Source: Plumapathes pennacea (taxonomy: Eukaryota > Cnidaria > Anthozoa > Antipatharia > Myriopathidae). Taken from it: 64,000 nt of DNA. The position numbers and the translations under genes were made by a program. A model generated the notes under the pieces. It saw only the letters and a program-made list of their open reading frames with translations. It was not told the origin of the DNA and did not search any database. The DNA lies in NCBI GenBank assembly GCA_964036295.1, contig OZ038470.1:16994436-17058435 (forward strand). Direction: 5' to 3'. Below are positions 1 through 64,000 of the stretch, piece by piece (position 1 is the first letter of the stretch; the number at the start of each line of letters is the position of its first letter).

Positions 1-3000
1 ACCCCAAAATAATGAAGAAAGACTCGAAGATACAAGCTATGATGAATGCTATACTCTTATACTTCCTAACAATTCTAACAAATTTGATCAGACTGCCAGT
101 CGTCTTTTATACAACACAAGTTTGCGCGGCAGCCAATGGCTGCGGTGCGGTTCGCATCGCGCGCTCAGGGAAGAATCATGCATTGAGCTCATGCAAAGCC
201 TCACGTATATGAAATAATGACGAAATTATTCATGGTTTTGGGGTTTTCTTGTTTCTGATTTTCCTAATTGACGGGTAAACAGTTTCCGAGAACAAAAGAT
301 TTTCAGAGAGTTTTATGGAAAGCTTTTAACATTTGTATTCCAGTCACGAGCGAGAAAGAGCAAGTCATGAGACATTCAATTGAAGATAATTGATAACAAT
401 TTTCTTTGCCAGATCATTTTCACGAAGTTTTATTTTAAGTTGAAGAGACATAAAGTCGATTCTTGAAGCTTTTTACGGCACTCGTTTTAAGTCACTGGTT
501 GTTGTAAGGTTTTCTAAACATGTTTCAAATTATACAATGTCTGCAACGTTTCCCCGTGTCCAAAGCGCCTCATAAGTGGATTGCATTAGAAATTCAGCTG
601 TGTAATACAGTCTTCACATCCTGAACAATCTATTGAACCATGCTACCACGCTAATTCTACTGTCCTTATTTTGGGATTCTAGAAATATTCAAGTGATTCA
701 CGACCGAAAAAAACAAATTCTTTTTTTACGTAACTTTTCGTCGCTTTTTCAAAATGATATTGCCTTGCAGTTTTTGTAAAATGAACCACAATCAGAGGGC
801 TATCTTATGACGACCACGTTTACGTCGCTTTCTGAGATGGGCCGAGTTCATAATTTTGTTTCAAAAACTTGAATGCTCATTCATCTACTTAATGATACGA
901 AACACTTTACAGCAGAGTAGAACACATTAATATTTCAGTTTTAAAAAAGAGGAACAGTGTCCAGCCCAGCTTGACATTTTCTTTGTGGTAATCGCCGACA
1001 CGCAACCGCAACTCCCTCCATACCCATTAGATTGTCGCTAAATAGCGAGTGGAAAGGCAAACACTGTACAATACTACTTTAAGATATCGGTATAATAAAA
1101 TGCTGAAACGTGTATGAGATTACCTTAAATCAAGTAACTATTTACAAAGGACTCCCCTTCTGTAAGCAGATGTTGCAGTTTGTGCTGTCACCTGCTGAGC
1201 AAACTTGGGTTCAGAACAAGTGTAAAACTGTTCCTGGATTACTTTCAATCGAGCAGTTTTTCTTTTTTTTGCTTAGTTTTACTACATTTGCTAAGGTTTT
1301 TTTTTTTTTTTTACTTATTTCGCCTTGATGGTGGCAAGTATCGTCATATCTCTCCTCCCTCGCTTTTAGGTACTAATTTAATGATATACGCCTAGTTTTG
1401 CTACGTCTTCGAACAGATTGTTTCTATCAACACCATCACAAATTTTTGTAAAGTAACTTGCATATACCGCTCCTTGAAAAAGGGTTATACATATATTACA
1501 AAAGCAGCTGATAGTAGTCACTCACTCAAATTAGCTGATGGAAGAGCACTTTGTATATTGTTCTAGTAGACTTAGTTCGGAAAGGACTTGATTTGTTTAT
1601 TTGTTATAATCTAGAACTTTCGTTTCTGAAATTGATGAGGGGAAAAGGAAAAAAATATTGACTAAGAGGTTAAAAATTGATCCAAACACGTCATGTATTC
1701 TTTACCTAAAAATATACATCTGAACATTTCTGTTTACTCCAGAAAACTTAGCTCGTATACTCACAACTCCTGGGTGAGTTTTACCATCGAGTAGTGGAAA
1801 CAGATATCACTAGATTATACCAGTGGAAAAATGAGTCATGGTACATGTACAAGAAAGTACCGATTTGTGTGAATTGTAAATTTTACCTGACCGGATCAAA
1901 TGAATAATTATGAAACGTAACCTTCTGTGGTGGCCTTGGAAAAACGTTCATACATTTTAATAAAACTAAATTTGGAACGGAAGCAAGCGTGCGTGCATCT
2001 TGCCTAACAGCAATTGGATATTCAAAGGAAATGGTACCCAGCGAGCCCAGGGTAATTCCATGCAGAAGCAAGACTTGAATTTAGCAGATTAAGACGGCTT
2101 ACACACGAGCACAAAAAGAAAAAGTTATACAGGAATTGGATTAAATTAAAAGGCTGCTGAATCAAAATGCAGATCCTAATTGAACTCGTGCAAATGTGCA
2201 TTAAAACGCAGTTGGGGATGTAGTATTAGAAATTGAGAGTTCTATAAAGTAGTTCGTGTGCCTATGAGTTTTCCATGCAAGTGTTAAATTACGGATTTCC
2301 TGAAAGTTTTTTATAAATTAAAATATACCTTTAAGTGCTGGCTGGTTGGCAAAAAGAGCCGGAAAGAGATTTAAATTATTCTTTTTAACTCTTTTCTTGA
2401 ATCACGCAAAGTAATTTACTTATGCGTGGAGCAGTTGCTGGATTCTTTTGATAGATGGCCGATATTGCTTCTTTAACCAAAGTAAACAAGTGGCTTTGAG
2501 GATGCTTGCACCACACATCTCCCCACCGCGTCGCTTTTTAGCTGTGTCAATAAGGAAGCTTACCAGCTGAGGAGAGAACAATAGACGGAGGCCACTCCAA
2601 TGCCATGTTTCCTTGACCACAAAGAAATTAAGAACAAACAGTAAAGATCTTTTACAGAGCAGATGCAATACAAATGTAACCAAAGCGTGGGAGTCCTCTA
2701 TCGTCACACGTCGCCTCAGGAAGAATTTTTAAAGGCTTCTTACAGAATTATTCCTTAAAATCATTCCACTTTCCACAAGCAAGGCCACAGATCTCGAACT
2801 CCAGAGCAAATTTGTCTCTTTTGGTGCCATATTTGCACAAAAAGACCAGGATCGCCGGACGGTGAGTTAGGCTAACCTCCTTCGTCTGATTTTCAGATTG
2901 GTTGCCAGATATGCTCTGATGTTTTTAAGCTTTAAAAGTTTTAGTTGATTACAGACTTTAATTGACTTGGGCAATCTTGAACGAACCACCAAGTGAATCT

Positions 3001-4201
3001 GTACATTTTGGTTGAAAACACCAAAGTAAATCTCTGGGATTTTAGCCGAAACTCTCAAAAATCATCTATCCAGAGCGCACGTTTTATAGGAAAATCAAAT
3101 AAAAAAGAAACTCGAAAGTTACAGGTAAAAGAGCTCCTGCAATGCATGAATGAAGTACAAATTCGACAAGGGTTAATTTTTCTGTTTATAAACCTTCCGT
3201 CTAGCTGTTCTAGGATTTCCTTTGAGGACTGAAGCTAACTAATATGAAAAATGTCTACCTAAATACGAAATAGAGCTTATTGCGTTCCCACGAAACTCCG
3301 ACGGCGTTGAGATCAAGAAACAATGTCATATTTCCTTGAAAGAAAAATGTTACACGAAGAAAACTAATAATCGGCTACTCGACAACCAGGAGGTCCGCCT
3401 TTTCTGCGCTAAAAGCCCCCCCGCCCCCCCTTGTTAGCTTTCTGCTCTCGAAATAACGAGGCGGCAGCTTGAGCATATTAGTACCGAGTAGAAAGCTGGT
3501 AACCCTGGGTAATGAATACAGTTGTGAATATCAAGGAGAGATTAAATTTACGCACTCACCAAAACAGCCTGCGGGGAGTTGTGTAATTTATAACTTTATG
3601 TAGAAGCACCGTGGGTGCTCCCGGGTCTTTGTTTTTAGTCATCTTTTGGGTAATCAGAAAAATCACTTAAGGAAGGGCTACTATTGCATGTTCTCCGCCA
3701 TTCTAATACTACTTAAAACTCGTGGGCTTCGTCTCTTTTTCTGCCTGCGTATTTCTCTCTTTCTCTGTTTGTCTCACTTCTAATTTTAACGGCTTGCGTC
3801 TCACGTCTCAGTACAGTGGACGCTTCCTGAAATGGCAAGTGCGACAAAATCTGTCTTTTGTTTAATTAAAGACGAACGAGCTTCCAGTGCCAACGCTGCT
3901 TTGATGGCGCAAATGGTGGCGTTCTTGTTTCTCTGTTTCTCTGCATAAATTTTCATTTCTTCCTTTCCGGCTCTATATTTGTCTGATTTTCCATTCCTAT
4001 CATCTCTATAATTTCCTTCTTTTCTGTCTGTCTTTCTTTCTTTCTTTCTTTCTTTCTAAATTATTACATTATTTATCTTTGTAGTCTTCACTAATTTCCT
4101 GTCTGCGGTCTGGGCTTTTTCTCTTAACTATGTGGTGTATAAGTTCTTCCTTTATTTGTTTTCTCTATAACTAACACATTTTATCCCGTCTTCTTATTTA
4201 G
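1..4201. other. Non-coding flank, no gene recognised
   Basis: No open frame here looks like a conserved protein. The stretch is AT-rich with homopolymer T runs near 1300 and a (TTTC)n microsatellite around 4022-4056. The last bases before 4202 read like a pyrimidine-rich splice acceptor ending in TTTAG directly against the ATG of the insulin-like gene. At least one 5' UTR exon of that gene therefore probably lies somewhere upstream, but it cannot be placed from sequence alone. Confidence 0.5.
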
Positions 4202-5368
4202 ATGAAAATGGACGCTTGTACCGTTCTTTTTCTGCTGACGTTGATTCTTGGAATTTGCGTGGCTCAGGAAGAGCTCGGCCCACGCTCCTGTCCCCCCGAT
4301 GAATTCTATCCAAGGTATAATGACCTTTGTGGATATACTGACGACGTAAGGTCTCTTGGCGCTTTCAAAAGGGAGGTTCGCACAGGTGAGCACCGCGGAT
4401 AAACATTTTCGACCGGGACAGTAGTGTACCGAAGCATAGTTCTAGTAGTGGAAGTAAAAGTATAGTTGTAGTATTGAAAGTAAAGGTAGAGTTGTAGTAG
4501 TGGAGATAAGTATAGTTGTAGTAGTGGAAATAAAAGCATAGTTGTAGTAATGGAAGTATGCAGTAACAGGAATGGCACGTCCTACAACCAAGAACACCCT
4601 TACGGAACACTGCAGAACATCCAACCCTAAACATAACACTAACCCCTGGGTTTATAGAAATCATTCTTAGGATTGAGGTTGGGTTACTTTTCTTCCGAAA
4701 TGTTCTCGTTTCATTTCATGCCAAACGTATTAGTAGCAGCAGTAATTGTAGTAACAGTAGCAGTAATAGTAGTAGTAGTAGAGGTACAGTGTTGTTTTCA
4801 GGGAGTTATTTTAACGCCAAAAAGAGAGTTAAAAAAAGGTACGGAACGACTCCTTTTTTGGTGTACTTTTTACTCCCACTTTTTAACTCCCTCATGAAAG
4901 TAAAACTATCTTCCTAAATATTAGTTGATATCACCCCTGTAAAACTCCAAAACAGGGGTAATATCAACTCCTATTTAGGGAGATAATTTTACTTTCATGA
5001 TGAAGTTAAAAAGTGGGAGTAAAAAGTACTCCAAAAAAAGGAGTCGTTCTGTACCTTTTTTTAAACTCTCTTTTTGGAGTTAAAATAACTCTCTGAAAAC
5101 AACAGTGTAGTAACAGTAGTAGTGGTAAAAGTACTGTGTAGTAGTTGTAGTAGTAGTAGTAGTTATGTGGTGTAGGTGTTAAGTTGAAACCGTCTTTTTC
5201 TTTATCACATCAGGTGGAGTCGAACAGCAAGTTTTGAAACTCAAACATAGAGATGCCACCCAGTTTCTACATCGCACGAACCGGGTTAAGCGGGGCCAGA
5301 CGGATGTGTACGAGGAGTGCTGCATAGAGGGATGTGCAGACGAGGAAGTGATAGAGTATTGTATATAG
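4202..5368 (+). CDS. Insulin-like peptide precursor, two coding exons
   Basis: Coding exons 4202-4385 and 5214-5368 join in phase 1 (donor CACAG/GTGAGC, acceptor CATCAG/GTGG) into 112 residues. Residues 1-21 form a hydrophobic signal peptide. The B-chain region has Cys30 and Cys43. Dibasic sites lie at 56-57 (KR) and 87-88 (KR). The A chain (89-112) has Cys97, Cys98, Cys102 and Cys111, the exact insulin-superfamily spacing CC-x3-C-x8-C. The phase-1 intron in the C-peptide also matches the position known for insulin genes. The odd point is the B chain: 12 residues separate its cysteines instead of the usual 11, and the Leu-Cys-Gly sits at the second cysteine. Expected product: a secreted two-chain hormone for an insulin/IGF or relaxin-type receptor. 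Which receptor class it uses cannot be told. Confidence 0.9.
4435..4560. repeat. Degenerate 26-bp tandem repeat in insulin-like gene intron
   Basis: About five imperfect copies of a unit of the form TATAGTTGTAGTAGTGGAAA followed by TAAAAG lie just inside the intron, 50 bp after the donor. Further GTA/TAG-rich microsatellite occurs at 4730-4785 and 5108-5165, on both sides of the MITE. Confidence 0.7.
4787..5107. mobile_element. Foldback MITE, TA target duplication, nearly full-length palindrome
   Basis: The ends are CAGTGTTGTTTTC at the left and its near-exact reverse complement GAAAACAACAGTG at the right. TA lies directly outside both ends (4785-4786 and 5108-5109), as expected for a Tc1/mariner-type target site. 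The two halves are inverted copies of each other along about 150 bp, with a short centre near 4948, so the transcript of this intron could fold into one long hairpin. There is no coding capacity, so movement would need a transposase supplied in trans. Confidence 0.85.
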
Positions 5369-6270
5369 TGTTCAGTACTATATTGTAGTTTCCTGAGTTG
5401 CAGTGGTCTCATTATGAACCAGAAAGAAGGACCCAGAACTAATATGCGTATTTATCACACAAGCAAACAACTGGCGAGTCGAGTGTATTTGCTTCACCTC
5501 AAAACTCCACCAGCATGCAATAGATTTAAGACAGGGTTTTTTTTTTAGGTCTATGTATTTATTTAGCACGCCATATATATTATAACCACATTCTTACTGC
5601 AGATGAACCATTCATTCATAGCACCACTATTATAAACTGTACTGGTGCAAATTGAATAGTCTCGTCAATAGTCAGATAGCCTCGTATGTAATTTCTAGGG
5701 TCTCATTTAGTCTAAAAGTTTGCTTCTGCCGCACATCGTAGGATTGCATAAAGTGAAATTGCACTGGCCATACTGTCTTCATTTATTAGTTGTGTGTGAA
5801 TAACGGAACTCCGAAAATGAAAGATTACAGCCATGTTGCCCTCCTCTTTTGTTTATATTTCTGCATATCTGTCTGTGTTTTGTCTGTCAACATGTGGCGG
5901 TTGTTTGCTTCTGTTTGCTTGTGTTTTGTATGTTTCTGTGTGTGTGTTCCCGTATGTGTGTTTCTGTTTGTGTCAATGTATAGCGGTCTGTTTGTCAATC
6001 CTGCCTACTTCTGTGTTTGTATTTTGTGGTCTGTCTGTGAAAAGACTGTGTTTGTTTTCATACCTGTGGCGGTCTGGTCTGTGTCTGTGTATGTATTTAG
6101 TGGTCTATTTTTAGTACTGAGTGGTCTGTGTGCTTCACAATCTGTGTCTGTATGTGTTCGTTCTGTTTGTTAGTGTTCTATCTCTTTCTCTTTTAGAGTC
6201 TATAAGTTAGTGTCTGTCCCAAAGAGCAGGGTACAGTCTGAGCAGATCAAAACATGACCAATAATACAGT
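5369..6270. other. Convergent intergenic region, low complexity
   Basis: This is the space between the 3' ends of the insulin-like gene (+) and HGR-A (-). 5850-6180 is a degenerate TGTGTCTGTTTG-type tract, which gives long but meaningless open frames on the + strand. No poly(A) signal for the insulin-like gene was assigned with confidence. Confidence 0.6.
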
Positions 6271-6443
6271 TTTATTGCAAAAGAATCATTATACAACAGA
6301 GAAATAGCAGAGAAAATAATTAGCTGAAAAATAATTGGACTTGGAAATAATAATTATAACAGTATGCTAAAACGTTTGATTTCGCGTTTCCTATCGTCTT
6401 TGACAGCAATTTGTGGCTCGCTGCGGCGTCTTGAAGCTGGATA
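6271..6443 (-). terminator. 3' UTR exon and poly(A) signal of HGR-A
   Basis: On the minus strand a good acceptor (TTTCTTTTTAG) ends at 6444, so a 3' UTR exon would begin at 6443. An AATAAA signal lies at 6276-6271. The matching donor TTAG/GTAAGT is at 6803, four bases after the stop codon, making this a 3' UTR intron. Confidence 0.7.
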
Positions 6444-6806
6444 CTAAAAAGAAATGTAAAAAGAAATCGGCATTACACAATTTTACTTGTATCCACGAAT
6501 AAATTTGTTCGGAGAAAGACAATGAAAACGAAGATGTGGCAGCTAAATTTTATGTGTAGCCAAGACATGAAGTGCAACAATGGTTTCTTTCTTTCCTTTT
6601 TCCAAGAAACTTGAGCTTTTTGAAATGTTTGATCCAAAATTTCCTTTGAAGAAAGGGGGATGGAAACGGGGACAAGAAATGAAAGATTGGTCGCGTTGAA
6701 ACGGCGAGACTGATAACATACACTGGAAGAAAAAAAAAAAAAAAAAAAAAAAGAAAATCCGTAAGAATTAAAGTTTGCCGAAATTAGCGTAAAGAGACTT
6801 ACCTAA

Positions 6807-9800
6807 TTAGTAGTAGTAGCCTTGTGCATGCCCGACTAGTCTTCCATAGTAGTGTCCAATGTCATATCCATGTCCGTAATTGTACACATGTCCTGTAAGT
6901 ACATAGGGGTCAAAAAGTTCATTACCTCTTCAACGCGCGAGTCGGCTTTTAAAAATACAGTTACGAAAAGGTTTGCATACCTGGGTCTTCGTTAGTCTCT
7001 TCTGCAAGTAGAAAAAGAAGAAGCGTCTTAAATTCGTGTCCAGAAAACTAATATTTTCACTCAAAGGACATTATAAACCCCACCCTACACCCCAAGTAAT
7101 GATAATTGAGCCCGCGCACAATCCAGCGACTTCTTTTGTAACAGCATAATATTCAAGATGGCGGGGATATATGACTGGATGATTCAGAGAGAATTTGAAG
7201 AAAATACCTTATCGTGGAGGATGAACTGAGCAGCGAAAACCCCACTAGGGATGTTTAAGGTACAAAAGGCTGAATATTAACAAGAATCATTTAGTTTTGC
7301 CGAATTTATACCGATCTGTTCACAGTAACGTTCAAGCGTATTTTGATCGCTAATTGCAGGGCCAGACACCGACAGACATTACCCTTTCTGTCACGGAAAA
7401 TAAGCCAATTACGGAATGCAAACTGCGGGACTGGAAGGGCACTGAGGTAGTGATATCTTGGAGAAAATGGCGCCCCGACAAGACAGCGATGATTAAATGT
7501 GATAGTGACTTTGTCAAATGGGACACTGGACAGTTTAAAGAGCTGAGAAAGTGGTGAAGGTAGGTTATATGTGGCGTAGCTTATTAATATTAAATATATT
7601 ATCATATTAATTAATGACAGTATTATTATTACTACTGAACAATAATACTCTGAGCCTATTTCGTTTGTTTGACGGCTTCTCCAGCAAAATAAGAAGCTCT
7701 AAAAGTATATTTAATGACTTGTTCAAAGTCAGTTCAAATAAATTACAGCTTATTTCTACAGCTATGGTGCGAAAAAGACTTGCAAGTTGCTGTGAACATG
7801 TTATGGCTGTGCACAAAACATTTGAATCTATCCTTGTATCAGACTGTAAATACAGTACACAATTCTATCACAATAATTGGCATGATGTCACCTACTGTTA
7901 TTATGCCTATCAGAATTCAATTTGTTGTTAATTAAGCAAGTGAGTTATTTGTTTACTGGTTGTACGACAATGAAAAGAAGTGTGTGCAAGCAATGCTTAT
8001 TGCTATAAATCTACATACCTGGTACATCTTCCTTGTTCTTATCATCATCTGTAGAAGCATAAAATTTATGGTCATCAGTATCCTCACCATTAGAAAGAGC
8101 TATTACAAAATCCAAGGTATGGGGATTAAGCAACATAAAAAAGAATAGAACAATATAAAAGTTAAAATAGGAGATAAAAAGCTACACAGGGAGCTACACA
8201 GGATATTCTGCACCTTTTTGGTGACACCTTGTCTCTGATATACTCACGCTTTTTGCCGTGACGTCCAAGTCCATGTAAACGATCACGTCCGTGTACCCCG
8301 TGACCGTGGAGTTCGTGACCGTAAAGTCCGTGAGTGTAGAGTCCGTGATGGTGTACTCCGTGACCGTGGAGTCCGTGACCGTGGAGTCCATGTCCGTGGA
8401 TACCGTGACCGTTGAGTCCGTGACCGTAAAGTCCGTGACCGTGGATTCCGTAACCGTGACCTCCATGACCGTGAAGATTGTGTAGTCCGTGCAATCCGTG
8501 AGTTGTAAGAAGGCTGTGAAGATCTGTACCCTTTAAAAGATGTTTTACACTCTTAAGTCCTTCGGCGATTCCCAGAGCCATTCCGTGGGCGATTCCGTGA
8601 GTCGCTCCAAGGGTCAATCCATGTGCCAGGCCGTGACCAGTTCCGTGACCAAGACCGTGGGAGATGCCGTGACCAACTCCGTGACCGATGCCGTGACCAA
8701 TTCCTTGGCCGGCAGCCTGAGCAATGTGGCGAGCTTTTCCGTTGCCAGCGGCAGTACCAACAATGCGGCCGGCCGCTGAACCGGCAGCGTGAGCCTTCGC
8801 CTTGTTTACTTTAAGGACGTGTACGTTACCATGACGACCTGTTAGAAGATAAATCAAATCACATATAAATTCAAAGTATAGTTTCCAGAACACAGCGTTT
8901 AGAGGGACAAGTATTAATATGAACGAGTGGCGGTGTGTCCATAACCCAAGTTAAAACTGATGTTGGTGACCTGAATCTGCATTAGGATATATAGGTTTAT
9001 GAGATTAGTGTCAGAGGTATTTAGTTCCCGCTTAATAGCGGTCCCAGTAAAGGGTTATAAAGGATTTTCTTCTCAACCCTACAACTTTTACGGCGAACAC
9101 ATCTCAAGTTTTGTAACCTGAAATTCATTGATGGATGTTCGTTGTTCGTGAGACCCGACTTGTGTTTTGTTAGGTGATCATGTGATCATAAGTACAAACT
9201 GTTACCTTTCGGGTCTTCGCTTAGCTCTTCGCTGGTTTCGTCGCTAATTTCTTCGCTGTCGTCTGCAAGCGAGAAAATCATGTTGTCAAAACTTTTTGTG
9301 TTGGGTTAAATGAGTTAAGACCGTGCTCGACATACGATTTAGAATACTCACAGTATTTGCCATTATGTCCGTTGTGTCCATTATATCCGTGGTGTCCATT
9401 ATGTCCGTTGTGTCCATTATATCCATGTCCGTGATGTCCATGACCCTCATGGATGCGGTGTCCATAACCTTTGGTGGCAGCAGAATAGAGTCCATCTATA
9501 ATTCCGTTAGCCATTCCTGCAGCGAGTCCATGAGCAGCTCCGTCAGTCAGACCATGAGCCAGTCCATGTCCGGTTCCATGTCCGAGACCGTGAGATACTC
9601 CGTGTCCAACTCCGTGACCGATGCCATGTCCAAGTCCTTGTCCAGCAGCATTAGCGGTTGACTGGGCGGCTCCACTTCCAGCTTTAGCTCCGGCACGACT
9701 ACCAGCAGCACTACCAGCAGCATGAGCCTTTTTCGCGCTTGGAACAATGTGAGCCTGTGCGCCACCACGATGTCCGTGATGTCCGTGATGTCCATGGGAT

Positions 9801-12800
9801 CCAAGGGATCCGTGATGTCCCAGATGTCCTTGGTGCCCGTGATGTGAACGATGTCCCCATCCATGCCCTGTTTTTAGTATACGTTGCATGAATAAAGAAA
9901 AAAGTCGTCAACAACGTGACGGACTAGAATAGATTCTATCAGTCTGTTACCAATTTCAGTGTGCTTTTCCGTGTGAATTATGCTATTGCAGGATTTCACA
10001 TGTATGTGATGGTTGGTTGTTGCTGAGGTGTTTTTGACTGTGCTGTTTTATAGCGTTTACAATGAAAAACATTTGTTTTGGTGAGTGTTGATCTGAGGAG
10101 TTTTTATAACGACACTAATTTTTCTAACCTTTAGGGTAATCGCTGAGTTCTTCACTAGTTTCTTCACTGGTTTCTTCGCTGTCGTCTGCAATACATGAAA
10201 CCGGGATACTCAACATCTCTTGTGAGACGTAACATAAGTGCAAATCAAATGCAATCGATCTTTATTTAGATTACGTACCGTATTTCTTGGTAAGTCCGTG
10301 ATGTCGGTGGTGTCCATTATACCCGTTGTGTCCGTGATGTCCGTGATGTCCGTGATGTCCATGACCCTCATGGATGCGGTGTCCATAACCTTTCTTGGAA
10401 GCAGAGTAGAGTCCATCGACGATTCCGTTAGCCATTCCTGCAGCGAGTCCATGAGCAGCTCCGTCAGTCAGACCATGAGCCAATCCGTGTCCGGTTCCAT
10501 GTCCGAGACCGTGAGATACTCCGTGTCCAACTCCGTGACCGATGCCATGTCCAAGTCCTTGTCCAGCAGCATTTGCGGTTGACTGGGCGGCTCCACTTCC
10601 AGCTTTAGCTCCGGCACGACTACCAGCAGCACTACCAGCAGCATGAGCCTTTTTCGCGCTTGGAACAATGTGAACCTGTGCGCCACCACGATGTCCGTGA
10701 TGTCCATGGGATCCAAGGGATCCGTGATGTCCGACGTGGCCTGCGTGACCATGACCATGATGTCCGTGATGTCCGTGATGTCCGTTGTACCCGTGATGTC
10801 CCTTGTTTCCAAGGTGTCTGTTGTTTCCATGGTGACCCTTGTATCCACGATGTCCATTATGTTCGTTGTGTTCCCAGATGATGTGGTGAGCTGTCATAAT
10901 CAAAGCGTCAATTTTAACATACAGAAAACTACCAAACAATCTCCAAATACTTCTCTTAATATTAGGTCCATGTACGAAGTTTGATCCCGATTTGCATACG
11001 CAAAGCAATAGCAACCACTTTCGAGAGTGGATCTCTTGAAGTTAGTGGTTTAGCTGATATTTTGACTTACTTGCTGGGTCTTCTGTTTCCTCGGCTTCTT
11101 CGCTATCACCTTTAACACGAAAACAAACAAAAAAAAATGAAAAATTTGCTTCGATTCTATCTTAGATTTTGTGGATACTGTGAAAACATTTTGGGGAAAG
11201 TGTGCTGAATGTTGGGTAGTTTTAGATTAGTTTTGATAGGATATTAGTAAAAGATGCTTTGAATCGCTGAAAGTTAATGTAGGCAGGCTAACAGAGCGCC
11301 TGAAGATTGCCTTGGTTGACGTTTTAAACCTCCACCCTTTGTGAGAGTAGAAACAGGTTAGTTCGTTTGTTGCTGTTGTCACTGAAACATGACCACTGGG
11401 TACATAATACGTACCGTAGATCGCCTTGCCGTGCTGTCCGTGTCCGTAGTACGGACCGTATTGGTAACCATAACCGTTTAATTGAGCGATCAGCTTCTTC
11501 ACAATAAGTGACGCCTGCTTGAGCCCTTCGTTGATTCCCTGTACCATCCCTGTGGCAAGTCCGTGGGCTGCTCCATGAGTCAAGCCATGTGCCAGACCAT
11601 GTCCAGTTCCGTGACCAAGACCGTGAGATACTCCGTGTCCAACTCCGTGACCGATACCGTGACCAAGTCCTTGTCCAGCGGCTTGAGCAACGCTCTGGGC
11701 GGCTCCACTTCCAGCTTTAGCTCCGGCACGACTACCTGCAGCACTACCAGCAGCATGAGCCTTTTTTGCGCTTGGGATAATGTGTGCCTGTGCGCCACCA
11801 CGATGTCCGTGACCCTGATGGACTGCGTAACCGTTAACATTGTATCCGAGATGGCCTGCGTGACCATGGCCATAATGTCCGCGATGTCCTGCGAAAGAAC
11901 ACCGCGTTTACATTAACTATTTCTGCTTGAAACCATCGCTACACTTGATGTGAGCCTAGCTTTCCGATATGCGAACCTTTCTTTAACTTTGGTTCTGTTA
12001 TTTTTGCCTGGTCAAATCTTTTTCAGTCTAAACACAAGTCCTTCAATTTTTTTTTCGTTCTTGTCTTTGTTTATGTGGGCAGCCAAATTGAAAGTTAGAT
12101 ATATTGGCTACTCTATTTTATAACAAATGCCCCTTTTAGAAAACAGAACTGATAATCTCTTTTTTGTATTTCACACTAGCTTCATACTAAATATAGTTAT
12201 CAATTACATCAAGTAAAGGACTTCGGTTGCCATGAAATGTTCAAGAAACTTTGAAATATCGCACCTAATGCGTCCTCGCTGGTCTCTTCGCTGTCGTCTG
12301 AAAGAGAAGAAAATACGACGTTAAAACTTCAACTGCTGAAGGTGTAAGCAGTCTTGTGTACATCCTAATGGGTTTTGCTGTTAAGTTTAATTTGAACTGA
12401 CAGAGAAACAACGGTGCAGTAAAAAGGTTTTAAGACGTACAGTTCCCAAGAGAGGTTAATTCGATAACCTGACTTCAACCGAACGTCAAAGAAGTTGCAC
12501 TACTTCTTGAACTTAGAAACGTTCTTGCTCATTAACTTCCCTCGTACGTATGTTCCCCATTAGATCATGTAGATGTTAATACACTCTGTCGTATTGGTAC
12601 TGCGTATCTCGTATCTAGTATACTCACAGTAATACTTGTTGTGCGAGCGCCTGGAGTGAGCCCATCCCCGGCCCCATCCGGAGCTCCACCCTCCGCGGTG
12701 CCCCTGGTAACCATGGTAACCATAGTCACCTGTGAGGCAAATGAGGACGTCATCATGCGAATCCAAGAATATGTTTTCACAAGTACTGTACTAGCATTCC

Positions 12801-13908
12801 GTTGTAATCAAAGACTTTTCACATTATTTCATTGTAAATTTACTAACGTTGAACTCTAAAAATAACAAAAATGCTAAACCTAATCCCGGATTATCCTGAC
12901 TGTTTTTTGAACAACTGGGCTTTATGTTAGCTCGACCGGTCTTATATCTAAGTATTTGTCGCTTTCTCTCACCACCTATCATGCAAAATGAACAAAGGAA
13001 AGCAAAACATATACATATAAGGATAGATATCCCTGTACTGACTTTAATCCAATGGGGCGGGGAGACATAATATATCACCAGTTCTAAAAATATATAGTTT
13101 ACTTACTGGGGTCCTCTTCGTCTTCGTTTAGTTCTGCGGAAAGAATGAATGAAACACTGTGTTGATTTGTAGTTCGGAAACTATCGAGAAAGAAGTGCAT
13201 TCGGAAGCTCACGGTTGCCACGGAAACATGACTAGGAATTTTGTGTATTCCTGGTTTAATGTGTGTGAATGTTTGGAAAACGCAGCGCGTCTTTGTAAAT
13301 GAAAACATAGTTTTTATTCAACGCATGTATACTGAGGTTTTACCTGGTTCGTCATTTTCCACTTCTGCTGCCTCTTCGTCTTCCTGAGGGACTTCTACTT
13401 CTACTTCGACTTCCTCAGCTAAAGAAAAGAAATTAGCTCGACTGCATAAATTTATTAGAACGGTTCAGTGAACGAGAGAGATAGACAGAAATACATAGAA
13501 ACAGAAAGAAAGCGCAGAGCAGAACAGAACAGTGTACACAGACGAAGAGAGACAGTTGAAGATAGGGAGACAATGAAAATAACATGCATGTTCTTAAAGA
13601 TGTATCAGTACTTTGGTTTTTAGTATCGTTAAAAAGGAGAACGCTACATAAAAGCTAGAAGTCTCTCCTGTGATAGAACCTTACACCGGATGTTCCTTTG
13701 CTTTTCTTCCTTTTTTTAGTTGAAAACAAAAAATCTAGGTAAATTAAGGGTTTAAATAAGCGAGTACGTAAGTGAATAAGTGCATGAGAAGCTAAGTGAT
13801 TTACCAAGTGAAGTAACACAGTGTTATGTTACCTTCGGGGTCTTCTGGCAGAGGTACAGCTTGAGTGCAAGCTACCAAAACTATCAGGAATAAAATCCAC
13901 AGCTTCAT
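6807..13908 (-). CDS. HGR-A: secreted modular His/Gly-rich protein, 15 coding exons
   Basis: Exons: 13908-13833, 13418-13344, 13133-13107, 12729-12628, 12297-12265, 11888-11415, 11109-11071, 10890-10279, 10185-10129, 9867-9352, 9262-9206, 8838-8248, 8048-8019, 7001-6981, 6892-6807. All junctions are GT-AG and phase 1; the total is 931 codons plus stop, with no frame break. Residues 1-16 or so are a signal peptide (start MKLWILFLIV). Acidic mini-exons rich in Glu/Asp/Ser (residues 26-59, 94-104, 263-275, 480-498, 671-689, 887-903) alternate with a short Gly/Tyr exon (60-93), four His/Gly blocks (105-262, 276-479, 499-670, 690-886) and a Tyr-rich tail ending GYYY. Each His/Gly block has an Ala/Gly/Ser stretch, a tetrapeptide xHG-hydrophobic tract and a helix-like end; most also have GHHG-type spacers. 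I know no annotated family that fits. Likely an extracellular structural or metal-binding polymer (inference). Confidence 0.82.
7348..7557 (+). other. Isolated 70-codon open frame inside an HGR-A intron
   Basis: An acceptor-like TAATTGCAG precedes a frame of ordinary amino-acid composition (GQTPTDITLS at its start, ELRKW then a stop at the end). It lies on the strand opposite HGR-A, between exons 13 and 14. No family was recognised. It could be a terminal exon of a nested gene, a decayed insertion or chance. Confidence 0.2.
8248..11888 (-). repeat. Four His/Gly exon modules alternating with acidic mini-exons (HGR-A)
   Basis: Modules 11888-11415, 10890-10279, 9867-9352 and 8838-8248 share the order spacer, HxVPSxKKAHAAGSAAG-like stretch, QGLGHGIGHGVGHG tetrad tract, and helix-like end. 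The 10.9 and 9.9 kb modules are the most alike. The 8.8 kb module has diverged most: it lacks the HxVPS stretch and ends in a run of GHGLY/GHGLH/GHGIH pentads. Three acidic exons of the type DDSEE(T/I)S separate them. Confidence 0.85.
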
Positions 13909-13970
13909 GACTGCACTTCGCTCCTTCAGACTCGAAATGCTGTTCTTGCTAAATCTTGAAAGTGTTCGGG

Positions 13971-13978
13971 TTTTTATA
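13971..13978 (-). promoter_or_regulatory. TATA box of HGR-A
   Basis: TATAAAAA on the minus strand, 63 nt upstream of the ATG at 13908. With a start site about 30 nt downstream the 5' UTR would be about 30 nt, leaving no room or need for a 5' UTR intron. Confidence 0.75.
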
Positions 13979-16900
13979 CGTTTCGTTGCCTCCAGGAACT
14001 TGACCAATACTCAGCTTTTACAAGATCTTTCTGGTGTTTTATTGGTCAGTTTCTAAATTGGCTCCCTTGCAATATTTTTTTGATCGCTTTAGGTGACCTT
14101 GCTGTCAATATCCGAGTCAATACACCTGGCAGATCAAAGACTCTAGGAATTTTGTTAGTGCCAACACCATATCGTCCGAGATACGACTGTCATTACAACG
14201 GTTCCATCATATATATTGTTTATCTGGCTGTTTCTCTAATGAATGAAAAATTTCAGCCAGAGCAGTTGGTCTTCGCCAACAATATTTTCCACGGTGAAGT
14301 TTTAATTTCATGATCAGCGATAGGAATCAGTTTGGCGACCAGTGTTTAGAATTTCATTTTGTTTGAGAACTACTTGAGTGGGATGGTTTGGTATTAGAGC
14401 AAGTAAGAATCTGTGACGTCATATGACGTCAGGTCAGGACGAATCACGCTGGAGAAGTCTTTTTTATGTTCTTCTATTAAGTACTGAACTGTAAACCTTG
14501 GAAAAGTCACCTATTCTTAATGCGACTGCAAATGTTTAGCCAAAAGAAAGTATATAATCAAGCTATTCATTATAATTCTTGTCATGAGTGTTTCTATTCG
14601 ATATTTGCTTTTGAAATGTTCAAGTATTTTGGAAGATCATGACATTGGTGAAAAAAACGGACCGTTTTCTTGTATCACAGTTTCTTAGACTCAAGAGACC
14701 CTTAAATCCCACGAGGAAAGAACGGTACACATAAATCAGTGAGTTTAGAAAGCCGGATGAATGCATTGCAGTAATTTGTCCTTGAAATGAGGATTTCCGT
14801 GCGATATGTCGAGGAAGATATTGTGCTGCCTGCACTGATTTGACGCGAAATGACTTTCTGAATGGAGTAGGTACACAACCAAATGAAATGCGAGTGCTTG
14901 AAAACAATGCCCTACTCTTAAGTATCTTATTATAGAAATCCTCACCCAGTAGAACCGTGTGAAATATATTATGAACAGCTGTATTACGCGACTTTTTTTT
15001 TGTAACTTAGTTGATATACTTTAAAAACAAATTATGAGCAGCAGGGCAAACATAGAATCGTGTTTTCGAGATTCTATATTGTTTTATTTTGTTTAAATAT
15101 TTCGGCGCTTGAAACTTTCTGGAAGTTGTAAGCGAACTTTCATTATTACCACCGGGATCTTTTTTATTTTTATTTGATTTTGGCACGTTTCTTTCTTCCT
15201 AAGAAAAAAACAGTGAAAATCTGAACGTTGAATAATAGCTCCACTGTTGATTTTTAAGCCAAGCTGATTTCTAACCCACTTTAAGTCGCGTAAGTGGAAA
15301 CACCTGGCTTTTGAAGTCTTGTTTCTCCTGTCATAAGTCATACAAGCATCACATCAGTTATCAAAACCTGAATAGAAGCCTAGCCAATGTTGAATTGCAT
15401 GTCTTGTTCGGGACATATTTGGTTTTGTTTCAAACTTTCAATAATATTGCCTGGGCTGTCATCTTCATGTGGTTGCAAACTGAACGTATTGGGTTACGTC
15501 AAACGTGCATTCTTCATTCTTCTGTGTGCTTTATAAGTAACTTCAGCTTATTTAGACGGCGATGTTTTTTGTGGCTTTTGAACTTGAAGCTTTCTCTATT
15601 TCTGTCTATTTATGTTTTTCTCTTTCTTTCTTTTTGGCTATATTTTCTTTTTTCTCTTGGGCTTGGCTTTCATTTATTTATTAAACTGTTCGCTCGTTTT
15701 GAGTCATCAAGTCTAAACATTTAGTAAACGTTTGGTAATGTTTTCACTTGCAATGTCGTCCTGGAGTTTCAAAGCAATATGTGAGATTGTGTTTTCTATG
15801 TTCTTTGCCAATATCTGCAGCTGTAGCGCCTTTTTCACACTGTGTTCTGATCAATACACGTGTGTTTAGTAATTATTAGCACCGACGCCAATAAAGTAAC
15901 CTCAAATACCTACGACATCTAATGTTAATCACCAACAAGGTGACTGACTGTTACAGAGGTTGAAAATGCTGTTTGAGGAAGGTTGATAATTTCCTGGGGA
16001 AAGATCCATGAACTTCCCCAAGTGATCACAGTATTACTCATACACGTAGCTACTAGGGACAACCCAAAGCATCTTGTCGTAAACGACGGTTCTTTTTTAT
16101 CGACTTCTATTTTCACAACAGCAATACAGGGTTTGACGTTTAGCAAGGGTGTAATCAAGAGCTAGAATATTCTTCCGTGTGATTTGATTTACTGTGCGTT
16201 CTCGTTTTTGAAGAACGTTTCCGTATAACTTTAAACAGTTTCATTACGCAGCAAGGTTGATTCAGTTCATTTTATTTTTTATATAGCATGTAGGCAGAGT
16301 TGGGGATCGTTATACAGGGCACATGTTTCAATTTGGTACCGTTTCACAGGTTCTTTTGTACTCCTGTTTTGAATACTGATGAGTGAAATTAGAGTGTCGA
16401 ATTGATATTGTTGCTACTCTAACAAATCCCCATTCAGGAATCCGTTTTAATCATTGTAAAACAGACTTCTGACGCTAAGTTCTTTTTAACTTCTTATAAC
16501 TACCCTCTTGTGTTTTCTAAGAAAGAAGTGGTGTCTCAGTGCTTGTACTGTTCACGGAACTGCCGGAAAACAGTTATTTGGAACTGTGGACAACCGTTTG
16601 CTTTAGTGTTAGGTATCTATGGCATTACATTTCTTAAACTGTCGTATTGCACCGACCAGCGATTACCTAGGACACTAATTGCCTTTTTAAGGAGATTGAA
16701 CTCATATCACTGATTTTTATTCAGTCCTTTAGGGCGATAACTTGAGCACCTGTGCTAATAGCTTGAACTCGTAGTGACAATATACATAGAATGGTGTCTC
16801 TAATCAGCGATATATTGCATTCTTTGTTGTGTAGTGCACTGTTAAGAGAATGCTTCAATTGCACGAGGGAAGGCAAATATCTAATTCCACACCTGCCTCA

Positions 16901-17466
16901 ACTACCAAGCTCGCAAATGTCAATCCATAGGATTTACATATTTTAAAATTCATTTCTATCAACATTCCCTCAGAAAAATGTATGAGTAGTGTTGACGAAT
17001 TGATCATTTGATGGATTTCAACCTAAACAGGAGATCACTAGTCAGCTTTTTTATTTATTAAGTTATTTTTATTTTTATTTTAACCCATATTTAATGGACT
17101 TTGTATCGAAAGCATACGTTTGTTTCTGATCGCTCTTTCGGCCAAAGGTTCAAAAGGAAAAAAAAAAGAAAGAAGAAAAACAAAAACACGAAAACAAAGA
17201 CAAAAACGAAAACAAAAACAAAGAAAGAAAGAAAGAAAGAAAGGCGAAGGAAGTACAAAAACTAAAGCCTCAGTCACAGAAGTACAAACACTCCAATGCA
17301 CTCTGCCGTCTCATGCGGTTAGTTTAAAGACAGGAAACACTAGGCACGGTCTGGCAGCCTAACACTAGGCGCATAAAAAATATAAACAGAAGGAAGGGGT
17401 TATGGATATTTCTAAGTTTCATAAGGTGCAGTCAATGATGACGCCAAGATAAAGATGGTAATTGTG
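13979..17466. other. Intergenic spacer between HGR-A and HGR-B
   Basis: About 3.5 kb between the HGR-A promoter and the HGR-B poly(A) signal. Open frames here are AT-rich and unlike known proteins. Apart from the double CRE, the only notable content is a purine-only tract near 17159-17245 rich in AAAGA/AAACA, which is low complexity. Confidence 0.6.
14414..14431. promoter_or_regulatory. Double CRE palindrome upstream of HGR-A
   Basis: TGACGTCATATGACGTCA is a perfect 18-bp palindrome made of two consensus cAMP-response elements (TGACGTCA) separated by TA. It lies about 440 bp upstream of the HGR-A TATA box. CREs bind CREB/ATF-type bZIP factors; that this pair controls HGR-A is inferred from position only. 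Confidence 0.5.
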
Positions 17467-17472
17467 TTTATT
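17467..17472 (-). terminator. Poly(A) signal of HGR-B
   Basis: AATAAA on the minus strand, about 180 nt after the HGR-B stop codon at 17653. Confidence 0.65.
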
Positions 17473-17652
17473 GCCAACTTAAGCTATACAACCGTCAGAT
17501 TGCTGTCACAGAAAATACGAAGAAACAAATAGTTGGTAACTAAAAAAATAAACCAAAACTCAAAACAACGAAACTAAAACTGAAATAAAATAGACTCTCA
17601 TAAAACATTAGTTGGCCAGTGCGTTCCGACTTCTCCAACTCCCTCAATTGAT

Positions 17653-20600
17653 TCACATGGACTCGTCATCTGGAAGACAATCCCAAAGAAAGTTTAAAAT
17701 CATTGCATAAAAAAAATGTTTTATTGTACATCACTTACAATGTGCTTAGCCTCGAGACAGGGGAAGTTTTTGTGGACTTTCCTAGCTTGACTTTAATTAG
17801 AAATATGCAGCATAGGTACCAAACTCAAACTTAAGGAGAGCTCGAGGTTTTTTTGAGTTGAACAGCAGACATTTTATTGCAAAACATCTTTGAGATACTC
17901 ACAGTATTTGCCATGATGTCCGTGGTGTCCACCATGTCCGTATCCACCATGTCCGTGATGTCCTTTATGTCCATGACCTTCGTAGATGCGGTGTCCATAA
18001 CCTTTCTTGGAAGCAGAGTAGAGTCCATCAACGATACCGTTGGCCATTCCTGCAGCGAGTCCATGGGCAGTTCCGTCGGTCAGACCATGGGCCAATCCGT
18101 GTCCGGTTCCATGTCCGAGACCGTGAGATACTCCGTGTCCAACTCCGTGACCGATGCCATGTCCAAGTCCTTGTCCAGCGGCATTAGCGGTTGACTGGGC
18201 GGCTCCACTTCCAGCGGCAGCTCCAGCACGACTACCTGCAGCACTACCAGCAGCATGGGCCTTTCCCCTGCTTGCGACGTAGTGGGCCTGTCCGCCATGG
18301 TGTCCGTGTTTGCCATGATGTCCATAATGTCCGTGGTGTCCGTGGTGTCCCTTCCAGGATGCGTCTTCCTCTTCATCGTCTATCAAGTGCAAGATGATGT
18401 GAAGAGTCAGCACTTAACTTTTCATTAGCAACTTTAAACAAAACAATCAGCAAATTAAAAAAAGGCACACAAAAAGGAATTTGTATCTACAGGTCTTTTT
18501 TGTGTTCATGCAAACTTAAAAACTGATGGTTTTTAAATACTCGAAGATATTTATCCTTTTAAATTTTGAAATAAGCAAGGTCGGTAAAGGAGTTTGGCTC
18601 TGATAAAAATTGAGGAGAAAGCGTTTCAAACAAGACTATGTTCTCTTGCAAAACCCAATTTTTACACGAAGTCGCTGTAGAGATTTGTGACAACTTACAA
18701 TATTTGCCATGATGTCCATATCCACCATGTCCGTATCCACCATGTCCGTGATGTCCTTTATGTCCATGACCTTCGTAGATGCGGTGTCCATAACCTTTCT
18801 TGGAAGCAGAGTAGAGTCCATCGACGATACCGTTGGCTAATCCTGCAGCGAGTCCATGGGCAGTTCCGTCGGTCAGACCATGGGCCAATCCGTGTCCAGT
18901 TCCATGTCCGAGACCGTGAGATACTCCATGTCCAACTCCGTGACCGATGCCATGTCCAAGTCCTTGTCCAGCAGCATTAGCGGTTGACTGGGCGGCTCCA
19001 CTTCCAGCGGCAGCTCCGGCACGACTACCTGCAGCACTACCAGCAGCATGAGCCTTTCCCCTGCTTGCGACGTAGTGGGCCTGTCCGCCATGGTGTCCGT
19101 ATTTGCCATGATGTCCATAATGTCCGTGGTGTCCGTGGTGTCCCTTCCAGGATGCGTCTTCCTCTTCATCGTCTATTAAGTGCAAGATGATGTGAAAAGT
19201 CGTCACTTAACTTTTAAATAATGAATTTAAACAAAACAATCAGGAAATTATAAAAAGGCACAAGGAAAAGGAATTTGTATCTACAGGTTTTTTTGTGTTC
19301 ATGCAAACTTAAAAACCGATGTTTTCAAACACTCGGAGATATTTATCCTTTTAAAATTTGAAAGAAGCAGAGCCGGTGAAGGAGTTTGGTTTTGGTAAAA
19401 ACTAAGAAGAAAAAAGTTTCAAATAAGAATATGCCCTCTTGCAAATCCCAATTTTTACACAAAGTCGCTGTAGAGATTTGTGACAACTTACAGTATTTGC
19501 CACCATGTCCACCACATCCACCATGTCCGCATCCACCATATCCTTTATGTCCATGACCTTCGTAGATGCGGTGTCCATAACCTTTCTTGGAAGCAGAGTA
19601 GAGTCCATCGACGATACCGTTGGCCAATCCTGCAGCGAGTCCATGGGCAGTTCCGTCGGTCAGACCATGGGCCAATCCGTGTCCGGTTCCATGTCCGAGA
19701 CCGTGAGATACTCCGTGTCCAACTCCGTGACCGATGCCATGTCCAAGTCCTTGTCCAGCAGCATTAGCGGTTGACTGGGCGGCTCCACTTCCAGCGGCAG
19801 CTCCGGCACGACTACCTGCAGCACTACCAGCAGCATGAGCCTTTCCCCTGCTTGCGACATAGTGGGCCTGTCCACCATGGTGTCCGTGTTTGCCATGATG
19901 TCCATAATGTCCGTGGTGTCCGTGGTGTCCCTTCCAGGATGCGTCTTCCTCTTCATCGTCTATCAAGTGCAAGATGATGTGAAGAGTCAGCACTTAACTT
20001 TTCATTAGCAACTTTAAACAAAACAATCAGCAAATTGAAAAAGGCACACAAAAAGGAATTTGTATCTACAGGTTTTTTTGTGTTCATGCAAACTTAAAAA
20101 CTGATGGTTTTTAAATACTCGGAGATATTTATCCTTTTAAATTTTGAAATAAGCAAGGTCGGTAAAGGAGTTTGGATCTGATAAAAATTGAGGAGAAAAC
20201 GTTTCAAACAAGAATATGTTCTCTTGCAAAACCCAATTTTTACACGAAGTCGCTGTAGAGATTTGTGACAACTTACAATATTTGCCATGATGTCCATATC
20301 CACCATGTCCGTGATGTCCTTTATGTCCATGACCTTCGTAGATGCGGTGTCCATAACCTTTCTTGGAAGCAGAGTAGAGTCCATCGACGATACCGTTGGC
20401 TAATCCTGCAGCGAGTCCATGGGCAGTTCCGTCGGTCAGACCATGGGCCAATCCGTGTCCGGTTCCATGTCCGAGACCGTGAGATACTCCGTGTCCAACT
20501 CCGTGACCGATGCCATGTCCAAGTCCTTGTCCAGCAGCATTAGCGGTTGACTGGGCGGCTCCACTTCCAGCGGCAGCTCCGGCACGACTACCTGCAGCAC

Positions 20601-23600
20601 TACCAGCAGCATGGGCCTTTCCCCTGCTTGCGACATAGTGGGCCTGTCCACCATGGTGTCCGTGTTTGCCATGATGTCCATAATGTCCGTGGTGTCCGTG
20701 GTGTCCCTTCCAGGATGCGTCTTCCTCTTCGTCGTCTACAAAGTGCAATTGGATGTCAAAAGTCGTCACTTAACTTTTATGGTCAAACAAAACAAAATAG
20801 TTTACGGAAAGGAATTTGCATGTGGAAGTACTTGAGATTTTTTGATTTATAAACGTTGAAATAAGCAATGTCTGTAAAGGAGTTGTGCTATGATAAAAAT
20901 TGAGAAGAAAATGCTTAAAACAAGATTATGTCCTTTTACAAAAACCAAATTTTACATGAAATCGCAGTACAAAATTCTGACAACTCACAGTATTTGCCAT
21001 GATGTCCGTATCCACCATGTCCGTGATGTCCTTTATATCCATGACCTTCGTAGATGCGGTGTCCATAACCTTTCTTGGAAGCAGAGTAGAGTCCATCGAC
21101 GATACCGTTGGCCAATCCTGCAGCGAGTCCATGAGCAGTTCCGTCAGTCAGACCATGAGCCAGTCCATGTCCGGTTCCATGTCCAAGACCGTGAGATACT
21201 CCGTGTCCAACTCCGTGACCGATGCCATGTCCAAGTCCTTGTCCAGCAGCATTAGCGGTTGACTGGGCGGCTCCACTTCCAGCGGCAGCTCCGGCACGAC
21301 TACCTGCAGCACTACCAGCAGCATGAGCCTTTCCCCTGCTTGCGACGTAGTGGGCCTGTCCACCATGGTGTCCGTGTTTGCCATGATGTCCATAATGTCC
21401 GTGGTGTCCGTGGTGTCCCTTCCAGGATGCGTCTTCCTCTTCATCGTCTACAAAGTGCAGTTGGATGTGAAAAGTCGTCACTTTTATTGTTAAACAAAGC
21501 AAAATAGTGCACGGAAAGGAAATTGCATTTGGAGGTACTTGTTTTGACATACATTAACATTGGGTAATTTTTATAAACTTGTGGAGAGTTTTTAATCTGT
21601 AAACGTCGAAATAGGCAATGTCTGTAAAGGAGTTGTGCTACGATAAAAATTGAGAAGACAGTTGCTTAAAACAAGATTATGTCCTTTTGCAAAACCCAAA
21701 TTTTACATGAAATCGCTGACAAAATTCTGACAACTTACAGTATTTGCCGTGATGTCCGTGGTGTCCACCATATCCACCATATCCACCGTGTCCTTTATGT
21801 CCATGACCTTCGTAGATGCGGTGTCCATAACCTTTCTTGGAAGCAGAGTAGAGTCCATCAACGATACCGTTGGCCAATCCTGCAGCGAGTCCATGGGCAG
21901 TTCCGTCGGTCAGACCATGGGCCAATCCGTGTCCGGTTCCATGTCCGAGACCGTGAGATACTCCGTGTCCAACTCCGTGACCGATGCCATGTCCAAGTCC
22001 TTGTCCAGCAGCATTAGCGGTTGACTGGGCGGCTCCACTTCCAGCGGCAGCTCCGGCACGACTACCTGCAGCACTACCAGCAGCATGGGCCTTTCCCCTG
22101 CTTGCGACGTAGTGGTCCTGTCCGCCATGGTGTCCGTGTTTGCCATGATGTCCATAATGTCCGTGGTGTCCCTTCCAGGATGCATCTTCCTCTTCATCGT
22201 CTATCAAGTGCAAATCGATGTGAAAAGTCGTCACTTAACTTTTAAGTAATGAATTTAAAAACAATCGGCAAATTAGAAAAGGCACAGGAAAAGGAATCTG
22301 TATCTACATGTGTTTGTATTCATGCAAACTTAAAAACCGATGTTTACAAACGTTCGGAGATATTTATCCTTTTAAATTTTGAAAGAATTAAAACCGGTAA
22401 AGGAGTTTGGCTTTGGAAAAAACTGAGAAGAAATACGTTTCAAACAAAAATATGTCCTCTTGCAAAACCCAGCTTTTACATGAAGTCGCTGTAGAAATTT
22501 GTGACAACTTACAGTATTTGCCACCATGTCCACCACATCCACCATGTCCGCATCCACCATATCCTTTATGTCCATGACCTTCGTAGATGCGGTGTCCATA
22601 ACCTTTCTTGGAAGCAGAGTAGAGTCCATCAACGATACCGTTGGCCAATCCTGCAGCGAGTCCATGGGCAGTTCCGTCGGTCAGACCATGGGCCAATCCG
22701 TGTCCGGTTCCATGTCCAAGACCGTGAGATACTCCATGACCAACTCCGTGACCGATGCCATGTCCAAGTCCTTGTCCAGCAGCATTAGCGGTTGACTGGG
22801 CGGCTCCACTTCCAGCGGCAGCTCCGGCACGACTACCAGCAGCACTACCAGCAGCATGAGCCTTTCCCCTGCTTGCGACATAGTGGGCCTGTCCGCCATG
22901 GTGTCCGTGTTTTCCATGGTAGCCATGGTGGCCATGTCCACGATGTCCCCAGTGGTGACCTGGAGTGAGGATCGTCGTAATTTTAATTGAACATTTTCAA
23001 TTATCATACAGCTGGTTGATTAGGGTGTGCTTTTTGTCTCCAACATCTTTCATATGAATGTAGTTCTCACTAAGAAACTGAATGTGTGTTGAAGCGTTCC
23101 TTTTTTTGAATGTCGGACGAAATTGTTTGGTGTGATTAGTTTTTTGTTTGGCTCGGTGGCATTGGCGCTATTACTTGATTGGTGGGCTTGTTTTAATTGT
23201 ACTGCGAGACCAATTGATGTGGTTTGTCTTATCGGTGGGATTTACGTTATGTTTAAATTGACTAACCTGGATCTTCGCTTATTTCTTCAATGGCGTCATC
23301 TGTAGGAAAGCATAACAACACAAGATTAAATACGGTTTTTTCAACTGGCTCTGGAGGCTGTAGAAAGATATGTAAAGAACGATTTAGTATTTTTTAACTG
23401 AAAGCTCTTAAAAGCCTGGAGAGACACGTGCTGATCTCCTAAAGAAGACACACCACGAAACGACCTTCGTATAACTACTAGACGTTTAACTGTAAGTAGA
23501 AACCGTTGTAATCGAACGGTTTTCTTACAGTAGATGTGCTTGAGTTGGTGGAATATATGAGCTGCAGCCTTAAGTCCTTCCTTGATTCCTTGGGCCATTC

Positions 23601-25345
23601 CTACGGCAATTCCATGAGCTGTTCCTTCTGTCAGTCCGTGAGCGAGTCCGTTTCCGGTACCGTGACCGAGACCGTGCGCGACTCCGTGTCCAACTCCGTG
23701 ACCGACGCCATGTCCAATAGCTTGTCCGGCAGCATTAGCGGTTGACTGGGCTTTTCCACTTCCAGCGGCAGCACCGGCACGTCCACCGGCAACACTACCA
23801 GCAGCATGAGCCTTTTTCTTGCTAGGAACCAGGTGATCCTGTGCGCCACCATGGCCGTTATAAGTTGCGCGACCGTGACCATGATGTCCCCACGGACCGT
23901 GTTGTCTCCACAGACCGTGATGGCCATGGTTATCCCATGCTATACGACAAATTAAAACTAATCTAACAAACTTATCTAAAAGAGTTGCCGCTATAAGGGT
24001 GGAAAGGGTTCTCTATTCTTTTCTTGTTTCATCTCTCTTCCCTTTTACTCTAAATTCCTATGGTAATACCAATTGTGGCCGAGCTGTATTACCAAACGGA
24101 AACCTAAGATCAGCATGCAATAAAATTAATAATAGTAGCAGAAGACATGTTTTGTTGTAATTAGGTTAGCAAATTAGTACTTGTTGTAGTAGTACATGTA
24201 GCTGTTGTTATTGTTGTCAGTGGTAGTTGTGATTTGCAGTATCAGTAGTTGTTGATGTTGTAGTTGTTGTAGATGTAATATGTGTGTCAGTAGAAATGTG
24301 TCGTCGTTGTGGTAGTAACGTTTAGTAGTTGAGTGTAAGTTTGTGGTTCTATTAATTGATGATTTGTTATCGTTTTTGTTACAGCTGCGTCTCGTCAGTG
24401 ACCGAAAAGTGGAGTTAACATGGACTGGACATGTGCAGAAGGTATGGAAGTTTGCACTTACCAAGATCTTCATCCTCAAACACCTCTGTAATAAGAGAAA
24501 AAATAGGAATGTTGATGTAAATTCGGTTTTGGGGTAAGCAAATTGAAGGGCCCCACCTTGAAATCACTGGGGAAATTTTGTATACCACACCATCAGTATT
24601 TACGTCAGCATAATATATTATAAAAAGTGCGCACTAAACGCCAAACACTTGAGGTTATTTTTGGCAAAGGGTGCTTTTTTGAACATTATGATGAATGGAA
24701 ATTTTAAAGAAATGAATTCTAAGCAAATTTAGTGAGTGATACAACAAAAGTTAAATTTGTCAATTGGCCGACTTTTTGTATTGTTCGCTTTTTCTGGCAG
24801 CGATTGTTTAGCTTTGAAGTGGAAGTAAATTTGCGCAAATGTAATGTGCTTACCTGGCTCATCACTCAGCAGCAATTCTTCCTCGAATTCTGTAAAACAT
24901 CGAGAAAATACGGAATCTCATTATGCAGTAACTAAATACAGTTAAAATTGAATAATTTAATGCTCTCGCAGTTCGAAAATACGAGACGAGTCGCTGGTAG
25001 CTTAAAAGTGAACAAATTTTGTCGTTTCCAGTTTAGTTGATAGCAAATTCTGTACGTATTGCTTTTTAGAAGGTAAACTAAAAAAAACTAACAGTACACG
25101 AGGAATTTTCGTACCCAAAACCTCTGAATCCCGATGGTATTTTTTGTGCACAATTCTCATCGAGTCGAAATCTTTTGCTTATCGCTCAAAATTAAGAAAC
25201 AGAAAGAGATACAGGCAAATATTTCAGTCAGAAAAAGGTGAAGAAAAAGACGAAATGCGATGAAGGACAAATGGTACATACCGGGCAGCGGTGCTGCGCT
25301 GACGTAAGCAGCCAAAAGAAGCGCGGCTAAGACCCAGAACCTCAT
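17653..25345 (-). CDS. HGR-B: secreted modular His/Gly-rich protein with six near-identical exons
   Basis: Exons: 25345-25282, 24889-24854, 24485-24462, 23939-23529, 23299-23267, 22959-22513, 22200-21739, 21447-20989, 20735-20277, 19959-19492, 19172-18699, 18379-17903, 17669-17653. All coding introns are GT-AG and phase 1; the sum is 1276 codons plus stop without a frame break. Residues 1-18 are a signal peptide (MRFWVLAALL start, cleavage near SAAPLP). Acidic mini-exons cover 22-41 and 179-189. His/Gly blocks cover 42-178, 190-338 and six repeats (339-492, 493-645, 646-798, 799-954, 955-1112, 1113-1271). The protein ends YDESM. Each repeat opens with an acidic DEEEDASWK segment, then GHHG spacers, an AHAAGSAAGS stretch, the xHG-hydrophobic tetrad tract, a helix ending GLYSASKKGYGHR, and a GHGHKG/GKY tail. 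Exon skipping would keep the frame. Function unknown; paralogue of HGR-A. Confidence 0.85.
17903..22200 (-). repeat. Six-copy tandem exon-plus-intron array (HGR-B exons 7-12)
   Basis: Exon starts at 22200, 21447, 20735, 19959, 19172 and 18379 give a period of 712-793 bp. Exons differ mainly by small indels in the GHGG tail and scattered substitutions. The introns also align (for example an AAACAAAACAATCAG element and a TTTTTACACGAAGTCGCTG element recur), so whole genomic units were duplicated, not only coding sequence. Short-read assemblies may have miscounted copies. Confidence 0.92.
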
Positions 25346-25400
25346 GCTTGTTAGTCGCTGTAGAACTAGACTGTGTCTGCCAATGGTCGTCTTCCCCTGC

Positions 25401-25408
25401 TTTTTATA
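25401..25408 (-). promoter_or_regulatory. TATA box of HGR-B
   Basis: TATAAAAA on the minus strand, 56 nt upstream of the HGR-B ATG at 25345, the same geometry as HGR-A, HGR-C and HGR-E. Confidence 0.75.
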
Positions 25409-27950
25409 CTCTTTGGCCAGCTATGAGCACTTTTCAATACTAGTCGTGAACGTCAAAATTATAAAAAACTCTTAAGCCCATACAGTGTGCATGGGTTTGT
25501 GGAGAGGGCATTTTGCGAATCCCTGCGAGCTGATTGGCCGTTTCCGGATTTGACTGACAAGCACGGTTTAGGTGCTATATTATGCTAAGCATTCCTCTCA
25601 GAGCGTAGAACCCGCACCTGGTAACCCTAGAAAAGCTTCTCACCTCTCAAAGTTGCTGTGACAAGTGTAAGGAGGTTGCTAGGTTCCTGAAAAGTTTTAT
25701 TAGCTCTTTGTCATCTTGTGGCAACGCCCGACGTTTGCATGGAATCATGTTAGCGAATTTAAGGCCAGGAATCCCTGAAAAATATCCCTGAATAACACCT
25801 TACCTAAACCACTTTTCCTTTATCAGGTTGTATAGTTTGTCGGGATAATAGACTTTAGCAGGGGGTTAATATTGGTATTTTGTCACTTCGGAATTGAAGA
25901 AAAATAGGAATTTGAACCATTTAAATTTACATTATCGAGGACTCTGTCGAAATACTGTTAGAGTATTTGACACGAGATAACTTAAGCCTTAGCTGCAAAC
26001 TAAAGAGGATTCTTGATTACTCATTAATTGTACATCAAAGCTGCTTTAGGCCTTGACCGCATGTGGACTACACGCATATGCATAACACACTTGTTGTTAA
26101 CCTATATTCACACATTTCGTTTTTCACAAGAAAAGTGATAGAAATAGGCAAATGTTCTATATTGTTATGTAGTACGTATGTGTATACTGTTAAACATAAC
26201 GGGGGAGGCCTTCTGAGGGGAAATAAAAAAAAAAAAACAAAGCCTAAATCAAATATTGATGACTATAATAGAGCTACTGCTCTATGAACCTGCACGCGAA
26301 TGGTGATGAAAACAACATTTATTTTGACAGTCAGGATGTTTTAATCGAGGCAATACTAATTTTGTAGATACAATCTCTTGTACAAATGTCTTTTCCTTGA
26401 TGTTCAATTACCGGTTTGGTATATGGGCGACAAATGAATTAAGCACTTCACCGGTCGCGTCTTGCACCTGGGCCTTAGAACAAAAGCTGCTTAGCTGTTC
26501 GTGTGCTTTTAAATTTAGTTCGTATTGCGCACCTAGACAAGAAAAATACGCCTTAGCTGTCACATAAAGCCAAAGATGTGATCACTCGAATGAAAACTCT
26601 CAGTTCTAGTTCCAAAGATTCACGTTATTGATGGAAGGAATTGTTGTTTTTGCGTTTGTAAAATTTTACACATCACTTCACACAGCACTGAACGTTGAGA
26701 GCAGAGTTGATATTTTAGAGTCTGACTTCGTTTAGGGGTACGGAATTACTTTGTTTTCCGTTTTATTCTAATTTGCCTTCGATTGCCTGTTCTATACATA
26801 TTGTATATCAAGTTTGATAGGCTATCTTGTGTAACATCTGCCAGACGGCGTCACCCATACCGGGTTCTCGTCAAGGAAAAAAAGAGGCAGTATCTTTGAT
26901 GTGATTTTACTGTTGTGCTATAGAGTAGCACTGTCACTGCCAGTCTTCACAGAAATATAATGAAATATATTTTGATACTAGCACCTTTTTAAACTCAAGA
27001 GAAGGGTGTACAAGTAGTTGTTGCACAAGGGCTGCAATGTAGGCGATGCGAAATAGAAATCACTAAATTTGGCGTTATCTTGTTTTGTCTTTGTCTTTTT
27101 TCTTGTCTCCACAAACTCGTGCGTATCTCAAAGCGTTTATCAGTTTTAATTTACTCTAATTTTTTGAGAATGTTTCTCGAACTTCTAGTCAGAAATGATA
27201 TCGCATCACGTGACACAAAACCGGACTCAACTGACCCAATATGTTTGTCGCTGACATTGGTATTTAGTTACTAAAATTGTGAGAGCAAATGTTGGGGAAT
27301 TCTTTTTATACTTTTGTGTTAGCAAACGGTTTTTTAAATAGGAAATGCTGTGAGTATTATCACTGCTGTAATACCCCACAAAGTCTTTTTGTGGATTAAA
27401 TACTAGATATTTGTATCACAAACCGATATAAGTTGTATTGGCCCAAGTTTGTGTTGGGGATTTTCCATGCACGTTGCTAGGAGAGTGTAAAGTTCTTGCA
27501 CAAAACTGAGCAGATTTGGAAAGTTTGTTGAGTGAAAAGTTCAGTAGATGTTACACATTTACCCGGAGAAATAAAAACAAAACATATAACAAACAAACCG
27601 CTTGGTAAAAGAGCACTGTTTGCTAATATATCTGGTTTGCCATATTTGCTTTCGGGTTTCTGAATATAGATTTTTCGGCATACTCTTTCATACATCATTT
27701 CTCTAGTATCGTTTGGAGAGTGTCAAAGGATACTTTCGTGTACTTTATGAAATACTGATTTTCAGTCTCATTTAGGGTGTTTCTTTAAATAATGCCGATC
27801 ATATGCCTAATGGACTCACGAAACCCCAAGCTGTCATTTATATTGTCGCTCTGTCGCAGTTTAATGTCTCAGGTTGGTGTTGCTACAGGTCACTGAAAAT
27901 GTCAAGCCTCTCGTTCTAGATATGCAAAAAAGTCGCAAATCCCCCATTCT

Positions 27951-28373
27951 TCACCGTAACTCCTCGAAAAACCTCTCAAGAAAGTTTTTTAGATATTCAA
28001 CCCCTATAATAAAACTACGCCTGAGGAAGCTCGATTCTTCGCACGCAAAGAGTACAATTCCTAGCGCGGATTTATCAAGTCCATTGGTGAAATACGGTCT
28101 AATCTGATAACTGAGCGCCGACTCATAGTCACTACATGGAATAACATGGCCACTGATAAGCCTTTGGTATAATTTATCAATATCTCCAATGAAGACATTA
28201 TTTCCAACTAAAGCTCCTATTACACTAAGGCAATTTGTCCGCCAACGCAACCTTGACGACAGAAAAGCATTGTGGGATGTCAGGCGCTCGCAATATTCCT
28301 TGCAACGTTGCCTGCGTTTCAAGGAGAATTGCCTCGTGTAACAGGACATAATTCCTTCGGCGAATCTATGCAA
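27951..28373 (-). other. Unassigned 140-codon open frame
   Basis: This frame has normal composition, with basic residues (LKRRQRCKEY) near the start and an amphipathic end (FLERFFEELR). No domain, signal peptide or clear splice structure was recognised. It may be a decayed transposon or gene remnant, an exon of an unrecognised gene, or chance. Confidence 0.25.
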
Positions 28374-29485
28374 CCACAGCGTGAAAGTGGCCTATAGTTT
28401 ACACAAGTAGACACACGTGGAAGCACGCGATGACGACAAGTCACTTGTGATCTAGTTTAGACACGATGCTAAAGTGGCCTTTAAAATCAAGCACCCTAGT
28501 TTCTGTGATACTTGCCATTATGGCGCTGCCGCATCTCGTACTGAAGTGTGAATCTAGTTCCCCCAGCTGTGTGTGTTTCATTTGTATTCCTGTGGTCATA
28601 TCAAACTTTATAGTTACGTAATATTTTTTTACAATATTAGAACCTCATACGACGTGTTTTTCTTCTTCATCGGTGCCGTTTGAATGTCAATCTGTCATTC
28701 CGGAAAAGCAGTGAAATTCATAGGCGAAAGGCAAGGTTTTGTCACTTTTACCAGAACACGCACAGCAATGTCGTCCGACAGTTACTTCTCCCAATTGCAC
28801 TTCAAGCTGCAGTTCTGAAGAAATTGAAATGTATTTGTCTGTCTTATTCCTCTCACAGGAAACATTAACCTCGAACTTTAGTGCATTGCCGCTGTAATAG
28901 TTATCACAAGAACAAGTAAAGCTTGTTAGAATAGGTGGTAAGGCTATTGTTTATTTGGGAAATAATGCCGTGTCATACAGCACGAGCGGTGTAGTAAACT
29001 TCAAGGTGGAACATGTCAAAGTCTTCAATTTAGACCTGTATCCTGAAATATGTCTTGCATTTTGTAGAATGTTTGAGTGGTTTTCAATATGCGCTCATGT
29101 CCTGATCTGAAAAATTAGTTTGGATTTGCAGTGGTCACGAACTTAAGAGATGTTTACTAGATCGTTTTCTTTACGCATAAAATAATCGATACATAGTGAG
29201 AAGATTCTTGGAAGTTCCTGTTGCACGCTTGTACTGAGCTGTCGTGAGTTTGTGAACAGATAATTCTACTCGTGTATGTAGTCTTGTACGTGTGTTAAAA
29301 TAATATTTAGTTCTAGTTAACTTGAAGTCATGTATGGAAACGGACCGTTGGTAATATTACAATGGACTAGTGCTAGTATTTGTGGGAACTAGTCTTAGAC
29401 TGCGTCGGCGTGGAGATAAAACGTTAGGTAAATCACTTCAAATCCGATGTTAGAAAGCTAAACGCCGTTTATGGTGTTTAGGCTG

Positions 29486-29580
29486 ACATTTTATTGGTTA
29501 GCCCTTCGCCGGAGCAAGTGACGAAGGGGCTAATGCTCGAAACGCCAGCTTAAACACCATTAAAGAAATTTAGTTTTATC
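29486..29580. repeat. Dispersed CGAAACGCCAGC-type repeat
   Basis: An imperfect inverted pair (GCCCTTCGCCGGAGCAAGTG and, overlapping it, GTGACGAAGGGGC) followed by GCTCGAAACGCCAGCTTAAA. The same core recurs at 55741-55800 as ACTCGAAACGTCAGCTTAAA, so this is a repeat family rather than a unique site. Confidence 0.6.
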
Positions 29581-30570
29581 CCATCGACTTTTGGTTTATT
29601 TATTGTACATTGTTAATATTCCCAGCGTTTAAAATAGTATTTTACACCTTCAAGATTTAGAATGTGGGAGTCCTCTGGGGTCTTCTTCGTTTTTGACTAT
29701 AATATTTCGATATTTTGTGGCGCCATTCAATCTCCACAATTAGCTGAAGTAGACATGTTTAACGTCTCCTTTAATTATCTTAATACATCTGGCCAATGAA
29801 TAAGTCAGAGCTGAAATTAAAACTTCGACGCCCCCGCAGGTGGTATTGTAAGGCCTTCGTGTAAAGCGATATTTAAAGACGTGCATGGCTTCGTTGTGAA
29901 AATAGTGTATATGTGACGCGTACGAACAAAGCAACTTCAGCGGATCATGTTGTTATTTTGAATTAGCTTCAGATAGCACTAATTTTATGATACGAATGTA
30001 ATCATGATTGTTACATGCATCCCTGTGCAATCTGGCTTACTAAAGGAGTGAGATGAAATTGCGATAACAATCTGCATTCAAATATTTTGAGAGCTGGGTG
30101 GACATAAAGAATTCATATGATAATCGGATCTACATGAAACTGTCGAAGTTTTCTCGCTTGAGGAATTAGTTTTTGTTAAATCGTCTCATTGTTTTGCGGT
30201 ATTGATAGATTCAGTGTTCAAAGAGGGAAAAGCAAAAGCTAAGATTAAATGACACAGATGACTCTTTCGCTTCCAAAGGCGAATTAGGCCTAGAAAACTT
30301 CCATGCAATCGTACAAAGGCGTGAATCCTAAAGGCCTGACCACTAAAACGAAAAATCTCGATCTGGTAGCAGTGTTCACGTTCCTGGATGGAGGTCATGA
30401 TGTTTGCATTTTTAATTTCATTGTAGAAAGAGAAACATCAGTGAAAACGCTTAAAACCAAAGGCTGGGGAAGGAAGGAAGTTTTTTACTGCGTAAAGAGT
30501 GGGCCGTCGGGTTCAGTATTATAAGGGATAGTGTTAGACAATTAAGACGACATAAGCCATAGTGCATGCG

Positions 30571-30717
30571 TTTATTTTCCACGATTCCCACGGTGCGCCA
30601 ATATAAACTCCTACCAAAAACCAAAAGTGCAACAGAGTAATGTGATCTAAGACTCCACTAAAACTTATGTGTGGTGCTCAGCTCTTGGTACTCGCTATTC
30701 GGTTGTTGTTCATTCAC
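30571..30717 (-). terminator. 3' UTR exon and poly(A) signal of HGR-C
   Basis: Minus-strand acceptor TTTTGTGCAG/GTGAATG puts a 3' UTR exon start at 30717, with AATAAA at 30576-30571. The matching donor AAG/GTGGGT follows the HGR-C stop codon by one base. Confidence 0.65.
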
Positions 30718-31055
30718 CTGCACAAAAGATAAAGGAGCGCAACATTTTGGTTTGCATTACTATAGAACAATTTAGCAAAAGTATTCATTGGAACAATTTT
30801 TCATTTGATAACCAGTGAGGAAATAGAAATTGTCTTTCCTGTCTATCTGCCGCTATTGGTCTAATGGTTCTTTTCGGGTTTGTATGTATAATGTGTATCT
30901 GTATGAGGATACTATGTATGTATGCATTATGTACGTTTTATGGTGTGTATAATTTATGCGCCCATTTATTAATCTCTTTCTCTTATCTATCTATTCACAT
31001 TTCTATCCCCTCTCCTCCCTTTCCTCTCTCTCTTTCTCTCTCCCGCTGACCCACC

Positions 31056-33412
31056 TTAGTAATAGGCGCCATATTCAGAACCCCAGCCACGTGACTCATA
31101 ACCGCTATGCTGTCCTCCCCATCCGTGCTCCCAGCCGGCCTCGTATTCGTGTGTTCCGTAATTATTGATGGGATGCCCGTAGTTGAGCCCTTCGTACGGT
31201 CTGGGTTGCTTTGTTGGATGAACTTCCTGTCCGTAGATTTCATGCTGCTTCCAGGGTTGCACATAATTGATGTGCCCGTAGGGTTCGGGATTCTTCGTTG
31301 GCGCGATCTTTACTCGGTGTTCTTCGGGTTTCTGTCGGTAGTAGACTGCGTGCTGCTTCCATTGGTACACATCGGGTTCGGGGTCTTTCGTTGGCACGAT
31401 CTTTACTCGGTGTTCTTCGGGTTTCTGTCGGTAGTAGACTGCGTGCTGCTTCCATGGGTACACATCGGGTTCGGGGTCTTTCGTTGGCACGATCTTTACT
31501 CGGTGTTCTTCGGGTTTCTGTCGGTAGTAGACTGCGTGCTGCTTCCATGGGTACACATCGGGTTCGGGGTCTTTCGTTGGCACGATCTTTACTCGGTGTT
31601 CTTCGGGTTTCTGTCGGTAGTAGACTGCGTGCTGCTTCCATGGGTACACATCGGGTTCGGGGTCTTTCGTTGGCACGATCTTTACTCGGTGTTCTTCGGG
31701 TTTCTGTCGGTAGTAGACTGCGTGCTGCTTCCATGGGTACACATCGGGTTCGGGGTCTTTCGTTGGCACGATCTTTACTCGGTGTTCTTCGGGTTTCTGT
31801 CGGTAGTAGACTGCGTGCTGCTTCCATGGGTACACATCGGGTTCGGGGTCTTTCGTTGGCACGATCTTTACTCGGTGTTCTTCGGGTTTCTGTCGGTAGT
31901 AAACTGCGTGCTGCTTCCTCGGGTGCGCATGGCTGATCTTCCCGTAAGGCGCGGGAGTCTTCACTTTGTGTTCTTCAGATTTGCTGGCTGGGCGCTTGTA
32001 GCCTATGTGATGTATCCAGGAGTAGCCATGCATTACCTCACCGTAAGGTCGTGGATCTTTTGTGGGCACAATCTTTTTTTCGTGTTCTTCAGGTTTAATG
32101 GTTGGGCGCTTGTTCTTCATGTACCCCATATGATACTTCCAGGCATAAACATTCCTCTGTCCGTAAAGTTTCGACTCTTTCTTCTTAGGCTTGGTGGTTG
32201 GGCGTCTCTTTTTGTACAGTACACGCTGCTTCCAAGGATACATGTTGCTCTTCTCTCCGTACGGTTCTGGTTCTTGTGCGGGTGTCGTCTTCACCTCGTA
32301 TACTTCAGGTTTCTTCTCTTTTTGTCCGTAGATTGATTGCTGCCTCCATGGTTGCATGTACCTATTCTCCCCGTAAGGTTCGGCTCCTTTCGTGGGGTGG
32401 GTTTTAACCTCGTGCTTTTTCGCTTTTGCGTGTTTGTCACCATATACACCTGGCTGTTTAGTAGGGTTTACCCGCGCCGTTTTCTTCCCATACGCTTCAT
32501 GACCCCAACTACCGGCATACTTCCAACCTCGACTATGGTAGCCACGACCCAAGGATTTTGGATATACTCCAGGTTGAGCGTAACCTTCAGGATATAGAAA
32601 GTAATTTTGTTAAGTTACAGATAATGAATAGAGTCGAATCCAGTTCCTAGGCTGGCGGTCTTAGTAGATGCGGGTGAACAGTACCTCCAAGCGCCATTTT
32701 GTATTACGCCAGAAAAGAGACTAGGGAGAGCGACAATGTGGCGAATTTGGGGGGGGGGGGGGGGGGGGGTGTAAGCTGGGCTTAAAGCGTTAGACCCTTT
32801 GTCAGAGCACGTAATAATAATTAGGCTCGGCTAGAGAATTTAAGAAATGCGTGACAACGGCCAAGAACTCGAAAACGTGACATGGACTACAGTTCGAGAG
32901 AGCGTGACAGTGACAACAGCCTAAAAGGTTAAAAAAAATACTGTGAATGCCGTGACTATATTTCATTGTGTTACCATAAGGTTCTTCAACTTTGTAGTCG
33001 TCTTCTTGTGCCAGTTCCTCGTCAAAGTCATCTAGAAAAGATACACGTCTCGATCAGTCTCGTTTCCACGCACTTTTCCGCCGTTTGGGCCTGCACACCA
33101 CAGCGGTACTTCTGATAAAGGCACAACATTCAAACATGGCGGGTTCGGGAAGGTAAACGGTTGTATGTTTTCAGTGTGCTCTTGACTGCAAAATGCATAA
33201 TCTGGGATATCGTGTTTGAACTATACATGGGCCCCAAGTCAATTCTGAGATAATTTTACGCAAAGGAAAAAAAAAAAAAAAAGGAGGAAAAATATAAATT
33301 TCCTTGAACAGAGACGGTATTCGTTCATACCTTCGGCAGGAGCTTCTCTAATGCTCGCTCCTTTGACAGAAGCGGCACCCAAACACAACAAGGACAAGAG
33401 CCACAGATTCAT
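31056..33412 (-). CDS. HGR-C: secreted repeat protein, seven 31-residue repeats
   Basis: Exons 33412-33331 (signal peptide, start MNLWLLSLLC), 33031-32975 (acidic, Asp/Glu-rich) and 32584-31056 join in phase 1 to 555 residues. The long exon has a Tyr/Gly/Trp/Lys-rich N-terminal part with loosely repeated PYGE/PWKQ units (about 47-267). Residues 268-482 are seven tandem repeats whose core is PWKQHAVYYRQK then PEEHRVKIVPTKDPEPDVY. The C-terminus is Gly/Tyr/His-rich and ends GAYY. Shared gene design (signal exon, acidic phase-1 exon, biased exon, TATA, 3' UTR intron) ties it to the cluster although its repeat is not the xHG type. Abundant Tyr, Lys and His would suit cross-linked extracellular material (inference). 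Confidence 0.85.
31277..31920 (-). repeat. 93-bp tandem repeat, seven copies
   Basis: The marker TGCTGCTTCC (+ strand) recurs at 31351, 31444, 31537, 31630, 31723, 31816 and 31909, exactly 93 bp apart. Interior copies look almost base-identical; the two edge copies carry most of the changes. Because 93 is a multiple of three and the unit has few stops, several other frames are also open across the array, including a 409-codon frame on the + strand. Confidence 0.97.
32749..32769. repeat. Poly-G run of 21
   Basis: Uninterrupted 21-base G tract (C tract on the coding strand) inside intron 2 of HGR-C. It is a likely length polymorphism and an assembly or sequencing weak point. Confidence 0.9.
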
Positions 33413-33466
33413 CTTCGCTTGTTGTTCGGGGATCAGATTTCTGGTGAATTGCCTTTAGCATCGCTG

Positions 33467-33474
33467 ACTTATAT
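33467..33474 (-). promoter_or_regulatory. TATA box of HGR-C
   Basis: TATATAAG on the minus strand, 55 nt upstream of the HGR-C ATG at 33412. Confidence 0.75.
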
Positions 33475-34519
33475 ACCTTGCCGTTGGCAGCTAATTTTGT
33501 ACAAAGTTCCCGACACAATGGTCCCTGGGATAGCACGCACATTACCAAGACAAGTGTCTGCGTCCTTGTGCTCTGTTGCCAATTAATTAACTCCTGAATT
33601 TATATTTGGCTTGCAATTTGCGTACGACAGGCTTTTTCTTGCTCCTTTTTGTCCCGAGGCTCCAAACGTTGCAAGACACCTAGTGCACTGTTAATTTACA
33701 GACACCTCTGTGTCGCGTAACTTTTAACCAAAATAAAAGAGAGATATTTTGGTTTTCATATCTCTCTCATTTTTTTTCTTTGGCTCTGTCTTTTTCTCCC
33801 TCTCCCCATCCTTTTCCTTCTCTCTCGCTCTCAGTCTGTTCTTCCTACCAAGCTGACAGTTTTGTCAAAGTCCGTTACGTCCTCGTTATTACAGCAACAA
33901 GCAGACGATTTTCACCTAATACTTCAAGTTTCTCTAAATTTTGAAGTATATCTTATTTTTATGTTTTATTGTTTTGTAATTTTAGAAAAAGGAGTGATAG
34001 ATTTTCTTTTATTTGAGCTGATTCTTTTATGTTAATTTGTTGATGCGTTCCGTTCCACTTCAAGGAAAATATATTAACTAATGTTTCTGCGCTGCTATAA
34101 TTTTATTAGGCATGGTTCAGGATTACGTCATCAGCTCTCAAAATTTCTCAAAAATAATATTAAAAATTGCCTTAAAGTTACGTAAAATAGTATGTAACTC
34201 ACGATGTAAAATTGCGCGACACACCAAGTTCTCGCGTTCAAATAGGTTGGTCCATTCGAGCAAAATTTTGGCGTGCAAAGTATTTTCTAAATAGCTTACG
34301 TATGTGATGGAAGATTAATATAGCTCTTTTACCCTAGCTAAAATTAGCGACAATTTTTCGTCGAGTCTTTCCACGGTTACGGCTACCAAGCGACATGCTT
34401 AATTCCGCAATATAGTTGCAGCTGTGTGTTTGGTTTTCAAGCATGGAATTCTCAAAGTTTTCTTTTTCCTTTTCACATGTATCTAGAAATTTGAAGGCAC
34501 GAGAATATCAGCAGAGTAC
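33475..34519. other. Intergenic spacer HGR-C to HGR-D
   Basis: About 1 kb of AT-rich DNA without a credible gene, including a TCTCTC-rich stretch around 33735-33840. Confidence 0.6.
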
Positions 34520-34652
34520 TTTATTAGCAATTTTCCACAAGCTTCATTAAAAAAAACACAGATAAAATGACATCCTAGAGTAAGGGTAGTTGCTGTCCAG
34601 TCTTCAGGTGACAAGCTTGCTCCTTTTTAACCCAGGCATGGCGCCATCGAAC
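34520..34652 (-). terminator. Last 3' UTR exon and poly(A) signal of HGR-D
   Basis: Minus-strand acceptor TTTTCTTCAG/GTTCG puts the exon start at 34652. AATAAA lies at 34525-34520. Confidence 0.65.
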
Positions 34653-35097
34653 CTGAAGAAAACGTAGCAACAGCGAAGCTTAATAGCAAGATAGTAAGTA
34701 AGAACTTCCTTCTCTCCTTCCTGTCTTTCTTTTTGTATGTCTTTCTCCCTTATCATCTTTTTTTTCTCTTTCCTTTTTTCTCTTCTTTTTACATTGAGTT
34801 ACTTCGCTTGGGTGTTGTCGTTGAAATAGTTTAGGGTCGTAGCCTTAGTTCTCTCTCCATGAATCACATTTGATCATCCCCTCCATTTCAGCTGGAAACT
34901 ACAAAATAAATAACGTGTCTCCTACTCATCATAGATTAATTACATGAAGAATGATTATGTCCTTGTTACTTCACTAAATGAATACATTTACTGTGACGCT
35001 AAGATTCTTCGATCAATGAATGGAACTAGTAAGGTCCGTAGAGATCAAGACATTTACTTGGTGTGAGAACCTTACCGTTGGCGTTTCGCTCTTCATT

Positions 35098-37817
35098 TTC
35101 TGTGAACTGTAAATGAAAAAGATGGCACCCATAAGAAGGAGCTACAGGTGTAAATATCGAGTCCCCAGATATTACTCTTTCCTCTCTTCCACGTTTGTAC
35201 CTGGGATTATCTTAAAATAGTACTACAGACAACTTCCTTGTAGAGATATTCGATGAGTGCACTACTGCATTTTTAGAACGTTAAAGGTAATCAAATATGT
35301 GTATGAAAACACGAGAAACACCAAAAGGTGTGAGCAGTTAGGCCGCGAAAGCTTCCTCGTTATTACTGGATTAACTCATTTGAGATCCACAAGAATCCTT
35401 ATTTATACATGGATAGTCCGGCATACAGAAACTAAAGTTAATTCTGCACGAGTCCAACACCAAAGGTTAAGAAAGCTGCCCGTCGTAGAGTAAGACAGAG
35501 GAGGTGCAGGGCGAGGGACTGTTACTTACAGTAATGACCAAAATGGCTCCCACTGTAGCCATAGTGGAAATTATGACCATATCCATTGAGGTTACCTTTG
35601 CCAGCTCCGTGAGATCCTCCTTGAGGGGAACTTATATGGGAATGTCTTCCCAGAGATTTTAGCGGGGAAACTGATCCGGATTGGGAATGATGTCCTGCAT
35701 GGCTTCCTCCGTGGCCCACTCCAGCGTTGGACCCTCCGTGGGCGACTGAATGGGACCCTGCATGATGCCCTACGTGGCTTCCTCCTTGGCCCACTCCAGC
35801 GTGGGACCCTCCGTGGGACGCTCCATGCCCTCCTTGAGACGACCCATAGGACCCTCCATTGGAACCTCCATAGGACCCTGCACTGGACCCTCCATGAGCT
35901 ACGCCGTGCTTCTCAGCAGGTGCTGGTGGATGACTATTGGCGTAGTCCGTGAAACCGCTAATCAGTCCACTAACGAGATCTTGAGTAAGTTCGTTGGCGA
36001 TTTTCTTGGTAACCTTGGGGCTGACTGGTTGCTTAAGCTCTTGTGAACCCCCGTGCGAACTCCCTTGCGAGCCGTAGCCTTGGGGATAGACACCTTGCGC
36101 TCTTTCCATGATGGCCTGAGTGAATCCTTCAGCAATTTCTTCAGCAAGACTTTTAGCCAGATTGGTAGCGTGGTAGTTCCTTGCACTGTGAACATATCCG
36201 TGGCCTGGTTTGTATCCATAATGGTATCCATTATTGTAACCATAACCGTTACCATGATTGTAGCCGTGTCCGTGTCCGTGGCCGTGTCCGTGTCCGTGTC
36301 CGTGGCCGTAGCTATTACTGTAGCCGCCGTAGCCATGATGATACCCATGGGGGTAGTAGTAGTTGTAGCGGTTATAATACCCGTAGGACTTTTCTTTGTA
36401 TGCGTACTTGAGACCTCCCACGATCCCTTGAACCAGTCCGTTGGCGAGATTTTGGGCAACAATGTTGTGGTATGCATACCCTGAGAAAAATGAATGGCAG
36501 GCGATGTAGAGAATTTGAGAGTAAGGCCGTGACCAAACGATCTCGACCCTGTCCCTTGATAGTGGCAGGGGATTTCTCCCAGGTCTGGCGACATTTTTAT
36601 TCTCTCAAAAACTTCCCTTAACTTCTATATATCAATTTTGTAGTCTGTTTTAGTCGTTTGCAGTGCTAACGTCGTAAACTGTCACATGATCTTAACCTGA
36701 TAACAACTCATTTTACGATGGAATCGAGCACACGTATCGAAAACGTTTAAAATCCTGAAAAGTGCGAAGCTTCACTCTTTGAAAATACAAAGTCCCTTTT
36801 TGACAACTCCATATTTGTGTGGGTCCCAGCAGTATTTCTCAATTTTGGGCCTGACATTAGTTTTCATATGACTGTCAAATGAAAGTTAGATGTGTGTGTC
36901 CACTTATAAGAAAGCTCTCAATGAGTATTTTCCAATGCGGACAATGTTCACCTTTAACATCTGAACTGTTAAAGGAAAATGTTTAAAAGTATGACAACTC
37001 AAATGATAGTGTTCGCTTTGCTGTTGATATACCCTGTCCTCTTATTCTAATTCACCAACTAAAATAATCTCTGGTAAACCGCAAAATTCGAGGACACTTT
37101 CAACTGTGCGTCGTGGGTAAAGTCGCATTATTCGAGCGATCGTTTCTGCTCTCAAGGTATCTACCGTCGGAAAAAAAGTTATTTTGAGGTCGGGAAAGAG
37201 TGTTTTATAAGCTTGGGGTCTGATGAAAATATCGAAATCTCCATGGTCAAGATATCGAGGTAATTGGAATATAGGTTTCCACAAAGTCGTATACAAGATA
37301 GATAATTATAAATGTTTCGTGATGGATAAGAATTCTCCAAGACCGAAACCAAATATGGTTTGGCAGTATGATGTGCCCCAACTTAAGACCAGCCAAGTAA
37401 AAGCTGCAAATTGTTACGGCGGGACTGTAAAAGCCATCGCGTCGAAATATCAAGGGAACTTTGGAAAAATAGGTTAAGTTTTTAACGGTTAAAGCGAAGA
37501 CCTTGAGGTACTGAAAATAGAATTGGCAGCATATGTTTTGCTCAGCACTTACCGGGGTCTTCCTGCTTGTCTCCCGCTGAAGTTGGAAGAAAAAAGAAAG
37601 AACACACCATTAAGTGACGTTTATACGCTTTGTTATACAATAAGTTAAAGTATCCGTTATTTTAATATGAAAATCCTGAGCTAATACTGCAACATAATAA
37701 CGAAAGATTCGTGTAGAAAACCAAAGAAATCTATTTACCTTTAGGGTTATTTTTGGGCATAGGTGCAGCATAAGTTTGAGAGACCATAATACATAAGGTA
37801 ACCGTCAACACAATCAT
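35098..37817 (-). CDS. HGR-D: secreted Gly/His/Tyr/Ser-rich protein with split stop codon
   Basis: Coding exons 37817-37739 (signal peptide MIVLTVTLCI..., cleavage near TYAAP), 37576-37553 (acidic, AGDKQEDP) and 36480-35530. The last coding exon ends in a single T before a GTAAGT donor. Joining to the acceptor at 35100 (exon 35099-35076) gives T+AA, a stop codon split by the intron, for 351 residues. Three helix-like segments carry a GLxxGI/GLK-type pattern (for example ANGLVQGIVGGLKYA), with a (GH)n run at about residues 91-105 and GGS-rich C-terminal repeats. The helix pattern matches the ends of the HGR-A and HGR-B blocks (GMVQGINEGLK, GMAQGIKEGLK), so common ancestry is likely. An acceptor-like CATTTCAG eight bases into the leader suggests a 5' UTR intron; no TATA box was seen. 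Confidence 0.78.
36266..36308 (-). repeat. (Gly-His)n coding hexanucleotide repeat in HGR-D
   Basis: Near-perfect tandem of GTGTCC/GTGGCC (+ strand) encoding seven to eight Gly-His dipeptides. It is probably length-polymorphic. Confidence 0.85.
36840..36975. repeat. Dispersed TCAAATGAAAG repeat, copy 1
   Basis: Contains GTCAAATGAAAG and AGAAAGCTCTCAATGAGTA. It shares these cores with copies near 44690-44790, 58730-58860 and 62620-62760. Located in intron 2 of HGR-D. Confidence 0.5.
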
Positions 37818-38042
37818 GGCGTCTGAAATGGCCAGGTTTAGCCTCTTAGGTATTTCGCACTCAGCAACAGTCGTGGGTTCTTCCTCACAGTCTCTTCTCA
37901 CATTCTTGTTTATGTTACCCGGCGTGACACGAGTATCACCAACCAATTCAGTGCGAGTATTTGCTATCAAAAGTAGATATGGCGCAATTTTGATGTGACG
38001 GCGTCCGCTTTTAACGACAAGCACTGTATCTGTGACATTCAT

Positions 38043-41000
38043 ATTGCTGGATAGTCAGGTTGTACGGGCGGAACTCGGCCAATATTACAACGCAGATGTG
38101 CGTGTGGTTTTGTGATGGAGGCCGATATTTCATTTCAAGTGTGCATTTTCAAGGCATAGCCATACACGGAGCTTAACAAAGTTCTCAGTGTAATATCCAT
38201 GTTGAAATTTTCATTAGCTCAAATGTCAAACCTAGTTATTTTTCAGCTGGCTTTAGTGGATATAGTGATATTACGAAGGGTCGATCAAAAATCTGAAAAC
38301 AAAAGCATAAGACGGAATAACTTCAACCTTCTCACAAAAATAGACGGAAGTCGCGGTGGCTCGCCTTGTCTGCTCTGTTATAACAACAAGGAATTATAAG
38401 TAAAGATTGTGGTTGAAATCCCTTCACGTTTTCCCTCCGTGATTATTAGTTTTTATTTCAATATTGATAAGTCCCAATCGTTTTCTGCCCGCGGAATTTT
38501 AGTAAAATATGTCACAGATAATCGTTGATGTTTTGAGAATATTTCCCATATGCCAATATCTCTTCTCACTTAGTAGTGCCGACCACTAAGAAAGTCTTCT
38601 CATTTCCGGCAGAAAAATCAAGCCCTTCACTGTGAGAATTAAGAAAACATAAAGCCCATATCATGAAGTTCAGTTTACAATTTGTCGTCAAGCTTAACTC
38701 GACAAAAAATTATTTTCCTGCGGCCGTATAGCTTCAACCTTGTTTTTCTGTATATTACGCATTCCGCCCTTCAAGAACCATTGTTTTTAATTTCGGCTGA
38801 AGCTTTTGTTCCTCCGTTCAAAGCAAACTGTTGTTGGTAGCTGATGTAATTAACTAAAGTGATCGTTGGTATTGAAATATTTGTTGGGTCAGATTTGCGA
38901 ACGAAACGTGATGACCTAAAACTGACCCGCGTGCAGCGGTGCCACGACGCCTGCTCAGTGACACGGTCTGAGAGCACAGCTTGAGTGTTTTAGTGTTTGC
39001 CTTCTTCTGGCTCAGCTTTCGCGCTTTCTCTGCGATCAAGTTTCGCTTCACATAAGAAAGCTTGATGATCCTCTCACTAATTTCCACCTTAGTCATTTTC
39101 ACCGACAATGCCGCACATGCGGAGAGAGACCTTGTCTTGACCGTCAGTTTCTTATGAAATGCACTGATTCAAAAATAAATCACCGAGCGAATCACCATAT
39201 TAGACCACCTGAAAGATGACAGACCTCAATGGAAATCTCCAGGGAATTATAAAGATACTGGTCACCTTCTTAGTTTCTAGCATCAATAGGCTGAAGATGC
39301 GTTTGATGTTGTCCAGGACTACAAAAGGGGCATGACGTATTTATGTTAGTGTTTATATTCTACTGAGTACACTGCTTTCGGCTTTCTACAAGTTTTTTTT
39401 TAAGCAAAGATACCAAAACTGCGAGAAAGGGCGGCATAAATTGTTTTGATTATCTGACGACATTATATTGTTCTAGCAATGTCTTTTAAGCCACGAAGTG
39501 CCCAACCTGCGTCTAGCATGACGTCATCCCCGAAACCTCTTGTTCGCACTGTCGATAACTCGGTCTGATTGAGCCGAGAAACGTCGACTGTTCACACTCC
39601 ACTCGTATTTAGCCTAGATTGATCTTAACTGCCCAGTATGAACGGACTCTTAAAGGCCAAAGGCGTATTGAAATTTCCCATTCGATGTAACATTTGGATG
39701 CACTGGGACCAATTCAACAAAACATTTACAAGTGTATTTTACAAGTCGGACCAATTTTTTCCACACGTTAAAACACACTTTAATCCAATACAATGGCCAA
39801 ATACTGTTTTGGTTGTACACTGGGGACCTGTATCTGTAATATTGTACAGACTTTTCTAGAGTAGAATCCGTTTAGTGGTCTTTGGATAATGTTCCAACTT
39901 GTAAAATACTCGAGTAAATGTTTATTGAATTGGCTCCTGGTGTGTTTTTACAAGCCCGTCTTGTCAAGCGGTAATCCTCAAGTCCTATCAACACCCAAGT
40001 ACATTATCTCCCTACTACCCTAGAACAGGAACGTACACTACAGTGTAAAGAACTTAGCATTTGATCACTCACACAAAGCAGGCAGCTGATCCAACAATGA
40101 ATTCTCTTTATATATATCATACTCTGATGAATGTTAGGGAGAAATTGTATTTCGAGATAAAGATGATTCATATGGTGATAAAGCTTATACAAACGGGGAA
40201 GTAGGAATAGTGGAGGATAGTGAAGTGTTCTGAAAAATGTTAGGACTTCAACGAATTCAAACTCAAGTTGTCCCGGGGACCAGAGGCACCCTCTTCTCGA
40301 GTCACCCTGGCCACGGGCAATTATTCAGTCATTTCTTTATAAATCGAAGCGAGACATTTGCATTAGAATTTTTCGCAGAGGGTATGGGCACTTCTTTTCA
40401 TATGAACATTTCACCGTGATTATAAAGAAATTTGTGAGTAGTGGGAGCACCAAGGGTGGGTCCTAGGGACATTTTGTTCTTCATATAAACAGGACCTTAG
40501 CTGCTTCGTAACTGAAGAGGTTGATGTCATTAGCCCTTGGTTTAACTATTGCCTATGATCGTGTGGAGGTCAATTCATAAGGTAAACCTCGATCTTTCGA
40601 ATAAGTTCTACATACTCTTTACACGTCTCCGTCAAGGCGTTGATTCGAACATGCAAATATCATGCTAGTTATGTTTGTTGTTGTTGTTGTTGTTGTTGTT
40701 GTTACAGAGTCTGAACATTCGCACGACTGAAGTAAAGTGGAGATTTTGAATCAACTGTCGTCCTGCAGTCAAGCTTTAAGCGCGACGTTTGAACAGGGCC
40801 TCACAAAACTGATTACCACATATTGTGCCGGATTTTGCGCCAGCTCTATGTCAATGCCTTATTTTGTGATCGAGTGCTTTGTCTTTGCATTTTCGTTGAA
40901 ATGTTGAAATGGTGATCCATACTTGATAATTTTTACTTCTCATTCTTTTTTTTTTCAAGTATGATCAGTATGCAATAGTCTTGCTTTCATTTCGTAAAAA

Positions 41001-41220
41001 GAGCGACTATTTTGTAAAATATAAATCAGTGGGATCTGTTAGTTCGCCAGATGTAGTGAGAAAAGCGCTTCGAGAAAACATGCGTTGTACTGGGGCGACC
41101 AATACCCATCAACCGAAACATTTACTTCAAGTTATCATGAATGGAAGAGTATTCTCTTTATTATCACCACATGCAGTACAGTATAATACAATGCAAATCA
41201 AATAAATCTGGAGTATAGTT
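38043..41220. other. Intergenic spacer HGR-D to HGR-E
   Basis: No credible gene. It holds a MITE (39702-39940), a (GTT)n microsatellite near 40677-40703, and a minus-strand open frame at 38854-39108 (start MSVKMTKVEI) that is basic and unrecognised. A TGACGTCA motif occurs near 39520. Confidence 0.5.
39702..39940 (-). mobile_element. MITE copy 1 with about 50-bp terminal inverted repeats
   Basis: Left end CTGGGACCAATTCAAC... and right end ...GAATTGGCTCCTGG are inverted repeats that extend through ACTTGTAAAATAC. Its interior is the reverse complement of the element at 51361-51596, so the two copies sit in opposite orientations. It is non-coding. A target-site duplication was not clear. Confidence 0.85.
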
Positions 41221-41226
41221 TTTATT
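41221..41226 (-). terminator. Poly(A) signal of HGR-E
   Basis: AATAAA on the minus strand. A 3' UTR exon acceptor (AACTTCACAG) lies near 41354, and the donor TTGG/GTATGT follows the stop codon by ten bases. Confidence 0.6.
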
Positions 41227-41714
41227 TCCATTTAAGCCTAAAAGGCACATGCACCCTCCCTAAAAAACTACAAGACAACACTGAAGGCGACACAGTCGTT
41301 CTTGATCTTGTATAAACATACTTCGATAGCCAACAACACGTCAGGAAACCTGTGAAGTTTAAAGAAGAGAATTAGCTCAAAGATTAATTCCGCGTTGTGT
41401 TGTCACATTCTTTGACGTGCTGTTCTAAGTGACATTGGCTTTATTCAATTGATCAGTCTATTACTGTTTCCCACTGACTCCATTTCATTGCCATATCTCT
41501 ATCTCCAAATTAAGTGTTAAAATCTGAAAACATGAGCTCGGCACAGCAGTGTTATGAGCACTGTTAGTGAATGGTCAAAAACTTCCTGGTTTTATTTAAC
41601 AGTTTGGATTTGGCACTGAAACTAGTATAACAATATACTGGACGAGACCTTTCACTTCAGCGGTCACATGACATTTGTAGCAAAAGAGAATGGAATACAC
41701 ATACCCAATGCTGC

Positions 41715-43200
41715 TTAGTGCTTTCCGTGATGGACGCCATATCCGCCGACCCGTCCGTGATGTGCGTTTCCGTGATGTCCCTTTCCGTGACCGTGCTTGA
41801 GTCCTTGTTGTTTCTTGTGGAGCTCTAGGGCGAGAAGACGTGCCTTGTTGAATCCGATCTTGAATCCAAGTCCCTTTCCGTACTTGAAGCCGATGTTGTA
41901 GCCAACTTTCTTGGCCGACGAGTAGCCCATCTTGTTCACGGCTGCCTGAATTTTCTTCAGGTTGACACCACTAACGCCACCTTTGCCGAAACGTTGCGTT
42001 AAAGCGTGCACTGCCTTTCCGTGGTCAATGTAATGTCCCGCTTTATGCCCCGCGTTATGTCCCGCGTAGTGTCCCGCGTGATGTCCCGCGTGATGTCCCG
42101 CATGTTTTCCATGTGTTCCGTGATGTGTTCCGTGATATCCTGCAGCGTGACGTTTCAGAGCGAGCGCATGCGCTTTAAGGGCGAGTTTATGGGCGAGTTG
42201 ACCTGTGTTAAGGTATTATAGTTGAGAAATAATAGAACCTTTTCGAATTACTACAACTGATCGATAAACGAAAGAAGTGCAGCTTTTGTACCGAGTGTAC
42301 CTCATGTGTCATGTGATATCCTCTTCAATATCTTGCTGTGTTTTGTGGAATTTCAAGAATTCACAAGGATCTTTGATTTCTTCTATATTTTTTCAGTAAG
42401 TTGCTACTAAAGCGTGATAGTTCTTCTATAGAAGACTATATAAATACTCAAATATACAAATATATTGAAAGATGTTTGCTGATGTTTGCATGCTGCTCTA
42501 TAGTGAAATGTAAAAGATGCATTTTTTACCAGATGGATCCTCCCATTCCTCCTCTACAAAAGAAAGAAAATATATTGGTTAATATTTATAAGTTTCGGAA
42601 AGCCTGGTCAAAGTATGAAACTGCACTTGACGACAAAAGTGTCAGGTGTAGCGACAGAACATTCCATCCTAAGTATTTTCTCTGATTTTCTTTTATTTCC
42701 ATTTTATAACACTTGGGAGTGTGTGCAGGAGTTTCGTCGGCATTTGAGCAGAGCAGTTTCACATTGTGCTTGAAATTGGATTATGCGCAGTGGTTTCAAA
42801 ACTGATTCTTTGCTTCTGCATGTCTCTTATTCCTTACCTTCCTCGTCTTCTTGCTCTTCTCCTGAAGGCAGCTCCCTTTCTTGCGCCTTTACTAAGAGCT
42901 CTATAAGAAATACGATATATTTTTAAGCCATGAAGTGAAATACAAAGCATAAGGAGACAACGAGAGAGAGAGAGAGAGATAGAAAGAAGAAGAAGAATAG
43001 GAAAGGGACTGAAAGACAGAGATGCAAAGAAGTGTATATATGGGAATTATGAGAGAAACAAAGGGGGAAAAATCTAAAACGGGATAGCTAAAAATGTAAA
43101 CTACTCAAATAGAATTCTGACCTAAAGCGTCCTCTTCCTTTACAGGAGCGGCGCTTATGGAAACGACGAAAAGCAGCAGAAGAACAGCGAAGAGCTTCAT
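41715..43200 (-). CDS. HGR-E: small secreted Lys/His/Gly-rich basic protein
   Basis: Exons 43200-43122 (signal peptide MKLFAVLLLL..., cleavage near ISAAP), 42900-42838 (acidic, ends EEQEDEE), 42553-42530 (EEEWEDPS) and 42202-41715, all phase 1, giving 217 residues. The main exon has an Ala/Leu/Lys-rich amphipathic start, five or six AGHx tetrads (AGHHAGHHAGHYAGHNAGHK), a non-repetitive Lys/Gly/Phe segment (FKYGKGLGFKIGF) and a GHH-rich end closing in GKH. The acidic pro-segment followed by a strongly basic domain recalls antimicrobial or matrix-protein precursors, but neither role can be shown here. The exon 1 donor (GTCAGA) is weak. Confidence 0.8.
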
Positions 43201-43256
43201 GACTGTCGGCGTGCACCCGTCTCACGTTTCACTGGATCCATCGGGCATATCCTCTA

Positions 43257-43262
43257 CTTATA
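43257..43262 (-). promoter_or_regulatory. TATA box of HGR-E
   Basis: TATAAG (in GATATAAG) on the minus strand, 57 nt upstream of the HGR-E ATG at 43200. Confidence 0.65.
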
Positions 43263-45477
43263 TCCACCCAGCTGCGACTACTTACGTACAGCGGCAATAC
43301 ACTTGAGTGAAGACTCGTAAATCAATTGTCATCGCGAGGTAAGACACTTGCTTTGCAATGGACGTTTTCCTTTTACGTCCTCCGCGTGGGAACAAGTTCA
43401 ATATCCGTTACATCACTGACGTTAATACACACCTGATAACTCTCGAAGAGTTGGGAATAGTGTTCAGAAGATACATCTCCGCTCTAGCTTTTCAGCTGGA
43501 TTTTCTTTTATGCCCTTTCTGTTTGCTCGTCGTTTTCCGTGCAACACGTCTCGATAAACACACATGTTAACACTCTAAAAATATTTTCCTTGGGTTTCTT
43601 CTAAGGAGCCAATATTGGCTGTTTTTCATTGTGAATACCATCCGAGCAGTAAAAGTAAAACTTTATAGATGTTACCACTGGGAATTTGGTGTAGAAGTTG
43701 TTTGAACGACTAGCTGGACTAATGGTCTTTCACTTCCAAGTCTCAGTATAAACTGGGACAATTTGACAGTCTCGATTTTATTAAAATGAAAAGTATTCTC
43801 TGCACTAGCTTGCTAGGCATTCTTTGCTGGAATCATTAAAATGGAATCTGATAGTATGAGAACAAAATTAGTTCATCTTATTTTTGGTTCGGCTCGGCAT
43901 AATTGCATTTCCATGCTGTCAAAGTTGGCCACTAATATCACTGCTTTAACTTTGCTGAAACATAAGAGCCATTGATTTTCGAATACTAGATGTATTTAAC
44001 AGACAAATGTCAAACATTTTATTAGGATTCTGTGATAAGACTAGCGAGCCATAAGCTGAAAGGCCTAGTTTTACTCAGATTTGTTTGAGAAGTAGTTTAT
44101 TTAATTATGATATCCTACAGTCCTGGGTTAAACAATGCCCAGTTATGCAGCGTTAAAACGCGACGACACAATATGAGGAATGTTTCATTAGCGTGCTATT
44201 TTAAATCCTAAACGACGAATATTGTACAACCTGACAAGTTCAAAGTCCTGGGTGTTTAGAGCATTTTCGTTTAGGAGCACTTGTCATTATGAAGGTATAT
44301 TGTGCCTTTACATGTCGTGCACAGTGATGAGGTACAGTATACGCGATGCGAGAATTGTGGCTTTCACTGATTGTGAGCGCTACAATATTGTAATGTCTGT
44401 AAACGAGTCATGACGAGCAGCGTGTGAACAATGCTAGTTTATTTTGTGAGTTTTGAAGTTACTATGCGAAGAATCGATGCACATTGAGCTTATATTGCGT
44501 TATCAGAGATATGATGAATGATGCAGTGTTTAGTTAAATGGCTATTAATTTGAGTGCAGTATAGAAACGACGGCGCTCTTTATAGATCAGTCTTTTTTCG
44601 TGCGACAAAAGGTTTACACTGATACGTTTTAGTAATATTTAAACCCAAAAAAATAAACGTTATTTTACTACCAATAGCGACTTTGACTCAACCTTTGGAA
44701 ACACTTCACTGTCAAATGAAAATGTGACCACTAAATGAAAGCTCTCAATTAGTGAATTCTTAACAGGAATGTGTTTTCTGCATTTAAATATCAATTTGGA
44801 GAAACAAGACGTCAAGTCACTCACTCTAAACAGGAAAAAAACTAGTCTACTAAGCTTGTAATATCAATCTTTCTTTAGTAACAAAAGTACGTTTTGTAAT
44901 CAAATCAATACGTGGAGACTTTTTGTCTAAAACTTCTCAAGTCCTCCAACATTCCAGTAAGCTACTAGTGTTTTCTTTTACTAGACGTATGCTGTAAAGA
45001 TGTAATTTTCTTGAACTTTCGGCAGTCGTCTCAATGATCGACTACAGTGATACGTTTTCATATGACGATTATTCGTAAGTTCTTTAACACATGACATGTA
45101 GGAGTGTTGTAAAACATAGGACAAACCTCCGTCAAGAAGGTTTCAGTATGCATGTCTGTATGCTGATAGTTGTGTAGAAATTCTCGGGGAAACAGATTTG
45201 GTTCAAAGCAATCTGAGACGTGCAGTTGGTCCACCATACAGAAGTAAACGCAAAACGGAGGTCCAGGCTAAGAATTCGACCATCTTGATTTTTTTATTAC
45301 ACCCTTATTTTTTTTACATTTATATATCATTACGCTTGGCGGCACTTCAGTATAACGCCGCCGGAATATCCGGAAAGCTAGTTTTTATGCCGAGACAAAT
45401 TTAGCAGCTTGGCGGCCAAAATGTTGCAAACCTCCGACCATGTAAAGCCGTCATCATCGCTAAGAAAAAATATTTAT
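43263..45477. other. Intergenic spacer HGR-E to CASD1-like gene
   Basis: About 2.2 kb with no recognised gene. It includes dispersed-repeat copy 2 near 44690-44790. Confidence 0.6.
44690..44790. repeat. Dispersed TCAAATGAAAG repeat, copy 2
   Basis: Carries CTGTCAAATGAAAATGTGAC and CTAAATGAAAGCTCTCAATT, the same cores as the other copies in this window. Confidence 0.5.
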
Positions 45478-47792
45478 TTAAACGTATGAAACAAACCCCA
45501 AACTTGCCAGGTAACACATTCCAATCCAGACAGAACCTACACCTACCTTCTGGAGCATCAATGTGTGATCACTTGGGATAACAAAAGAGCTAATGGCGAT
45601 TGTCAAGTGAAATAAATAATATGAAAGAGTGATGTAAATCACCGTGGCTAAGGCGAAGTTAAGCAAGGGATATCCAGATACGTACACGATCAAATCTTTG
45701 GCGCCATTTTGCATATAAATATGAAGCTGAGAGATGTATGTCTCAAGAGTGATCTTACCAAGCCATGCAAACAAGTGAAGGTAGTATTGACGAAAGAGTG
45801 GAACTAAGTTCCTTAAATATATGTACGTTAGTAGAGGTATGAATGAAAAATAGGGATGAAGTCTGTTGTACGGATATTTATCCAAAACGAACACATGTTT
45901 ATACCACAAGAACGAAACAACCAACAAACCCCCCGCGATGCCATACTTAACAAACAAACAGAACGCCCGCTTTTTTGAGTCAGACTGCTCGGCCTCCAAA
46001 TACGTCATCAGTCTGACGTAATTCGGGTGATGATACGCACAGAGCATGCCCAGTAGTGTGGCGTAGTGATCTAGTCCGGCTCTGAACATCCATTCGTGGA
46101 GCGAGCCTTTAAATTCAAGTATGAACTTCAAAGGCGTGAAGACCAGTTCTCCGACTCCGGCAACATCGAACAACAGAAAGACGACACTGAAATAGAGGGC
46201 GAATTTTATGGCCATTTTCTTGGGATCTTCGTTCCATGATGGAAGCACGCGCATGAAAACGTAAACTGAAATGAACCAGAAGGTGTGCATGGGACAAATG
46301 TAGTAGAGCATGTACTCATTACGCGTCACCAGACACGTGATTATCACTAGGAAGTTCAGCCGGAACAGCATCTTCAGCACGCGATATAGGCTGAAGTCTT
46401 TTCGAACCCAAAAGAAAGAGAAGTTACCTGTGAAACACAGAACAGTTGTTTAGTAAGCGACGGGATCTTTTGCGCGCGTGGTGTTGCGGGCCCTGTTGTT
46501 CAAGACTCGATTAAACTCTTCTACTAAGCGGTGCTTTCACTCAATCTTTTGGCGAACAAATTCCAGATTTTAGTCAAAAACCATGGAAGACAAAGATGGA
46601 AACAAATGTTATCAAGGAAGATACTAGTTTGTAATCAAGAATGAGCAGATCCTTACCGAATCCAGTCATCCACACATAGGCCGCGATGTAGATACGGATA
46701 GCATTATAAGTCTCAGCGGCTTTGAAGTAGTGATACCACACGAACATCACCTGCATCCATCCCTTCCACTCCTCTGTTTGGTCTCTGTTCAAAATTGTGT
46801 CCGCAGTCTCTTTCATGGTGTAGACAGCGGAAACCACCAGTAACAGCAGGATCAAGAACACGAAGAGGTCACGTGAATATACGCGTGCAGCCGCTGGGAA
46901 GTGGTGTTCGTAGTCGCAGAGATAGTAATAGTACATTATCGCGCCGAACAACGCGACATTTTGGGTAAAAGTGTCGAAAGTTACGGTTTTGATTTGGCTG
47001 GACGAGTTCTTCGGCGAGGTCTGTTTTTCTTTGGCGTTGGAAATCTCTCCGTTTTCAATGATGACCAGCGCCTCGGTTTCTGAGTGCAAAACAAATGCCG
47101 ATAAGGGTTTCGGTTCTAAGGCCTCTACAGACAACGCAAAGCCCTGGCCAAACGGACTTCCAAGTCAACCCAAGTTTGCTGAAATCAGAACTTGTGTATG
47201 GACTTGCAATGGCTGCCGGCCTAACTGAGATGCGCACGAGTCGTCGCAAAGCTGAAACCGTCAATTTCCGTAACAAAAGCTCAGCTCGCGTTGACTTCGC
47301 TCGACTATTTGGGTGCAAACGGTGAAAACCTTGGGTTGACTTGGGTGCAAAGTGGGTTGGCAATCGATACCAAGTTGAAATCAAATCGAAAACTTGCATC
47401 GACGTGGGATTCATTGCCAAAGCGTTTAAAAGTTAGTAACTGCTATGGATACCAGTTGCTATTGATACCAGAATTCGTTTTAAACATTTACTTATCTATG
47501 ATAAACTCGCATGGTGAACCTAGCTTGTATTTTATGGACCCCAAAAAAAAATCTCTGGTGAAACCTTAAATTATCATAAGATTAAGGTTGTGTGAATTTT
47601 GATACAACTGTTTTATTTATTTATTGATATAAATAGAAAGATTAACGACAAGCCGCACTCACCTGCAGGAGGCGCGGTCCACACAGGCATCGTAATATTC
47701 ATGAACTTCACAAGCTTTCGAAGAAGAAAAATTGAGACGGACGAAAGCCAGAAAGCAAGCAAAGCTCTTTGATGAATCGACACATTCGCCAT
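45478..47792 (-). CDS. CASD1-like: CASD1-like O-acetyltransferase membrane domain, SGNH domain not seen
   Basis: Exons 47792-47663, 47079-46657 and 46427-45478 join in frame (phase 1 twice) to 500 residues. An AATAAA overlaps the end just past the stop. The sequence matches the membrane half of CASD1 (Cas1p family), the Golgi sialic-acid 9-O-acetyltransferase: LNRDQTEEWKGWMQV, then a GNFSFFWVRKDFSLYRV junction, then MLYYICPMHT and a long polytopic C-terminal part. Exon 1 (MANVSIHQRALLAFWLSS...) supplies one membrane segment that aligns with the first helix after the SGNH domain in CASD1. The luminal SGNH catalytic domain (about 270 residues in human CASD1) is absent from this model. Either upstream exons exist that I cannot find before 50.8 kb, in which case the ATG at 47792 is internal (an acceptor-like CACTGAAG lies nine bases before it), or this is a truncated paralogue. 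Confidence 0.8.
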
Positions 47793-50700
47793 GTTTGAAC
47801 CTTCAGTGAAACCATCAACAATAACAACAACAACAACAACAACAACAAGGTAAGAAGGGCATGATGGGACATAAAGGGTGACATGCTTGGAAAAATACTA
47901 GCCCCCAACCTTCGCTCGTATCTTTGGAATTGAGTAAGACTGGGTTCAGACAAGGGTTTTGAATCCCGTTTCCGAAACAGTCGGTTTTCAAATTAACCTA
48001 ATAGCACTCTACGTTTAAAATGCGTGGAAAAGATGACATCAGATCTACGTTTCCAGCCCAATACCTTTACAGCGATATATATATATATAGTGCGTGTGTG
48101 TGCGTGATTGCACACCGTTGCTGGTCCTATACAGCCCATTTGTTCAGGAAGGGCTGCTGGTTCTGCAACTTTTTCCCTTTTGACACAAACAACACGACGC
48201 TCTTCATTATTATGCAAGGCTTTCCAATACAACTTCCGCTCTTCGAATCAAAGAGATGCATTGAGCCCTATTAAACGTGGGAAAATGATTTAAGTGTCGT
48301 TCGGCTAGAAAGTCAAAGACCTAGTGACCAGAATAAGTCCACTTTCATTTGTGGATACACGTACGTGTGGACTGAAAACAGTTTTGTTTTGAAGAGAAGT
48401 CTCGGTATACGATCGAGTTGAACGGCTTATTGCGCATATTGAACATAATTGAAATTATAACTGACTTTAAACCTGGCGGTGAGCTATAGATGACACTTTT
48501 AATCTATGATGTGGCTAAAAACAACCGAACTCTCCGGCACAGCCAATTCTATCGGCGCACGATTACATTGTTGCGCGGTAACATCGAAAAATCACCCACT
48601 GTGGGACTGAACCGGCTACGAAACTAATTATCTGAAACCTTAGAAATAAATCCCTGCCAGGACTATTGTATTGCCTAGTCTCATAGAAATGAGTACAGAA
48701 GGTTTCCTTGTGTGGTCTAATCTTCTGATAAATTTAAATGAGCAACTGATCGACAATTTATAATTGTCTCGAGGTCGTGGACACAATCTCGTAAATACTT
48801 TCAGCTCTCCTTTACTGATATAAACCGATCAACTTTCGAGTCTCGCATGCTACTGTCAATCTAGTTTCATCGAAGGCAAACAAACCGACTGAAAGATAGC
48901 TGAATGAATACATTATACAACATTATACTTTATGGCTTCAGGACTATAATGTAAGCAGGTGCCGTTATTTTTATTTAAGATTGTGGCAATCGCGCTTGCA
49001 AACTTACCGTGGATATTCCTTTATACCACTTCTGGATATCAATCAAAGGAGAACCACTCCAAGCCGTTGTTTTGATAAATAAACCAGCGAACTGTAGCGC
49101 TGGTACCGGGTGTTATGACAGCGAGAAAGTTTCCACAAGAATGAAGCACTCGCCCCAGACCCCGGAAATAGTTGTCAAGAAGCGCAGTTTGAATGGTGTT
49201 GAAGAGACATGGTCTTTCACTGAACTGTGTAACGAAATCAAATTAAGATCATAACTTGGAATTATTTCTGTAGAATACAAAATATTGTTTCTAAAATAAT
49301 TTTACTTGAGATACGATAATCGCAGATGCCTCACCCTGTAGATGAGTTTTCGGCATCTTCGGCATTTCCGCTAGCCGGATTTAATCGTTTCGTACACACC
49401 ACACGGAGTTTACTAATCGTAGCGTGACCATGTGCATAGTGATGCGTTTTCAAGTTTTCGTGGACAAACTGGACTCCAAAATTCTCTGGGGCAACTTTCC
49501 ACGCGCAACTACAGAATACTCCGAGACTGCCTTGCCAGCTAAGAAAAGCGTAATTAAAATCGTGACTCAATCAGTTTTGCACACTCAACTCTTCGACACC
49601 AATTTTTTTTTTTTTTTTTTTAATAAAACAAAACTTTAACGTCTACGTTTTCAATTATTTCGAACTACATGTATAGAGCAGTCCTCGTACAGTACGAAAA
49701 TTCCTAGTTCCGATCGCGTATTGCCAAAACTTGGATCGTATAAACTTCAATCGGGCTAGATTCTAGAAAACCCCTTAATTGATGCGCAGCCATTATAAAC
49801 CAATATTAATGAGTATTCCTCGTTCTCCTGAAGACTTCGGCACCACGGACCGCGGTAGCAGGGGTTTACAATAGACTTTGAAGCCTTCAAAAAGTGGCGG
49901 GGTATTCTAGAATCGCTTTCTTTCTCGAGAAGCATCTGAATTTTAACACAAATTGGCGTTGCGTAAACTCAAGCAACTCTGAAAGCTGTTGTGCTTGGAT
50001 TGTCCAGGGGGATGTGCTCAGGTCGGCTCCCGTCGATGCCTTAAAGAATCGTCCCATTTTATGGCACTGTTTAGCCTTGTATCTGCATCTTGTTGTAGAA
50101 AATCACTTTCGTCGTGCTCCATAGCTTCTCATCCGCAATGAATCAAACCTGAAAGTTTAGCTTCCGCGCCTGGAGGTCGCCCACCTGACTGGCTACTGAC
50201 GAACATTAGAATATTCGAGATAGCGACCCCGTTTAGCGTCACGAAAATGCGAGATACCATTAACATCTTGATTATTACCCTCGCGGAGCTCAGGGACAAG
50301 AGTGTCCCCCCAAGAGAAAGACAACATACTTAATTCAGGTTTTGAGACTAAAATTTTTCAATTAAAATTGTTCAATAGAAGTTAACCAACTGTTGGATTT
50401 AGCAGATATATTGACATGTTTAAAACATCTAATAATATATCAAAATGCAGATTTGTTGTCTCACTGAATTCTAAAAGGAGGAAACAAACAAAGTTAAACA
50501 TGGTGCTAGGGCAGTTTTTGGATGGCTTTTGTAAAATTAAAATCAAAGTTATTACACAGGCAATTACAGAGACAGAAAATACTTTCAATCAATTAGAAGC
50601 CAAAGGAATTTGTGTTTTGGTTTTGGTTTGAAGACAGAATCAACCAGCAGTGCAAGATCACACTATCATCACTTGCTCATGTGTGAATGTCTCAATCAGG

Positions 50701-50824
50701 TTTTGCTTTCATTCTAATTCAAGGATGCTTCACTGAAAGTGTAGCAAATTATTTTTACTTTGACAGACATCCAAAACTTGCTCTAATCATAAAATCATAA
50801 ACTGCTGTCACAACAGATTTTCTT
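47793..50824. other. Intergenic region upstream of the CASD1-like gene
   Basis: A 30-bp (AAC)n microsatellite lies at 47818-47848 and (AT)n near 48074-48090. I looked on the minus strand for CASD1 SGNH motifs (GDSR and DGLH types) and saw none. A T run lies near 49604-49620. Confidence 0.5.
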
Positions 50825-53240
50825 CTACAAAACTCCTCCTGGCTGAAAAGCAATTGGTTCTTGTTGGGTCACAGATCCTGAAGACACAAACGCGATCTTC
50901 TTATTTGGTGGTTGGAAAGATAAATTTGTCGTACTGACAAGATTCAGCATAGCTTCAGCAGCAGTTCGTTTAGATTCTTTCTTGGACCGTCCCATGCCTG
51001 ATGCAACTTTAGTTCCTATGGTGACACGAGTTTCAAACTCCCTTAAGTGGGTTGGCCCAGTGCTGCCGATGACTTCGTACACTGGAGCCTCCCAGCCTCT
51101 TTTCATCACAACTTCCTGAAGTTGATTGACAGCATTGTTTTGTGGTGCTTGGGAAGTTTTGTTTGTCCAGCCCTGTCAAAATGAAAATAAGATGTTTGTC
51201 AATCTCTTTCTGTCCAGTCCTGTCAGGATAAAACAAGAAAAAAAAAAGCTGTTGCTACTAATTGCTTTTTTCTTTCTTCTAGAAAAGTATTTTCATCTGA
51301 ATCCAGCACAATGCTATTTTATTCACCACATACTGCCAAGTGTGACCACTTTATTACATACTGGGGCCAATTCAATAAACATTTACAAGTGTATTTTACA
51401 AGTTGGACCATTATTCAAACACAACTAAATGGACTCTACTCCAGCAAAGTCTGTACAGTATTACAGATACAGGACCCCAGTGCACAACCACAACAGTATT
51501 TGGCCATTATATTGGTTTAAAATGTGTTTTAACGTGTGAAGAAATTGGTCCGACTTGTAAAATACACTTGTAAATGCTTTATTGAATTGGCCCCTGGAAT
51601 GTTGCAGTTAAGGTCTACTGTCTGTTGGCACGATTAAGACAAATCAAAGAATATGTGAATTAACTATTGACTAAAAACATGATATACAAACAGCATAATT
51701 ACAGGTTATACCTTGTGTTTCAAGAAGAATGACTATCCCTCATCAGAAAATAAGTTTTATGATCAACTTCACTTTCTCACTAAGTATCATAATTAGTAAC
51801 AAGTATAAATTAAAATTAATAACAAACAATTCTGTTAAACTCAATAGCCTGGTCAGATAGTGTGTAGCAGTACAGTAGACTGGATTTCTGTCTTGGGATA
51901 TATTTACTCACATGGATTTCAGTAGTACTGTAGTTAAATAGTAGTTACATATTGGAATGTTTACCTGCAAGTAATCATGATAAAGTTTAGACTCCTTTAA
52001 CTTTTCTAGAGTCGCCTGTGCTGCCTCATGTTTGGCTTTTTTCTTGGAATTGCCAGTTCCTTGCCCACAGACAGCTCCAACAGTACATTTGATGACAAAG
52101 GTTTTATCATGTGACATGCCGGTCTCAGAGACAGTCACAAACTCAGGTGTAATAGCCATTTTCATGGACAGTTCCATCAGGGCACTCACTGGTGTCTTTG
52201 CATCAGGAGCAGATACTATGGGTGGCATTTGTGGGCCATACACTTCTGGTTCTGGGACGGGTTGCTGTGGTGACACCATAGCTATTGCTACAGTGGCAGT
52301 CAAAATGCATTCAGTGAGCCTGAAATATCTCAACAAAGAAAAAATAGTTATAAACCAACTAGAAGCCAAAGAGATTTGCCCAAAAGCTTGCTTGCATATT
52401 ACGAAGATCCCATTTCAGGTTTTGCTTTTTGTGCTGATTGAACTTAGTACATTTGCTAGTACATTTAAACTAATACTTGGGTTCAAGAATTGGTCATGGA
52501 TGTTTCATAACTAACTTGTTTCTACCAATTTAAGGGTGTCTAGCAAATGTAAAACCAAAGCAATGACGATTTCAGCATGCTAATGGAAGCTTTCTGCTGT
52601 AATAAGACAATAATCTTTGGCAGAGGTGCATAGTACCCTGTTGGACAGTTTATCATCCGACCTGCAGGCAAGGTACAACATTCAAAGGGAAAGAATGGGC
52701 CAACTACATGTATATGTTGGCAGACATACTGTATCATTTAATTATGTTTAACCAAGATACGCTTTTATACTTATATTTCATTTCATGTTTGTGTTTAATC
52801 TGCTGTACATTGTAAACTTAATTCTTAACCCAGCCCGCAGCTGAGGGCGTCATAGTTACTTACTTAGATTGCAGACGATCGTTGTACAATCATGTATTTG
52901 GACATTCACTATTATACGATGTGTTATCGGTATTTGTTTAATTCCTTGTTGAGCGTATTCCTGGCATTAGTTATATATTAGTATGTAAGTATTGAATAAA
53001 TCTAACCTTTCTTCTTCTCGATTGATCAATCGAAGACTCCAAAAAGATACAATATTATATCAAATCCATAAAACAAACAAATATAAAATGTTCACGACTA
53101 GACATGACATGTACAGATTTATACCGAGTGAGCTTGCATGTCAGGCCCGTCTCGCTCTTTTTACAGTGTATAATATACAATCTAGATCGATCAAACCATG
53201 TTGGATGCTTAAACAGGCAAATGTTCCACTCACCTTGCAT
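50825..53240 (-). CDS. Two-dsRBD protein, PRKRA/TARBP2-like
   Basis: Exons 53240-53234 (only ATGCAAG), 52287-51965 and 51172-50825 join in frame to 225 residues. dsRBD1 (about 32-100) reads TPVSALMELSMKM ... GQGTGNSKKKAKHEAAQATL. dsRBD2 (about 122-191) reads NAVNQLQEVVMKRGWEAP ... GRSKKESKRTAAEAMLNLV. Both keep the dsRNA-contacting SKK(x)(A/S)K helix motif. The layout matches the first two dsRBDs of the Dicer/PKR partners TARBP2 and PRKRA; the third, protein-binding dsRBD of those proteins is missing. It probably binds dsRNA and helps Dicer or an innate sensor. The tiny start exon is inferred from frame and splice signals; if wrong, translation could start at the Met six codons in (AMVSPQQP). 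Its intron 2 holds a MITE. Confidence 0.83.
51361..51596 (+). mobile_element. MITE copy 2 with about 50-bp terminal inverted repeats
   Basis: Begins CTGGGGCCAATTCAATAAAC and ends with the reverse complement of CCAGGGGCCAATTCAATAAA. Arms of about 50 bp match closely, and the arms here are better preserved than in the copy at 39702-39940. It lies in intron 2 of the dsRBD gene and is non-coding. Confidence 0.9.
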
Positions 53241-53258
53241 TTACCCCTTGGCGGCCAT
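53241..53258 (-). promoter_or_regulatory. Five-codon uORF abutting the start codon of the dsRBD gene
   Basis: ATGGCCGCCAAGGGGTAA encodes Met-Ala-Ala-Lys-Gly-stop in a strong initiation context (A at -3, G at +4). Its stop codon directly touches the proposed main ATG (TAAATG). Such geometry could permit termination-reinitiation control; this depends on the exon 1 model being right. Confidence 0.4.
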
Positions 53259-53922
53259 TTGTGTCCTTCTATCAGCGGAGAGAGGTCTGGGACTATTCGT
53301 TTCCAGCTCCTCGCGGTTTAGTCAGTTTAGAGTTTTACTCCCTCTTAAAAGGGGCTAATGGTATTTCAGCAATAAAATGAAGCCACACAATCCCCGGGAA
53401 CTCGACTATAGCCAAAGCCGCCACATGGCCTGAATTGTTTCTTTTTTTTTTTTTTTTTTTTTTTTTGCAATTAGCTTAGTTGGAATAGGCGCGTCAACTG
53501 AACGTACATCTTTACATCGCTTTAGCTACAGTCTGAACCGAATGCAATCTTTTTAATATTACGGCAGTTTCATCCTCAACTTCTAGAAATGACTGGGTGC
53601 AATTTCTTCCCTAAAACATCCCATCAGTCACACAGTATGTAGACTACTTGGCTCAGTTGTAGTTTATTTAGATAAAAGCTGATTGGACTGTCAATTATCA
53701 CTCGTGTAGGGGAATTTACTTCCTTACTTCCTTTAAACACTTAACGTCACATTGAATCAATGAAGGACAGAACAATAAATTATACAATTTACATAAGAAT
53801 AGGTTTCAATTCTTAGCAGAGAAATATTCTGGTTAGATTGACTGCAATAACGTCACGTGAAAGAAGTTTGTTGTTGCTTATCTGTTATGTGTTGCTGAAA
53901 GCCAGATGTTCACAGGGTCTTA

Positions 53923-56900
53923 TTATATTATTTTTTTTCCTTGCAGAAGTCCCAGTACCTCCAAAGCTGTTAAGCCATCGATACCATATCTTTTTAAAAT
54001 GCCTCTGTTGTGATGTGAGTCAAAGTTGTGATTTCTTTTGCAACGGTCAGCGAATTTGCAATTGTCTTGTACCCAGAAGCTGCAAACGTGGAGAAAAGGA
54101 CATGTATCACCTTTACTGCAACCTTTGCGGATGTAAAAAGTACATATTTCAGGAACTGTATCGCAGGGCCTTCTCCCTTCAGATTGTGCAGAAACGTGCA
54201 GAAAAGGACATGTATCACCTTTACTGCAACCTTTAGTGCTGTTGTAAAATGTACATACTTCAGGATCTGTATTGCGGGGCCTTCTCCATTCAGATTTCTT
54301 GTCAGAGGCGAGTTTTTCCAGTAAGCACCGACGCTGTGTTGTGGTTAGGTGACCGAGTCCACATCTATTTCCGAGAATACGTAGTGTGTGATGGTCATTT
54401 GGGTCATGTGACCTACTGCAGTCTGAATTTGTGCGTTCGCAGTTGCCCAGCAAATTAAACGGACACAAGTGCAGATCTGGGCAGTGTGACTCACACCCAC
54501 CTGGGTTGCAAATTTTTCTGCAAAAGGTAATTGGGAGGACTGAATCCACCTTTTTCCCGTTTGACTGCATGCAGAAGAGATTGTCGTGCTTTCTGAGGAA
54601 ACGCTGCTCTCCAAGGTTAATTATAACTGCGTAGCTTTCAAAAGAAAGGCGTCTGAGCTGATTTAATGCACCTCGAAGCTCCATAGATCCTCCATTCTCA
54701 CAGATTATCTTGTACAGCTCACGAGCTGCACTTGTACTGCTTGACTCCATGGTCAAGTCCGGCATGCTGTTCGGTCGGCTTGGAGGAGGAGAGGCTACTG
54801 GAGTGCCGTCAATAAACGAAGAGGTGTGACCTGCAAGAGAAAAACCGTTTGTAAACTTACGTATAATCCCCATATTTAGAGTTTAAAGACTAGAAATGCT
54901 TTGAAATGCCTAATCTCGTGTAAGAATCAAGGCTATCTAGTTGTGTGGTGTGTTATACTTTATAAGCCTGTGTAATTGATAGGGATATTACTTTTACTAG
55001 CATCAAAAGACCATGCTCGTATTCTCACCGTGAGGATCCATCATCAAATTACAGAGCTTGTACTGTTTTTCGTCAATCTCCACCTGGAGATATGCATAAT
55101 CTGTTACACCTTGGAGGACTTCATGAGTTACAAGACTTTGTTGGACTATGACCCTCAAGTCGCCTGCCTTGTATTCCTTCCACAATTCCTCTAAAGCACT
55201 TAGAAGAAGAGGTTGAACCAGGATGGTGCATTGGTCTGCAGCGACTTGACAGTTTATAACCTTGAGACACTTGCTATCTTCGAGGTAGCGTTGGAATTGA
55301 CTTTGAGATCCTTGTGCAGACTCGGTGGACGGCCTGATGGCATTGGCTATCCGGTCAATCACAGTGCTTGCCGAAGGCTTATCAGGTATGCAGCATCGGA
55401 TAACGATGGATAAGTAGTCTGTAAAACAAGAAAGTAAATGCTTCATCATTACTTTAAAGGAAATCAAACGGAGTTCCCGTTTTTTGTGTGTATAAAGAAA
55501 GAAATTACTGTATGGTGCATGATGTAGCTCCGGAATTGACAGTGCAACCAACTTTGGCTGTGCAAGTTATCAGTTGTCAGATTCTCTCTACTGTACATGA
55601 TGTATCTCTAGTGAGAATAGAAAGAGAAGTAGATCGCCTTCAAGAGTGAAAGGGTTAAATCATGAAGGATCTATCCATCATCACCTTACCAATCCTAATC
55701 AGTATTACGACAGTGTTTTCTCATGATGTACTCTATACACCCTTGCTAGCTCCGACGAAGAGCTTACACTGACTCGAAACGTCAGCTTAAACTACTTTAC
55801 GGCGTTAAGTTTATCCAAACCAGCCTTCCGCTTGATACATTATACTGTCACGCTCTCCTACCTCTGCCAAACTCCTCGGTAGATTGAGGGGTGCCATCGG
55901 ACCTTGCTGAACAGCCTCCCCCAAAGTAGCTCAGTACTGAAGGTTCTTGTCTTGCTTGAGAATCTTGATTCTGCCTCTGGATGGCATCTCTGATCTGACT
56001 TGGCATACTGTTGTGTGGATGTTGTGGTGTGTTCGCCTCAAGGGTTCTGTTTGGGAAGTCATCACCTCTGTGCCTTGTGATGTCATCTTGACTTCTAGCA
56101 GCAGTGAGAAAACAGTAGTCCTTAGGCCACGAAGAGAAAAAGGTGTTGCTGCTTAAGCTTCTGTTAAGAGAAGTTGTGGGATTTCCCGTCGTATCAGACT
56201 GGGCAAACGTTGAGAGGATTGTACTGGGTGTGGCACTACTGCTGGTAGGGCCAAGTACTTGCCAGGCAGAATATTGGGAAGTGCCATATCCTGTGCCATC
56301 AGATCGGGGCAAAATTGGTGCACTCACAGAACTAACGGGATTGCAGGGAGTTGCCCTGGATCCAGCACCAATGCTGGTGAAATCGTGGTTTTCTTGCGAA
56401 GCAAACGATTGGGACGTGAGGGGAAACGTGCAATGCCCTGCGGCATCATATCCGGGAGGAATCGATGGTCTCACAGAGTCGATTGGAGTGCTAGAACGTG
56501 TACTATATCTTGGTTCAATGGACACGGGGGCGCTAGTATCGTCACCACTCCATGACCAGGAACTGTAAGTGGAAGAGGGACCACTTGGAGGGGATGTAAA
56601 TGACGAGCAGGTTTTTGCACTGTATTCGCCACTTGAGAAAGACGTACCTGGTTCCTGAAAGCTTTCTTCAAATCCAAAGCGTGAAGATTGTCTCGAAAAG
56701 GGACTAGTCCCAGTGCCGTCAGTGCGCGGTTGCGTTGGAGGGCTCGCCGGCTGTCCTGGCGGTTCAATTGCGCAAAGTGCAGGTCTGGCTGTTAGGTGTT
56801 GTTTGGTGGTAGTTTGATTAAACACACAGTTGTTAAAAATAACACTGCGAGTACCCATTTGCCCAGCACTCACACCGGAACCAGCTTCTGGTCCTGTAGT

Positions 56901-57695
56901 TTCCTTAGGTGCGAGTTGAAGAACAGAGTCTTGCAGTGTCTCGAGGTTCTTTTCGACCTTTGACTGCTCCGCGATCAATTTGTTGGTGTTATCTTGCATA
57001 TCTTGCATTGAAATGTTCAAGGCTTCTGTGCCTTGTGCAATATCAGAGACCGATCGACTAAGCTGCCGTATTTCTTCCCTTTCTGCCTCATGCCATTCTT
57101 CCAGCTTCTCCATAAGGAGATCCAATCGGTCAGGAGACTGGAGGGGTTCCTTCTCAAGCCTGTCTATGTGCCCCTTCCATTCTATCATATGTGCGTCGTT
57201 TTTACCAACGATTCTTAACAATGCACAACTTATGTCCCTCCAAAGTTGATTAAACTGAACAGTGCTAACCTCCATTCCACCGCTTACATGTGCATACAGC
57301 TCGTTTCGGTAGTATTTGATCCTGGCGAGGTCTGCTTGCAAAGTTTCGTCCGAGTTATGTGGCAGTGCATCCCATCCTGTGGCTGGTGCTGGGAGGTGAC
57401 ATATATTCCGTAACAAGGCGAAGAGAAGAGTTATGTCGAAGTCTGTCGAGCGCACTGCCGGAGTTCCTATGGGTGGGTAGAGTGAGTCCATTTGGGTTCG
57501 TGTCAGCCTTGCTGTGCGTTGTATAGTAGGGCGCTCTGCTGCAAGGACAGCGGTAAGTTTGCTCGGAGGATGAATTCCGTCAAACTCTTGACGCATGATC
57601 TCTGTTCCTCCCACGATCAGCAGCGTCGTTAAACGATAAAAGTTTATCCTCTCTGGAGTGGGGTGCAAAATATTGGCATTGTCCATGGAAGCCAT
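53923..57695 (-). CDS. HEPN (DZIP3-type) plus ZAP/PARP12-like CCCH zinc-finger fusion protein
   Basis: Exons 57695-55862, 55418-55029 and 54830-53923 join in phase 1 to 1043 residues. Residues 10-165 resemble the DZIP3-type HEPN domain and hold the RNxxxxH motif (R130-N131 ... H136) typical of HEPN nucleases. 190-265 is a predicted coiled coil; 270-605 is Ser/Thr/Pro/Gly-rich and disordered. 612-735 resembles the TRADD-N-like domain found in some cnidarian immune proteins (tentative). 776-835 looks like the winged-helix start of ZAP, followed by CCCH fingers: CESHCPDLHLCPFNLLGNC (about 854), CTFYNSTKGCSKGDTCPFLH (934), CTFYIRKGCSKGDTCPFLH (971) and CSFWVQDNCKFADRCKRNH (991). ZAP/PARP12 N-termini bind viral RNA; no PARP or RING domain follows. 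A splice-acceptor-like TTTCTTTAACATTTAG just before the ATG suggests a 5' UTR exon. Likely an RNA-sensing antiviral factor (inference). Confidence 0.85.
54088..54296 (-). repeat. Tandem duplication of one CCCH zinc finger
   Basis: Two copies of about 100-110 bp, 54088-54185 and 54196-54296, share long identical stretches such as GAAAAGGACATGTATCACCT (+ strand). They encode the twin fingers CTFYNSTKGCSKGDTCPFLH and CTFYIRKGCSKGDTCPFLH plus the linker between them. Confidence 0.85.
55741..55800. repeat. Dispersed CGAAACGTCAGC-type repeat, copy 2
   Basis: Reads GCTCCGACGAAGAGC ... ACTCGAAACGTCAGCTTAAA. Same family as 29486-29580. It lies in the intron between exons 1 and 2 of the HEPN-ZAP gene. 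Confidence 0.55.
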
Positions 57696-57712
57696 GCGAA
57701 GTCTAAATGTTA

Positions 57713-60700
57713 AAGAAATAAATGTTTCAGTACAAATAGTAACTTAGTTACTAACAAATAACGACATAGTGAGCTGCTTTTAACTCCATGTTTAACTTTT
57801 CAGACTGCATTGACAGCCAGCGAACAGAAAAGAAGGAAGGATAATGGTGTCCTGACAAAGACAACCGTGAAAAGGTAAACCGGTAAAAATTGCAGTCAAT
57901 GTTACTTGTGTAAGACTCGTGAAACTGAAAGCGAAACTTCTCGAAAAAAAATCTTTGTATTTTTATGCAAATTTTATGAATTACAAAAAACTCTGATCGT
58001 GACTAAACAAACAATACTCAAGCAAGGATAACAGGAAAGGTAGCAACTCTTAAAAGACATGAGCATGAACAGAGAATAACAGTCTAACCGCGGAAATACA
58101 GCGGCAATAATTATGTGCATGGCCATTTTACTGCTAGTGATTAGTTAGCCTTCTTTGCAGAGAATCATCATTTGATTCATTGTGTTTGTGGAGTTCTATT
58201 TCTAATCAATTGTTTTTCAGATATATAACCTCCTTTATCAAAGTACTTAAATCAAATAGAGTGCTTATCTTGTTATGACGCTTTGAGAACAGTTAATTTC
58301 GTTGATGAATACACAACTCGATCTTATGGATGAGACTTTGCAATGATCCTAACTTATCTCAACACAATAACGTTGGACTTGCAGTCACAAGCAAGGAACT
58401 ACAGCTGCTCATTCCTGACTGCAAACAATCAGATAACAAATGAATGCACTAGCAAAGGGGACATCATGCATGTTAGTATGAATATTTCAATACCACACTA
58501 AGAGTAAGAAAAACAGTGTGCATACGGTACTCCTGCACTTCAGTAAGAAACTGAGAACTTAAATTATTGAAGCAAAGCGTTTGAACTTTCCGGTTATTAA
58601 GAAAAGTACAGTATATCACTTCAATACTAACTTCAAATACCATGCATGTACACTACACTATTTTATTCAACCACTGATGTCCGGCCACGGCTTTTGAAAT
58701 GCTACTAAATGAAACCTAATGAGTTGGGAGCACTCAAATGAAAGCCCCCAAGGACTACTTTCTAATAGCAGCGTTCGCTTCCAACTCCTGAGCTTTTAAA
58801 TGAAACCCATAGGTGTGATCGGATCACTCAAATTAGTCAGTCAAAGCTCTCAATTAGTACATCGTCCTAAAAGCAGTACATATTCATACATACTATCTTG
58901 TTTTAGGCCGGAGTTCAATCATGCTTCTTGCAATGGCTAACATGAGCGCAGCACTTGGTCACTTCGATTGCAGCGTCTATCGAAGGTAAATTATTCAACA
59001 CTGCTGGTCAATGCCATGTCGCGTTATTTCTTGGCACAGCAGAGTCGCATGCTTCTTCATGGTCAGGTCGAGCTATGCTCTGTGGTGTTTAGACTCATAT
59101 TGAATTACTTTTCTGTTCACTCTGCAGTTTGAGACGACTCAAGTCATCTCCGCCATCAAGAGAGAGAGAGCCGGAGACACAGCTACATAATTGTATAGTC
59201 ACAGAGACAGCAACTGCATGGTAAAGACAGCACACGGAACCTGTATCTCACGTGCGTATACAAAGGCCGCCATTGACTCGTCCAGGCACAGAGACACAGC
59301 AAAATCAACTCAATCTCTCAAAGCAATCTCTCACCTGATTCAATTATCACTTCCGCCTGTGCGTGCTATACTCGTCAGTATTCCACAAATCTGTCCAACT
59401 TCAGCTTGAAGACCCTTCTAGCAAGCTAGGGAAGTATCTTCAGCAAGATCACGCCACTCCAAAGTGCCTCACTGAGTCTCTACAGTAGATATATATTGAT
59501 AATTTTGTTTCTACACTACTGGAGCGCTCGTGGTTGTCTTTTCTTAGGTAGGGATCAACGCATGCGCATTGATAGCCTTGCTTTCTTGTTTACAAAAAGT
59601 GACAAATTAAACACTGCCACAACCGTCCGGTGCCCTGATAGGCTGACACTTGCAAAGCTTGGGGGTGGCGTGGGGGTACCGTTGGCACTTTTGTTTGTTT
59701 GTTTGTTTATTTTTCGTCAGTGAGTGATTTTCACGTTGCACCGCCCGCACGCGCGTGGATTCTGAGCAACATTTACATAAAATAAAGGGATCACAGATCG
59801 CGAGCTTCCATTAGCTTCTCAGTTTCTTACTTTTGATTCAAAGAAACTGAGAATTAATGGGGACGATAGCACCACTCAACTGTAGAGCTATGCGAGCTGC
59901 TTCTGCATCCACTGTTGTCCACATTTTTGGTGCCATAATTTGAATGTTTTGTTTTTGTTTTTGTTTTTGTTTTTTGTAACTGAGCTCTCTTGTAAAGTTT
60001 CGCCCAAAAATGAAACTAGTCGTACAATCGGCTCATATTGGTCTTTCCCCACGCGAACCTTCTTTCTAAGTACCCCACGCCCCGTGTCAGTATTAGATTC
60101 AGCCGCATACGAGACTTTTTTGGCAATGATCATTGCGCGATGAATGCGAATACGATATCATGCATATTGCTTTAATTTTAAGCTTTATGATCCTTTGGAT
60201 TCTTACTGAACAATATAAACTGGTGTCGTGTTTTGATACTTTCTGGTTCGGACCTTTGTTTTTGTTAACTGCTTTGTTTTCTTTTGAGTGATTGGATTTT
60301 GTTTGTTCTTATGTAAACAGAATTTTTCAGACTCCCGTTAACATTTGTCTATTTTAATAGTTAAAACGTTAAAACGAAAGCGGGAGGCTTCCTGCGGTTA
60401 TCTGTAATTGTTCCTAAACCCCCAATGGCAAAATGCGCATATAGATATTGAAAAGATTAATTTTCGCGGTTGCGTGATTCTAATATTTTCGAGCATTTTT
60501 AACCTATCCGGCTACTTTAAGTGACATGTACTTATCAAGAATGTTGAAACATAAAGCGACCTGTTTTCAAATTCATGAATATTTAGACGACTATTGGCGT
60601 AAATTGCATCTTTCTCTCTATTTCTCAGAAACCAACTGTTTTATGTCGACGCAGACTTTTATTCTCGGACAGTGCGTGGAGAGAAGAGGGAATCTCTCAC

Positions 60701-60979
60701 AGAAGATCGTTTATTTGAATTCCTGCCTGTTGGACGTGACAAGCCGTCATTTCTTCCGCGTGCTGGTGTGAAGTGTGATCTTTTGTTTCGCTCTGCGGTG
60801 AGTATGCAAGGCAGTCTCGCGTGAACAAGAAGCGCCCTCGCCGCTCGTAGCTGATAAACCGAAGCTTTTCAGATGCAACACAGCTCAGCAGACGACTCAA
60901 GTACACACCGAACGCGACAGATATAAAAATATCACGGCCAGTAACCTCCATAAAGCTTGCACGAACCGACCCAAACATC
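57713..60979. other. Divergent intergenic region between HEPN-ZAP gene (-) and GPCR (+)
   Basis: Probable shared upstream region of about 3.2 kb. A 5' UTR exon of the HEPN-ZAP gene is expected somewhere here but not placed. A dispersed repeat copy lies near 58730-58860. A hairpin of TTCTCAGTTTCTT with AAGAAACTGAGAA lies near 59817-59853. A (GTTTTT)n-like stretch occurs near 59947-59975. Confidence 0.5.
58730..58860. repeat. Dispersed TCAAATGAAAG repeat, copy 3
   Basis: Carries CACTCAAATGAAAGCCCCC, CCAACTCCTGAGCTTTTAAA and AAAGCTCTCAATTAGTA. It closely matches the copy near 62620-62760 in core order. Confidence 0.55.
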
Positions 60980-63900
60980 ATGGCGACGGTGAACGATACA
61001 CAAAACACTCCGACCAAACCAATCGAGGGATACTCGCTCTTACTGATAGAAGTTATCATCGTCATTCTAAATGTCTTCGCTGTAATTGTTATCGTTCGCT
61101 TCAAACAGAAGTACAACCCTGACATATTGATATTTTCGCTGGCATTTGCGGACTTGGCCAAGACTTGCATCCCGATGACTATGACACTTGCGGTGTATTT
61201 CGGGTGGAAAGGTATGCAGAAGGAAACAAGCGCTTGTGATTTTTTTGGCTGGATCGCTTTCACTACCAACAGTGGTATCATGATGGTCATGACTCTGATG
61301 GCTCTAGATCGCTACGTCGCCATCTGCTGGCCTTTTGAATACAAACACAAATTCACCCGCAAGAAAATTATCTTCGCTATATGCGGCATATTTGTTTATG
61401 TGAGCATCCACTCGGCGTTGCCGCTCCTGCCTGAAATTGGAATCGGTTACATGGAGTCTTACAGCAGCGGAAGCTTTTGTCATTTCAAGCTCTCCCCTGA
61501 AGATCAAAGAACACGCGGTTATTCGATATACATTTTAGCGCTGGGTATCTCTATGCTTCTCGTGGTTATATTCTGTTATTCCCGTGCCATGTTTTCCGTG
61601 AAAAACCTTATGGAGAGGCAAAGGAAGATTTCTGATGGTATGCGTGTATCCAGGGAGGAATATCGCCGCCGCGCGACCACCAAGATGAATGTGATGTTCG
61701 CGCGAATGATGATTGTAATGATGGTTTTTTTCTGTTTGTCGTGGCTTCCGTTCCTGGTGAGTAAACCTTGAGATAATTGAGTAACTCATAGTTGTGTATA
61801 CAATCTTTATTACTGCAGTACATACAGATTAGCAAAGAACGTAGCCGTCATTGATTTTTAGTCACTAATATTCAATACATTTTAACGCGTTTATTTATTT
61901 TTACATGTTACCATAACACTTCGAGTCTAAAGCGGTCTGAACTAAGTTTTGCTTTCGTGTTTTCTTTGTTTTATGGGGTGGGTCTTTCTTTTTCTACAGA
62001 AGTTTTAAATGTTGAATGTGTTTGTGACTGGCTTTTTCGTTAATTTTAAATCTGTATTTTAATGACACACTAGCCTTCGACTTCCGCACATTTATATATT
62101 TATTTCAACCTGACCACGTGTTTCAGTTTAATAAATGCAGACAAGAGAAAAAGAAATGGTAAAAGTTTAGTGCTTTTGATATTTGACTTGGAAAAATAGC
62201 TAGAATCAGTACGATAGCCAATGATATCTGAAACATTTTGGGTCTTTTTATTGTGTTTCGAGCAGTTTTGTTAGTGGAGGCAAAGATTCCGTTATATTGC
62301 TTTGTTGCATTGTTTATTTGTTAGTTGACATATATCTTTTTCAACTCGCTTGAGTAGCAAACCGAGACCGGAAAAGAATGAGCCCGACCTTTCTTTTGAT
62401 TGGCCATTTTGTCGGTAAAGGGTGGGACGACTTCCTTAGCCGTCAGTTTGGAGAAGTGAAGCGTAGAATGATGCAGATTTAATTAAAATAAAGATAAACG
62501 AAAAATACTGGACCTTTAACTTAACGCGAATTTCAAATGAAACCAAAAGGCTTGTTACACCGTGTTAATTTTTCGCAGCAACTTATCGTTGCGAGAAAAA
62601 TTGCATTGTAAAAGAGCCTTAAAGGTGTGACCACTGAAACGAAAATTCCAACTCTTGAACTTTCAAATGCAACCTGGAGGTGTGCCACTCAAATGAAAGC
62701 TCGATGACCACTTTCTAACTGCAGTGTTTGCTTTCAACTCCTGAACATTTAAATCATTTTAATTTCAAAAATTGCCAAGGAATTTTGGTGAATTGTGAAG
62801 CAGATAAGAGTGGGCGTGAGAGTCAAATGACTTGGGTCACAGAAAAGCGACTGGAACGAAACAGTAGCGTGTTGTAGTAAAGAACAGACAGATACGCAAC
62901 CACGGACAGGGAGGAATACAGAGAGGAAGAAAACTAGGAAAACGACGCTTCCTACAGCAGGATATCAAAACTAAGATAAATTTGAAGGCGCCTGTGTATC
63001 TTCCTGATTGTACCTCCTCACTTTTTACTTCGTTTTTCAGGCTCGTGGTGTCACATAACGCTGTATTTGTAAAAAGATTAGAGCAGCAAGCATAAACGAT
63101 CTTTGTTTGTGTAACGTCTACTGGATTTGTTCAGGTCAAATCATTTTCATGCCAAAGTTGATCCGAGTAATGTATTTGATTATTGTCCATCATTCCATGC
63201 GGCCCTGGCCTCACAACTTTTGAATTTTTCACTGACGAAAGACGCGACGAAGAAATAGACCGACGGAAAGGCGGCTAAACAGGTTGAAAGGAGAAGAGAT
63301 AATTGAGATCTTTTACGTTTCTGAGATAATTCATAGAGGCCGGTGTAGACAGGTTGTATCCTCGGGGCTGCCAAGTAGTTCATCAGTCAACAAGTCAGCT
63401 GTCATCTTATTTCATTGTGCGTGTATTTGGCGGATTTTTTTTGTGGTCAGACGAAAACCAAGAAAGGCAGTGAAACTTCCCTTCGTATTGCGCTAAATGT
63501 AGATCCGTGTTGTGTTGTATTAATTTCAGAAACTCAAAGTCAAACTATTCGGACTGTTGCGTCCCGTGCTTAGCAGCACGTGGACACGACATCAAATTCA
63601 ACCCATCATGTCCCTTTTTGTTTTGTCTCGTGTTCTCAGCGTGACTTTGCGCGACCTTGAGGGCAGGTTGAAATAAGGAGGCTCAATATCTTTAGGTTAC
63701 GTTGACGTTATTACGTTTGTTTATGTTATTGTAGAGTGAGAGATTGTCGTCAGCGTCCTCATCTTTCGTCATCAACAATCTCTCTTGACGTCATCAGTTA
63801 CTAGTTGCTGTTGTTTTTTGTTGTTGTTTGTTCATTGCTTTGCCGTCGATGTTGTTGTTGTTTACTATATTTCTCTTTTAGGTGGTCATTCTGTGTAACC

Positions 63901-64000
63901 TATCAGGCTGGGATATCTATCCAGACGCTCATTTTTGGTCAATGAGGATTGCCGTCATCAACTCTCTCTTTAACCCGATCATCGGAGCCACCATGTGTAA
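60980..64000 (+). CDS. Rhodopsin-class GPCR, 3' partial
   Basis: Exon 1 60980-61756 (259 codons, phase 0 donor TTCCTG/GTGAGT) and exon 2 63882 to beyond the window end (acceptor CTCTTTTAG). Six membrane segments lie in exon 1 and the seventh in exon 2. Landmarks: an N-terminal NDT glycosylation site, FADLA in TM2, Cys86 at the start of TM3 and Cys167 in loop 2 (the conserved disulfide), DRY at 110-112, and CLSWLP in TM6 (CWxP variant). TM7 reads NSLFNPIIG, so the NPxxY tyrosine is replaced by glycine. General similarity is to the class A group containing prostaglandin and other lipid or small-molecule receptors; the ligand cannot be named. The 2.1 kb intron carries a dispersed repeat but no nested gene was seen. 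The C-terminal tail is outside the window. Confidence 0.85.
62620..62760. repeat. Dispersed TCAAATGAAAG repeat, copy 4
   Basis: Carries GTGTGACCACTGAAACG, CCACTCAAATGAAAGCTCGA and TTTCAACTCCTGAACATTTAAA. It sits in the GPCR intron. Confidence 0.55.

Follow-up and report, generated by a model that had tools for sequence, protein, structure and literature searches.

A candidate dispersed family of secreted repeat proteins with a common phase-1 exon grammar in Plumapathes pennacea

Five predicted genes (HGR-A to HGR-E) were modelled at positions 6,807-43,200 of the 64,000-nucleotide stretch of Plumapathes pennacea DNA analysed here (the window), and all five follow one exon grammar, in which a signal exon exiting in phase 1 is followed by one or more acidic exons and then by one or more exons of biased composition, joined by phase-1 introns. 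Read from sequence, the signal exon, the phase-1 grammar, the alternation of charge, the promoter layout, the exon-by-exon duplication, and the selection on a core of HGR-A and HGR-B give about an even chance that these genes represent a lineage-specific, dispersed cnidarian family of secreted structural proteins, namely charge-alternating block copolymers in which histidine would mediate condensation in response to pH or metal. The HGR proteins probably serve to build a secreted material. Secreted repeat proteins restricted to one lineage are as a rule identified by their composition and appear unrelated; here, the exon frame, the common layout of the promoter, and an apparently related signal exon in most members link dissimilar repeat interiors into one family, which makes it possible to follow, exon by exon, how such proteins arise and turn over.

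Gene models and exon grammar

The five models were joined into open frames from ATG to stop with 32 introns, and, as originally predicted, all lie on one strand (the minus strand). HGR-A (13,908-6,807; 15 exons, 948 aa, GT-AG introns) comprises a signal exon (13908-13833), acidic exons (13418-13344, 13133-13107, 12297-12265, 11109-11071, 10185-10129, 9262-9206, 8099-8019, and 7001-6981), and His/Gly-rich (HG) exons (12729-12628, 11888-11415, 10890-10279, 9867-9352, 8838-8248, and 6892-6807). HGR-B (25,345-17,874; 12 exons, 1280 aa) has a signal exon (25345-25282), separate acidic exons (24889-24854, 24485-24462, and 23299-23267), and HG exons (23939-23529 and 22959-22513). Its exons 7-12 (22200-21739, 21447-20989, 20735-20277, 19959-19492, 19172-18699, and 18379-17874) are six fused exons, in which the acidic stretch DEEEDASWK is joined onto the HG exon, a variant absent from the original prediction. 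HGR-C (33,412-31,056; 555 aa) and HGR-D (37,817-35,522; 353 aa) have three exons each, and HGR-E (43,200-41,715; 217 aa) has four. The modelled ends of HGR-D and HGR-B are uncertain because a donor-like site lies just upstream of the stop in their last exons, and the last exon of HGR-D may splice onward.

All coding introns had been predicted to be in phase 1, and this held for 32 of 32 (14 in HGR-A, 11 in HGR-B, two each in HGR-C and HGR-D, and three in HGR-E). As the first exon scans required phase 1, the GT and AG sites near each model boundary were ranked with the frame fixed and all phases permitted. The top-ranked donor and the top-ranked acceptor were in phase 1 at 32/32 introns each; the top-ranked site differed from the model at three boundaries (B4 donor, B4 acceptor, and A13 acceptor) and was still in phase 1. 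This control is weaker for the short acidic exons because their frame was picked by composition. The 15 separate acidic exons span 6-26 codons each, and the EDP or DEP endings described for them were found by eye at the junction in six, with EDP one residue earlier in three more. Part of the grammar is generic, since secreted proteins have an excess of phase-1 introns close to signal-peptide cleavage sites, according to the accessible part of PMC1626468. With symmetrical 1-1 exons, gain or loss of a block leaves the reading frame intact, and this would explain fast change of the interiors inside a constant grammar.

Composition, repeats, and the core of HGR-A and HGR-B

HGR-A, B, D, and E contain 15.6-27.4% Gly and 11.0-16.4% His (16% His in HGR-A and HGR-B), while HGR-C is rich in Lys, Pro, Tyr, and Glu and not in Gly or His (6.3% and 6.1%). 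The net charge is -2 to -13 in the acidic exons and 0 to +23 in the HG exons, which hold up to 49 His each; that of HGR-C exon 3 is +35. Repeats differ among the genes: tetrads in HGR-A and HGR-B, 6.9 copies of a 93-bp unit encoding 31-mers in HGR-C (31281..31918, minus strand), a 6-bp repeat (7.7 copies) in HGR-D, and a 12-bp repeat (5.8 copies) in HGR-E. The pattern HG..HG..HG..HG occurred 18 times in HGR-A, 30 times in HGR-B, twice in HGR-D, and not in HGR-C or HGR-E, against a maximum in 300 shuffles of one for HGR-A and zero for each of the others. A 15-bp repeat at the end of HGR-A exon 12 (8298..8473, minus strand) encodes pentads of the GHGL[YHN] type, with 11 such pentads in the exon. 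Exact GHGxY was found once in HGR-A and six times in HGR-B, scattered across its repeated exons, and was not found in HGR-C, D, or E; tandem GHGxY repeats, by which squid beak histidine-rich proteins (HBPs) are recognised, were not found in any of the five.

A core of ~85 residues (KAHAAGS...GLYSA) is present in 12 copies in 12 exons, four in HGR-A exons 6, 8, 10, and 12 (8250..11886, minus strand) and eight in HGR-B exons 4 and 6-12 (17905..23937, minus strand). When these copies were aligned, 53 of 81 positions were invariant, dN/dS ranged from 0 to 0.40 over 66 pairs, and the variable codons of B6-B12 comprised 14 synonymous and one non-synonymous. The core is under purifying selection, and gene conversion (homogenisation) could contribute to the likeness of B6-B12. 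Seven consecutive core tetrads carry His at every fourth residue. By their sequences, HGR-A and HGR-B are plain paralogues. The insides of all five genes had been thought to have expanded independently; those of HGR-A and HGR-B did not, because the selected core is common to both.

HGR-D appears to retain a weak trace of the core, as its score on the core HMM (7.7 bits) was matched by none of 1000 full and none of 1000 local shuffles. HGR-E, suspected by eye as a core carrier for its GX3 tetrads, scored -7.0 bits, a value equalled or exceeded by 927 of 1000 full shuffles; for HGR-C, 353 of the 1000 full shuffles made could be scored, and 192 of these reached its score. Both were rejected as carriers. 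A match of the core query in this genome, at C2:10,663,469 (35% identity, E 3e-6), contains seven internal stops and was taken as chance composition. AlphaFold2 yielded no confident structure: the mean pLDDT was 46 for the core alignment of 12 rows and 53 for HGR-E exon 4.

Family members outside the window and common descent

The cluster had been described as a group of five genes; nine further starts with the same grammar were found at five additional places on contigs C9 and C8, and the family thus extends to 14 gene starts over six places. Relatives with a different exon structure would have spoken against the prediction. Within this genome, gene G, at a separate place, keeps the grammar, with the order signal-acid-HG-(acid-acid-HG)x3 and 11 of 11 introns in phase 1. 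For the other HG runs, the best donor was in phase 1 in 20/21 and the best acceptor in 16/18; this tally derives from 22 runs, of which one was spurious, gene N yielded none, and the misses correspond to two exons of the second C8 gene.

In 13 of the 14 starts, the ATG is preceded at 62-89 nt by a TATA-like box, compared with 5.7% of random positions. In the window, it was located on the minus strand for HGR-A (13973..13978, 70 nt before the ATG), HGR-B (25403..25408, 63 nt), HGR-C (33470..33475, 63 nt), and HGR-E (GATATAA, 43258..43264, 64 nt). No TATA box was found at the modelled start of HGR-D, and this start is therefore uncertain.

A C8 signal exon used as a query matched 11 places at E<=10, itself included, and all 11 were starts of the HGR family. 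It matched HGR-B with E 0.032 and HGR-A with E 0.26, and at this threshold HGR-C, D, and E were not matched. The signal-exon scores of HGR-A, B, D, and E were reached by 0/1000 shuffles preserving regional composition, and that of HGR-C by 12/1000; the background of real unrelated signal exons (n=8) was too small to serve as a control for this comparison. The proposed origin from a single secreted ancestor appears to be supported for most members by the A/B paralogy, the signal exons, and the grammar, but its extension to HGR-C is weak, and HGR-E would be tied in by its signal exon, the layout of its promoter, and the exon grammar. An MKLW-kind start pattern, which would miss starts of the C, D, and E types, gave no further start in the flanks (20 kb on either side).

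Proposed mechanism, alternatives, and known proteins

In each chain, short and strongly acidic blocks precede or separate long and weakly basic blocks rich in His and Gly (Lys, Pro, and Tyr in HGR-C). We infer that the chains would be held in secretory vesicles; upon a rise in pH or contact with Zn or Cu, His would lose its charge and bind metal or stack with Tyr, and the chains would condense into an extracellular gel or solid, such as an adhesive, spine, cuticle, or matrix. Should this pH/metal reading hold, the family would provide a natural set of His block copolymers for materials tests. Counting against the block-copolymer reading as a whole are the absence of GHGxY from HGR-C, D, and E, the departing composition and weak descent of HGR-C, the low-confidence AlphaFold2 structures and, as regards lineage restriction, the core-HMM score of an unrelated-looking protein (P0001, described below). 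Only tentatively do we suggest that this cnidarian family is new, that its charge-alternating copolymers arose by duplication and exchange of 1-1 exons, and that the A/B core forms a new metal-switched helix, with a His ladder at every fourth residue, used in setting a secreted solid.

The alternation of acid spacers with basic blocks would also suit an antimicrobial polyprotein, in which cationic Gly/His/Arg-rich peptides would be masked by the spacers and, once excised, would act on microbes; the genes at C9:14.97-14.99 Mb have DARR, which may be a dibasic cleavage site, as the last residues of their acidic exons, ahead of Arg/Gly/Tyr/His-rich exons. We consider this unlikely: the listed dibasic sites of the five window genes do not fall regularly at the acid/HG borders, and immune peptides usually change fast, while the core is under purifying selection. 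Extracellular buffering of metal, in which the His blocks would store or detoxify Zn, Cu, or heme by binding it, would fit the fourth-residue His of the core tetrads and the His content of HGR-A and HGR-B; it appears improbable, as HGR-C departs from the His pattern, and long repeat proteins with acidic blocks would point to a material more than to a small carrier. That the modelled exons are in truth short genes unrelated to one another, or GC-rich repeats that code for nothing, is conceivable for low-complexity sequence and for scans that initially required phase 1, but is made very improbable by the codon-level selection in the core, the outcome of the free-phase ranking, the TATA-like boxes, and the same structure of gene G at an independent place.

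A special case of the block-copolymer reading would make the HGR proteins spinalin-like structural components of nematocysts, the solid then being a spine, barb, or tube wall. Hydra spinalin (nb054) is described, in the available parts of PMC2687796 and PMC9205923, as a Gly- and His-rich protein located in nematocyst spines and encoded by a multi-exon locus of ~50 kb that yields many splice forms; likened by these descriptions, it shares with the HGR genes a cnidarian host, the Gly/His richness (of HGR-A, B, D, and E, not C), and a many-exon locus. HGR-A residues 288-344 further show Gly-X-X triplets, and their match to Collagen (PF01391) was below the Pfam cut-off (22.7 bits vs 27.2, E 8e-5). 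This special case has a small chance of being right, given that direct spinalin orthologues are reported as not identified in Nematostella in the portion of PMC9205923 available.

Together with spinalin, squid beak HBPs appear nearest in working to the HGR family, and we claim membership in neither. In the HBPs, GHGLY-type repeats cause pH-responsive condensation via His, as stated in the accessible part of PMC6884462. They are likewise proteins of a secreted material, and GHGxY-type pentads also occur in HGR-A and HGR-B, whereas alternation with acidic exons is not among the HBP features described there. Because squid belong to another phylum, we take the likeness to be convergence. Silk-like structural proteins, as outlined in the part of PMC4944945 at hand, are secreted, repetitive, modular, biased in composition, and often lineage-specific; the HGR proteins would share these properties. 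However, that broad class is defined by properties and not by descent, and the criteria stated there do not include the fixed phase-1 acid/HG grammar.

The original prediction knew of no named family with this grammar, and Pfam cut-offs were indeed not reached by HGR-A (first 499 aa), HGR-B (first 339 aa), HGR-C (400 aa), HGR-D, HGR-E, or gene G. No such secreted family was described in the literature surveyed, as judged from titles and abstract openings. The HGR-E protein search gave no relatives among 752 candidates; for the first 499 residues of HGR-A, 7992 candidates were scored and one match was obtained (P0001, 24% identity over 49% of the query), in a search that excluded single-exon fragments by length, so that absence is informative for HGR-E alone. 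P0001 combines xAHG tetrads with an adjacent hydrophobic segment, and its core-HMM score of 42.8 bits exceeded those of all its shuffles; its likeness to the core is taken as convergence, with homology a less probable alternative. As a control, a single-exon GPCR gene in the window was used as a query; it retrieved 29 proteins, with 73-74% identity for the top two, and thus the database contains close relatives of the animal's genes. HGR-E matched Yae1_N below the cut-off (E 0.026), and the core matched RON2 (E 7.4e-5) and CHCHD2 (E 0.013). These weak matches are probably compositional. GX3 helices have Gly at every fourth residue, like the core and HGR-E; to our knowledge, none of the three is a secreted repeat protein. 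As separate observations, GFP, sought as a marker of the organism, was not found, an outcome that carries no weight, and, in keeping with a cnidarian source, an 18-copy QGRFG precursor is present in the genome.

Gene models, intron phase, and exon charge

The five minus-strand gene models HGR-A, HGR-B, HGR-C, HGR-D, and HGR-E, which encode predicted secreted repetitive proteins within positions 6,807–43,200, comprised 15, 12, 3, 3, and 4 exons, respectively. All were predicted without internal stops, and none of the exon joins created a stop codon. The 32 introns were all GT-AG and phase 1. As the initial exon scans had required phase 1, the splice sites were later ranked with the frame fixed for each exon and any phase permitted. 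The top-ranked GT donor and the top-ranked AG acceptor were of phase 1 at 32/32 boundaries each, with the ranking being strongest for the histidine/glycine-rich (HG) exons because composition chose the frame of the short acidic exons. The original observation, that all coding introns of this cluster are phase 1, was upheld for the modelled introns as well as for the phase-free sites. Phase-1 introns are over-represented in secreted proteins generally, according to portions of PMC1626468.

The 15 separate acidic exons had net charges of −2 to −13, and the HG exons had net charges of 0 to +23 with up to 49 histidines per exon; HGR-C exon 3 reached +35. The exon order of HGR-B was signal, two acidic, HG, acidic, and HG, followed by six fused acidic and HG exons. 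HGR-A exon 8 (10279–10890, minus strand) contained Gly-X-X triplets, a third repeat period beside tetrads and pentads.

The shared core and descent within the cluster

A core segment of approximately 85 residues (KAHAAGS...GLYSA) was found in 12 exons across HGR-A (exons 6, 8, 10, and 12) and HGR-B (exons 4 and 6–12), with 53 of 81 aligned positions invariant. The dN/dS values ranged from 0 to 0.40 (66 pairs), and the variable codons of HGR-B exons 6–12 comprised 14 synonymous and one non-synonymous (p = 1.6e-7, with codons treated as independent). These exons were 91–98% alike (figures for 15 of 21 pairs), and the introns between them were 68–98% alike (15/15 pairs). Based on the dN/dS values, the synonymous excess, and the exon–intron comparison, the sequences indicate that the core exons are coding and that their residues matter. 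Gene conversion may add to their likeness.

The signal exons of HGR-A, HGR-B, HGR-D, and HGR-E had scores reached by 0 of 1000 composition-keeping regional shuffles and that of HGR-C had a score reached by 12 of 1000; such shuffles control composition and not convergence among signal peptides, for which the real-signal-exon control was limited to n = 8. The core HMM left a weak trace in HGR-D (7.7 bits, E-value 1.6) and none in HGR-E or HGR-C. The HGR-D score was reached by 0 of 1000 full shuffles (best 7.2 bits) and 0 of 1000 local shuffles (best 4.4 bits). P0001, a 390-residue database protein found with the HGR-A query, carries an array of xAHG tetrads next to a hydrophobic segment. As it scored 42.8 bits on the core HMM yet looks unrelated outside the tetrads, xAHG-type tetrads can score well by convergence, and its likeness to the core is probably convergent.

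No Pfam model reached its cut-off for HGR-D, HGR-E, gene G (a family gene outside the window), the first 499 residues of HGR-A, the first 339 residues of HGR-B, or a shortened HGR-C. The nearest models were Collagen for HGR-A (22.7 bits against a cut-off of 27.2; Gly-X-X triplets, residues 288–344), GRP for gene G (18.4 against 30), and Yae1_N for HGR-E (14.7 against 27.5). A search of solved structures gave core matches to RON2 (E 7.4e-5) and to CHCHD2 (E 0.013 and 0.015), all of them probably compositional. Close relatives of the neighbouring GPCR gene are present in the protein database, against which HGR-E was the only fair HGR query.

Family genes outside the window

The genome comprises 290 Mb in 24 contigs, with the window at C9:16,994,436–17,058,435. 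The HGR-D query gave weak, stop-containing matches at C9:14.29–14.30 Mb, and following these up revealed a second place where acidic and HG exons alternate in the same way. There, gene G was predicted as signal-acid-HG-(acid-acid-HG)x3, with 12 exons, 11 phase-1 introns, and 359 residues, and the signal exon of gene F encodes an identical protein. This signal exon matched seven places in the genome (E up to 10), namely, F, G, three near-identical genes at C9:14.98–14.99 Mb, and two on another contig (C8:1.15–1.16 Mb). The C8 signal exon matched 11 places including its own (E up to 10), of which C9:14.92 and C9:15.09 Mb were new (3 kb read at each). It weakly matched HGR-B (E 0.032) and HGR-A (E 0.26), and the signal exons of HGR-C, HGR-D, and HGR-E were unmatched in this search. 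All 11 places were gene starts with acidic exons and HG or Tyr-rich exons after them, and the family thus totalled at least 14 gene starts at six places, the window included.

One of the 22 HG runs found outside the window was a glycine run that lacked splice sites and was spurious. Phase 1 was the phase of the best donor in 20/21 and of the best acceptor in 16/18, with some runs being last exons with weak donors. The two exceptional exons both belong to the second C8 gene. The run scan found no HG run in gene N (15.09 Mb).

A TATA-like box was located 62–89 nt upstream of the ATG at 13/14 family starts, and a box occurred 50–100 nt upstream at 5.7% of 20,000 random positions. The independent count is nearer 10/11 once the recent copying that gave rise to F/G and to the three 14.98-Mb genes is allowed for. 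The upstream scan found no box at the HGR-D start, and therefore its true first exon may be elsewhere. The first 17 coding bases were identical in HGR-A and gene F.

In the three near-identical genes (C9:14973767–14991688), acidic exons either terminate in DARR or lie before Arg-rich blocks, unlike those of the window genes, and dibasic processing is possible. The C8 gene pair (C8:1144000–1179074) is surrounded by frames that contain hemopexin repeats and linkers rich in Thr and Pro and that by eye are matrix-metalloproteinase-like; the two frames checked were both above the Pfam Hemopexin cut-off.

Proposed mechanism and neighbouring genes

As blocks of opposite charge share one chain and histidine is its titratable group, we suggest that the HGR chains would be stored in an acidic vesicle and would condense on meeting metal or the pH of sea water. 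Histidine occupied every fourth residue through seven successive tetrads of the core and would form a stripe along a helix. The AlphaFold2 model of the core contained helices, which are not evidence because no residue reached pLDDT 70. At its end, HGR-A exon 12 carried 11 GHGL[YHN]-type pentads, resembling the GHGLY repeats of squid HBPs, for which pH-responsive phase separation needs these repeats, as stated in sections of PMC6884462. Exact GHGxY occurred once in HGR-A, six times in HGR-B, and never in HGR-C, HGR-D, or HGR-E.

A candidate insulin-like peptide gene was observed at 4202–5371 (plus strand), with a signal/B-chain-like exon (4202–4402) and an A-chain-like exon (5183–5368); the A-chain part scored 22.9 bits against Pfam Insulin, just below the cut-off of 23. 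Minus-strand exons above Pfam cut-offs encoded a Cas1_AcylT acyltransferase (45478–47164), a dsRNA-binding domain (50825–51175), PARP12-like CCCH zinc fingers (53923–54882), and a DZIP3-type HEPN domain (55848–57743). A Rhodopsin-family GPCR (7tm_1) lay in one open frame at 60851–61771 (plus strand), with database relatives of up to 74% identity. A search of this genome for GFP found none, a result that is uninformative about the organism. The same genome encodes a QGRFG-repeat precursor with 18 copies, which fits a cnidarian, though not a coral in particular, as QGRFamide or GRFamide precursors are found throughout Cnidaria according to parts of PMC11087051.
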